Part shown: positions 1 to 64,000 of the stretch, piece after piece | Layout: the number at the start of each line of letters is the position of its first letter | Position numbering within the stretch: the stretch's first letter is position 1 | Source of the DNA: Sanghuangporus weigelae | Lineage: Eukaryota; Basidiomycota; Agaricomycetes; Hymenochaetales; Hymenochaetaceae | Length of the DNA stretch: 64,000 bases | Direction: 5' to 3' | NCBI GenBank assembly: GCA_033182465.1 | Contig: CP137328.1 | Coordinates: forward strand, 1,302,001-1,366,000 | Notes under the pieces: model-generated | Told to the model about the DNA's origin: nothing | Databases searched by the model: none | The model's input: only the letters and a program-made list of their open reading frames with translations | Program-made: the position numbers and the translations under genes

Positions 1-3000
1 GAGCTTGCTGCCAACGCTGATTGACTGGGAACTACTTACGAATGGAGAGGGTAAGAGGACAGTTGGTTTCGGGTGGTTCGCTGGAGGTTTGTACTGCTCA
101 TGTCCATTTCGAAGTATGTTGGGTTCTGATGAATGTTTCGTGCGTTTGCTGCTTAGTCGCTGGTGCGCTTGAGGGGCTCCTTTCTACGGCGCTCTTGCAC
201 CTTAATCTGGGTGTAGCTTCGCCTTTCTTGGTTCGTTTGCCCTCATTTGCAGTTCGTTTATCCTTTGACATAAAACATAGGGAACGCCGCGACCACATAC
301 AGGCTCGCTTCCCTTACTGTTAGCTTTGCTACAGCGAATCGGCGACACGATATCTACAAATGGGACGCCGAAGAGCATGGGTCCCTTCATCGTAGCCGTT
401 ACTGGGTGATTGAATTTTTCTCGTTGCTGTCGTTCTGCTCAAAGTGCTGATTCATTATGTGGTTTTATATGCGTTGCAGCTCCGGACAGGTATCTGCAGG
501 CGCGCTATACAGTCTTCGAGAAACGCTCCCTATACAGGATGTCACTGTTAAGGACTTGCCCAGGCTAATAAGAGATCCTAGTAAGTGGCGTTGTCTTCTC
601 ATTCTGACCTGTCAGGCTTATTTGAATTACTTTCTCGGAAGGTACACCTTTGAATAAGGTGAGATACGATGGAAAAGACTACACGATTAGCTAACTGATT
701 GTATGCATAGATATACCTCCTCCATGCTACGCAGGAGACATACCTATTCAACCGAGCGACCGGTGAGCCCGCCACAAGGGAAGCGTACTACGCAAATCCC
801 GGACAATTCGAGTCCCGGTTTAGCGAACTCGTGAGTGTCAATTAGAGCCCTAACGTGCCACAGCTTTGCAAATGGTACCTGCTAACGCCAAAATGTATAG
901 ATCGCTCCGTACACTACGCTGCTCATCAACGGTGTCGGTTGGTCAGCCGACTCGCCCCGTTTGATGACGGTTGAGCAGACTGCTTCCGCTCTTGTACGCG
1001 TCCGAGAGTTGCAGCAGGAATTGCAAGCGTCAGGTCGAGAGGATGTCATGAAGGGCAGATGTCAGAGTTTTGCAGACGTGAGCTGTGATATCGAGGTACA
1101 AGATTCTACATGTTCTCTATTTTTTGAAGTTGTGCATTGACATATGTGTGGATATAGGGCGGTCTTGGCTTCCTGACGCGGCCTTCGACGTTGTCTGAGC
1201 CCTCCTTCTCAATCGACCTACGTTCTGCCTTCCCCGATCGACAGCTGCCGGCTGCGCCACTTCCGCCGCTGCAGATGATGTCAGTAGATATACTGCCTAC
1301 TTCACTGCCACTTGAGGCGAGCGAGAGGTTCTCCAGGGGTGTGATTCCTTATGTCAGGAGCGTCGCTAGTAGGTATGGGGAGGTAAGAACTTCGGGAATA
1401 GATGCGGAGGAACGAGCGTTCGATGAAGCGCTGGAACGAGCGACTATTGCTTCGGATGGGAAGCTTAGGAAGCAACATGAGTGGTTGCAGGGCATGGTTG
1501 CCGAGTATCGGAAGTCTGAGTCGAGCGCTGCGAAGTCCGATGCGTCTTCAGCTTCGACAGGGCATGCTTCCAGAGCGAGACCCTCTTTGAGGAAGAAAAT
1601 CCTGCTGCTTGGGAGCGGGATGGTTGCAGGCCCGACCGTAGAAGAGATTTGCCGGCGGAGGGACGTCGAGCTGATCGTAGGTGTGTTTTAATTCGAGTTC
1701 TGCCGTTTTGAAGTCAGTAGTGATTGTGTCTGACATACTTTTTTTCGTGTTTAGCGAGCGATCAGGAATCTCGCAACGCGTTCCTGTGTCAACGCCATGA
1801 AAATGCAACACCAGTGACGATCAACATGACCCAGCAGGATAAAGTAGAAGAGCTGATCAAAGGCGTTGACGTCGTCATCAGGTACGCAGCGTAGCCATAG
1901 TCATTTTTTAATTAAATTTGGGATCCTCATCGATTGATTGAATGAAAATCGGTTCACCAGTCTTTTACCGGTCCCTCTCCATCCGGCTGTAGCAGAGCTC
2001 TGCATCAAGCATCACCGGCATCTGGTGACAGCGTCCTATATCTCTCCGGCTATGCGTGCGCTGCACGAGCGGTGAGTGTCTGTGCCTCAATTTACGTTAT
2101 TCTATTATCCTAACGCTCGTGTGTGTCCGAATAGAGCAGCGAACTCGAACGTGCTTCTCCTTAATGAAATTGGTCTGGATCCTGGTATTGATCATTGTTC
2201 CGCTTTGTCGCTTTTGGCGTCCCTGAAGAGAGAAGGGAAGAAGGTCGAGTCGTTCTCGTCGTTCTGTGGTGGCTTGCCTGCGCCAGATTGCTCGGACGTT
2301 CCGTTGAAGTATAAATTTAGTTGGAGTCCTAGAGGTGTTTTGAGTGCTGCGCTGAATGGTGCTCAGTTCTTGGTTGGTGGAAAGGTAAGATTGAAATTAA
2401 ATCGAATCTCGTTTGAATCGTTGTATTGGTTGTGCTGATGTGACGATGCACGTAGACCCACACCGTTCCGAGCGAAAATCTACTTCGTTCGAATATTTCT
2501 CGGCTCCCTGTGTCGGACGTCCTGCAACTTGAGGGTCTCCCTAATCGCGATAGCCTTTCGTATTCGACGACTTATGACCTTCATACAGCCAATGGTTTGC
2601 AGACGCTGTTTAGAGGAACGATCAGGTTGGAATTTAATACTGAGTATGCTATGCCTGTCTGATCTGATCACTGTGAATAGGTATCCGGGATTCCGCGAGC
2701 TTTTGTTAGGTTTCAAGCAACTAGGTTTACTGGATACGGATCGGTCGCTACGCATAACGTCTTATTCTGACCTTATCCGTGCCTCTGTCGAAAATCTCAC
2801 GGGCAGCAGGGTCGACAGTCTTGGGGCATTGCAGTCGGCGTTAAGAGACTTGACCTCTACGAGTGACATATCAAACCTTTTCGACGCTGTCCAATGGCTT
2901 TCTCAGGGGACGAATGACATACCCAGACCACCGACGGTTGCTACACCAGTGATCGACCTCTTCGCGACGCTTCTCGCACACAAGCTTGCCTACAAGCCAG

Positions 3001-3377
3001 GCGAACGGGACCTCGTTGTCTTGCACCATGAGTTCATTACTTCTTCATCTTCAGCTAATACGAAGACAATGACGACTTCCGATCCCCGCGGAGACGCAAT
3101 TTCGCGCGATGAAGTGCACACGTCGGCGCTGGAGGTCTACGGAACGCCGGAACATTCGGCAATGGCGTTGTGTGTGGGAGTCCCTGCGGCGTTGGCGGCA
3201 CTGAGAGTGTCGGATGGTGGGTATAAAGAGGTTGGTGTGCGTGGGCCGGACCATCCCGATATGTATGAGTTTGTTCTGGAGGGTATGCAGGAGAGGGGTT
3301 TGAGGATGAAGCATCGTACGAGTAAGTTTGGTGAAGGGCGAAATGTGGAGGGCAGGTTGAGAGAGATTTGGAATTGA
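1..3377 (+). CDS. Alpha-aminoadipic semialdehyde synthase-like protein (lysine-ketoglutarate reductase / saccharopine dehydrogenase), 5' truncated
   Basis: Many short exons give a protein resembling bifunctional lysine-ketoglutarate reductase/saccharopine dehydrogenase, which interconverts lysine, saccharopine and aminoadipic semialdehyde. The 5' end lies outside the window; the first visible exon reads [16 protein letters not shown] in the frame starting at base 2. An intron near 103-162 leads to [19 protein letters not shown], and an intron near 406-478 leads to a stretch ending [11 protein letters not shown]. These are reductase-half (AlaDH/PNT-like) motifs. The second half opens at about 1594 with the dinucleotide-binding loop [15 protein letters not shown] and continues with saccharopine dehydrogenase motifs such as [11 protein letters not shown] (near 2160-2200) and YPGFRELL (near 2683). 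The last exon runs from about 2680 to the stop at 3375-3377. Exon borders were read by eye. Most fungi use separate Lys1 and Lys9 proteins, so this fused form is more likely catabolic; that is inference. Confidence 0.85.
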
Positions 3378-3507
3378 TTAGGACCTCTCTTGAGTGCTTT
3401 CGCTCCTGGCTTGTTGCACATAGACACACATTATCTTGTATCAACGCACAACTTATATACACAGTGTACTGAAATAGATTAACATACAAGAACGTTGACT
3501 GTAGGAT

Positions 3508-4380
3508 TTAACTGCCTTTCATTATCGAATCAATGCGTGCTTGTTGGATCTTCTGTCGAAAGGGAAGAAGGACAGCGAAGCCGAAAACGAATGTGCTCAA
3601 GACATATTTCAGCTGAGGAGAATTATCAGCACGGCTGTTCTGTTTGTCAGTTACGATGACTGGATTATGGACTTACTCCTACGGAAAATGGTGTTCTGTG
3701 TTTGATGCATAACCTCTGGACGTACAGAGCTTCGAGGACGTGTAACACGGCGACGACAGACCAGATCGCTTTGTTTATTAGGGGTCCGCCGGTATTCTTG
3801 TAAAGCCATTGTCCGATTTCCCAGTAAGCTCCGCTGTAGTTCGGAGAAATGGATGTGTAGACGAGCAGAGCGAGGGGGACGCCAGTTTTAATGACGCCCA
3901 GAGGAAACTCGAAAGTTGTGATTTGCGGTGCTTTCGACTGAATACGAGTTTGTGAGTTGGAGCTGTAGAGGAAAGGAAGAGGATGGGACGAACCATCCCG
4001 AGCGACTCTTGCGCATCCGCAGTCATACTCAACAGACGCGGTTTGACTTCCTCATAGCCTACTAAAGGCGGATCAAAGATTACTCGTACATCTGATTCTG
4101 CATCGCCTTTCAAGTTGCCCTTGACTTTATATCGTAAAGTCATGCCCTTCAGAATGCATGCATGAAACAGGAACAAACATCAAAAATCAGAATTACTATG
4201 TGTTAATAAGTATCAAAGGCCAAGCAGACAACGCACCTCTCTATCGATAGAAGTCATCCGCGCGCTTGAGACTTGCTCAGAGACTTTGCCCCAGTACTTC
4301 ACGTACGCGACGAGCGTGTCGGGATGGTTGGACATGTACATGCAGAGAAACGTGGACTTCTCTGCGACGGGATCTGCCAT
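3508..4380 (-). CDS. DUF2470 domain membrane protein with TMEM254-like C-terminus
   Basis: Read on the minus strand, the ATG at 4378-4380 opens MADPVAEKSTFLCMYMSNHP, a DUF2470-type start with the typical HPDTL and a following YVKYWG. DUF2470 is a heme-utilisation-related fold of unclear role in fungi. After introns near 4200 and 3990 the protein continues as APQITTFEFPLGVIKTG, then a hydrophobic half containing SPNYSGAYWEIGQWLY and a last exon ending in RIDSIMKGS with stop at 3508-3510. The second half has about three predicted membrane segments and resembles the DUF4499/TMEM254 family. The combination suggests a small integral membrane protein; substrate and location are not visible. It converges with the upstream lysine gene (about 130 bp between stops). 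Family assignment is from memory of conserved motifs; intron borders are approximate. Confidence 0.68.
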
Positions 4381-5381
4381 GGCTGTTACTGCTGCTGGAG
4401 GAGCAAGACGATAGCAAAGAAAGAGCCTGTGAGTTAATTGGAAATGACACGTACTCTTTGCTGAAATATGCTGGCCTGCAGTCAAGACGCGTGAAAATCA
4501 GGAGATCAGCCTATCACGTTACCCGAATTCGTAGACTCGTGTTTAGCGCCGGGCCGTCCGAGGCTCGGCAACACGACAACTTGGACTCAGGACTCAAAAG
4601 CGGTCCAGGTGGCTTCTGACGCTACCTGGACTTTGCAGGAATTCTCTTTTTTTTTTCTGCAGCGGGCATCGACTTGCCACTTATTGACAATAAAGTGCAT
4701 CTGGAGACTGGCGAGTATTCTGGATATTTGAAGTTGGAGAAAGGCTATTGCATACCATCGCACAGGCTTTATTAGTCTGAAGTCATGGGATATAGCAAGC
4801 CTCTGAAGTTCAGCAGAAGAATTGTTTCTCGAAGAGTCACGAAAGAAAACGTGTTCCCTCCGCCCTGATTGGTCTATCGGACTGATTTGCTGCCGCACTT
4901 TCTGCGCCTTCGTCATGAGGTCACCATCTTACTTTCAGTCACACTATCTTGAATCTTTGTGTACATCCGCCGGCTCGTAAAGCGGCAAAGGCACAGCAAA
5001 ATGATCGCTTCATTCCTTCCGATGACGAGAATCGTGTAGGAGTGTGAAATGCACTGCACTGCACTGCACTGCACCGGAGCCAGTTATTCGCTTCCAGCTC
5101 CTGGGGCTAGTAGTCTGTTCCCTCGAATGTACGATGTTTTGTACTTTTGAACCTGTAGATTTCGAAGAACCACTACATTACATGTAGTGGGTTGGATGCC
5201 CCATGATGCTGGACTGGGTTTTCTTATATTCAATTCTTTATTACAATAATGATGATGGTTTGTTTGTGGGGCCATGTATGGGTGATTGTATAGCAACCCT
5301 GACCGATGGCGTCACCTTGCTCCGAGCTTGAATCCATGGCCACGGGGTCCATACGTCACTGTGGTCTACCGTGTGGTGGAC
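4381..5381. other. Intergenic region, no gene recognised
   Basis: About 1 kb separates the divergent DUF2470 gene and the small-peptide gene, so it should hold both promoters. Only short open frames without family resemblance occur. A poly-T run lies near 4648-4657 and a pentanucleotide repeat at 5051-5074. Confidence 0.6.
5051..5074. repeat. Pentanucleotide microsatellite (GCACT)n
   Basis: Nearly five tandem copies of GCACT, perfect by eye, lie in the intergenic space between two host genes. Confidence 0.95.
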
Positions 5382-5387
5382 TATAAA
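5382..5387 (+). promoter_or_regulatory. TATA box of the small hydrophobic peptide gene
   Basis: TATAAA occurs 76 bp upstream of the start codon at 5463, in the right orientation and with a plausible 5' leader. A strong TATA box suggests a highly or inducibly expressed gene. Confidence 0.6.
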
Positions 5388-5462
5388 GACGAAGGTCTCC
5401 AGCCTCGAATCTTCAGCACGCAATTCCCTCACTCATTTCAACCCATCAACTTACTTTCAATT

Positions 5463-5824
5463 ATGGTATGTCAGATCCACGTTTTACATCAGTCTGACCC
5501 CGCTGACAATTTCTGAAGGGCTCCATCGTATCAGCTATTGGTCGTGGCATTATCGCCATCATTAGCGCAATCGCATCTGTGTTAGAAACAATAGTCTCCG
5601 CCATAGTCGGCGTAAGCATTTATTCTTGTATCATCACAGTGACTTCAATTTTACTAATTTTCTCGAATCAGGTTATTGTCGCTATTTTCTACTGCATTGA
5701 AGACATTATATGCTGTCGATGCTTCTCTGGTCGCTCTAGGACTAGATCGACAAGCAGGAGTGGTGGTTTCGGTCGTCGTCGAGGCTTTGGCCGCTCCAGT
5801 GCCACCACCGGAGGCCACTATTAG
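5463..5824 (+). CDS. Small hydrophobic peptide with Arg/Gly/Ser-rich tail (about 82 aa)
   Basis: Three exons: 5463-5465, 5519-5611 and 5672-5824. The first exon is just the ATG, followed directly by GTATGT. Splicing gives MGSIVSAIGRGIIAIISAIA..., a strongly hydrophobic helix repeating Ile/Ala/Val, then VIVAIFYCIEDIICCRC and a basic tail rich in Arg, Gly and Ser ending GGHY. Proteins beginning MGSIVSAIGRG are a recurrent small family in agaricomycetes, always short and without known function. Likely membrane-associated, with a cytosolic cysteine pair (CCRC) that could be lipid-modified; that is inference. Both introns (53 and 60 bp) have good GT..AG ends and keep frame, and a TATA box lies upstream, so the gene looks real despite its size. 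Confidence 0.75.
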
Positions 5825-6111
5825 GCTAAAGAATTGGCACCTTTATTTATATACCCTTTCCCTATATTATGTACCCCGTAGCGTATTCAAGACGACTCGA
5901 AACACGCTGTCCGTTTTATGTACTGTCTGAGATTCATACGTCAATCCAATAATTTCGGTAATCCTAGGGGCGTACACAGCATGCACATACAACAACTAAA
6001 AGCAAAAGCAAACAAAACGCGGCGGAGAAGTGACAAAAAAAACCCAAAATAATGGGAAAATGGAATTTAAATATATTGCTTGGCTGCCGCAGCAGGTCAA
6101 TCGCAGATCTC

Positions 6112-8528
6112 TCATGATGAGCACGGAACTTGCGCACCTGAGGAAGCGAAATAAGATCCGGTTTGCCTGTCGTCACTCCGCCCACGATCGACGGAATAAA
6201 ATGTGTCAGGGAGCTGTTCAAATCAAATATCGTTGCAAGGTGCAAACATGGAGTGACTTTCAGAAGGGAGATATGGCGGCTCACGACACACCTCAGGTAT
6301 ATAAGAGCTTGTTCGCGTGTTTCCGTGTCCTTTCCAGCTCCCGTTCGCAAGATCGGAAGTGTTACTTGGTCCTGCGGCACGTACATTTCCGGTTTCATGC
6401 ATCGAAGTGATTGCTTGTCGAAGACGTAGCATGTTCTGCGCTTCGTATGTAGGATCAAAGACGAATGGCACCTGCCCGCGCGCGTCTGGAGGTGCGCTTG
6501 GAGGTACAACCTCAGACTCGTAGTCATCCTCTACTTCAGATGGCACTGAGCCGCCGACAGAGATAGGCTCAGCGCTGCCGAGATAATATGGAATTCCTTG
6601 ATGGGGAGGAGGAGGACCAAACGCCGGATATGGTGGTGTTGAAAAGGACGAAAAGGTAGGGAGGGGCAAGCCGTTGAACGCATCATGGGTTGGTCCGTGT
6701 ATGGGACTCTGCATGATAGTAGGAGAGACTGGCAATGGAATGTTAGACGCTGCAGAGACTGTGGGACTTGCAGGTCCAAGTCCGGACAGCATTTGGTACG
6801 ACGCCGACTGTGAGTGCGAGGTGCCCGCGAGCCTCAGAGGATACAGCGACGGTTGTGCCGCCCTGTTTGGTGGATAAGCAGAACGTACTAGAAGCTGATC
6901 GCCAGCACCATTATTGGACAAATCCGCACTAGGTCTCGACACGGACCCGAGACTCTGTATTGAGCTTGCCATTGTGGAGCAAGACGCATCGGAGCCAGGT
7001 GAAGGAGGCAGGAGATTCGTCGTACCTTGCGGGCTCGGGTCTGAGGTGGAGCTGGCCGTTGGGTATGCCTGGCCACCTATAAAGCGAGAATCTGATTGCG
7101 TGTGGGTTGGAAGGTCCTGAGTTAAGCCGCGTAGGTCAAGTGCAGACGAGAAACTTGCTGGCGGTTGGGTTGGTGAAAGGGCAACCATAGACAACTGTCT
7201 GAAATGTTCGTTTCCCTCGTCCATGGTATTGTTTCCATTCTGCTTATTTTTGCTATTTATAAGTCGTTCGCGTCGCGGAGAAGGAGTAGGGGAAGTCTCG
7301 CGGAAAAAGGAGCTGCGTAGGATGGAAGGCCGGCGACTACGTTCAGTTGGGCGACGTCGACTTGCTAGGCCGTGCAGGGCTTGCATGCGAGAGACGAGGG
7401 AGAGCGACCCTGAGCTGGAATTGATCATGTCGATGGGCGAGATAGGAGTTGATATTTCCTCATCGCTTATATCCGGTGGAGAATTAGCGGTTGGAGAGGA
7501 CGGTGTAGCAGAAGGCAATTGGATCTCCGGCCACTGATCTGCCGGATTGCCTGCGTTGCATGGATTCAACGATCATCTCAAAGGCTAAAAAGAAGGGAAA
7601 CATTACTCTGTTTTTCTGTATATTTGCTCGAGCCGGACAGGTGGCAAATGCAATGAGTAGAATCAACTGGCTGCCACGGAATCACTTCTTGGCGTGATTG
7701 AAAGCGCATCTAGTGTGTGATTGTAAGTCGTTTGATCGCGATAATAGGCCGTGGCTAAGCCGTTGTTACTTACCGTTTTACGGAAGACTTCAAACAGGCG
7801 CGTCAAGCGCACCAAGGGGTTTGCAATGACATGAAGAATAACACCGCTCTGTAACGCTGAGGACTTTAGCTCCAAGTGAAGATTTGAGGTCTCTATTTAC
7901 CTCTTGAAGCCTCGTTGTTACAGTGTCCCATTTTTCGACTCTGGATTGGGTCTGCTGATACGGATGTACAGACTTTTCCGGTAGATCGTCGATAGGATTC
8001 GACATGGCCACGATAAACAAATGACGCGTTATAGGCGCCTTTGAACTGTCTCCTGACAAGAAGAGCTGAAAGTAGAAAACCCGCGTCTAAGTCAGCACAG
8101 GGGGTCAGTGGATAAGAAGGAAATATGCGCACGTCAATCGATCGCCGGATAAAGAGGGGGGATAGTCTGTTCTGCGGCAGACCGACAATGTCGATGTCCG
8201 GGAAGTCATTGAAGTGGCGTTGTGATTTGTATGTCGGTCGTTGGTCCTGTGTCTTGCCTGTTGTCTCCCAGAATATTTGAACCTATAAGAAAAGCACAGG
8301 CAGAACGAATGTACGTCTTGCACTTATCATAGGCCAGTAAATTAGCTTACTCACGTTGATACCAGGATTTGCGATACGAACAGCACCCAAGACCCCAGGT
8401 AAAATATGCTGCTGGAGATCTTGCCAATGCTCTACCATCGGCAGAGAGTTTTCAATAAGAAGGAGGACATGAACAGCCTGACCGGGGCGGGAGGAGCCAA
8501 AGACTCCCGATGGCGGAAGTTGAGCCAT
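6112..8528 (-). CDS. Mediator subunit 25-type von Willebrand A domain protein
   Basis: The start at 8526-8528 gives MAQLPPSGVFGSSRPGQ, followed by VHVLLLIENSLPMVEHWQDL, the beginning of a VWA-like Rossmann domain as in the Mediator subunit 25 N-terminus. Exon 1 ends at 8355; exon 2 starts at 8282 and reads VQIFWETTGKTQDQRPTYKS. Later exons contain HLFIVAMSNPIDDLPEKS and LKSSALQSGVILHVIANP. From about 7570 to 6270 follows one long Ser/Pro-rich, probably disordered exon. I infer a last intron at about 6288-6213 that joins SYIPE to LPDTFYSVDRG and a stop at 6112-6114; without it the stop is at 6223. The likely role is a transcription co-activator interface in the nucleus. The VWA assignment rests on the N-terminal pattern and could be another VWA protein. 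Confidence 0.65.
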
Positions 8529-9381
8529 GACAAAAGATATTGTTCTCCTGAGCGGAGCTTGCGAAAGTACAACTTAGGTGTCGGAGCGGATCTTGCTATA
8601 TTTTAAAAAATGGAAGGAGGAACAGAATGGTCCACGGGTGCACAAGTGGTAATCGATAGAGGCCAGGTTAAATCCGGCAGATCGTGGAGGGAAAGGAGAC
8701 GGGGAGCTGAAGTAGGTGGACTGAAATGCTCGGTCGGAAGTCACGGGGACGGAGTACGTAGCAATGCAACAGAGGACCCACAAGATGACTATACACGAGA
8801 ATACCAAAGCAAGTAGTCACGGTGAGAAGATCCGCTGGGCGCGTGGCTGGTGTGCATACGTACTCGGATACGTATCTTATAGCACGGAGGCAGAGAGGAA
8901 CGCCGCGAAAAGGAAATAATAAAGGAACGACTTCTCTGCTCCCTATTAGAGTTCTTTCTGCTCGGCTAGACAGGGACGTGGAGCGGAGATGTGTTGTCTA
9001 AAGGCAAACAGAGACACGCTGCTGAGAACTTGCAGGGTAGCCGAGGACAGCTACAGTGTGGTACCAGCGCTAGGAGTGATGGCTCGTATCTTTCCGAGAG
9101 GTAGCATCGAAACTTGGTGTTAGGTAAGTGCTATATCCAGTAGATCTTCATTTGTATCCCAGCAGCGGAGACTAGCGGAGACTGATCATTGATCACCCAT
9201 GATCGGTTTATTTATTGTCACCTCTCGCGGATCTATTCTGCTCGGCTTACGTAAAATGCTGACACATTACCAGTTGCCTTTCCGAGCGAGACTACACAAC
9301 TTCGGACGCGCTGGTCGTGCGTGACCGTTCTCGTTCTCGTTCTCTTGTCTTGTCTGCCGCCCAGTCCAGCAATACTCAACC
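8529..9381. other. Divergent promoter region, no gene recognised
   Basis: This 850-bp gap separates the divergent VWA protein gene and the Whi2-like gene. I see no conserved coding pattern or RNA gene. It presumably carries both promoters. Confidence 0.6.
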
Positions 9382-10874
9382 ATGGCTGCCGTGGCACTTT
9401 CATCGTCTCCAATCACTCAAGTCTCGCAGCAACCGACACAGGCAAACCTCCAGCCTCAACTCCTCACTCGGCTTCAGCTCGACCTGCGTGGAGAGCGTTT
9501 CTCCGTTGACCGCGAAATCATCATGAATTTACCAGAATCTGTCCTTCTCTGCCTCTTCCCCAATGGTCTTGTATTAAGCAGGCAGAGCGTCGCTCTGTCT
9601 GATGGCGGGGAAAACGAGGAAGACGAGGAGATTTATCCTGTTGACGTATGTCCGCATCCTATCTCGTTGTCCAATCGCGCTATTGACAACTCATTGCACT
9701 CGTTCTTCTTTTTATGAAAAGTTTGATCCAAAATGTTTCTCCTATGTTCTGAGCTTCTTCCGAAATGCCTCGGATACTTTCTATGGAACTGCCACAACGC
9801 CGGGCCTTTTCGCCGCTCAGCAGCATCTCGCCGAGAACGCACCGGCACCCGATTTCGGTCCTCCCCTATCTCAGAATCCTTTACTCACAAAGCAAGCTAT
9901 CATTGTCTTACGGGAGGAACTGGAGTACTTTGCTATTCCTCCGAAAGACGGCAAGGCATCCACAGACGCATCTGGTATTGCGAACGAAGCATTGCTGGAA
10001 ATCAAACGCCAGTGTGGTCAGGTCCTTCTCGAAAAGCGCAATATATTCACCGCTTTGCAACGGAATGTGAACAAAGAGAACAATCTGGCAGAACAGCATT
10101 TGATAGATATGTTGTGCATGAGGTATGTTGCCCCTTGTCGACCAGAATATACCTGTCAGATGACCGAGGGACGGTTGACGCCTCCGATTGCGACAATATC
10201 GTCGATCGTCTGACTGGTGTATTTTCTTCCGAGCTTATCGCTTGCATCGCTCAATTAAGCATAATTACTGACGTTCTGATTCCCACCAGTGGGTTTGACC
10301 GAGAGGACATGTGGGGCTTCCGAGCACTTGAGCCTTCGCGGTGTTGCATTTCATCGATTGCGCTTGTCCTATTGAAAACCGGCATCGTCCACAATGGGCC
10401 TCCTTATCAGAGCGATCCTGCAGTCACTATTGACTACAATCAGATGGCAACAGCTCAAAAGCTGCTCCTTTTCTGGCGAAAGCCGGCAGTGAGTTCTCTT
10501 TGACCTCTGACGTCTTCTTGCGGCATGGTGATTTACTCTTACCTTCTCGTTCCAACCAAGCGGAAATGCTGGTGGGACGGCGCTGAAGTGGAACTTGAGC
10601 GATCTGGGCAAGATCCGCTCAATGTGAAGTTATGGGCGCGACGCGTCTGGACGTTAGAACTCAGCTTGGTGAGTCCGTCACAAGCCTGATAAATTTCTGG
10701 AAGCTGATGACCATAAAGATTTAGCTCCTTGCTGTAATTGATACGCATTATCCGGGACGTTCTGTGTTTGGTTACCGCATCGTAGATACCCTTGGCTCAT
10801 ATACGTACGTACACGTGTATACGGCATTTTCGAAGAGTTTGTATTTGCATCACGTGAAAACTTCAATAAAGTAG
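9382..10874 (+). CDS. Whi2-like BTB/POZ domain protein (about 373 aa)
   Basis: Five exons: 9382-9645, 9722-10122, 10290-10488, 10561-10668 and 10725-10874. Their summed length is a multiple of three and all introns are GT..AG. Residues about 30-115 read LQLDLRGERFSVDREIIMNL...LPESVLLCLFPNG and FDPKCFSYVLSFFR, the BTB/KCTD-like domain of yeast Whi2, a stress-response and TORC1-restraining factor that works with the Psr phosphatases. The middle part (LREELEYFAIPP, ALLEIKRQCGQVLL) and the C-terminal part (GFDREDMWGFRALEP, KLLLFWRKPA) also fit Whi2-like fungal proteins. The last exon is the least certain: an additional splice near 10800 is possible. Assigned from motif resemblance only. Confidence 0.75.
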
Positions 10875-10925
10875 CAAAACAGTTCGAGTAGTTCAAGTTC
10901 TTCACTTGCACAGTCACTTGTATGT

Positions 10926-11572
10926 ATGGCCGGATCTTACGCCGGGAACACGATCGATATCGAGGCGCTCGTCGATCTCGAGCAACAGTATGCGTGTCTC
11001 GCTATATCGAGCACTCATGATTACTTAGGTTCTATTCTTACTCTTAGATTCTATGACTCTGGTTATTCGGACGGTGTAGCACATGGGAAGATTCACGGGA
11101 GCATCGAGGGGAGACATTTAGGAAGGGAGAAAGGCTTTGAGATGTGGGAAGAGCTTGGCTTCTACGAGGGCTTCGCAAAACTTTGGAAAACATTGTCAGA
11201 GCACGGGAAGGGCAAGGATAAGTATGTTGACGACTATATGACCCACCTGATCTGACTGTCTTTGGCGGTAGTCGAGTAAAACATAACGCAAGCCTTTTGC
11301 TCGATCTTATTGCTCAATTCCCGATGGAGAATCCTTCTCATCCAACTTTGGAGGACCTTGACATACCGAAACTCTTTGCTCAGATCCGGGCACGATACAA
11401 GGTACTGTGTTCCATTCTCGGCGTCAAACCGAACCTTCGTGCTTCGCAATCCCACGCCTCGGCCAACGTTGATGATGATAGTACTGGTGCGGCGATAAGA
11501 CAGCTCAAAATGAATGACGTGTGGGCGGTCGAAATCAAGCAGGATCTGGGATCTGTGGATTATGGTTTCTAG
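10926..11572 (+). CDS. LTO1: LTO1/ORAOV1 homologue, adaptor for Fe-S cluster loading of Rli1 (178 aa)
   Basis: Three exons (10926-10987, 11048-11221, 11272-11572) join in frame to 178 codons plus stop. After LVDLEQQFYDSGYSDG comes an unbroken run of glycines every fourth residue, ending GFEMWEELGFYEG. This is the deca-GX3 motif of Yae1/Lto1 proteins. In yeast the Yae1-Lto1 pair brings the cytosolic iron-sulfur targeting complex to the ABC protein Rli1 (ABCE1), needed for ribosome recycling. The C-terminal half is a helical region (LLLDLIAQFPMENP, RARYKVLCSILGVKP). The protein ends in an aromatic residue (DYGF), reminiscent of the C-terminal aromatic signal used by targeting-complex clients. 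Only 51 bp separate it from the Whi2-like gene upstream. Confidence 0.85.
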
Positions 11573-12072
11573 TCTAGTAGTTGAATGCCTCAGGTGTGGA
11601 GGGCTCCTGACCAGCTCCCGCTGAACCGACACACTAAACCAGGCTCTGCACGGGTATGTACGTCAGTGATAATGCCGCGATACATCGTCATATATAGGCC
11701 AAGCCTCTGGCTCGTTCCTGATTTCGGCCTAATTTACGAACAGCGGGAAGCTTCCTATCCGATTTCGTCTCTGTGTTGTCTATTAAGACTGCTTGGCTTT
11801 TTCGCCCATTTGCCCCCTGATGCCGTTCTATCTTACACGGTCATTCAAATTTCGGTGTCCAGAATATTGGAGAAGTTTCTTAAGGCATACGCTCACTGAC
11901 GAGTCAGTCGGAACAGTCGCATTCTCTGATAGCAAATAAAATCTTTTGACTCGGCTCGGCTTTGAAATCCATCCATTTTATATACCATTTTCTTTGTTCT
12001 TTATCCAAGACAAGTACTGACTATTTAGACACGCATCGCGAAGGATCGCTACATTCTCCCCATTCTCTACCT
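11573..12072. other. Intergenic region between convergent genes
   Basis: About 500 bp lie between the LTO1 stop and the amine oxidase stop. It should hold both 3' UTRs. No coding or RNA feature recognised. Confidence 0.55.
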
Positions 12073-14913
12073 TCATTTCTCGCAACAGCCATGGTTGGTA
12101 TTTCCGGCTTCGGAAAAGGCAGCGCAGCTCTTTGCGTCGTTCGCGACAGGAATATCAAGACCAGGATTTGCCCTGAAAAAACTCTGCGGTTTGAAGTATA
12201 CATTGAGGTGTTCCATCGGCATACTATTCGAACATGGATGATTAGTTCGAGAGCGGTTATCATAGCAATTTCGGCAATACTTACACCGGCCAATCTTCAG
12301 GGCGGGGGATATGGTTTGTACCTGTATGGATGGTTCAAATCGTCACTACCCGCCGAAGTCAACGAACTTATAGGCTACATACCCAGCGTCAAATATAAGA
12401 CAATATCTTCATTATCAATGATAGCGTCCTCCTTCGCCCAAGGGCCGATGGATTCTTCAGGCTCTTCGCGTGTTTGTGGCACGTATTTCCCAGACGGATA
12501 AACGCGAGAGCCGCTAGTACTTTCTTTGTCCTTGATGACCCATAGAGCCTTCGTTCCAAAAAACGCGCGTTTCTGAACCCAGCTCTTTTCCCTGGCAAGA
12601 ACAGTCTGCACTGCACCCTTCATCGCGATGCCATAGCCCGGCTGGGCTCCAGTGGAGTAATGAGGAACTGAGTTCGGATTCACAATGCGCCACCGCCTGT
12701 CCCGCTCAAAAGAATAATCCCGGACACCTTCGAGAGATGTTTTGAGTATATGTGATTCGGTTTTGAAGGCATTGCCGGCAAAGTTTTCCTTGGAGCCGGT
12801 CAAAGCAGATTCAGGCGCAACATCGATCTCAAGTACGCTATTGAAAAGCCCATCGACCATTGGGTCCACACGCAGGCAAAACAGGTGCTGATGGTAATGT
12901 GCGTTGACATTCCTGGCGACGGTGGTACCGTATGGGTTTGCTTCGTTGTCGGCTTTTACATAGACCTGGAGAATACCAGTTAGGCGAACCTCAAATTCGA
13001 CCGTGCCGTCTTGATAAAAGCGATAATTCCATATGTATTCTAGTAACGGTGGATTAATACGCACAGTACTGCATCATCATCACCGATGCGCTTACCGTAA
13101 TTTGCTAACGTGCAACACATGCTTACGACCAGACGCCTGCTACGCGCAGCAAACGAGCGACCACCCGGACGATAGTCAGTGTGTTTCCAGAGGAGGCCAT
13201 GATCTTCCTCGTGAATGCAAATTGCGTGCTTAATCTTTATCGCACTTCCGTTGTGGCCGACAAAACATCCAGGCTAAACCACGACCATCAATTAGGGCAC
13301 TTCTGCGTACCAAGTACATCGAAACTCACAAGGTAATGAATAGCACCGACACAATCGCAGCCGAGAGCAAGATCATTTGCCATGGAGCCCATTCCGTATT
13401 CTCCACTGGGAAGGTGAGTAGTTGGATCATGGATAGAGATACTCAGACTTACGCGTCGAACGCAAATTTTCTGGGATGAGGGAATTCCGGTGCAGCATAT
13501 GGCACGACCATCTCCGCCAAAGACAGCCGATAGAATACAGGACGGAGAGTACGCTCGTCGTTATACGTTACCGTTGAGATTACAATTCCTTCCCGGTGAT
13601 GAAATGCTGATTACACCTTTGTTGGCTGAAGTATCGATATAATCAATATTCAAGCTGCCTACCGATATGCATTTTCCACTTTTGCCATTCGAGTCCATGC
13701 CCATTCATCTTGAAACTCACGCCTTCAGGCTGGATAATATGCAACGGTTTAATATCGTCACGAGGTTTATAATTATCTCCCCTCAGGTCAGGTAGGAAGT
13801 CGAATTTCTCCATTGGGACTGGAATGCGTCCCCGATTCGCGCTCGTAAGGGCATCCTCGTCATGCGATTTGGGTGCCGTATCTGGAACAGACAGTTTGCC
13901 ATTTGCGTCGCGATGCGGGGGGAAGTCGATATGAACAACTTTGCACGCGTTTGAATCAATGACAGGAACGAAATCCTAAATAAGATGTCTACATTGTCCT
14001 AAGCACAGCGATCTGGGTAAGGACGCACCAGAGGGTGGGCATAAAGATTCTCGTGCTTGCCAAACCGTGCAAACATTAGTGCCTGTTGAAGTCGTAGCGA
14101 CTTTGGGAAACGTTCATCGTAACCAACGGCCCAACCATCGCATGAGATATTTTCAGGTTCCAGACCTGTCGAACAGTTGTACGTGTTTATGGCAACGACC
14201 GAACATCAATATATCTGTGCTTACCGAGTCCTCTGATGAGAGCTATGACCTTTGGATCCTTCTTTACAATTTCCTCGGCCATTGAGAGCTCTTCAATCGT
14301 GATCTGAGGCTGCGTGCCTTCAGCAAGCTTATTGACCGATTCTATGACCCATTTACCATCCTTCAGAGCGGAAACAACGTTATACGCATCACTAGATGTT
14401 CAAAGCTCAGAAAATATTGGGCAAATCAATCCAATGTGATAGACTACCCGGTTACTAGATCGATGAGCTGCAGTGGCTTCAGTATTCATCACTCACATCC
14501 GAATAGGACATGCATGAAGCTCACGTCTGAATCGGCACGTCTTGGAAGCGCAGCCTTAGCCAGCACAGGTTCCTCGCCAGTTAGTCTTGGAATTCTAAGA
14601 AACGCCAAAACATCTTGCTTTGGAGGGGGGATGAGGTTAGTTGTGATGAACTTCATGGCCTTGACACCGATGTTTTCGGCGACATGGGAACGGATGCCCA
14701 GACTAATACTGGTGATCTGGAGATGTTCGTCACAGAGGTGTCTATTTCGCTATCGGGAGGAGATGAACGGACCTCATCAGGACTCAAAGGGTCTAGTGGA
14801 TGGTAAGGAGTCGAAGACAAGACATGAGGATCAGAAGCCTGTTCGATGCCTGATGCCGTTCCCGGGACATGAGCGACAGTGTCCTGTTGTTCGTTGATGA
14901 GGTCGGATGTCAT
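12073..14913 (-). CDS. Copper amine oxidase (topaquinone-dependent), multi-exon
   Basis: Oxidises primary amines to aldehydes with release of ammonia and hydrogen peroxide. The start at 14911-14913 gives [10 protein letters not shown], then [10 protein letters not shown] and, after an intron, [21 protein letters not shown], the N2/N3 domain pattern. The catalytic exon ends in TLANY and the next begins [12 protein letters not shown], giving the T-x-x-N-Y-E-Y signature. The tyrosine codon at 13097-13099 is the one converted to topaquinone; an intron (13040-13095) interrupts the motif two bases later. Copper ligands are visible as HYHQHLF near 12890 and HIPRPEDWP near 12310. The stop is at 12073-12075 after CCEK. 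No signal peptide is evident, so probably cytosolic or peroxisomal. The gene looks intact, with several introns of ordinary size. Confidence 0.88.
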
Positions 14914-16182
14914 GTCTGGGGTAAGAAGCTGGACAGAAAGTGAGTGAGCGGTGATGTCGCTGTTGGTTCATTTATCTGTTCAGCAGGTGACTTCACGGAA
15001 CGGAAAAGGAACAGTGATAAGATCCGAGAGCAGATAAGCACAACTTCTCGGTTGATATGATAAAGCAATACCCGATGTTGCGATAGATAGCTGCGCAGAA
15101 TAACGTCCTCAAGATAGAGGTAGGTAAGCGAAATTGAAAAATGTCGCGCGATAATATTGTCTCCATCTCCAGTACTTTACAGTGGTGACTGGAATCCCCA
15201 TGTAAAATTGTTTATTCCCACGGGTCCCGGCATCACATGCCGATGAGATGCCGCGACTCGCTTATTCTCCACTTTTTGAATTTGACTTACCATGCACACA
15301 AAGACCTGCACCACACACAGTTATAGCCAGAAAAAGTCTGATTTGTGCATTTCTGAGCTGGATGTATATATATCATCGAGAATATCAATTTTTTTCTGAA
15401 AAATGAGTCAAATACAGCATAGTCACAAGCAATATTGAAGGAACCAAGCAAATTCTTGAAAAAAAAATTTCGACAATTTAAAGATTAGGACCATAAAATA
15501 CCAATGAAGCATTTTCACTGATGATTCTTGGTTGCAGTCGAGCGAAGGAGCATTATCTTCTTGAGTGATGAAGAGTAGAAAAGGAAATTGTTGGTCATGT
15601 GACTTGAACTTTTATGGTGAAAGTACTTGAATCAACATATACCGGACAAGAAACAAATTCTTTCAACATAAATATAGTACATACACACCTATGATAGGGT
15701 TTCTGAGAATGACAAAACTGCTTCCAGCTGCCTTTTGCAATGAAATATTGAGTTTTGGAAAGACAAAAGCCGACTCTCCCTACAAATTTTTGATGCTGTC
15801 AAAGTCTTCCAGAACCACTTCACATGCTCATATTGAGGCATGAGAGTCCTATTTTTTCTCCTAAAGGTCTGACCATTCAAATTCAGGGAGATATAGCTTC
15901 AGTATGATCACCAGTCATAATTTCTACTATATTGGTCATGTATTTTAATGAGATAGACTGGTAAATGCCATATTATTCCATTTAATACCATTTCCATATC
16001 ATTATGAGCTCAAAGATCCCACTTTTTGATGTTTGGGAGCATTGAGCAGTGTGCATTCTGCATTCATCATTCAGAAAGTGGAAAAATGAGATCGACATTT
16101 TGTACCATATATGAAAAATATAAAAGCTCCAACAGAAATTTCTCAGCACACATGTGATATAGAGAATGCACTACGGGCAATT
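14914..16182. other. AT-rich transition zone, nothing recognised
   Basis: This stretch holds the amine oxidase promoter and then increasingly AT-rich DNA with no open frame over 63 codons that resembles a gene. It marks the edge of the repeat block. The last ~20 bases before the foldback element match (inverted) DNA near 25640-25655, so the far end belongs to the inverted-repeat unit around the RPB1 fragment. Confidence 0.5.
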
Positions 16183-16184
16183 TA

Positions 16185-17268
16185 CAGCTAGTTGCAAAAT
16201 TGTTGGCAATTACGTGATTTCACCACTTTTCTCACCATGAGAGCCTCAAAACACAGATAAAATCATATCTCACCCAAATCTCAATGGTTTCACATCATCT
16301 AAGTTGCTAAATTCATCTTTTTGAAAGGGCTTTCATTTCAAAAAAATAATCGAGAAAATAGAGCAAAACATGACCCCAAAATGGCAAAAATATTGTTTTT
16401 TGCCTCTTCCTTGCATGTGCATTTTTTTCTGTGATCCCTGCTGGTCCAGCACCTCCCCAAAGCTATCCAGAATGATAATATGATTATAAAATGAATTTAC
16501 AGACTGAGTTTGAGTTGAATTGTGTACCAGAATGTGCTGCTTTGAGGCATGCCTGAATTACTCAAAACTCATCATTTCCCCCTAGCCTCCCAGGCTCCAG
16601 GAAAAATTCTTACAGGCCAGATTCATGCATGTAAATTCATTTTAGGTGTAATAGACTAGGTTTGTGCACTAGCTAGGGCCTCAGCATCCACTGGTGAGCT
16701 GGGCTGAACAAGTGTTTCTAGTTGTATGCACTATTCTAGACAGCATCTCCCCAGCTCACCAGTGGATGCTGAAGCCCTAGCTAGTGCACAAATCTAGTCT
16801 ATTATACCTAAAATGAATTTACATGCATGAATCTGGCCTGTAAGAATTTTTCCTAGAGCCTGGGAGGCTAGAGGGAAATGATGAGTTTTGAGTAATTCAG
16901 GCATGCCTCAAAGCAGCACATTCTGGTACACAATTCAACTCAAACTCAGTCTGTAAATTCATTTTATAATCATATTATCATTCTGGATAGCTTTGGGGAG
17001 GTGCTGGACCAGCAGGGATCACAGAAAAAAATGCACATGCAAGAAAGAGGCAAAAAACAATATTATCGCCATTTTGGGGTCCTTTTTTGCTCCATTTCCT
17101 CGATCGTTTCTCCTAAGCGAAAGCCCTTTCGAAAAGATGAGTTTAGCAACTTAGATGATGCGAAACCGTTGAGATTTGGGTGAGATATGATTTTATCTGT
17201 GTTTTGAGGTTCTCATGGCGAGAAGTGTGGTGAAATCATGTGATTGCCAACAATTTTGCAACTAGCTG
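16185..17268. mobile_element. Foldback element A, copy 1 (1,084-bp palindrome)
   Basis: Two inverted arms of 519 bp (16185-16703 and 16750-17268) flank a 46-nt loop. Arm ends read CAGCTAGTTGCAAAATTG and its complement, each preceded by TA, compatible with a TA target duplication as in Tc1/mariner or pogo-type elements. No transposase is encoded; a 60-codon open frame in the arm is not convincing. Total length equals that of copy 2 exactly. It is inserted in the outer part of the left inverted repeat that flanks the RPB1 fragment. It is probably a non-autonomous foldback/MITE-like element formed by duplication-inversion of a smaller element. Confidence 0.9.
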
Positions 17269-17270
17269 TA

Positions 17271-17540
17271 AATTGATATTTTCTTTATCAGAAAAGAATA
17301 TCATTGAGGTAGATATTTCTTTGATGATATTTTCAATATCAAAATGCCTTTTATTTTAAATATCATTCTGTGTATCAATGACAATGATAATTTACACAAT
17401 GAGTGGGCGGTGAGCAGGCGCAATGAGGGCTCATGGCGGGTATTTTGTGGGCACACAGAGGGTAGAGAGTGGGCAAACTGTGGACGGGATGGGGGCGCAC
17501 CATGGGCATAGTAAGGGCATGCTGGGGGCACAGAGTAGGT
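17271..17540 (+). repeat. Left inverted repeat flanking the RPB1 fragment
   Basis: This 270-bp segment is the reverse complement, with few differences by eye, of 25201-25470. It runs from an AT-rich outer part (repeated ATATC/GATAT motifs) to a GC-richer inner part rich in GTGGGC/GGGCAC. Outside it lies foldback copy 1, beyond which a further ~20-bp match to the right side resumes. The pair brackets the RPB1 pseudogene closely. Confidence 0.85.
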
Positions 17541-17550
17541 GCATGCTGAG

Positions 17551-18231
17551 GTCAATATTGTTGTGAGAAAAATCTCTGACAATGATCTTGCTTTACTTGG
17601 GCTATCAGAAGAGTACCCGCATCCAGACCGGATGATTCTTATAGTTCTGCTGGTTCCTCCTCCTCCAGTGCATCCAAGCATTTCCACTGACAATGGAGCT
17701 TTGTTCAGTGAGGACAATTTGATGTGCAAAGTGGGCGACATCATAAAAGTGTCCATGGATGTATTCAGATATAAAGAGGGAGGAGTTTGGGCCCATGTTA
17801 TATCTAAGTTTGAGCAATTGCTCCAGGTAAGCAATCGGATATGTGTTAAGAGACCGCTTACCATGTTATGTCCAGTTCCATGTCTCCACATACGTGGACA
17901 ATGACATTGCTAGAATACCTCAAGCTCAACAAAAGTCTGGTTGATCCGTCAAAGCTATTTGTGCTTGTTCAAAGGACAAGGAGAGTCGTGTACATGGTAA
18001 CTTGATGGGGAAATGTGTCAATTTTTTGAACGTACTGTCATCACTGGAGGCCCAAACCTGGAACTTGACAAAGTTGGTGTGCCGAAGAGCATCGCCATGA
18101 CTCTCACATACCAAGAAAGAGGTCAGTAGGAAGAGCATCTTGATTGACGTGTTGTTAAAAACTGTCTGACAGTGACCTCGTGTACTTATAAGAGCTCGTG
18201 TGGAACAGAACAAGAGAATACCCTGGAGCGC
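17551..18231 (+). pseudogene. RNA polymerase II largest subunit (RPB1) fragment, 5' part
   Basis: Homology starts near 17566 with KISDNDLALLGLSEEY and continues MILIVLLVPPPPVHPSIS and WAHVISKFEQLLQ, followed by a GT..AG intron at 17827-17875. The next exon reads FHVSTYVDNDIARIPQAQQ, then a TGA where RPB1 has Arg (CGA), then [10 protein letters not shown] one-base shift follows before [19 protein letters not shown] and [12 protein letters not shown] second probable intron (near 18121-18170) leads to VYL, a TAA, then ELVWNRTREYPGA. There element C1 interrupts the codon series at the four bases GCGC. Retained introns exclude a processed copy. Stops at former CGA codons point to C-to-T decay. The protein would cover roughly the clamp core before the active site. 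Confidence 0.88.
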
Positions 18232-19006
18232 TGTAGTGCGCCGCACTTGCCTGTACCAGTACATTGGTACAGGCCCCTCAGTACTCTGTACAGTATACCA
18301 TCATGCGGCAACTGCTACACCTCCGCCGCTCCTTATGACTATCCGACCACCGCTCCTTGATTTGCTGCTCGACCAATAGGGCCGCCAACTCCCCTCATTT
18401 GAAAGCAGGTTTGGCCTCTCTCAAACCAGACATCCTTATGCAAGCCTCCAGATAGTCAAGAAAAATGAAGTTACTCCGGGCATCAGTTCAAGCAGACTGG
18501 TGACATCCGTTGGACTGCTGCTACTCCGCGGTGCCAACGTGCCATCACGTCTTCAGTTGCCTCTTTCCGCGTGCCCGGTCTCGCCGCTTTGCATCTCTGG
18601 GCAATCTCCCTAACCCATCTTGGCATCATAGACGGGGTACCCAGACCCTCCAGACTTTCCAAACCGAGTACATTTGGCCAGCCGCGTCTTCTGATATGCG
18701 AGTGCTTGGGACGCTGCAGTGGATGTATCCGCTACAGCGGCGGAAGTATATCAAACCGTATAGCTGATGGAATGTTCGTCGGCTCCTATCAATTGGTTTA
18801 TCCGACGTCGGCTAGAGGTTTTACAAGGTCCCAGGTATCACGTTTCATGCTCATACTATGCCGCTTTGCACGCCGAGTCCATTGTCAGACGCGGCAGCCA
18901 CTAGCGTATTCCTCACTTTAGTATTATTGCCTCCCCTGACGTTTCATATTCGTATGGTGCGACCACTTAGCGATCCGAGCGCGCCCGATGATATGATGTG
19001 CCGCGC

Positions 19007-22000
19007 TATAGTGCACTGGCCCCTCCTGTGCCAGTACACTCATACTATGACTCCCTCCCACTGCAGATACCATATCCCAGTGCTGCCTACACCTCAGAGT
19101 GTGAGGGCATACTCCTACTGCACTCGAGACACCATTTGAGTACGTTTCCACTAATTCCAGCACATGTACTGTACTGCGGCACCCTCCTAAGGCCCAGATC
19201 GATCCACCAATGGCTCTCTGACACTCAGACAGGTCTGCCGACGACTCCTACCCAGCACCAGGCACTATAGGACACATCTCTCAGTGACTACAGGCTGCCG
19301 ATCTTACGATTTACCATACATACAGCCTTGCGGCGACTCTGGGTGCCTCCGAGTCGGCCCCCCATGGCGCCGATCAATGCGGCGGACACTCAGACATCCT
19401 CAGGTACCTTCGCTGACACCTCCTACAGCTTACCAAGCAGTCCCCCATTGCCTAGGGAGCTATATATAGTCATATGTGCTTATATGCCTCATTATGACGT
19501 ATCTGGCGCCGATCCAGCAGTCCCCCGCAGCACAGCCACTCCAGCCACTCATATTAGTCACTAGGGATCGCCCACACTCTGTATTGAGTGCCGCTGATGC
19601 ATCAGACACCTCAGGGACATTGACTGATGCACCCCTTGTCTCATATATGCGATATTAGCCTCCGATCATTGGCTCCGATGTTTCCCAACTTCCCCCCAAT
19701 GTGGTGGCCCCCATTAGACCATGTATGGAAGGTAGGCATGTGGTACATTGGCGTGCCAAGCCCCCGACTTGCGCCGCCGAGCCCAACTCCGCTGGCACCT
19801 GTATTATTTCAGATACTCAATATTTCATGCTATTGGATGCCCCCCTCACATTGCCACTCTCAGATTTCACCTGGGCACTCCGGCAGCGGCCCTTGGCAAC
19901 CCAGATGACTCAGGAGATGTTGTCAGACAGTAGGACATGTCGGCGACAGCAGCAGAGTATATATAGAGCTTATATTAGGTTGGTAGACAAGAGACCATCT
20001 TAAAGAGACCATCTTAGAGGAAGAGAGCATGTACCAGTCCGAGCACCAGAGTTCGAGATATCCCTCACTCTGAGTCTCCCCTCTTGTACTGAGCCTCCCC
20101 CTTGACTATATATTATCCTTGACACCTCCTCTTGCTTGATTCATCATTCTACCTGCCTTCGCTGCCTCTGATACGCCTCGGCCGCCCTGATATTCAGCAA
20201 GCATGTAGAAGCTCAGGATTTAACCCTGAGCTTCCTCCATCCCTCTTGTACCTCGTCGGCACCCCTCTATCTGATGTTGGCGACCCTTCGGTGACCCAGG
20301 CTTCCTATCAGACCCCTCTTCAGCACCCTTTCCATCCTTTCACCCCAGCTTAGTCTATATACTCATCTTATACAGTCCTTTCCTTTCACCTATTGCGTTT
20401 ACGCTACTTCGGTGGAATTGTACAGCCTTCCCCTTGTTCCAGCGCCCCCCTATTTGACGTCGGTGGCTATCCAGCAACACAGGTATAGTACCAGACAACC
20501 CAGAAGTGCCTTCTCCACCCACTTGCTCCATTTCAGCCCTTATATTCATCTCATACGCTCCTGCCGATGTAGACTATCAGACCCTCTTAAGCAGCGGCGA
20601 AGGCGACGGCGTTCGACCACAGAGAGGCGTCGGCGGTGTCAAAGATCGGAGAGGTAAGAAGGGATCCAACTCGTGGCTAGACCTCCTGGACAGCTTGGTG
20701 CCGTGGCAGACAATTTGACCCGGAAGCACTGCTGCCGATCGGGATGCGCGCTCAGTCGTGGGGAGAGCTCAATCGTAAGGGCTATGGTATGATCCGCGTA
20801 TAAAGGGGACGCCGCCGATAATGTACGAGACAGAGCCGCCGACAAGTCAAGATGTCGGCGTCGCGAATAAGCAGTAGAGCAACGGCGCCGTCGAGTCCTG
20901 CGAGCGGCGGCGATTACTAGTAGAGCGACGGTACCGCCGATTACCAGGAGAGCGACGGTGTCGCCGATTACCAGGAGAGCGACGGTGTCGCCGATTGTCA
21001 AAAGGGGGATGGCGCTGCCGATTCCCAGGACCGGGGATAGCTCTGCCGATCACTTGCGCAGTGGCGAGTGAGCACGTGCCCCTGTTATTCCCTTAAACGG
21101 GGGCGGCGTCTTGTGTCGGCACACAATCTTCGGCGGAGGCGATAGAGAGCAAAAGGGCTAATAGAGACGAGAGGAGTGCACTAAGATCTATTCTGAACTA
21201 CTGCTTCTGAACACTACATACATGAGGTCTATATATACTGGGGAATGCTGGGGAAGAGCGTCACAGAGGCGGCGACAGTGATGGTGCGTCACAGACACGC
21301 AATCGGTGCGGACCCGAAGATCGGGGCGCGCCGCGAAGCTGCCAAGACACGAGCGCGCGCTGATCGGGCTGGCGGTGATTGGCGCGGCGCATCATCATCG
21401 GGCGTGCTCGGATCGCTAAGTGGTCGCACCACACGAATATGAAACGTCAGGGGAGGCAATAATACTAAAAGGGGAATACGCGAGTGGCCGCCGCGTCCGA
21501 CAATCGGACTCGGCGCACGAAGCAGCATGGTATGAACATGAAACGTGGTACCTGGGACCTTGTAAAACCACTACCCGGCGTCGGATAAGCCAATCAACAG
21601 GAGCCGACGAATATTCCATCGGCTATACGGTTCGATATCCTTCCGCCGCCGTAGCCGATACATCCGCTGCAACGTTCCCGGCGCCCGCGTATCAGAAAGT
21701 GCGGCTGGCCAAGCATACTCGGTTTGGGAAGTCTTCGAAGGACGGGAGGCGGCGGACGTATTGGTTGAGCCGCGAATCAAGGAGCGGCGGTTTGGAAGGT
21801 CTTAAGGAGCGGCGGAGGTGTAGCGGTCGCCGCACGATGGTATACTGTATGGAGTACTGAGGGGCCTGTACCGACGTACCGGTACAGGCAAGTGCGGCGC
21901 ACTACACCGACCCTGTGTCCGAGTTTCCACCACGTCAGCAGCCTCCTGTGATCCCCCCTTTCGAGCGGCAGCCCTATTAGCTCATTCCTTTCATACTGCG

Positions 22001-22173
22001 GCATCCCTATATCCATCCATTACGTCTCCAACAGTTCCTGGCACCTGCTGGGTAGTGGGGATTTAGAGTCTGATAGCGTCGGCATCTCGTTTTCAGAGAT
22101 TTCTTCTTACATTCAGCACCCTTAGTAGGACAGACATTGGTAGCGCCTTCAGAGACACACACCACCCACTACA
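19007..22173 (+). mobile_element. LTR-like element family B, copy B1 (hosts C2)
   Basis: Starts at a slightly altered TGTAG end followed by TGCACTGGCCC and ends ACCACCCACTACA. Flanks are GCGC on both sides (19003-19006, 22174-22177). Without C2 (20568-21906) it is about 1.8 kb. A TATATATAG box lies near 19950. No protein-coding region; solo-LTR-like. Inserted in the middle of C1. Confidence 0.85.
20568..21906 (-). mobile_element. LTR-like element family C, copy C2
   Basis: On the plus strand it starts TGTAGACTATCAG and ends GGCGCACTACA, flanked by perfect CCGA duplications (20564-20567 and 21907-21910). The uninterrupted equivalent of the insertion site is visible in B copies near 29283. It is 1,339 bp, shorter than C1 and C3, partly because it carries fewer internal tandem repeats; short repeats of about 27 bp occur at 20917-21000. 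TATA box near 21232, pointing left. The perfect duplication makes it one of the younger C insertions. Confidence 0.88.
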
Positions 22174-22996
22174 GCGCCAATCACCGCCAGCCCAATTGGC
22201 GCGTGCCTGTGTCTTGGCAGCTTTGCGCCATGCCCCAATCTTTGGGCCCGCCCCGATTGTGCGCCTGTGACAAGCCATTACCGTCGCCGCCTCTGTTACG
22301 CTCTTCAGCAGTATTCCCCAGTATATATAGACCTCATGTATGTAGTGTCGAGAGTAAGTAGTCCAGAATAGACCCAAGTGCACTCTTCTCCTCTCTGTTA
22401 GTCGCTTTGCTCCCTATCGCCTCCACCGAAGATCACGTGCCGATGCAAGACTCCACTCCCATTTAGGTAATAATAGGGGCACGTGCTTACCCGCCACTGT
22501 GCAAGTGATCGGTGGAGTTATCCCCGGTCCTGGGAGTCGGCAACATCATCACCCTCTTGACAATCAGCGACACTGTCACTCTCCTAGTAATTGCTGACGC
22601 CCGCACAACCCGACAACACTGTCACTCTATTACTTATCAATGACGCCAAGACCTTACAAGCAATCGCCGACCGGGTTCTCTTCGTAGTGATCGGCAACGT
22701 CATCACTCTCTTAGTGATTGGTGACGATGTCACTCTCTTAGTGATCATCAGCATCTCTGTCCCGTGTGCTATTAGTGACACCCCTTCGTACACCAACCGT
22801 GGTCTAGTCTTTACGATTGAGCTCTCCCCATGACTAAGTGCGCATCCCGATCAACAGCAGTGCCTCCGGGTCAAATTGTTCGCCACGGCATCGAATTGTT
22901 CGCCACGGCATCGAGCTGCCCAGGAGGCCTAGCTACGAGTTGGACCCCTTCTTACCTCTCTAATCTTTGACACCGCCGACGCCTCTCTGTGGTTGA

Positions 22997-24459
22997 TGAA
23001 ACTCCTGTGGGCGTTCTGATACCGGACAGGGAATATAAAGTTCGAGGGGCTGCCCTAGAATACCTTTGAGTAGTCAGCAGAGAGTTACACCTAGACCAAA
23101 AGCAAGTGGAAACAAAGGGATAAGGGAATATATGAGAGAAGGGTTGTAAGAGGGCTGAGGAATGCGTGGGAAGCACTCGAGGAATGATTCTGAGGATGGG
23201 CTTCTCCCGAGATTGATGGTGGCGGTGCGAAGGCTAAATTGACTCTCTGGCTCAACTGCGAGCTCTGGACTAAAGCTGACTAACACAAGGCACAAGAACT
23301 AATCTAACTAATGCTACGCTAGTTGAACCACCAACTCGAACGTGACTAATCGACCATGCTAACACACTGGGAAGCGACGGCAGCTGATCTCACTCGTAGT
23401 CTAAAGTGTCGGAATGTGGTGTAATGATTTGAAACGTGATATGATGGACGGAGGGACTGTACGGTGATGGAAAAGGATAATATGGTGTCCTTTTCCAACG
23501 ACAGTGGAGAAGGGAAGGTCTTGCGAGACCGAAAGCATGTGGCACACTAGGTAACGGGATTACGGGCGAAACCAGCAAAACAGATAGGAACACGTAAGGA
23601 GGTTTTGATACGGATGATAGAGACAAGAGGAGTTCTTTACACGAACACGGCAAACTGTACAAACATATGAATGGCTCTGCTGCGAAGAGAGATCACCGAT
23701 CGACTGTACAGAATGCAAAATATCGTATATTAGACTTTAGAGACGAGAGAGTCCACTACGAACAAGTAGAACTCGAAGCTGGGGGACTTGAGACAATCTG
23801 AGAACTGCTCCACTCCAACTAAGCTGTCCCCCTCACTACAAGAGTCGTGCTATATTTATACTAAACGTCTAATGCTGAGCCTCCCATCAGTCAGAGAACA
23901 TAAGTCATAAGAAAAAGAGGAACGCATATCACTATCTACAAAGGAGAGGGGTGCATATGAATGGTTAAGGGACACATAAAGCAGAAAGAAACAATACTAA
24001 GTATGGTTGGAATGAGAGCATAAAGAAATAAAAGGGATGCATATAGAAAGGTGAGATCATAAGCGAAGCCTTCAGAACCGGGTGTCTTTGAGCAGAACGA
24101 GTCGGAACTTGGGGAAAGGACTTGGAAAGACCTCGGCTAGCCTTACAGGGCAAATCTGCGACATTTTGAATAGGAGAGGGACTGTGGACGATGCTGCAGG
24201 GTCAAATCTCTTTGTCAGGAGTATGGATCCGGAATCCAGAGACTTGTGATTGACGTGTGTAGGATCGTCGCATGATTCTTCCGCCGTGTCTGATATGATG
24301 GCCGATTGCGGAACGGTGCACGTGCCATTTAGACTATGGCATTATTGCTAAGTCCACTCGCTCCAGCGAAACCAGTCGGAACCGGGCGAAACCAGTCGGA
24401 ACACCGTGGAACTCGTCGTAACGACTTTGTACATTCCCAAGCTTTAGTCTTACTCTTCA
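22997..24459 (+). mobile_element. LTR-like element family D, copy D1
   Basis: Starts TGAAACTCCTGTGGG and ends AGTCTTACTCTTCA, flanked by TTGA and TCGA. 1,463 bp, no coding sequence. A TATAAAG box occurs near 23034. Strongly similar along its length to D2 (38464-39949). Inserted near the 3' end of C1. Solo-LTR-like. Confidence 0.85.
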
Positions 24460-24496
24460 TCGAATGCCGTTGCTCAAGAGGGTCTGATAGTCTACA

Positions 24497-25030
24497 GCAC
24501 TATATGTGATTTGAGATACTGGGGCGAGTATAGATCTTCAGTACAATAAGTGTGCATATGAATTTCTTCAGTATGGATGGGTCATTGAATGGCACTTAAA
24601 AAGCAAAGAGTAAGTCTACCATTTAGTAGCGCTTGATCTAGTCTAATTTATCTATCAATGCAGTTATGTTCTGTTAAACTGACAACCATTGTTGCATAAG
24701 ATGTCTATGATGTGTCACAGGGTCCGACTAATACCCTATTCGAGTGCATGCCCGACCTGTTCATGTCTGAACTCTGGCCAATTTTATGCAACCTTTCATC
24801 TCAATCTTTCTGTCACTCCTCCATACAATGCCAACTTCCATGGTAATGAAATGAACATGCAGCATGTCGTATCACTTCCGCCTTGTGTTATTGTTTCTGA
24901 TCTCCATGTAGCATTCCCCAGGCCGAGGAGACTTGAGCTGAATTCAGTCAAATAACATGAGTCCCCAGGCAGCTCATTTCACCCCAAGTAAACAGGACCG
25001 TTATGCAGTTCATCTATATCACAAATGACA
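24497..25030 (+). pseudogene. RPB1 fragment, 3' part with the destroyed catalytic motif
   Basis: Continues the RPB1 pseudogene after C1: [20 protein letters not shown], then GWVIEWHLK near 24578, [16 protein letters not shown] (24692-24740) and [20 protein letters not shown] (from about 24788). The universal polymerase motif NADFDGDEMNMH reads [11 protein letters not shown] here, so all three Mg-binding aspartates are replaced. A further probable intron (near 24868-24920) leads to EET, a TGA, AEFSQIT, a TGA, VPRQLISPQ, after which similarity fades near 25030. Stops again sit where RPB1 has Arg or Trp. Non-functional as a polymerase; a working RPB1 must exist elsewhere. Confidence 0.88.
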
Positions 25031-25200
25031 TGGCTTTCATTGGGAGATGGTGCACTAACATATTGAGCATCAATGATTGCAAATTGAGTGCTCATTTCAA
25101 TGTATACTACTTGTCCATAGAATAAATACTTGTTATGCTAGAGTTTGAACAAAGCAATATGATACCAGGTGTAGCTATGCCCTCTCTGCACCCACAACCT
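25031..25200. other. Unassigned spacer between RPB1 fragment and right inverted repeat
   Basis: Likely further decayed RPB1 or intron sequence, but similarity is too weak to claim. No other feature. Confidence 0.4.
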
Positions 25201-25470
25201 GCCCACTCTGTGCCCCCAGCATGCCCTTACTACGCCCATGGTGTGCCCCCATCCCGCCCGCAGTTTGCGCACTCTCTGCCCTCTGTGTGCCCACAAAATA
25301 CCTGCTATGAGCCCTCATTGCGCCCGCTCACCGCCCACTCATTGTGTAAATTATCATTGTCATTGATACATAGAATGATATTTAAAATAAAAGGCATTTT
25401 GATATTGAAAATATCATCAAAGAAATATCTACCTCAATGATATTCTTTGCTGATAAAGAAAATATCAATT
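25201..25470 (-). repeat. Right inverted repeat flanking the RPB1 fragment
   Basis: Reverse complement of 17271-17540, the same 270 bp in length. Beyond it, 25471-25640 is AT-rich sequence that has no counterpart on the left side, where foldback copy 1 sits instead; then a short match to 16165-16184 resumes at 25641. The arrangement suggests terminal inverted repeats of one element carrying the RPB1 piece. Confidence 0.85.
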
Positions 25471-25650
25471 TAGATTTCTATATCCATATTGATCACGATG
25501 ATATAAAAAATATCATCATCAAAGAAATGTGGCATGATATTGAATATATAAACTAGATTTAGATGCAGGTAGATATTTTTTATATCCTGAATGCATATCA
25601 AATTAAATTTCCGATCATTTATCATCACCTAAAAAATACTAAATTGCCCG

Positions 25651-26950
25651 TAGCATTTATAGTCTTCATAAGTCTTGTGGCACATGATATATTGCCATTT
25701 TCGGCCCTCCTGCACCTCAAAAACACAAAATAAATCATATCATATCTCACTCAATACTTACAGCTAGTTGCAAAATTGTTGGCAATCACGTGATTTCACC
25801 ACTTTTCTCGCCATGAGAGCCTCAAAACACAGATAAAATAATATCTCACCCAAATCTCAACGGTTTCACATCATCCAAGTTGCTAAATTCATCTTTTCGA
25901 AAGAGCTTTCGTTTAGGAAAAACTATCGAGAAAATAGAGCAAAAAAGGACCCCAAAATGGCGAAAATATCGTTTTTTGCCTCTTCCTTGTATGTGCATTT
26001 TTTTCTGTGATCCATGCTGGTCCAGCACCTCCCCAAAGCTATCCAGAATGATAATATGATTATAAAATGAATTTACAGACTGAGTTTGAGTTGAATTGTG
26101 TACCAGAATGTGCTGCTTTGAGGCATGCCTGAATTACTCAAAACTCATCATTTCCCTCTAGCCTCCCAGGCTCTAGGAAAAATTCTTACAGGCCAGATTC
26201 ATGCATGTAAATTCATTTTAGGTGTAATAGACTAGGTTTGTGCACTAGCTAGGGCCTCAGCATCCACTGGTGAGCTGGGGAGATGCTGTCTAGAATAGTG
26301 CATACAACTAGAAACACTTGTTCAGCCCAGCTCACCAGTGGATGCTGAGGCCCTAGCTAGTGCACAAACCTAGTCTATTACACCTAAAATGAATTTACAT
26401 GCATGAATCTGGCCTGTAAGAATTTTTCCTAGAGCCTGGGAGGCTAGAGGGAAATGATGAGTTTTGAGTAATTCAGGCATGCCTCAAAGCAGCACATTCT
26501 GGTACACAATTCAACTCAAACTCAGTCTGTAAATTCATTTTATAATCATATTATCATTCTGGATAGCTTTGGGGAGGTGCTGGACCAGCAGGGATCACAG
26601 AAAAAAATGCACATGCAAGAAAGAGGCAAAAAACAATATTTTTGCCATTTTGGGGTCCTTTTTTGCTCTATTTTCTCGATAGTTTTTCCTAAACGAAAGC
26701 CCTTTCGAAAAGATGAATTTGGCAACTTAGATGATGTGAAACCGTTGATATTTGGGTGAGATATGATTTTATCTGTGTTTTGAGGTTCTCATGGCGAGAA
26801 AAGTGGTGAAATCACGTGATTGCCAACAATTTTGCAACTAGCTGTAACCATTTTACGTGAGATATGATTTATTTTGTGTTTTGAGGTGCAGGAGGGCCAA
26901 AAATGGCAATATATTACATGTCACAAGACTTATAAAAAAGACTGTAATAG
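25651..26950. repeat. Outer hairpin surrounding foldback copy 2
   Basis: The ~105 bp left of foldback copy 2 (25651-25758, containing GGCCCTCCTGCACCTCAAAA) are inverted, with some divergence, in 26847-26950 on its other side. Copy 2 therefore sits at the centre of a second, older hairpin, or the hairpin is an outer layer of the same element family. Copy 1 lacks these outer arms. Confidence 0.8.
25761..26844. mobile_element. Foldback element A, copy 2 (1,084-bp palindrome)
   Basis: Arms 25761-26279 and 26326-26844 (519 bp each) around a 46-nt loop (26280-26325). Same ends and TA flanks as copy 1. The loop is the exact reverse complement of the copy 1 loop. A 60-codon frame beginning MLDQ occurs in both arms but only because the arms are repeats. 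Confidence 0.9.
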
Positions 26951-27109
26951 GGCTCTGCATGTACCTGTTGAAACTTCTGTGAATTGTCTGTTAGCAGAGG
27001 AGTGTCATAGTTCTGGTGGGGCTGTTCTGTAGATCAAGATGAGGAGACTGAAAGAGGGTAACTTTGGACAAAGGTAGAAGAGGTTCTAAAGTGATAAGAT
27101 GTGTTCTGG
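26951..27109. other. Short unassigned spacer
   Basis: Nothing recognised in these ~160 bp between the outer hairpin and the next B element. Confidence 0.5.
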
Positions 27110-27420
27110 TGTAGTGCACTAGTCCCTTCTGTGCCAGGACACTTATACTATGACTCCCTCCAACTGCAGATACCATATCCCAGCGCTGCCTATACCTCAG
27201 AGTGTGAGGGCATATTCCTACTGCACTTGAGACATCATTTGAGCATGTTTCCATCAATTCCAGCACATGTACTATACTGCAGCGCCCTCTCAAGGCCCAG
27301 ATTGATCTGCCAATGGCTCTCCGACACTCAGACAGGTCTGCCAATGACTCCTACCTAGCACCAGGCACTATAGGACACATCCCTTAGTGACTACAGGCCA
27401 CCGATCTTATGATTTACTAT

Positions 27421-30400
27421 TAGGGAGTAGGCCCGGGGTTATACCGGTTCAATCCTTTTGCCTAAGCAGCGGTGTGTTGTGCAGAGGTGATCTTATCTAC
27501 CCACGTCTGGCTGTACCACGCAGTCCCTTACTAGCCTTCCTAGTTGCTGTCCGAGTTAGGGATGCTTTCAGATACGAGGTAACAGTAAAGCAGATTGGGA
27601 TTTCCAAGAGGCGTGATAGTATAAAGCACACAGTAATAGCTTGCTGTAGGGCAAGCTTTACACCAGTGTGTTAAGAGTATCAAAAGATGGGGAAATGAGG
27701 GCCTAATCCTACAACTATTTATGCTCCCAGATATTCCATTTTCCGTTGTAGTGCACTGGCCCCTCCTGTGCCAGTACACTCATACTATGACTCCATCCCA
27801 CTGCAGATACCATATCCCAGTGCCGCCTACACCTCAGAGTGTGAGGGCATACTCCTACTACACTCATGACACCATTTGAGCACGTTTCTAACAATTCTAG
27901 CACATGTACTGTACTGTAGCACCCTCCTAAGGCCCAGATCAATCCGCCGATGGCTCTCTGACACTCAGACAGGTCTGCTGACAACTCCTACCCAGCACCA
28001 GGCACTATAGGACACATCTCTCAGTGACTACAGGCTGCCAATCTTACGATTTACCGTATATACAGCCTTGAGGCGACTCTGGGTGCCTCCGAGTCGGCCC
28101 CCCATGGAGCCGATCAATGTGGCGGACACTCAGACATCCTCAGGTACCTTCGCCGACACCTCCTACAGCTTACCAAGCAGTCCCCCATTGCCTAGGGAGC
28201 TACATATAGTCATATGTGCTTATATGCCTCATTACGACATATCTGGCGCCGATCCAGCAGTCCCCCGCAGCACCACCACTCCAGCCACTCATATTAGTCA
28301 CTAGGGATCGCCCACACTCTGTATTGAGTGCCGCTGATGCATCGGACACCTCAAGAACACTGACTGATGCGCCCCTTGTCTCATATATGCGATATTAGCC
28401 TCCGATCATTGGCTCCGATGTTTCCCAACTTCCCCCCAATGTGGTGGCCCCCATTAGACCATGTATGGAAGGTAGGCATGTGGTACATTGGTGTGCCAAG
28501 CTGCCGACTCACGCCGCCAAGCCCAACTCTGCTGGCGCCTGCATTATTGCAGATACTCGATATTTTATGCTATTGGATGCCTCCCTTACGTTGCTGCTCT
28601 CAGATTTCACCTGGGTGCTCCGGCAGCAGCCCTTGGTGACCCAGATGACTCAGGAGATGTTGTCAGACAGTAGGATATGTTGGCGACAGCAGCAGAATAT
28701 ATATAGAGCTTATATTAGGTTGGTAGAGAAGAAAATCATCTGAGAGAGCATGTACCAGACCAAGCGCCGGAGTTCGAGATATCCCTCACTCTGAGTCTTC
28801 CCTCTTGTACTGAGCCTCCCCCTTGACTATATATTACCCTTGACATCTCCTCTTGCTTGATTCATCATTCTACTTGCCTTCGCCGCCTCTGATATGCCTC
28901 GGCCGCTCTGACATTCAGCGAGTGTGTTGAAGCTTGGGATTTAACCCTGAGCTTCCTCTACCCCTCTTGTACCTCGTCGGCGCCCCTTTATTTGACATTG
29001 GCAACCCTTTGGTGACCCAGGCTTCCTATCAGACCCCTCTTCAGCACCCTTTCTATCCTTTCACCCCAGCTTAGTCTATTTACTCATCTTATACAGTCCT
29101 TTCCTTTCACCTGTTGCATTTACACTACTTCGGTAGATTTGTGCAGCCTTCCCCTTGTTCCAGCGCCCCCCTATTTGACATCGGCGGCTATCCAGCAACA
29201 CAGGTATAGTACCAGATGACCCAGCAGCGCCTTCTCCACCCACTTGCTCCATTTCAGCCCTTATATTCATCTCATATGCTCCTGCCAACCCTGTGTCCGA
29301 GTTTCCACTACGTCAGCAGCCTCCTGTGATCCCCCCTTTCGAGCGGCGGCCCTATTAGCCTATCCCTTTCATACTTCGGCATCCCTAAACCCCTCCATCA
29401 CGTCTCCGACGGTTCCTGGATCTGCTAGGTAGTGGGGATTTAGAGTCTGATAGCGTCAGCATCTCATTTTTGGAGGTTTCTTCATACATTCAGCACCCTT
29501 AGTAGGACGGACATTGGCAGCGCCTTCAGAGACACACACCACCCACTACACCGTCCTATTTCTTACTCATCCTATCTCCACTTTTCTCCACTTTTCTCCA
29601 CCATTACATCTGTTCCTTTGTCACCCTGCTGCGCTTCGCTCCACTTTGCTCCAATCTTTGTAAGGTCGTCTCCACTATGACAGAATTCTGTGGAGTTGCT
29701 GACTGAGACAATAGAGGTGGTGTTCCGATGTGGAATGCTCCACTGTCAGTACTCCATAATGATGTCATTGTTATTATTGAGTGGCATCCTTGCTCTTGGA
29801 GCGATGTAGGCTGCTCGGTATGTGATTTTTCGGAATTTATCTTGAAGTCCAGTGAGTGTAAGCATAACTCGCACGTCAGTGTTAAGGTGTCGGGTCGGTA
29901 TAGCGTATGGTCCAAGGCATATCATGAACTGCATAAGCTCTGCTGGTGGGTTCTGCTGGGTTCTGATGACTAGCCATGCTTTGCCTTCGTATCATATGTC
30001 TCGAATGTAATGCCATATCCTTCATTGTATAAGGAGTTGTAATTGCTTGGTCTCCAGGTTTGCATCTCTCGGTAAATAGAGGTTTGCTTGTATCGTAGAT
30101 GCTGGACATGGTGTGTGTAACTCTGGTCTATACCATCCAATCATTCTCCAAGTTATTGGGTTCGCAGTTCATGGGGTTCGAGTTGTAATTGTGAGTTCCT
30201 CTCATTTCTTGGGTACTACTGGATTTGGTGGATTGGAATGTATTGTATCTTGAAGGTGTCGCTCGGTTTCGATGTGACAGTCACGTGTACCAGCGGTTGA
30301 CATGCATATTATGTAGTATACCTCATAAAGGACCATGTAAACTCGTGCACAGACTTGACAGTGCTGAAATGCCAGTGAGGTCTCCATAAACCTTATCAGC

Positions 30401-30735
30401 CTTTAGTCTTTTAGCATTTAGGCTTTAGTAGTTATGCTTCTGGACTTCTAAGAAGTTTGATCACTTCTTTGATTGAGGTCACTCTGGTTGCTCGGTCGGC
30501 GGCATTAGAGTGGTAGTCTATGGTAATAGGCAGGCGGCGGTGTTAGCTGTTAGCAAGATTATGTATGCGCTTTGGTGCTTCTAGCACTCGGGTGGTAATG
30601 GGTTACTGTTGCCTAGGCTGCTCAATCACTTGGGCCCGTGATAGCTGACTTAGTTACTGGTTGTGTTTGGAAAGCCAATCGTGTAGATCTGCTGATTGCA
30701 TCAATCCTGATGCGAGATTTTGAGCGGATCCTTTC
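27421..30735. mobile_element. Unclassified insertion F with 9-bp target duplication
   Basis: Flanked by perfect ATTTACTAT copies (27412-27420 and 30736-30744) inside B2; other B copies show the uninterrupted site. F itself is about 1.5 kb once the B copy in it is removed. It starts TAGGGAGTAGGCCCGGGG and ends GGATCCTTTC without matching terminal inverted repeats or poly-A. GGTTCAATCC near 27449 resembles a pol III B box. No recognisable transposase or reverse transcriptase. A degenerate non-autonomous hAT/Mutator or a SINE/LINE-derived insertion are all possible. Confidence 0.6.
27747..29550 (+). mobile_element. LTR-like element family B, copy inside F
   Basis: Complete 1,804-bp copy flanked by perfect CCGT duplications (27743-27746, 29551-29554). 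TGTAGTGCACTGG start and CCACCCACTACA end. TATATATAG box near 28698. Its 3' third contains two diverged tandem segments of about 110 bp (near 28979 and 29163), a feature shared by all B copies. No coding sequence. Confidence 0.88.
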
Positions 30736-31438
30736 ATTTACTATGCATACAGCCTTGCGGCAACTCTAGATGCCTCCAAGTTGGCCTCCCCTGGCCCTGA
30801 TTGGTGCAGCGGACACTCAGACATCCTTAGGTGCCCTTGCTGATGCCTCCTACAGCTTACCAAGCAGTCCCCCATGGCCTATGAAGCTATCTATTGTCAT
30901 CTGTGCATATGTGATGCTGATAGCCTCATTACTACGTATCTGGTGCCGAACCAGCAGCCTCCCGAAGCACTGCCACTCTGGCCACTGATATTAGTCACCA
31001 GTGATCACCTACACACTTCTTTGAATGCTGCCAATGCATTGGACACCTCAGGGACACTGACTAATGTACCCCTTGTCTTATATATGTGATATTAGCCTCT
31101 GATCATTGGTCCCAACGTTTCCCAACTTTCCCCCAATGCGATGGCCCCCATTACACCATGTATGGAAGGTAGGCACATGGTACATTGGCATGCCAAGCCA
31201 CCGACTCATGCCACCAAGCCCAACTCTGCTGGTGCCCGTATTATTGCAGATACTCAATATTCTATGCCATTGGATGCCTCTCTCACATTGCTACTTGCAG
31301 ATTTCACCTGGGCACTCTGGTGGTGGCCCTTGGCAACCCAGATGACTCAGGATATGTTGTCAGACAGTAGGATGTGTCGGCAACAGCAGCAGAGTATATA
31401 TAAAGCTTATATTAGCTTGTAGATGACAGTTAGCAGAG

Positions 31439-31888
31439 TGTTAGGACTCGAACATTTTCCTTTTCTTTTCTTATGTCATCATTCATTTTATCATTCTTTT
31501 ACATTACTCATCCATTTTTACTAATGCTGTTTGCTCCGTCATGGCTTATTCATCCTTACTCATTCACTATGACTAAATTCATTTCTTCCAACTAAGATGC
31601 TCACTAATCACTCTACTCCTTTATTATATGATTCCTTATTAGAGTAGACTCTTCTCACGCTCAAAGTGTATATAAGTAGCTAGATTGACCCTTTCGTTTC
31701 CTTGTCTTTCTATTCTACTTACCTTCACTATGACATAGGTATCTACTCTTGTATTACTAGTTTACTAAATTCTACTTACCTTCACTATGACATAGTGCAC
31801 GTCTAGCTTGGCAACTTGCATTTAACCAGTTGTTTGTTGTTGTGTTGGCTGCCTTGAGATCGACATTTGTTAGTTTCACCACCTAACA
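31439..31888 (+). repeat. 5' LTR of gypsy element H
   Basis: 450 bp bounded by TGTTAGGAC and ACCTAACA, with GTATATAAG near 31667 as a TATA box. A ~30-bp sequence containing CTACTTACCTTCACTATGAC is tandemly repeated near 31713 and 31772. Confidence 0.75.
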
Positions 31889-33644
31889 TAATAGAAAGAC
31901 CTACCCTCTAGCCTGTGGAAACACATTGCATCGGCCCTAAGTAAGCAAGGCAAATGCATGCTGACTCACATTGAAGGCCTATTATCAAGAATTCTCAGAT
32001 GTCGACATAGTCGGGAGCCTATTATTAAGGTAGAAGAAGTCAAGGTCAAGATTGAAGAAGATTAGTCAATGTAGCACTTCGTATTAGCATCTGGTGGAGC
32101 AACCAGTTGATATACTCGTAGGTGACGCATAGGATCTGTGCAGCACCTGATCTATCCTTTATCCTGTTTGTCGGAGCCTTCCGTCTAGTTTTCCGTTTCT
32201 ACAATGAGCCGAACATCTGAGGTCGGGCCCGCTCAAACACGCCAATCCCTGTCCCACCTCCAAACTATCATTGTGGATCTAACAAACGTTCAAAGGGCAG
32301 TACTCCCGAGAAGTTGTTGGTGGTCAGCATCAAAAGGGTGTTATGTGGTCAGAGGCGAAGGTGATGAAGTATACGAAGTGTTTTGGGATAAAAACCATAG
32401 ACACTAGTGTTTGGTTGTAGACAAGAGAGGGATAATTTGACAACCCACTCTACAGTTTACTGAATCATCAACATTGAACGCTCCAGCACCACCGCCTGAA
32501 GATGTCTCTGTACCAACCCCTGCTCTCCAGACATCATTATTGTTTACAGAACCAAGAGACCTAGAACCACCAATTGTCAGTCGAAGTACCACGCCTGAAC
32601 CACAATCACCCCTGCAATCACTAGCAATGATGATAGTGCCACTCAGTCAGCAACAAGTGACTGACATGACCACTGCAATTGCGCTGGCACTCCAACAAAT
32701 GAACACTAGTGGTAATACACCAAGCAAGAAGACGGGAGTGTCAGTCCCATGAAAATACTTGGGCAGTAAAGATTATGTCGACTTTAGGCGTGAGGTGCAA
32801 CTATACCTCAAGTTGTACAAGTCTTGTTTCCGTGATAACAAAGACAAGATCATCTTCGTCCTTTCATACCTTAAGAGTGGGAGTGTGGCAATGTAGGCAG
32901 AGAATTACATTAAAGTAGCATCACAGACGAGAAGCCTTGTCATTAACAACACTTGGGCGGACTTCCTTGGCAAGCTTAATATCTTGTTTGATGATCCAAG
33001 CCATCATCAGAAGGCCTTTCAGCACTTCAACACAATGAAGCAAGGTGAATGGGAAGTCAACAGGTTCCTCAATGAGTTTGACATCGTCAGGACACATGCA
33101 GGACTCACAAAACCAGAACATGATGGTTTAGTCATCAACAGGCTCAAGGAAGCGGTCAACCCAGCTGTTGTCAACAGATCATGCAAACCGATCTGGAACC
33201 AACGACATATGTTGACTGGAGAAAGTGAGCAATCAAGGTGGACAATGTGGAACGACAGATCAGAGATTTAGCTGCTCAACGTCAAGGACAATGTCCAGCT
33301 ACTACGCAACCAGTCAGACAACCAGTATTTGCTCATCCTTACGCTCAACCCTCTCAACAACTGGTTCAACAAGCGGCACCATCATGATGTGACAGGAGTA
33401 ATGTATGGAGGTTTTGGTCAACCTATGGACATCGCCATGAACCAAGTGCGTGCTCAATACTCATGTTACAAGTGTGGCCAGACCGGGCACTTCAATAGAG
33501 ATTGCCCATGCGGTCATGAAGCAATCAGATCCTGTTAGGATTATGTAATCCTCAGCTTACTCAGACTGTGAGTTATTCCCTGCCTAAGTTGCAATTTGGA
33601 CCCTGAACTCATAGGCTAGTAATGCCAACCTAAGTGATTAACCT

Positions 33645-33716
33645 GGCTAGATAGCTTAGTAGTGAAAGCATCTGGTATATACTTAGGAGATCCTAGGTTC
33701 AATCCCTAGTCTGGCC
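33645..33716 (+). other. tRNA-like cloverleaf in unit G copy 1
   Basis: 72 nt fold by eye into acceptor stem GGCTAGA/TCTGGCC, D stem GCTT/AAGC, an anticodon arm with loop TATATAC, and T stem CTAGG/CCTAG around TTCAATC. A box TAGCTTAGTAG and B box GGTTCAATCCC are present. Position 33 is not T and the anticodon stem is weaker in this copy, so it is a repeat-borne pseudo-tRNA and not a working tRNA gene. Confidence 0.75.
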
Positions 33717-33857
33717 GGTGTAGACTATCAGACCCTCTTAAGCAGCGGCGAAGGCGGCTGCGTTCGACCACAGGGAGGCATTGGTGATGTCAAAGATCGG
33801 AGAGGTAAGAAAGGGTGCAACTCGTGGCTAGGCCTCCTAGACAGCTCAATGCCGCGG

Positions 33858-35340
33858 TGTCGTGCTGAGAGTGGACTTGTGAATAAATTCAACAGTGCTC
33901 TCACAGAGTCAACCGGTCTATTTGTCTAGACAGGTAGTCTTCCCTGTTGTTCGTTTAGCTATGGGCAACTAAGTCGTAGATTGTGTGCAATACTCTTGGC
34001 CGTTGGGTAGGTAATGAAAGTTGATATGAATGATTTGGGGGTGACAACGTATGATAAGGGTGATTCGCTGATAAGAATCCTGAACTCAAACTTAATATGT
34101 ACTGGGTTCTAGAAGTAGCCCGGTAGCAGTTCTAGCAACCTCGCTAATTGTTATCAGTCCTAGTAGCAGCGCTCTTTGCAGTACTAGCAACCACACTTAT
34201 CCTTAACAGGTACTAACAGCAAACACCGAAGTAGTGCTAGCTACCTGCTCAATGATGTATCCGAGTGATATACTGATGTCAAATAATTCACAACACTAAT
34301 ATTCAGCAAGAGTGGGTACAGACAAGCACCTGACTTGAGTGCACCACGCTAGACAATAACAAACACTTCTGTGTGCTTGCAAATCTAGGGTACTAAATAA
34401 TAATGCAGCAATAGTAATTAACACCTTAGCTTTATTACCAACTGCCTAATTTATACAGCAGTAACAAAAACTAATACTTCACTTAGACTTAAGATACAAA
34501 GTAACAAAGTGGAGAGAGATGGTGGTGGTTAGAGGTTAAGTTGCTCTCTCTCTTGACGCACTTGCTTGCTCGTCTTATATAGGCTGAGCTTACTAAGCAT
34601 TACCAAGCATTACTAAGCAAGGCTAAGAAAATAAACTAAAATAGAACCTAAATGCACTTGCTTATATAAGAAATTAAATTGAACTTCCTAATATAGAATC
34701 TGGTTTCCGTCTCGGCCTTTCATGCCTCAAACCCAAATCTCATATTGCTACATTCTGGTGTGCATTATCGGTCTGCTTCTGGTAAATAAGCGGTTTGAAT
34801 ACTTCTGAACGGGGACCTTAAAGAAGCTCGTCGGACCCTATACAGCTTAGACCAATCCAGTATAAATTATATATGAGGGACGGCGCAGTCTTCCTGATTT
34901 TGTATCTTCTCAAAATACCTTCTCGCAGCCCTTTTGCATGCTTTTTACACATGTGGTGTCGCATGAAGAAGGTGTTGAGGTTGGTTCACAGGCCTCATCG
35001 GATCACTATCGAACAGCTGCAGTGAGTGCCTGCACTGACATCCAAGTTGGTTTATCCTAATGCAGTATTAGAGTCATGATCGAGATGACTGTTACGACTA
35101 GGGTGGAACCACTCTTCTTAGTAGTTTCACATTGCTATCATCCAATGCTCATCTGGTAAGGACTCTCTTTGTTATGTTTATATTTCTTTTCCTAATTGCA
35201 CTCATAGAGCACCTATGAACGAGTTGACTTTGAGTTTCAAGAATTTATATCTCACATCCTGTAGAGTTATTGCTTGATGATAATGACCGATCCTGTGTTA
35301 TTTCTGCTTGTTTATGTCCAAGCAACTTTGTAGCCTGATA
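33858..35340 (-). mobile_element. LTR-like element family E
   Basis: Single copy of 1,483 bp inserted in C3, starting TGTCGTGCTGAGAG and ending GTAGCCTGATA on the plus strand, flanks GCGG (33854-33857) and GTGG (35341-35344). A TATA box reading leftward (CTATATAAG near 34574-34582) precedes a GA-rich leader. Same architecture as B, C and D but no sequence resemblance. No coding sequence. Confidence 0.7.
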
Positions 35341-35550
35341 GTGGTGAACGATTTGACCCAGAAGCACTGCCACCAATCGGAATGGACGCTCAGTTGTGGG
35401 GAAGAGCTCAATTGTAAAGACTAGAACACGGTCGGTGTACAGAGGGGTGCCGCTGAGGGCGCATAGGACAGAGGCGCTGACGATCACTAAGAGATTGGCG
35501 TCATTGTCAATCTCCACGGCGAGAGCTCAGTCAGCGATTGAGTGTAAGGT

Positions 35551-35880
35551 CTCGGCGTCATGAATAAGTAATAGAGTGACGGTGTCGACGGGTTGCGCGG
35601 GCGTGGGCGATCACCAGGGGAGTGACATCCTCGCCGATCACTAGGAGGAGAACTTGGTTGGTGATCGCTTATACAGTCTCGGCGTCGTGGATAAGTAGTA
35701 GAGCGACGGCATCATTGGGTTGCGAACGTCGGCAATCACCAGAAGAGTGACGTCCTCGCTGATCACTAGGAAGAGAACTCGGTCGGCGATCACTTGTAAG
35801 GTCTCGGCGTTGTGGATAAGTAGTAGAGCGATGGCGTCGTCGGGTTGCGCGGGTGTCGGCGATCACCAGGAGAACGATGG
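35551..35880. repeat. Tandem repeat (~126 bp x 2.6) inside C3
   Basis: Units start at 35551, 35678 and 35803, each opening with CTCGGCGT and ATAAGTA, and contain GGGTTGCG and GATCAC motifs. C1 has about one unit (22590-22700) and C2 a reduced one. Confidence 0.85.
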
Positions 35881-36278
35881 TGTCACCGATTGTCAAGAGA
35901 GCAATAGTGTTGCTGACTCTCAGGACCCAGGGTATCCCCGCTGATCACCTGCGCAGTGGCGGGGAAGCACATGCCTCTAATATTACCTAAATGGGAGCGG
36001 AGTCTTGGGTCAGTGCACGGTCCTTGGCGGAGATGATAGGGAGCAAAGCGACTAACAGAGAGAAGAGGAGTGCACTCGAATCTATTCTGGACTTCTTCTG
36101 GACACTACATACATGAGGTCTATATATACTGGGTAATACTGGTGACGAGTATAACAGAGGCGGCGACGGTAATAGCACATCACAGGCGCATGATCGGGGC
36201 GGGCCCGAAGATCGGGGCACAGCGCAAAGCTGCCAAGACACGGGTGCACGCCAATTGGGTTGGCAGTGATTGGCGCGG

Positions 36279-38059
36279 TGTAGTGGGTGGTGTGTGTCTC
36301 TGAAGGTGCTACCAATGTCCGTCCTACTAAGGGTGCTGAATGTATGAAGAAACCTCCAAAAATGAGATGCCGACGCTATCAGACTCTAAATCCCCACTAC
36401 CTAGCAGATGCCAGGAACCATTGGAGACGTGATGGAGGGGTGTAGGGATGCCGAAGTATGAAAGGGATAGGCTAATAGGGCCGCTGCTCAAGAGGGGGGA
36501 TCACAGGAGGCTGCTGACATGGTGGAAACTCAGACACAGGGTCGGCAGGACCGTATAAGATGAATATAAGGGCTGAACTGGAGCAAGTTGGTGGAGAAGG
36601 CGCCACTGGGTCGTCTGGTATGATGCTTGTGTCGCTGGATAGCCACCGACGTCAAATAGAGGGGTACAGGAATGAGGGGGAGGCCACATGAGTCCACCGA
36701 AGTAGTGTAAACGCGATAGGTGAAAGAAAAGGACTGTATAAGATGAGTATATAGACTAAGCTGGGGTGAAAGGCTGGAAAGGGTGCTGCAGAGGAGTCTG
36801 ATAGGAGGCCTGTGTCACTGAAGTGTCGCCAATGTCAAATAAAGGGGCGCTAACGAGGTACAAGAGGGGTGGAGGAAGCTCAGGGTTAAATCCCGAGCTT
36901 CTACACACTCGCTGAATGTCAGAGCGGCCGAGGCGTATCAGAGGCGGCAAAGGCAAGTAGAATGATGAATCAAGCAAGAGGAGATGCCAATGATAATATA
37001 TAGTCAAGAGGGAGGCTCAGAGTGAGGGATATCTTGAACTCCGGCGCTCAGTCTAGTACATACTCTCTTAGATGATGGTCTCTTTTTGATGATCTCTTCT
37101 CTACCAACCTAATATAAGCTCTATATATATTCTGCTGCTGTCGCTGACATGTCCTACTGTCTGACAACATCTCCTGAGTCATCTAGGTCACCAAGGGCCA
37201 CTGCCAGAGCGCCCAGGTGAAATCTGAGAGTGGCAATGTGAGGGGGGCATCCAATAGCATGAAATATCGAGTATCTGCAATAATACAGGCACCAGCGGAC
37301 TTGGGCTTGGCACGCCAATGTACCATATGCCTACCTTCCATACATGGTCTAATGGAGGCTGCCGCATCGGGGGGAAGTCGGGAAACGTCGGAACCAATGA
37401 TCGGAGGCTAATATTGCATATATGAGACAAGGGGCGCATCAGTCAGTGTTCCTGAGGTGTCTGATGCATTGGTGGCACTCAATACAGAGTGTGGGCAATC
37501 TCTAGTGACTAATATGAGTGGTTGGAGTGGCGGTGCTGCGGGGGACTGCTGGATCGGTGCCAGATACGTCGTAATGAGGCATATAAGCACATATGACTAT
37601 ATGTAGCTCCCTAGGCAATGGGGGACTGCTTGGTAAGCTGTAGGAGGCGTCGGCAAAGGTACCTGAGGATGTCTGAATGTCCGCCGCATCAATCAGCACC
37701 ATGGGGGGCCGACTCGGAGGCACCCAGAGTCACCTCAAGGCTGTATATATGGTAAATCGTAAGATTGGCAGCCTGTAGTCACTCAGGGATGTGTCCTATA
37801 GTGCCTGGTGCTAGGTAGGAGTCGTCAGCAGACCTGTCTGAGTGTAGGAGAGCCATCGGCGGATCGATCTGGGCCTTAGGAGGGCGCTGCAGTACAGTAC
37901 ATGTGCTGGAATTGGTGGAAATGTGCTCAAATGGTGTCTTGAGTGCAGTAGGAGTATGCCCTCACACTCTGAGGTGTAGGCGGCACTGGGATATGGTATC
38001 TGCAGTAGGAGGGAGTCATAGTATGAGTGTACTGGCACAGGAGGGGCCAGTGCACTACA
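36279..38059 (-). mobile_element. LTR-like element family B, copy B3
   Basis: 1,781 bp, reverse orientation, flanked by perfect GCGG duplications (36275-36278, 38060-38063). Inserted in C3 two bases away from the site used by B1 in C1. TATA box near 37121-37129 on the minus strand. No coding sequence. Confidence 0.88.
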
Positions 38060-38463
38060 GCGGCACATCATATCATCGGGCGCGCTCGGATCGCTAAGTG
38101 GTCGCATCATATGAATATGAAACATCAGGGGAGTCAATAATACTAAAGTGGGGAATACGCTAGTGGCCGCCGCGTCCGACACCAGACTTGGCGCGCAAAG
38201 TGGCATAGTATGAACATGAAACGTGGTACCTTGGACCTTGTAAAACCTCCAGCCGACGTCGGATAAACCAATTGACGGGAGCCGACAAACATTTGATTGG
38301 CTGTACAGTTCGATATACTTCCGCCGCTGTAGCAGATACATCCGCCACAATGTTCCAGGCGCCCGCATATCGGAAGACGCAGCTGGCCAAGCGCACTCGG
38401 TTTGGAAAGTCTGGAGGATCTGGGTACCTTGTCTATGATGCCAAGACAGTTTGAGGAGGCCGC

Positions 38464-39949
38464 TGAAACTCCTGTGGGCTTTCTGATACCGGACAGGGAG
38501 TATAAAGTTCGAGGGGCTGCCTTAGAATACCTTTGAGTAGTTAGCAGAGAGATACACCTAGACCAGAGGCTAGTGGAAATGAAGGGATAATGGAATATAC
38601 GAGAGAAGGGTTGTATGAGGGCTGAGGAACGCGTGGGAAGCGCTCGAGGAATGGATCCCGAGGATGGGCTTCTCCCGAGATTGATGGTGGCGGTGCAAAG
38701 GCTAAATCGACTCTCCGGCTCAACTGCGAGCTCTGGACTAAAGCCGACTTACACAAGGCACGAGAACTAATCTAACTAAGGCTACGCTAGTCGAACCACC
38801 AACTCGAACGTGACTAATCGACCGTGCTAACTCACTGGGAAGCGACAGCAGCCGATCTCACTCGGAGTCTAAAGTGTCGGAACGCAGCGTAACGATTCGA
38901 AACGCGATTTGAAGGACGGGGACAGTAACTGAGCGACCTTAACGTGATACAAGAGATGGAGGGACTTTACGGTGATGAAAAGGGATAATATGGTGTCCTT
39001 TTCCGACGACAGTGGAGAGGGGAAGGTGTTACGAGACCGAAAGCACGCGGCACGCTAAATAACTGGGTTACGAGCGAAACCAGCGAAACCGATCGGAACA
39101 CGCAATGAAGTTTCGATCCGGATGACAGAGACAGGATGGGTCCTTTATACGAACTAGGCGAACTATACGAACGTACGAACGGCTCTGCTGCGAAGAGAGG
39201 TCACCGATCGACTGTACAGAACACGAAATATCGTATATTATGCTTTAGAGACGAGAGAGTTTTCTATGAACAAGAAGAACTCGAAGCTGGGGGACTAGAG
39301 ACCGTCAGAGAACCCCCTCCCTCCACTACGAGAGTCGTGCTGAATTTATACTAAGCGTCCAAACTGAGCCTCCCATCGGTCAGAAAACATAAGCCATAAG
39401 AAAAAGGGGAACGCATATCACTTATCCACCATGGAGAGGGGCGCATATGAATGGTTAAGGGACACATAAAACAGAAAGAAACAATACTAAGCATGGTCGG
39501 AACGAGAGCATAAAGAAATAAACGGGACGCATATAAAAAGGTGAGATCATAAGCGAAGCCTTCGGAACCGGGTGTCTTTGAGCGGAACGAGTCGGAACTT
39601 GGGGAAAAGACTTGGAAAGACCTCGGCTAGCCTTACAGAGCAAATCTGCGACGTTTTGAATGGGAGAGGGACTGTGGACGACGCTGCAGGGTCAAATCTC
39701 TTTGTCAGGAGTACGAATCCGGGATCCGGAGACTTGTGATTGACGCGTGTAGGATCGTCGCGTGATTCTTCCGCCGTGTCTTATATGATGGCCGATCACG
39801 GAACGGTGCACGTGCCATTTAGACTATGGCGTTCTTGCTAAGTCCCCTCGCTCCAGCGAAACCAGTCGGAACCGGGCGAAACCAGTCGGAATACCGTGGA
39901 ACTGGTCGTAACGACTTCGTACGCTCCCAAGCTTTAGTCTTACTCTTCA
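38464..39949 (+). mobile_element. LTR-like element family D, copy D2
   Basis: 1,486 bp, TGAAACTCCTG to ACTCTTCA, flanked by perfect CCGC duplications (38460-38463, 39950-39953). Very similar to D1 over its full length. Inserted in C3 at a site different from the D1 site in C1. Confidence 0.88.
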
Positions 39950-42900
39950 CCGCTCAGAGACGCAAAGCAGCGACACCGGGCACGCGGAAAGAGGCAACTG
40001 AAGACGTGACAGTACATCGGCACCACAGAGCAGTGGTGGTCCGACAGATGTCGCCAGTCTGCTTGAACTGATGCATGGAGTAATTTCATTTTTCTTGACT
40101 GTCTGGAGGCTTGCCTAAAGGTGTCTGGTTCGAGAGAGGCTAAACCCGCTTTCGAATGAGGGGAGTCGGTGACCCTATTGGTCGAGCGGTGACTTGAGGA
40201 GCGGTGATCGGATAGTCATAAGGAGTGGCAGAGGCGTAGCGGTCGCCGCACAATGGTATACTGTACAGAGTACTGAGGGGCCTGTACCGATGTACAGAGT
40301 ACTGAGGGGCCTGTACCGATGTACTGGTACAGGCAAGTGCGGCGCACTACACTGATTACCTGTTTTCAACTCTTAATAGATCCATCATTGCTGCCTTCAA
40401 ACCAGAAGATAAACTGGTGCTCCTTGAAGAGCTTGGCAATGCGAAGGAATCATCTTTTGACAACGTCAACAGGCAAGTAGTACCAGCTGAGCTAGAAGAA
40501 ATAGTTGATGATGAGGGTTTTCAGGACGATCAGACGTAAATGTTGGAATAACTGGTCACACGATTAAAGGACTCTTTTTATTGCGTTCATTAAAATATAA
40601 TCACCCCGATGTACACTATCTAGATGTGAAAATGCAAGGCAGTTTTAACCTTCAAAAGATCCTGTCCAACATAAACCCAGAAGAGTCAGAGGACAATGAT
40701 GACTTCAACATCTATGATGACTTATTTATTAGAAGAGCGAGTGCACAAGGAGGCGACTCAGATGTGATAAGGGTGGGTGAGCAGATTCAAACCACTATAA
40801 AAAAAGAGGTTGTGATGGAAGAACCTTACCATGAGAACATTGTTACCCAGATAAACAATATTAAAGCAATATGGGATGTGGTTGGCAGACGTGCGGCTGA
40901 GGTATGGCGTGAAGGCATAGAGGATGCGACATGTAGACAGTTCGTAAGAAGGAGTGGTGGCAAGGAGCTTGATGCATTTGTCAGCATTGTCCACCTTCAG
41001 GTAGCCAACAATGATGAGGCAGAGGTATCAAATTCTCTTTTAGAGGAAGAAAATCTCATTGACACTCATGCGCTCATCGACTCGGGTTGTACAGGTTCCT
41101 ACATCAACAAAGAATTTGTCAAGCGGTACAGTTTTCCAACTCAGAAGTATATATGCCAGAGACCAGTCTTCAACACCAACGGTACAAGCAATGAAGGCAG
41201 ACTGATTAAAGAATACGTGGTTATATGTATGATCTTTGGAAAACATAAAGAGGAGATTCGCCTAGCAGTGATGTTGTTAGCGTCAAGCAATATCTTCCTT
41301 GGTTACAATTTGTTGCAGAAACATAACCCTGAGATTGACTGGAAGGTTGGCAAGATCGACTTCACTCACTGCCCTGACAAGTGCACGTCCACACTGTTGA
41401 AGGAGGAGACAGATGACAAGTATGTAAAGAAGGTGCAGTTAGAGGAGGCAATGAAGTGGCCGCCTTATCTAGAGGAGCACGCAGATGTCTTTAGCGAGGA
41501 ATCGTTCAAACAGTTACCTGATCATCAAACATAGGACCACACTATTGACCTAAAACCAGATTTCAAGCCAAGTGATTACAAGGTGTATCCATTGTCGCCA
41601 AAGGAACAAGAGGCGATGAAGGCTTTTATCAAAGAAAACCTTGCATCAGGACATATTCGGTGGTCAAAATCTCCAATAGCATTGCCATTCTTCTTTATCA
41701 AGAAGGAGGATGGAAGCTTATGAGCAATCCAAGACTATCGAAAGCTCAACAAGGGGACAATTAAAAATAAGTACCCCTTGCCATTAGTCAACGAACTCAT
41801 CGATAAGGTCAAGAACGCTAAGTACATCACTAAGCTTGACATCCATTGGGGATATTACAATGTCCGGATCCGCGAAAGCGACGAGTGGAAGGCAGTGTTC
41901 AGAACGAACCTGGGATTATTTGAATGGACGGTGATGTTCTTTGGTCTATGCAATGCGCTGGCAATATTCCAAGGCTTCATGAATGATATCTTTAGGGAAT
42001 TCATTTATGAGGGTGTTGTCATTATTTACCTTGACAACATACTCATTTTCTCGAACACCCTGGAAGAATATTGTGAGCGAACCAGATGAGTCTTTGAAAT
42101 TCTTCGACAAAATAAACTTTTCCTGAAGCTGCAGAAATGTGAGTTCAAGGTCAGTACAGTTAAGTATCTTGGGCACATCATTGGCAACAGTGAAGTACAT
42201 ACGGACCCGAAGAAGACAGCTGCAGTGCAAGAATGGCCAGTCCTGAAGAACATTTATGAACTACAATAGTTCCTTGGCTTAGGAGACTGATTACGTTGCT
42301 TTGTCCAAGGATACAGTTCAGTTATCAAATCATTGATATCACTGACAGGTAAAGTGGAGTGGAAGTGGAGAGAGGAGGAACAACAAGCATTTGAGTAGTT
42401 GAAGGACCGACTGAGTAGTCCACCAGTATTAGTCATTCCAAATAATGACGACCCTTTCCATGTCGAAGCAGATGCATCGGACTTTGCAACTGGTGGCGTA
42501 TTCCTTCAGAAGCAAGAGGGTAAATGGAGGGTCATTGTATATCAATCATTGACACTGTTGGACGCTGAGTGGAACTATGAGATATACGACAAGGAGATGC
42601 TTGCTGTTGTTCAAGCACTCAAGGAGTGGCGACAATACCTCCAAGGAGCCAACAAGCCATTCAAAGTCTGGACCAATCATACAAATCTGACGTATTTTAG
42701 GTCTCTAAAAAAGCTAAATTGTTGACAAGTGCATTGGAGACTCAACATCACTGAGTTTGATTTCTCATTGGTACACAGTCTGGGAAAGACACTGGAAAAA
42801 GCTAATCTCTTGTCACATTGTGCAGATTATGATAAGGGTGAATATGACAACAAAGGTGTAACATTCATCAAGGACGAATGGTTGGTCAGGGGTGCAGTGG

Positions 42901-43468
42901 AGACGTCGAGGGACATGCTCATGGCAGCGATCAAGGAGGCACAGGAGAAGATGGATGAGAAGGACAGACTGTCAAACTTAGAGTTCAAAGATGGTCTATG
43001 AAAGAAGGGAGTGGTGGCCAAACTGTTGGGGGCAACAACAAAGAAGTTCTGGAACATCTTTGTATCGACAAGCGTCAGAGAGGCGGTGATGAAGAAATGC
43101 CACGACTCAATGTTAGCTGGACACCCAGAAGCAAACAAGACAGTGGCAATGGTAAGCTGAAGTTTCTGGTGGCCCAATGTATATATCGATGTTCGGAACT
43201 ATGTGTTAGAGCACACAAATCTAGTAAGGGACCACTGAGTCCAGTAGTGAGTACACTTGATGTATATTAACAGTCTAACTACATACCTGAGTCCAGTGGT
43301 GAGTACACTTGATATAGAGTACTCACCAATGGACTGTGCCGCTTTTACAGAAGATTACATAAGCATCACATAATCAAGAAAGCGGACATAACAAAGAATA
43401 TAAACAGAACAATAAATAAAGAATAGTAATAGTGTCAGGATTATACTTCTAACACTCCCCCCTGATCT

Positions 43469-43570
43469 GACACTTCTGTCACATGTATGTCACATATGTT
43501 ACAATGTGTGACACATCACGGATGTGTACACATCTCGCTTGTGTGACATATGTCACACATTGTGACACAT
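43469..43570. repeat. Small palindromic TGTCACA-rich insertion in copia 1
   Basis: About 100 bp absent from the equivalent position of the other copia copies, composed of repeated TGTCACA/TGTGACA motifs in both orientations (for example TGTGTGACATATGTCACACA). It could fold into one or two hairpins. Confidence 0.7.
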
Positions 43571-46500
43571 CTTATTTCAATCCTAGCATCCTGCACATCT
43601 CCTGCACCTTCACTCTACTAAGTGCCTTGCATGATGTCAGCTGACATGGTCTGAGTAGGCAAGTAATGCACATTAATATGACCAGCCTCTACAACATCTC
43701 TCAACCAGTAGAAGCGCAGATCTAGGTGTTTCATGCGTCCATGATGCTCAGGATTGTTTGCCACAGACAGAGCAGACTGGTTATCAATGTACAGGGAAGA
43801 AGGTGCATCAAACTTGTAGCCAAACTCTGTAAACAGATTTCTAAGCCACATAATCTCTTGTCCTGCACTGACAGCAGCAATGTACTCTGCTTCAGTGGTA
43901 GATAGAGTGACAAAGGGCTGCAACTTGCTAGCCCAGCTGATAGTACCAGTTCCCATCTTAACAACCATCCCACTTGTGGACTGTCTGTTATCCTCATTTC
44001 CTCCATGGTCAGCATCACAGAAGGTAGTGAACAGCTCAGAGGACTTAGGATCAGGTGCATAAGTCAGCCTGAAGTCCTTTGTGCCCTGTAGATAGCGACA
44101 TAAATGCATTGCTGCCTTCCAATGAGCTGGACCAGGATTGGAACTAAAGCGTCCCAAGACACCAACTGCATAAGCAATGTCTGGCCTAGTAGCTATAGCC
44201 AGATACATAAGTGCACCAATCAATTGCTTGTAGAGCACCTGCTTCATGTACTCAGTTTCTGCAGGAGTCTTAGAAGCCATGTCCTTGCTGAGCTTCTACT
44301 CAGGGAGAGGAGTAGTAACAGTGCCACAGTTGCTCATGCTGAAGCGCTCTAGCACATCAATAGTGTACTATCTCTGTGACAGACTGATAGAGTGCTTGGA
44401 GTGGTCTCTCTCAATGTGGACTCTTAACAGGAATGAGGTCGGGCCCAACTCATGCAGCTTGAAGTGCTTAGCCAGTTCATCTCTGACAGACTCATACTGC
44501 TGCTTAGACTTTGCAGCAATAGTCATGTCATCAACATAGACTGGAATGATGATGCGCACTTCATCTCTGCTGTATACCCAAATGCTGTAATCGCAGCGCA
44601 CTAACTTGAAGCCCATGTTCTTCATCACTGAATCAAGTTTCTTGTGCCATTGATGGCCAGCCTGCTTAAGGCCATAAATTGACTTGATCAGCTTGAGAAC
44701 AAATACAGGGCCAAAGTAGTCCTCAAATCCTTCAGGCTGGCTCATATAGACATCATGCTCCATCTCACCATTGAGGAAAGCAGTAGAGATGTCAATACTG
44801 TACAGCTCAAGGTCTTCAAATGCAGCCAATGCCAGGATAGCTCTAAGTGCAGCCTATTTAGCTGTAGGAGCAAACACTTGAGAGAACTCAAGTCTTGGCT
44901 GCTGTGAGAAGCCCTTGGCCACCAGCCTTGCCTTGTACCTGTCTACAGAGCCATCTGCTTTGCGCTTGAGCTTGAACACTCATCTGCATCCAATAGACTT
45001 TCTGCCAGAAGGCAGTCTGACTGACTCAAATGTGCCATTCTCAATCAGACTGATAAATTCCTCCATAACTGCTTTCTCCCAGAGGTCTGCATCAGGACGT
45101 CCTTTGATGTCCTTCCACTGATAGGGTTCAGGACTGATGTGTTGCACATCTTGTGCAGAGAACACATGCTCAGCGCAATTAGATAACTGGAATGCATATT
45201 CCAGAGCATCTTTATAAGATAGATAAATGTCCTCTAGTCCTGCATTAGCACTAAAATCTATTAGGCCAGCAAACATTAGTGCTTCGGCTTGCAACTCCTC
45301 TTCTGACATGATGTCCAGTTCATCAGGTGAGTCACTGTCTATGTCAACATCCTGCTTTGGCTGCTCTACAACATCTGGCTGAGCTGTAGAGACAGTATCA
45401 GAAGCAGTGTCAGGTGCAGTGTTAGATACAGTTGGCTCTGCTGAGTTGAAGTTGAAGCGCTGTAGTGAAATAGGGGAGCCTGACACACATCTGGGAAGGC
45501 GCTGTCCAACATAGTCCACATCCCACCAGCCAGTGGTATAACGTCTAATAGGTCTCCACATTGGATCTGACCACCAGGGAGAAGCAGGCCTTTGTTTCTT
45601 TGAGGCCTGCTCCGATAGCAGTGGTGAAGTAGTGTGTTCACGCTTTGGTGGATGAATAGCTGATGAAGGAGGATGATGTGGAGGACTATGTAAAGGAGGA
45701 CTAGGTGATGGATTAGGTAGAGGACTAGGTGTAGTGTAAGTGTAGGCATAGGAGAATCTGCTAGATCATCTGCACAGGAGCAGGTGGAGGAGGAGGAGCT
45801 GGTAGAACATCAATAGCATCCTTTACTCCCCCCTGTTCTGGCAGGTCTTCTGTCTGTAGAGGCATATTCACACTCAGGTCAACTGGGTTTCTAGATGTAC
45901 CAGGGAAGACTCTCTCATCAAATTGAGCAGAGTCACTAATGACTTCCTTCCTAGTAAGTGGATTCCAGAACAACCAGCCTTTATAGTTAGAGGGGTAGCC
46001 TAGAAACACACATTTCTATGTGTGGGACTGTAGCTGCTTGTGTTGATCTTTCTTCACAAGCACATAGGAAGTCCATCCAAATACACGCAAGTGAGAGACA
46101 TCTGGCTTTGACTAGAACCAGAGCTCATAGGGTGTACTGGTAGACACTGCAAAGGTGGGAGAGCGGTTGTACACATGCACAAATGCCACTGCATCCCACC
46201 AGAAGCTAGAGGGCAGGTGTGCTTTATTAAGCATAGTAGTAATGCTCTCTGCAAGTGTCCTGTTGGCATGCACTGCAACACCATTCTGATGAGGTTCATC
46301 TCTAATAGTGTGCTGCCTATGAATGCCTGCAATGATGCAGAACTGGTCCCATTCCTTAGACATATACTCTCCACCTTTATCATCACGAGTGGCCTTGATC
46401 TTCACTCCTAACTGGTTCTCTGCATAGGCCTTAAATTGCTTAAAGACAGCAAATGCATCACTCTTCTTCTTCAATGGAAGAACAGCCCAGTAGCGGCTGT

Positions 46501-46763
46501 AATCATCAATGAAGATAATCCAATATTTGAAGTCATGTCTAGATTGGTCAGGCAATAGACTATAAACATTAGAGTGAACCAATTGGAGGAGACCAGAAGC
46601 TCTGTGAGATGCAAGTTTGGAGACATTAGACCTGTGCTGCTTGCCAGCAATGCAAGATTCACAGATAGGATCTAGAGTGCTCTTAGACTTGATAACCATT
46701 CCCTTGACTAACTCCTCAGTTATCAATCTGTTTACATCACTATGATTAAGGTGTGCAAAGCAC

Positions 46764-48565
46764 TGTAGTGCACTGGCTCCTCCTGTGCCAGTACACTCAT
46801 ACTATGACTCCCTCCTACTACAGATACCATATCCCAGTGCCGCCTACACCTCAGAGTGTGAGGGCATACTCCTACTGCACTCAAGACACCATTTGAGCAC
46901 ATTTCCACCAATTCCAGCACATGTACTGTACTGCAGCGCCCTCCTAAGGCCCAGATTGATCCACCAATGGCTCTCCTACACTCAGACAGGTCTGCTGACG
47001 ACTCCTACCCAGCACCAGGCACTATAGGACACATCCCTGAGTGACTACAGGCTGCCAATCTTACGATTTACCATATATACAGCCTTGAGGTGACTCTGGG
47101 TGCCTCCGAGTTGGCCCCCCATGGTGCCGATTGATGCGGCGGACATTCAGACATCCTCAGGTACCTTTGCCGACACCTCCTACAGCTTACCAAGCAGTCC
47201 CCCATTGCCTAGGGAGCTACATATAGTCATATGTGCTTATATGCCTCATTACGACGTATCTGGCGCCGATCCAGCAGTCCCCTGCAGCACCGCCACTCCA
47301 ACCACTCATATTAGTCACTAGAGATTGCCCACACTCTGTATTGAGTGCCACCAACGCATCAGACACCTCAGGAACACTGACTGATGCGCCCCTTGTCTCA
47401 TATATACAATATTAGCCTCCGATCATCGGCTCCGACATTTCCCAACTTCCCCGCAATGTGGCGGCCCCCATTAGACCATGTATAAAAGGTAGGCATGTGG
47501 TACATTGGCGTGCCAAGCCCCCGACTTGCACCGCCAAGCTCAACTCCGCTGGCGCCTGTATTATTGCAGATACTTGATATTTCATGCTATTGGATGCCCC
47601 CTTCACATTGCCGCTCTCAGATTTCACCTGGGCACTCCGGCAGCGGCCCTTGGCAACCCAGATGACTCAGGAGATGTTGTCAGACAGTAGGACATGTTGG
47701 CAACAGCAGTAGAGTATATATAGAGCTTAGTTCATCTTAGAAAGAGACAATCATCTGAGAGAGCATGTACTAGACCGAGCGCCGGAGTTCGAGATATCCC
47801 TCACTCTGAGTCTCCCCTCATGTACTGAGCCTCCCCCTTGACTATATATTATCCTTGACACCTCCTCTTGCTTGATTCATTGTTCTACCTGCCTTGGCCG
47901 CCTCTGATACACCTTGGCCGCTCTGATATTCAGCGAGTGTGTAGAAGCTCGGGATTTAACCCTGAGCTTCCTCCACCTCTCTTGTACCTCGTCGGCACCC
48001 CTCTATCTGACGTCGGCGACCCTTCAGCGACCCAGGCTTCCTATCAGACTCCTCTGCACCGTCCTTTCCAGCCTTTCACTCCAGTTTATTCCATATATTG
48101 ATCTTATATGGTCTTTTCCTTTCATCTATCGCATTTACGCTACTTTGGCGGATTCGTGCAGCCTCCCCCTCATTCCTGCTTGACCTATTTGACATCGGCG
48201 GCTATCCAGCGATACAGGCATCATACCAGACGACCCAGTGGCGCCTTCTCCACCCACTTGCTCCAGTTCAGCCCTTATATTTATCTTATACGGTCCTGCT
48301 GACCCTGTATCTGAGTTTCCACCACGTCGGCAGCCTCCTGTGATCCCCCCTTTTGAGCGGTGGCCCTATTAGCTCATTCCTTTCATACTTCGGCATCCCT
48401 AGACCCATCCATCACGTCTCTGACGGTCCCTGGCATCTGCTGGGTAGTGGGGATTTAGAGTCTAATAGCATCGACATCTTATTTTTGGAGGTTTCTTCAT
48501 ACATTCAGCACCCTTAGTAGGACGGACATTGGTAGCACCTTCAGAGACACACACCACCCACTACA
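46764..48565 (+). mobile_element. LTR-like element family B, copy B4
   Basis: 1,802 bp inserted in copia 1; flanks GCAC (46760-46763) and GCGC (48566-48569). The empty site is visible in copia 3 near 57440 (reverse complement). TATATATAG box near 47715. Shows that B was active after this copia insertion. Confidence 0.9.
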
Positions 48566-51410
48566 GCGCCTGTGCCAAAGTGTAGTATCAAGTGGACAGG
48601 TGCTGGTGAATACAGCATAAGCAATGGTAGGAACAATGTGGCCATTGAGATTTGCTGCATTGTTAGAGGTGATGTTTGCAGTGAAAAGAACTATTCCATG
48701 ATGATGAAAAAGCATCTTGTTATGGTGAATGGTGACAACATATAATTTGGAACGAGTCAAATACAGGACTGAGATTAGATTGTTTCTAAGATCAGGAACA
48801 TGGAGTACACGCTCAAATTCAAGCAACTGTCCAGGTTTGCCATTAACTACAGGCTGAAAGCGCACTGTGCCTATGCCAACTGAATAAATAACTTGATTGT
48901 TGGCCAAACGAATAGGGGTGTAGTTGTTGAGTATTGTGAACCAATGACGATGTGGGGTCATATGGCAAGTGACACCTGTGTCAGCAATCCAGTCAGTTCT
49001 TGTATCTGGGATAAGGGGTGAATGGGGATTGGTGAAGTCAAGAGCACTTGCATTGCTAGCAAATTTAGCAGATTTAGCAGATTCATCTTGTTGAGCAACA
49101 TGGGCCTTCCTGCCCTTCCTCCTCTTCTCTTCTCTGTTCCTCTTAGCCCTGACATGTGCATCCTTAGAGGCTGCCTGTTTCATATAGCAGTTCTCCTCTG
49201 TGTGCTTAAGAATGCCACAGAAGGTGCAAGTGATACCTTGAGAGGAGATAGGCTTCGCAGCACTACTAGTGGGGATGTGAACATGGCCTGGGGCTGAAGC
49301 TGGATGCACTCTTGACGGTTCTGCTGCTCTTAGGCAAATGCCTCCTTGAGGTTATTCCACTTGAATTTCTTCATGAGCAGCACTGCAGAGCGAAAGGAAG
49401 CATAGTCTTCAGGAAGAGAACAAATCAGACATGCACAGGCAAGCTCATTCTCAAACTCCTCAAGTTTGAGGGTGCTAGAACGAGTGCTTCTGATCTTGTG
49501 CAATGCCAGCTCAACCCTGCTCACCAGATTGGTGAGGGACTCATCTTCCTTCTTGGTGATGTTGAAGAACTCATCATAGGCATTAAAGCGCGCAGCTGGG
49601 TTGTCCTGCTCATTGATCTTCTGAAGCTCAGTCCACATCTTGACTGAATCATCCATGTTGTCCTGCATCATAATCTGCATACTATGCTCAATTCTCTGAT
49701 AGATCAGGCCAGCAGCTTGCTCAGCCTTCTCTTCCCAGAGCTGGACAGCCTTATCTGGAGCACTAGCTTAGCTTCCTGACCAGAGAGAGGTCAGGCGCCA
49801 CAACTTCTTGACTTGAAGTGCAGCACGCATATCATGCTTCCAGATAGAGTAATTGCTGTCATTGAGCTTGGTGATAGTGGATAGCGTCTCAGTGGTGACA
49901 GGATCAGATATGATAGTTGGAATGAGGTGTGGATGAGAGTGGACAGATGATACTTAGAAGAAATAAGCAGTGAGGGAGCAATGAGGGAGAGAGCGCTAAC
50001 AAATTTATGCCTGGAGATGACAGATCAATGCCAACCAGTGCAGTCTTCTACAGTCACTGAAGTATACACAGATTTGCCACAAGACAGTGCTGGTCTATTG
50101 GTCTGCTAAGACCCCACAGGCACCGCTAACTGAGAGAGGCTCTAGGCTTAAGTAGACACTCAAAGAGTGACTACAACCAGCAAACTAAGGCCGGGCAGGC
50201 AAGCTTCACAGTCTGTAGGCTAGGCTGATCCAACAACAGTGATAGAGCCACACACCAATTAACACCAGAGCTGCCAGACACAAAATGCAGCGCAGAGAGG
50301 GATCGGATTAGCGGATCAGCGGCAATCAACGATTTCTGTCGGCACAAGAAAAGCCCACAGCGCAGTTAAACTGTGGCCGCTCAAGCTGAAACTTGGTGGA
50401 GGTATGCGCAGGTATGGGAGCCGTATGCACACCAAAGGGTGTCCTGATCGGATCAGTGGTTGCCGAGAAAATTGAAAGTTGCCAAAATAGGGTGCAAAAC
50501 AAAGATCCTTCAATAAGTTGGCGCATTCTTGACCGATTTGGCTGAAACTTCGCGACAAAGGACGTGGAAATAGGCCAAATAGACGAGCCAAATTTTGTGA
50601 GAAACAGATCAACGGTTCACCCGGGATAGGCAATGCAACTTTGAAAATAGCCAAAAGTGATAGGGCTATAGCGGTGTCAAATCACGACAGATCAGGATGA
50701 AACTCGGTAGGACAGTAGGCGTATAAGGACCGAGTAAGCGTGCCAAAGGGCGTCGAAAACGACTGGACGGTTGTGGAGCAATCAAGTGGCGGAGTTTTGG
50801 GGAGATTTGGCACTGATAAAGGCCAAAGAAGGCAGAGGGCTCTAGGACTGTGGAAACTGCACAGAAGGGTGCAGAAGATAATGGGAACACTAGGAACACA
50901 CCAAAAGGCCAGTCCAGAATACCAAAAGCTTCTCTGACAGCAGCAGCAGCTCTCTAAACCCAAAAACTTAAAAATGCAGCAGTGTAGACAGCTAGAGCTC
51001 AAGGCTCATAACCTGTTAGATCACACAAATCTAGCAAGGGACCACTGAGTCCAGTGGTGAGTACACTTGATGTAGAGTACTTACCAATAGACTGTGCCGC
51101 TTTTACAGAAGATTACATAAGCATCACATAATCAAGAAAGCGGATAGAATATAAACAGAACAATAAATAAAGAATAGTAACAGTGTCAGGATCACACTTC
51201 TAACACTATGTGCACAGATATAATTGTTGTCAGCGGATGAAAGCTCTAAGAGTGGCAAGAGCAAAGGTTAGTTTTGCACCCTAATAAGATGCCAGATGCA
51301 CCATTGCAGATTGTTACGGTCGACCTGATCGGAGAGCTACCGGAGTCGAACAGGTTCAATGCCATATATGTGGTAGTTAATTGTTTTAGCAAACAGATCT
51401 ATGCAATACC

Positions 51411-52449
51411 TGTAGCACTGTTACCACTCCTCTCTCTGAGCAGAAGCTTAGCAAGAACACAGCTTCTAAGACTCCTGCAGAGACTGAATATATGAAGCAA
51501 GTGCCCTACAAGCAATTAGTTGGTGCACCCATGTATTTGGCTATAGCTACTAGGCCAGACATTACATATGTAGTTGGTGTCTTAGGACACTTCAGTTCTA
51601 ATCCTGGTCCAGCTCATTGGAAGACAGCAAAGCATTTATGTCGCTATCTACAGGGCAGCAAGGATTTCAGGCTGACTTATGCACCTGATCCTAAGTCCTC
51701 TGAGCTGTTCACTACCTTCTGTGATGCTGACCATGGAGGAAATGAGGATAACAGACAGTCTACAAGTGGGATGGTTGTCAAGATGGGAACTGGTGCTATC
51801 AGCTGGGCTAGCAAGTTGCAGCCCTTTGTCACTCTATCTACCACTGAAGCAGAGTACATTGCTGCTGTCAGTGCAGGACAAGAGATTATGTGGCTGAGAA
51901 ATCTGTTTACAGAGTTTGGCTACAAGTTTGATGCATCTTCCTCTCTGTACATTGATAACCAATCTGCTCTGTCTGTGGCAAACAATCCTGAGCATCATGG
52001 ACGCATGAAACACCTAGATCTGCGCTTCTACTGGTTGAGAGATGTTGTAGAGGCTGGTCATATTAATGTGCATTACTTGCCTACTCAGACCATGTCAGCT
52101 GACATTATGACCAAGGCACTGAGCAGAGTGAAGGTGCAGGAGATATGTAGGATGCTGGAATTATGTTGAAGGAAGAAGTGTCAGATCAGGGAGGAGTGTT
52201 AGAAGTGTGATCCCTGACACTGTTACTATTTTGTAGTTTCTCATTCTGTTTATATTCTTCCTTATGTCCGCTTTCTTGATTATGTGATGCTTATATAATC
52301 CCCTGTAAAAGCGGCACAGTCCATTGGTGAGTACTCTACATCAAGTGTACTCACCACTAGACTCAGGTATGTAGTTAGACTGTTAATAAACATCAAGTGT
52401 ACTCACCACTGAACTCAGTGATCCATTGCTGAACTTGTGTGATCTAACA
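51411..52449 (+). mobile_element. Ty1/copia copy 2, 3' end with LTR
   Basis: Starts abruptly inside the reverse transcriptase/RNase H region, directly after gypsy integrase sequence, and runs through RNase H to a 3' LTR at 52197-52449. No 5' part is present, so it is a truncated piece. The junction shares TGTAGCACTG with intact copia DNA. Confidence 0.85.
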
Positions 52450-52641
52450 TCCATATCTCACCAGCCACTGGTATGATGTTTAACTAGTCTCCACATTGGA
52501 TCTGGCCACCAGGGAGAAGCAGGCCTTTGTTTCTTTGAGGCCTGCTCAGATGGCAGTGGTGAAATAGTATATTCATGTTTTAGTGGATCAGCAGCTGGTG
52601 AAGGAGAGTGACTATGTAGAGGAGGACTAGGTGATGGATTT

Positions 52642-52849
52642 ATTAAGAGTTGAAAACAGGTGACCGGCCAGACTAGGGATTGAACCTAGGATCTTCTGAG
52701 TATATACCAGATGCTTTCACCACTAAGCTATCTAGCCAGGTTAATCACTTAGGTTGGCATTACCAGCCTATGAGTTTAGGGTCCAAATTGCAACTTAGGC
52801 AGGGAATAACTCATAGTCTGAGTAAGCTGAGGATTACATAATCCTAACA
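52642..52849 (-). mobile_element. tRNA-like repeat unit G, copy 2
   Basis: Uninterrupted 208-bp copy, minus strand TGTTAGGATTATG to CAACTCTTAAT, the same length as copy 1 once C3 is removed. Inserted in the proline-rich hinge region of a copia piece. No clear target duplication is visible. Confidence 0.8.
52666..52737 (-). other. tRNA-like cloverleaf in unit G copy 2
   Basis: Same fold as copy 1, better preserved: anticodon stem TCTGG/TCAGA, A box TAGCTTAGTGGT and B box GGTTCAATCCC. Anticodon loop TATATAC lacks U33. Confidence 0.75.
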
Positions 52850-54657
52850 GGTGTAGGTATAGGTATAGAAGGATCTGTTGGATGCACAGGAGCAGGTGGT
52901 GGAGGAGGAGCTAGCAGAACATCAATGGGCATCCTCTACTCCTACCTGTTCTTATAGGTCTTCTGTCTGTGCAGGCATATTCACCCTCAGGTCAACTAAG
53001 TTTCTGGATGTACTAGGAAATACTGAGCAGAGTCACTGATGACTTCCTTCCTGATAAGAGGATTTCAGAATAGCTAGCCTTTATAATTTGAGAGGTAGCT
53101 TAGGAACACACATTTCTATGTGTTGGACTACAGTTGCTTGTGTTGATCTTTCTTCATAAGCACATAGAAGTTGCATCCAAATACATACAAGTGAGAGACA
53201 TCTGGCTTTGACTGGAACCAAAGCTCATAGGGTGTACTGGCAGACATAGTAGGGGTGGGAAAGCAGTTGTACATATGCACAAATGCCACTGCATCCCACC
53301 AGAAGCTAGAGGGCAGGTGTGCTTCATTAAGTATAGTAGTGATACCCTCTGCAAGTGTTCTATTGACATGCTCTGCAACACCATTCTGATGAGGTTCATC
53401 TCTAATAGTGTGCTACCTGTGGATGCCTGCAGTGATACAGAACTGGTCCTATTCCTTAGACATATACTCTCCACCTTTATCATCACGAGTGGCCTTGATC
53501 TTCACTCCTAACTGGTTCTCTGCATAGGCCTTAAATTGCTTAAAGACAGCAAATGCATCACTCTTCTTCTTCAATGGAAGAACAGCCCAGTAGTGGCTGT
53601 AATCATCAATGAAGGTGATCCAGTATTTGAAGCTATGTCTAGACTGGACAGGCAATGGACCATGAACGTCAGAGTAGACCAGTTGGAGGAGACCAGAAGC
53701 TCTGTGAGATGCAAGTTTTGAGACATTAGACCTGTACTGCTTGCCAGCAATGTAAAGTTCACAGATAGGATCTAGAGTGCTCTTGAACTTGACAACCATT
53801 CCCTTGACCATTGCCTCAGTCATCAACCTATTCATGATTGAGGTGTGCAAAGTGCCTGTGCCAAAGTATAGTATCAAGTGGACAGGTGCTTGTGAATGCA
53901 GCATAAGCAATTATAGGGACAATATGGCCATTGAGAGTTGCTGCATTATAGGGAGTGATGTTTGTAGTGAACAGGACTGTTCTATAATGATGGAAAAGCA
54001 TTTTGTTATGGTGGTTGGTGACTACATATGATTTAGAACGAGTCAAACACAGGACTGAGATGAGATTGTTTTTGAGATCAGGAACATGAAGTACACACTC
54101 AAATTCAAGTAACTGTCCAGGTTTGCCACCAACTGAAAGCACACTGTGCCAATGCCAACTGAATAAATAACTTGATTGTTGGCCAAACGAATAGGGGTGT
54201 AGTTGTTGAGTATTGTGAACCAATGACAATGTGGGGTCATGTGGCAAGTGGCATCTGTGTCAGCAATCCAGTCAGTTCCTGCATCTTGGATAAGAGGTGA
54301 ATGGGGATTGATGAAGTCAAGAGCATTTGCATTGTCAGCAAATTCAGCAGATTTAGCAGATTAATCCTGTTAAGCAATATGGGCCTTCTGGCCCTTCCTG
54401 CCCTTCCTTCTTTTCTCTTCCCTGTTTCTCATAGCCCTAATATGTGCATCCTTAGAGGCTGTCTGCTTCATATAGCAGTTCTCCTCTGTGTGCTTAGGAA
54501 TGCCACAGAAGGTGCAAGTGACACCTTGAGAGGAGACAGACTTTACAGCACTACTGGTGGGGATGTGAACATGGCCTTAGGCTGAAGCTGGATGCACTCT
54601 TGACGGTTCTGCTGCTCTTGAGCAAATGCTTCCTTGAGGTTATTCCACCTGAATTCC

Positions 54658-54909
54658 TGTTAGAAGTGTGATTCTGACACTGTTAGTATTTTGTTGTTTC
54701 TTATTCTGTTTATATTGTTTGTTATGTCCGCTTTCTTGATCATGTGATGCTTATGTAATCTTCTGTAAAAGCGGCACAGTCCATTGGTGAGTACCCTACA
54801 TCAAGTGTACTCACCACTGGACTCAGGTATGTAGTTAGACTGTTAATATACATCAAGTGTACTCACCACTGGACTCAGTGGTCCATTGCTGGACTTGTGT
54901 GATCAAACA
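54658..54909 (+). repeat. 5' LTR of copia copy 4
   Basis: TGTTAGAAGTG to GATCAAACA. Contains a 28-bp direct repeat (CATCAAGTGTACTCACCACT, at about 54800 and 54851). Confidence 0.9.
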
Positions 54910-54920
54910 GGTTATGAGCC
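54910..54920 (+). promoter_or_regulatory. Primer binding site, half-tRNA type
   Basis: GGTTATGAGCC directly follows the LTR and is complementary to the anticodon stem-loop of initiator tRNA-Met (CAU), the internal priming known for copia and Ty5. The same sequence is at the corresponding place in copia 1 (51003-51013, reverse). Confidence 0.65.
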
Positions 54921-56095
54921 TTGAGCTCTAGCTGTCTGCACTGCCGCATTTTTGAGTTTTTGGGTTTGGAGAGCTGCTGTTGTTGTCAGAGAAGCTTTTG
55001 GTGTTCTGGACTGGCCTTTTGGTGTGTTCCCAGTGTTCCCATCACCTTCTGCACCCTTCTGTGCAGTTTCCACAGTCCCAGAGCCCTCTGCTGCTTTCTT
55101 TGGCTGTTATCAGTGCCAAATCTCCCCAAAACTTCGCCGCTTGATTGCTCCACAACCGTCCAGCCGTGTTCGACGCCCTTTGGCACGTTTACTCGGCCCA
55201 TATAGGCCTACTGTCCTGCCGAGTTTCAGCCCGATCCGTCGCAATTTGACGCTGCTGCAGCCCTATCAATTTAGGCTATCTTCGAACTTCTATTGCCTAT
55301 TCCGGAGGAACCGCTGATCCGTTTCTCACAAAACTTGGCACGTCTATTTGGCCTATTGCAACGTCCTTTGTCGCGAAGTTTCAGCCAAATCGGTCAAGAA
55401 CTCGCCGACTTATTGCAGGTTCTCTGTTTTGAACCTCATTTTGCCAATTTCCGATTTTCTCGGCATCCGTTGATCCGATCCAGACGCCCTTTGGTGTGCA
55501 TATGGCTCCCATACCTCTGCACCCTTCCACCAAGTTTCAGCTTAATCGGCTGCGGTTTAACTGCGCTGCTGGCTGTTCTTGTTCTGTCGGAAATCGTTGA
55601 TTGCCGCCGATCTGCCGATCCGATCCGCGTGATCTTTACACCGTTCGACTCGGCTCGTCGTCCTCTATCTGCGTGCCAATTTGCGCACCAATCCGCCTAT
55701 CCATTCCCTCTCTGCGCTGCATTTTGTGTCTGGCAGCTCTGGTGTTAATTGGTGTGTGGCTCCATCACTGTTGTTGGATCAGCCTAGCCTACAGACTGTG
55801 AAGCTTGCCTGCCCGGCCTTAGTTCGCTGGTTGTAGTCGCTCTTTGAGTGTCTACTTAAGCCTAGAGCCTCTCTCAGTTAGCGGTGCCTGCGGGGTCTTA
55901 GCAGACCAACAGACCAGCACTGTCTTGCGGCAAATCTGTGTATACTTCAGTGACTGTAGAAGACTGCACTGGTTAGCATTGATCTGTCACCTCCAGACAT
56001 AAATTTGTTAGCGCTCTCTCCCTCATTACTCCCTCACTGCTTATTCTTTCTGAGCATCACTTGTCCACTCTCATCCACACCTCATTCCAACAATC
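54921..56095 (+). other. Long leader of copia copy 4
   Basis: About 1.2 kb between primer site and gag start, unusual for copia. It contains about three diverged repeats of roughly 150 bp sharing TTTCAGCC and CCCTTTGG motifs (near 55166, 55340 and 55480). A 121-codon frame in it is not recognised. Confidence 0.6.
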
Positions 56096-59000
56096 ATGTC
56101 TGATCCTGTCACCTCTGAGACACTATCCACCATCACCAAACTCAATGACAGCAATTACTCTGTTTGGAAGCATGATATGCGTGCTACACTTCAAGTCAAG
56201 AAGTTGTGGCGCTTGACCTCTGGTCAGGAAGCTAAGCCTAGTGTTCCAGATGATGCTGTTCAGCTCTGGGAAGAGAAGGCTGAGCAAGCTGCTAGCCTGA
56301 TCTATCAGAGAATTGAGCATAGCATGCAGGTCATGGTGCAGGACTACATGGATGATCCAGTCAAGATGTGGACTGAGCTTCAGAAGATCAATGAGCAGGA
56401 TAACCCAGCTGCGCGCTTTAATGCTTATGATGAGTTCTTCAACATCACCAAGAAGGAAGATAAGTCCCTCACCAACCTGGTGAGCAGGGTTGAGCTGGCA
56501 TTGCACAAGATCAGAAGCACTCGTTCTACCACCCTCAAGCTTGAGGAGTTTGAGAATGAGCTTGCATGTGCATGCCTGATACGTGCTCTTCCTGAGGACT
56601 ATGCCTCCTTTCGCTCTGCAGTGCTCCTTATGAAGGAATTCAAGTGGAATAACCTCAAGGAAGCATTTGCTCAAGGGCAGCAGAACCATCAAGAGCGTGT
56701 CCAGCTTCAGCCCCAGGCCATGTTCACATCCACCAGTAGTGCTGCTAAGTCTATCTCCTCTCAAAATGTCACTTGCACATTCTGTGGCATCCCTAAGCAC
56801 ACTGAGGAGAACTGCCATATGAAGCAGGCAGCCTCTAAGAATGCACATGTCAGGGCTAAGAGAAAGGGGGAAGAGAAGAGGAGGAGAGGCTGGAAGGGCC
56901 AGAAGGCCCATATTGCTCAAGATGAATCTGCTGAATCTGCTGAATTTGCTGGCAATGCAAGTGCTCTTGACTTCACCAATCCCCATTCACCTCTTATCCC
57001 AGATGCAGGAACTGACTGGATTGCTGACACAGGTGCCACTTGCCACATGACTCCACATCGTCATTGGTTCACCAAATACTCAACAAATCACACCCCAATT
57101 CGTTTAGCCAACAACCAAGTTATTTATTCAGTTGGCATTGGCACAGTGCGCTTTCAGCCTGTAGTTGGTGGCAAACCTGGACAGTTACTTGAATTTGAGC
57201 GTGTATTACATGTTCCTGATCTTAAAAACAATCTCCTCTCAGTCCTGTATTTGACTCGCTCCAAATCATATGTTGTCACCATTCATCATAACAAAATGCT
57301 TTTCCATCGTCATGGATCAGTCCTGTTCACTGCAAACATCACTCCCAACAATGCAGCAAGTCTCAATGGCCACATTGTCCCCACTATTGCTTATGCTGCA
57401 TTTACAAGCACCTGTCCACTTGACACTACACTTTGGCACAGGCGCTTTGCACACCTTAATCATGGTGATGTAAACAGGTTGATGACTGAGCAGTTGGTCA
57501 AGGGAATGGTTATCAAGTCCAAGAGCACTCCAGATCCTATCTGTGAACCTTGCATTGCTGGCAAGCAGCACAGGTCTAATGTCTCCAAACTTGCATCTCA
57601 CAGAGCTTCTGATCTCCTTCAATTAGTCCACTCTGACGTTCATGGTCCATTGCCTGTCCAGTCTAGACATGGCTTCAAGTATTGGATCACCTTCATTGAT
57701 GATTACAGTCGCTACTGGGCTGTTCTCCCTTTGAAGAAGAAGAGTGATGCATTTGCTGCCTTCAAACAATTTAAGGCCTATGCAGAGAATCAATTGGGAG
57801 TGAAGATTAAGGTGACTCGTGATGATAAAGGTGGAGAGTATGTGTCTAAGGAATGGGACCAGTTCTGCATCACTGCAGGCATCCACAGGCAGCACACTAT
57901 TAGAGATGAACCTCATCAGAATGGTGTTGCAGAGCGTGCCAACAGGACACTTGCAGAGGGCATCACTACTATGCTTAATGAAGCGCATTTGCCCTCTACC
58001 TTCTGGTGGGATGCAGTTGCAGCATTTGTGCATGTGCACAACCGCTCTCCCACCTCTGCTGTGTCTGCCAGTACACCCTATGAGCTCTGGTATCAGTCAA
58101 AGCCAGATGTCTCTCACCTGCGTGTATTTGGGTGCACCTCCTATGTGCTTGTGAAGAAAGATCAACACAAGCAGCTGCAGTCCCACACACAGAAATGTGT
58201 GTTCCTAGGCTACCCCTCCAATTATAAAGGCTGGCTGTTCTGGAATCCTCTTACCAGGAAGGAAGTCATCAGTGACTCTGCTCAGTTTGATGAGAGAGTG
58301 TTCCCTGGTACATCCAGAAACCCAGTTGACCTGAGGGTGAATATGCCTGCACAGACAGAAGACCTGCCAGAACAGAGGGGAGTAGAGGATGCTATTGATG
58401 TTCTGCCAGCTCCTCCTCCTCCACCTGCTCCTGGACATCCAGCAGATCCTCCTATGCCTACACCTACACCTACACCCAGTCCTCCACCCAATCCATCACC
58501 TAGTCCTCCACCACATGGTCCTTTACCTCATCCTCCAAAGCGTGAACATACTACTTCACCTCTGCCATCTGAGCAGGCCTCAAAGAAACAAAGGCCTCCT
58601 TCTCCCTGGTGGCCAGATCCAATGTGGAGGCCTATTAGACGTTATACCACTGGCTGGTGGGATGTGGACTATGTTGGAAAGCGCCTTCCCAGACATGTGC
58701 CAGGCTCTCCTATTCCACCACAGCGCTTCAACTTCAACTCAGCAGAGCCAACTGCATCTGACACTGCACCTGACACTGCTTCTGAAACTGACTCTGCAGC
58801 ACAGCCAGATGTTGTAGAGCAGCCAGAGCAGGATGTTGAGATGGACAGTGATTCACCTGATGAACTGGACATCATGTCAGAAGAGGAGTTGCAAGCTGAA
58901 GCACTGATGTTTGCTGGCCTGATGGATTTTGTTGCTAATGCAGGACTGGAGGACATCTATCTGTCTTATGAGGATGCTCTGGAATATGCACTTCAGACAT

Positions 59001-60603
59001 CTCATTGCGCTGAGCATGTGTTCTCTGCACAAGGTGTGCAACACATCAGTCCTGAACCCTATCAGTGGAAGGACATCAAAGGACGCCCTGATGCAGACCT
59101 CTGGGAGAAGGCAGCCATGGAGGAGTTTGTCAGTCTGATTGAGAATGGCACATTTGAGTCAGTCAGACTGCCTCCTGGCAGAAAGTCTATTGGATGCAGA
59201 TGAGTGTTCAAGCTCAAGCGCAAAGCAGATGGCTCTGTAGACAGGTACAAGGCAAGGCTGGTGGCCAAGGGCTTCTCACAGCAGCCAAGACTTGAGTTCT
59301 CTCAAGTGTTTGCTCCTACAGCTAAATAGGCTGCACTTAGAGCTATCCTGGCATTGGCTGCATTTGAAGACCTTGAGCTGTACAGTATTGACATCTCTAC
59401 TGCTTTCCTCAATGGTGAGATGGAGCATGATGTCTATATGAGCCAGCCTGAAGGATTTGAGGACTACTTTGGCCCTGTATTTGTTCTCAAGCTGATCAAG
59501 TCAATTTATGGCCTTAAGCAGGCTGGCCATCAATGGCACAAGAAACTTGATTCAGTGATGAAGAACATGGGCTTCAAGTTAGTGCGCTGCGATTACAGCA
59601 TTTGGGTATACAGCAGAGATGAAGTGCGCATCATCATTCCAGTCTATGTTGATGACATGACTATTGCTGCAAAGTCTAAGCAGCAGTATGAGTCTGTCAG
59701 AGATGAACTGGCTAAGCACTTCAAGCTGCATGAGTTGGGCCCGACCTCATTCCTGTTAAGAGTCCACATTGAGAGAGACCACTCCAAGCACTCTATCAGT
59801 CTGTCACAGAGACAGTACACTATTGATGTGCTAGAGCGCTTCAGCATGAGCAACTGTAGCACTGTTACTACTCCTCTCCCTGAGCAGAAGCTCAGCAAGA
59901 ACATGGCTCCCAAGACCCCTGCAGAGATTGAATACATGAAGCAAGTGCCCTACAAGCAATTGGTTGGTGCACTCATGTATCTGGCTATAGCTACAAGGCC
60001 AGACATTGCATATGCAGTTGGTGTCTTAGGACGCTTTAGTTCTAATCCTGGTCCAACTCATTGGAAGGCAGCAAAGCATTTATGTCGCTATCTGCAGGGC
60101 ACCAAGGATTTCAGGCTAACCTATGCACCTGATCCTAAGTCCTCTGAGCTGTTCACTACCTTCTGTGATGCTGACCATGGAGGAAATGAGGATAACAGGC
60201 GCTCCACAAGTGGGATGGTTGTCAAGATGGGAACTGGTGCTATCAGCTGGGCTAGCCCTTTGTGACTCTGTCCACCACTGAAGCAGAATACATTGCTGCT
60301 GTCAGTGCAGGACAAGAGATTATGTGGCTTAGAAATCTGTTTACAGAGTTTGGCTACAAGTTTGATGCACCTTCTTCCCTGTACATTGATAACCAGTCTG
60401 CTCTGTCTGTGGCAAACAATCCTGAGCATCATGGATGCATGAAACACCTAGATCTGCGCTTCTACTGGTTGAGAGATGTTGTAGAGGCTGGTCATATCAA
60501 TGTGCATTACTTGCCTACTCAGACCATGCCAGCTGACATCATGACCAAAGCACTAAGCAGAGTGAAGGTGCAGGAGATGTGTAGGATGCTGGGATTATGT
60601 TGA
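56096..60603 (+). CDS. Copia gag-pol region of copy 4 (broken)
   Basis: A fossil coding region. The start MSDPVTSETLSTITKLND opens a UBN2-type gag (residues about 15-200), then a CCHC zinc knuckle CTFCGIPKHTEENC (about 227-240), aspartic protease core DWIADTGATCH (about 307-317), integrase zinc-binding and catalytic domains (about 57420-58260) and a proline-rich hinge (about 58420-58560). The reverse transcriptase with YVDDM lies near 59645, and RNase H near the end. Order PR-IN-RT-RH is the Ty1/copia order. Confidence 0.9.
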
Positions 60604-60630
60604 AGGAAGAAGTGTCAGATCAGGGGGGAG

Positions 60631-60883
60631 TGTTAGAAGTGTGATTCTGACACTGTTAGTATTTTGTTGTTTCTTATTCTGTTTATATTGTTTGTTATGT
60701 CCGCTTTCTTGATCATGTGATGCTTATGTAATCTTCTGTAAAAGCGGCACAGTCCATTGGTGAGTACCCTACATCAAGTGTACTCACCACTGGACTCAGG
60801 TATGTAGTTAGACTGTTAATATAACATCAAGTGTACTCACCACTGGACTCAGTGGTCCATTGCTGGACTTGTGTGATCTAACA
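60631..60883 (+). repeat. 3' LTR of copia copy 4
   Basis: TGTTAGAAGTG to GATCTAACA, nearly identical to the 5' LTR. Confidence 0.9.
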
Positions 60884-63521
60884 CATCACAGGCGCACAAT
60901 TAAGGTGGACCCAGAGATCAGTGCACATTGTGAAGCTGTCAAGGCACAGGCCCGCACCAATCGGGCTGACAGTGATTGGCACAGCACACTGTAGTGCACT
61001 GGCCCCTCCTGTGCCAGCATACTCATACTATGACTCCCTCCGACTGCAGATACCATATCCTAGTGCCAGCTACACCTCAGAGTGTGAGGGCATACTCCTA
61101 CTGCACTCAAGACACCATTTGAGCACATTTCCACCAATTCCAGCACATGTACTGTACTGCAGTGCCCTCCTAAGGCCCAGATCGATCCGCCGATGGCTCT
61201 CTGACACCCAGACAGGTCTGCCAACAACTCCTACCTAGCACCAGACACTATAGAACACATCCCTCAGTGAATACAGGCTGTCGATCTTACGATTTACTGT
61301 ATGCGTCGACTCTGGATGCCTCTAAGTTGGCCCCCCATAGTGCCAATTGGTGCAGTGGACACTCAGACATCCTCAGGCACCCTTGCCAACGCCTCCTACA
61401 GCTTACCAAGCAGTCTCCCATTGCCTAGGGAGCTATATATTATCATATGTGCTTACATGCCTCATTACAACATATCTGCCACCGGTCTAGCAGTTCCCTG
61501 CAGCACTGCTGCTCTGGCCACTCATATTAGTTACTAAGGATCGCCCACACTCTGTATTGAGTGCCGCTGATGCATTGGACACCTCAGGAACACTGACTGA
61601 TACGCCCCTTGTCTTATATACACAATATTAGCCTCCGATCACCGGCTCTAATGTTTCCTGACTTCCCCCTAATGTGGCGGCCCCCATTAGACCTTGTATA
61701 AAAGGTAGGTATGTGGTACATCAGCGTACCAAGCTGCCGACTCGCACTGCCAAGCCCAACTCTGCTGGTGCCTGTATTATTGCAGATACTCAATATTCCA
61801 TGCTATTGAATGCCCTCCTCACATTGCCACTTGCAGATTTCACCTGGGCGCTCCGGCAGCAGCCCTTGGTGACCCAGATGACTCAGGAGATGTTGTCAGA
61901 CAGTAGGACATGTCATAGATAGCAGTAGAGTATATATAGAGCTTATATTAGGTTGGTAGATGACAGCTTAGAAGGTATCAGAGCATGTACCAGTCTGAGC
62001 GCCAGAGTTTGAGATATCACTCACTCTGAGTCTCCCCTCATGTACTGAGCCTCCCCCTTTGACTATATACTATCCTTGACATCTCCTCTTGTTTGATTCA
62101 CCATTCTACTTGCCTTCGCCACCTCTGATATGGCTCTACCGCTCTGACATCTATTGCGTTTATGCTACATCAGCAGATTCATGTGGTGTCCTGCTCAGTC
62201 TGGCACCCATCTATCCGACGTTGGCAACCCTTCGGCGACCCAGGCTTCCTATCAGACTCCTCTGCAGCACCCTTTCCGGCCTTTCATTCTAGCTTAGTCC
62301 ATATATTTATCTTGTACGGTCCTTTCCTTCTATCTATCATGTTTACGCTACGTTGGCAGATTCATGTGGCCTTCCCCTTGTTCCTGTGCCCCTCTATTTG
62401 ACGTTGGTGACCCTTTGGCGACCTAGGCATCCTATCAGATGACCCATCAGCGCCTTCTCTACCTACTTGCTCGATTTTAGCCCTTACATTCACTTTATAC
62501 ACTCCTTGCGACCCCGTATCCAATCTTATATCACATTGGCAGCTTTCTGTGATCCCCCCTTTTGAGTGGTGGCCTTAGTAGCTCATTCCTTTTATACTTC
62601 GGCATCTTTATACCCCTCCATCATGTCTCCGATGGTTCCTGGCATCTGCTGGGTAGTGGGGATTTAGAGTCTAATAGTGTTGGCATCTTATTTTTGGAGG
62701 TTTCTTCATACATTCAGCACCCTTAGTAGGATGGACATCAGTAGCACCTTCAGAGACACACAACACCCACTACAACATCATATTATCAGGCACACTCAGA
62801 TTGCTAAGGGGTCGCACTATACAAATATGAAACGCCAGGGGAAGTAATAATACTAAAATGGAGAATATGTGAATGGCTGCTACATCTGACACCAGACCCA
62901 GCATGCGAAGTGGTATGATATGAACATGAAATGTGGTACCTGAGACCCTGTAAGACCTTTAACTGACAACGGGTAAGCCAATCAACAAGAGGCAACATAT
63001 TTTCCACCAGTGATATGGTCCAATATACTTCTGCCGCTGTAGCAGATACGTCCACTACAGCATCCCAAGTGCCCACGTGTCAGAAGACGCAGCTGGCCAA
63101 GCATACTCGGTTTGAGAAGTCTGGAAGGCTCAGATATGTTGCATACAATCTCAAGATGGATTGGAGGGGTTGTGCTGAGATGTGTTACAGCGGCGTCAGG
63201 CATACGGAAAGAGGCCACTGAGAAAGTGACAACCCATTGGCACAGTGGTCTGACAGATATCACCGGGCTACTTGAGCTAATGCCTGGAGTAACTTCATTT
63301 TTCTTGACTATCTGGAGGTTGGCCTAAGAGTGCCTGGTTTAAGAGAGGCTAAACCCACTTTCAAAAGAGGGGAGGTGGCAGACCTATTGCTCAAGTGGTG
63401 AATTAAGAAGCGGCATTGGAAAGTCTGAGGAGCAATGGAGGTGTAGTGGTTGCCGTACAATAGTATACTGTACAAGGCACTGAGGGGCCTATACTGGTAC
63501 GGGCAAGTGCAGTGCACTACA
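60884..63521 (-). mobile_element. LTR-like element family C, copy C5 (partial, hosts B5)
   Basis: C sequence from the middle of the element (CATCACAGGCGC) to its normal GTGCACTACA end at 63521, interrupted by B5 (60990-62774). The other part of this copy is missing; the copia LTR begins exactly where it stops. More diverged than C1-C3 by eye. Confidence 0.78.
60990..62774 (+). mobile_element. LTR-like element family B, copy B5
   Basis: 1,785 bp; flanks ACAC (60986-60989) and ACAT (62775-62778), the only B insertion in the window without a CG-centred duplication. Opposite orientation relative to its C host compared with B1 and B3, but inserted in the same short stretch of C. Diverged, no coding sequence. 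Confidence 0.85.
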
Positions 63522-64000
63522 CCATTCCTCGGGTAGTCTGCAGAGCCCCATCTCTTTGTGTTGGCTTCCTCAAATTATTCTCACTCGCTACCTATAGGAC
63601 CAAATGCCCTAGCCTGCTAGGATTGTATCCTACAGAACTAGCTCAATCATCTACCTCCACCAAATTGATCACATCTACACCAGGAGATGAAAAGAGATCT
63701 AACATGCTAAGTCTAAAATTGAGCATGTGACACGTGTTCTGCTGTGCTCTACATTGTAACAGTAAGATCCTGTATAGATTGACCCATTCGGAAATAGAAA
63801 TGACTACAGGAGCCATTCTTGATTGATTTATAAGTGGAGACGCACTAGTAGTACTTAGAAATCCAACAAGGACTTGGATCTGATGTCTGAGCCACCCATT
63901 TGACCCTATAAAGGATGGCTTGGCCGACTCATCCTATTATTCATCAAGTTGAAGAAATAAATTATAGGACTCAGAACCAACCTCCGACTCCTGTTGTAGT
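63522..64000. other. Unassigned end of window, possible LTR promoter
   Basis: No match to the other repeats. CCTATAAAGG near 63905 with a downstream pyrimidine-rich start region, and TGTGACACGTG near 63727, would suit the beginning of another LTR, but no second copy or coding region is available to test it. Confidence 0.3.

What the first reader, a model, noticed from the sequence alone, without database searches (positions are those of the whole stretch)
18228..62778. Four LTR-like families share a CG-centred 4-bp target site (NCGN)
Seen directly: complete flanks of families B, C, D and E are GCGC/GCAC (C1), GCGC/GCGC (B1), CCGA/CCGA (C2), TTGA/TCGA (D1), CCGT/CCGT (B in F), CCGG/CTGA (C3), GCGG/GTGG (E), GCGG/GCGG (B3), CCGC/CCGC (D2), GCAC/GCGC (B4). 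Ten of eleven have or imply NCGN; only B5 (ACAC/ACAT) does not. The families are unlike in sequence but share TG..CA-type ends, an internal TATA box, 1.3-1.9 kb length and no genes. Inference: one integrase type with a CpG-centred tetranucleotide preference mobilised all four, either as solo LTRs or as non-coding elements driven in trans. Ginger-type transposons, with gypsy-like integrases and short TGTN-type ends, are a comparison to make.
Basis: partly seen in the sequence, partly recalled or inferred. Interest (0 to 1): 0.75.

Follow-up and report, generated by a model that had tools for sequence, protein, structure and literature searches.

The report
LTR-like insertions at CG-centred sites
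In this stretch of what looks like a fungal genome, several kinds of mobile DNA without recognisable genes have inserted, mostly into short sites centred on the letters CG and often into one another, which points to an unusually choosy insertion enzyme that was not itself found here.

Summary
All eleven complete insertions listed (B x5, C x3, D x2, E x1) have 4-bp flanking repeats; 10 of 11 have CG at the centre of at least one copy, 5 of 11 in both. Local CG content would give at most about 1 of 11 (P about 1e-10). Nine of 11 have an uninterrupted paralogue in the window; these show CG for six, not for D2, E and B5. All seven flank mismatches are transitions, as CpG decay predicts. New: three independent B insertions hit the same 7 bp of C, and B and C match at 22 to 24 of their first 33 bp. 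Best explanation: solo LTRs of retrotransposons whose integrase prefers CG-centred tetranucleotides. Ginger1 transposons share a CCGG/CCGT target, but their terminal inverted repeats are 40 to 270 bp (PMC2836005), against 4 to 7 bp in B, C and D. The window's Copia element has a non-CG 5-bp target, CTATG. No integrase or two-LTR copy of these families was seen, and no genome is held, so a genome-wide logo and a single shared integrase remain untested.

The parts
18232..24496 (+). C1, family C element (1627 bp without nested B1 and D1), flanks GCGC/GCAC
   Evidence: no paralogous empty site found
19007..22173 (+). B1, family B element inserted in C1 (1824 bp without nested C2), flanks GCGC/GCGC
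   Evidence: empty site GCGC in C2 (match 21528-21232)
20568..21906 (-). C2, uninterrupted family C element (1339 bp) inserted in B1, flanks CCGA/CCGA
   Evidence: sites in the four other complete B copies read CCAA, CCGA, CTGA, GCGA
22997..24459 (+). D1, family D element (1463 bp) inserted in C1, flanks TTGA/TCGA (strand arbitrary)
   Evidence: empty sites TCGA in C2 and C3
27110..27420 (+). B6, 5' part of an incomplete family B copy, left flank CTGG; a further part lies at 30736-31436 after a 3.3-kb insertion that contains B2
27747..29550 (+). B2, family B element (1804 bp), flanks CCGT/CCGT
   Evidence: no paralogous empty site found
33719..40351 (-). C3, family C element (1871 bp without nested E, B3, D2), flanks CCGG/CTGA, inserted in a tRNA-bearing repeat
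   Evidence: empty site CCGG in the second copy of that repeat (match 52813-52632)
33858..35340 (.). E, LTR-like element (1483 bp), single copy in the window, inserted in C3, flanks GCGG/GTGG, ends TGTC...GATA
   Evidence: empty sites GTGG in C2 and C1
36279..38059 (-). B3, family B element (1781 bp) inserted in C3, flanks GCGG/GCGG
   Evidence: empty site GCGG in C2
38464..39949 (+). D2, family D element (1486 bp) inserted in C3, flanks CCGC/CCGC (strand arbitrary)
   Evidence: paralogous sites TTGC (C1) and TTGT (C4)
46764..48565 (+). B4, family B element (1802 bp) inserted in a Copia element, flanks GCAC/GCGC
   Evidence: empty sites GCGC and GTGC in two other Copia copies
60990..62774 (+). 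B5, family B element (1785 bp) inserted in C4, flanks ACAC/ACAT (the exception)
   Evidence: paralogous site GCAT in C2
62775..63521 (-). C4, part of an incomplete family C copy, outer flank CCAT (63522-63525); a further stretch matching C lies at 60879-60980; the far end was not found
43204..51205 (-). Copia element that hosts B4; 5-bp flanks CTATG/CTATG, a non-CG comparison inside the window

Best explanation
B, C, D and E are solo LTRs (or LTR-only remnants) of long-LTR retrotransposons, most simply of Gypsy-like type, whose integrase inserts with a 4-bp stagger centred on a CG step. Full copies integrated, and recombination between their two 1.3 to 1.9 kb LTRs later removed the internal coding region. 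Shown: exact ends, 4-bp duplication, CG centre, empty sites, nesting order, very short inverted ends. Inferred: the LTR identity, the Gypsy-like type, loss of internal parts by recombination, that the integrase itself (not a tether) reads the CG, and that B and C, perhaps all four, use closely related integrases.
For: 4-bp duplications with CG at the centre of at least one copy in 10 of 11; empty paralogous sites with a single target copy for 9 of 11, CG-centred for 6 of those 9; ends TG..CA or one transition from it; inverted ends of only 7 (B), 5 (C) and 4 (D) bp; similar TATA strings near mid-element in B2 (about position 950 of 1804) and C2 (about 670 of 1339); B2 and C1 agree at 24 of their first 33 bases, more than any of 3187 offset controls; no Pfam domain in five contiguous open frames that touch B and C. 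Precedents: ZAM, whose integrase is specific for CGCGCg (PMC2527525, passages), and GC-rich central dinucleotides in 4-bp TSDs of plant LTR elements (PMC6911290, passages).
Against: No copy with two LTRs, primer-binding site, polypurine tract or integrase was seen in the window; 11 of 11 complete copies are 'solo'. TATA-like strings lie on both strands in all four families, so they prove little. The Pfam result is weak: three frames of the Copia region in the same call also gave no match, B, D and E frames were hardly scanned, and the unnested C3 has a 317-codon stop-free frame that was not scanned whole. E ends GATA. The empty sites of E, D2 and B5 do not show CG. No genome was available to see internal regions.
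Confidence: 0.75

Rival explanations
1. Non-autonomous DNA transposons moved by a Ginger1-like (Gypsy-integrase-related) transposase in trans.
For: Ginger1 has 4-bp TSDs CCGG (75%) or CCGT/ACGG (24%) and TGTNR ends (PMC2836005, passages); here C3 has CCGG and B2 CCGT, and B and C begin TGTAG.
Against: Ginger1 TIRs are 40 to 270 bp; here 7, 5 and 4 bp in B, C and D, and a search of the 300-bp ends of five copies (B2, B4, C2, D2, E) gave nothing beyond 9 to 10 bp away from the ends. D begins TGAAA, not TGTNR. Targets GCGC, GCGG, CCGC, CCGA and TCGA lie outside the Ginger1 set. That paper reports Ginger1 only from four animal species.
Confidence: 0.12
2. LTR-derived elements that lack an internal region from the start, or have only a minimal one (TRIM or LARD-like), integrated in trans by another LTR retrotransposon.
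For: 11 of 11 complete copies have no internal region; trans-mobilised TRIMs with LTRs are known in fungi (Helenus, PMC10886601, passages).
Against: A single LTR has no primer-binding site or polypurine tract between two LTRs, so it cannot be reverse-transcribed in the usual way (established knowledge); solo formation explains the same data without a new mechanism.
Confidence: 0.08
3. The CG centre is chance, selection of favourable cases, or a by-product of CpG-rich hosts.
For: Found after the fact in one window; C hosts are CG-rich (5.9 to 7.3% CG steps); E, D2 and B5 lack CG in their empty sites.
Against: All complete copies of the four families that the self-comparison showed were counted; the control uses each host's own CG frequency; B4, C3 and C1 sit in CG-poor hosts (0.9, 1.6 and 1.8%); neighbouring offsets show no such excess. 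The Copia element in the same window shows none (CTATG).
Confidence: 0.03

Closest known systems
ZAM, LTR retrotransposon of Drosophila (CGCGCg-specific integrase; PMC2527525, passages)
   Same: An LTR element whose integrase selects a short CG-rich palindromic target; the C stretch hit by B1 and B3 contains CGCGC.
   Different: Only that stretch contains CGCGC; the other targets are looser, NCGN. Different host; no integrase known for the present elements.
Ginger1 DNA transposons (PMC2836005, passages)
   Same: 4-bp TSD with central CG (CCGG, CCGT/ACGG); TGTNR-type ends resembling B and C.
   Different: TIRs 40 to 270 bp, transposase-coding, reported there from animals only; here 4 to 7 bp inverted ends in B, C, D and a wider NCGN target.
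Plant LTR retrotransposons with 4-bp TSDs (PMC6911290, passages)
   Same: GC-rich central dinucleotide in 4-bp TSDs; nesting in other elements.
   Different: There an average preference over many families; here a CG centre in 10 of 11 insertions by flanks.
Helenus tRNA-bearing TRIMs of fungi (PMC10886601, passages)
   Same: Relevant only to the repeat that C3 interrupts: tRNA-like insert and 5-bp duplication.
   Different: Not the B to E elements; target there GATCC, 5 bp, not CG-centred.

Membership tests
Solo LTR of an LTR retrotransposon | TG..CA (or near) ends with short inverted repeats | tested here: met
   B TGTAGTG..CACTACA, C TGTAG..CTACA, D TGAA..TTCA; E TGTC..GATA and B1 TATAG.. are one transition away
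Solo LTR of an LTR retrotransposon | 4 to 6 bp target site duplication | tested here: met
   4 bp in 11 of 11 by flanks, 6 of them with one or two mismatches, all transitions; empty paralogous sites for 9 of 11
Solo LTR of an LTR retrotransposon | Same sequence found twice around a gag-pol internal region elsewhere in the genome | not testable with these tools
   no genome held; no such copy seen in the window's self-comparison
Solo LTR of an LTR retrotransposon | Promoter (TATA) inside the repeat | tested here: inconclusive
   TATA-like strings in all four families, but on both strands; those of B and C resemble each other
Ginger1 DNA transposon | TIRs of about 40 to 270 bp | tested here: not met
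   4 to 7 bp in B, C, D; none in E; no long inverted match between the 300-bp ends of five copies
Ginger1 DNA transposon | TSD CCGG or CCGT/ACGG | tested here: not met
   2 of 11 (C3 CCGG, B2 CCGT); others GCGC, GCGG/CCGC, CCGA, TCGA and so on
Ginger1 DNA transposon | Gypsy-integrase-like transposase gene | tested here: inconclusive
   no Pfam match in five open frames touching B and C, a weak test; a trans-acting source elsewhere is not excluded
ZAM-like specific integrase element | Target CGCGCg | tested here: not met
   CGCGC (either strand) within 6 bp of the TSD in 2 of 11 (B1 and B3, the same stretch of C); CGCG also at E in one flank version; absent at the other eight
Copia element of the window as driver | Same TSD length and sequence preference | tested here: not met
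   one Copia copy with clean flanks, 43204-51205, has 5-bp CTATG/CTATG

The most novel reading that the evidence does not exclude
A fungal LTR-retrotransposon lineage carries an integrase that reads a CG step, perhaps a methylated one, and so steers new copies into CpG-dense, methylated older transposons, chiefly into the LTRs of its own relatives; the target then decays by deamination, which hides the preference in old copies. The B hotspot in C (three independent hits within 7 bp) would be one such preferred site.
Probability: 0.12. Interest if true: 0.8.

Novelty: new variant of a known kind. Interest (0 to 1): 0.5.

Why it matters
Most LTR integrases are thought to have only weak sequence preference (recalled; ZAM is described as an exception in PMC2527525). 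A strong CG centre shared by several long-LTR families would be a natural case for asking how an integrase reads DNA sequence, whether methylation matters, and whether such a preference makes retrotransposons nest in one another rather than in genes. It also warns that target duplications in CpG-depleting genomes must be read with deamination in mind.

Tried and rejected
Ginger1 membership was considered and set aside on TIR length. Chance and host-composition effects were tested and disfavoured. The Copia of the window as driver was set aside on its CTATG duplication. The remnant that I read as Gypsy, starting at 31439, has left flank AGAG, which is not CG-centred, but its right end was not found, so that is weak. 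That B1 and B3 are one insertion copied with its host C was rejected: their targets are 2 bp apart and B1 is closest to B2 (92.7%), B3 to B4 (92.6%), not to each other (91.0%). Searches for exact family ends in IMG/VR (B start; C end; D start) and for the B end in GTDB contigs found 0 matches; the Copia polyprotein found no confirmed relative in either collection (3 and 12 pattern matches, none confirmed). Six literature searches aimed at a CG-centred target in fungal or other LTR elements; in the listings I saw (29 showed 15 of 128 papers, 30 showed 15 of 34) no title or abstract start reports one for a fungal LTR element. Most listed papers were not opened, so this is not proof of absence. 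Papers seen as passages only: PMC2836005, PMC2527525, PMC6911290, PMC10045372, PMC12810828, PMC10886601; the others as search listings.
Full report
The window is repeat-rich DNA, 47.4% GC, with CpG at 0.64 and CpA/TpG at 1.23 and 1.24 of expectation. Of seven open frames scanned with Pfam, three matched: a Copia polyprotein, a copper amine oxidase and a saccharopine dehydrogenase C-terminal domain. I infer a fungus, probably a basidiomycete; this rests on recall and gene content, and no genome is held.

Elements. A self-comparison and exact end positions give eleven complete insertions: C1 18232-24496, B1 19007-22173, C2 20568-21906, D1 22997-24459, B2 27747-29550, C3 33719-40351, E 33858-35340, B3 36279-38059, D2 38464-39949, B4 46764-48565, B5 60990-62774. 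C1 holds B1 and D1; B1 holds C2; C3 holds E, B3 and D2; B4 lies in a Copia element; B5 lies in an incomplete C copy (C4). Without nested inserts B copies are 1.78 to 1.82 kb, C copies 1.34 to 1.87 kb, D copies 1.46 and 1.49 kb, and E 1.48 kb. Five contiguous open frames touching B and C gave no Pfam match at E 0.1; the other three proteins in that call are from the Copia region and gave none either, so the test is weak. The longest stop-free frames are 90 to 142 codons in B, 95 to 100 in D, 67 in E and 146 to 317 in complete C copies; the 317-codon frame of unnested C3 was not scanned whole.

Targets. CG is central in at least one flank in 10 of 11, in both in 5 of 11. Seven bases differ between paired flanks, in six insertions, and all are transitions. 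Paralogous uninterrupted sites were found for 9 of 11: B1 GCGC; C2 CCGA, GCGA, CCAA and CTGA in the four other complete B copies; D1 TCGA twice; C3 CCGG; B3 GCGG; B4 GCGC and GTGC; E GTGG twice; D2 TTGC and TTGT; B5 GCAT. So the empty sites show CG for B1, C2, D1, C3, B3 and B4 (6 of 9), do not show it for D2 (though both its flanks do), speak against it for E (its CG is in one flank only), and leave B5 an exception. C3 is the most useful: its ragged CCGG/CTGA pair is explained by a second copy of the repeat it sits in, which reads CCGGTCACCTG where C3's right flank reads CTGATTACCTG, three transitions away.

Chance. Using each host's own CG frequency, doubled as an upper bound because two flanks are inspected, 1.02 of 11 would show CG in either flank; 10 were seen (P = 9e-11). 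For both flanks 0.51 expected, 5 seen (P = 6e-5). The hosts were delimited by me, for C1, B2, C3 and B5 only approximately. Within 9 bp on either side no other offset exceeds 2 of 11, against 8 and 7 of 11 at the centre. The choice of families and motif after the fact weakens these figures; I do not think it can remove them.

Hotspot. In the coordinates of C, B1, B3 and B5 are inserted within 7 bp of one another, in the stretch ATGCGCCGCGCC (positions read; C2 position 515 onward). They are independent: targets differ in position, B5 has the opposite relative orientation, and B1 and B3 are not each other's nearest relatives. Three random CG sites of C2 fall within 7 bp with probability 3e-4, three uniform sites with 1e-4; the first figure does not strictly fit B5, whose site is not CG. 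The site is not exceptional in CG density (3 per 20 bp, reached in 42% of windows), so something besides CG may contribute. The stretch contains CGCGC at B1 and B3, the core of the ZAM target.

Relatedness and ends. B and C agree at 22 to 24 of their first 33 bases in the three copy pairs compared, above all offset controls where I looked (0 of 3187 for B2 and for B4 against C1, 0 of 2611 for B2 against C2). D and E show at most 15 of 33 against B2 (24 of 2859 and 17 of 2899 controls as good) and 17 of 33 for C1 against reversed E, without a control for that orientation. Inverted ends are 7 bp (B), 5 bp (C), 4 bp (D); E has none beyond a single T, or four if its GATA end was once GACA, which is inference. 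A search of the 300-bp ends of five copies gave only isolated 9 to 10 bp matches. B and C carry similar TATA strings in mid-element, but TATA-like strings lie on both strands in all four families. Differences among copies are mostly transitions: 1638 of 2048 (B, 10 pairs), 610 of 757 (C1 to C3, 3 pairs; C4 left out), 106 of 142 (D, 1 pair); those in CpG context number 567, 268 and 49.

Mechanism. The most likely reading is solo LTRs left by long-LTR retrotransposons whose integrase cuts with a 4-bp stagger around a CG step. Established knowledge: LTR integrases join TG..CA ends with a stagger of a few bases, and recombination between LTRs leaves one LTR with the original duplication. Shown here are the ends, stagger, CG centre and nesting; inferred are the LTR nature, loss of the internal region, and the integrase as reader of CG. 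One Copia copy next door uses CTATG, so this is not a property of the region or of every integrase in the genome.

Comparison. Ginger1 transposons share a CG-centred 4-bp target and TGTNR ends but have 40 to 270 bp TIRs (PMC2836005, passages). ZAM shows that an LTR integrase can itself be strongly CG-selective (PMC2527525, passages). Plant LTR elements with 4-bp TSDs have GC-rich central dinucleotides (PMC6911290, passages). The present set is therefore a sharper case of a known kind of behaviour, in families that I could not match to a named one (no repeat library was at hand).

Limits. One window, eleven insertions, no genome, no integrase. The statement that one integrase type moved all four families stays an inference, better founded for B and C than for D and E.

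Noticed in passing
33533-33718 continued at 40352-40378, and 52641-52849 (minus): A repeat of about 210 bp starting TGTTAGGATT, containing a tRNA-like sequence (tRNA-Thr and tRNA-Ile by ARAGORN; Rfam RF00005), flanked by GATCC/GATCC in one copy. It resembles the tRNA-bearing Helenus LTRs of fungi (PMC10886601, passages), though it ends AATA rather than CA; it accounts for both apparent tRNA genes of the window.
   Followed up: partly
19007, 36279-38059 and 60990, in C1, C3 and C4: Three independent family B insertions within 7 bp of one site in family C.
   Followed up: yes
27421-30735: Insertion that splits B6, flanked by ATTTACTAT on both sides (9 bp), without inverted ends evident by eye; contains B2.
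   Followed up: partly
16178-17275 and 25753-26852: Two fold-back elements with inverted arms of 526 and 527 bp and 46 bp between the arms.
   Followed up: no
54658-60883: Copia element with two near-identical LTRs (99.2%) and a 1049-codon open frame with gag and integrase domains, but no matching flanks (ATTCC/CATCA), suggesting recombination after insertion.
   Followed up: partly
31439-33530, 40379-43203 and 51206-51409: Remnant that I read by eye as a Gypsy element (zinc knuckle, protease-like and integrase-like stretches), broken up by C3 and the Copia elements; not confirmed by a family search (the one frame scanned, 40515-41534, had no Pfam match).
   Followed up: partly
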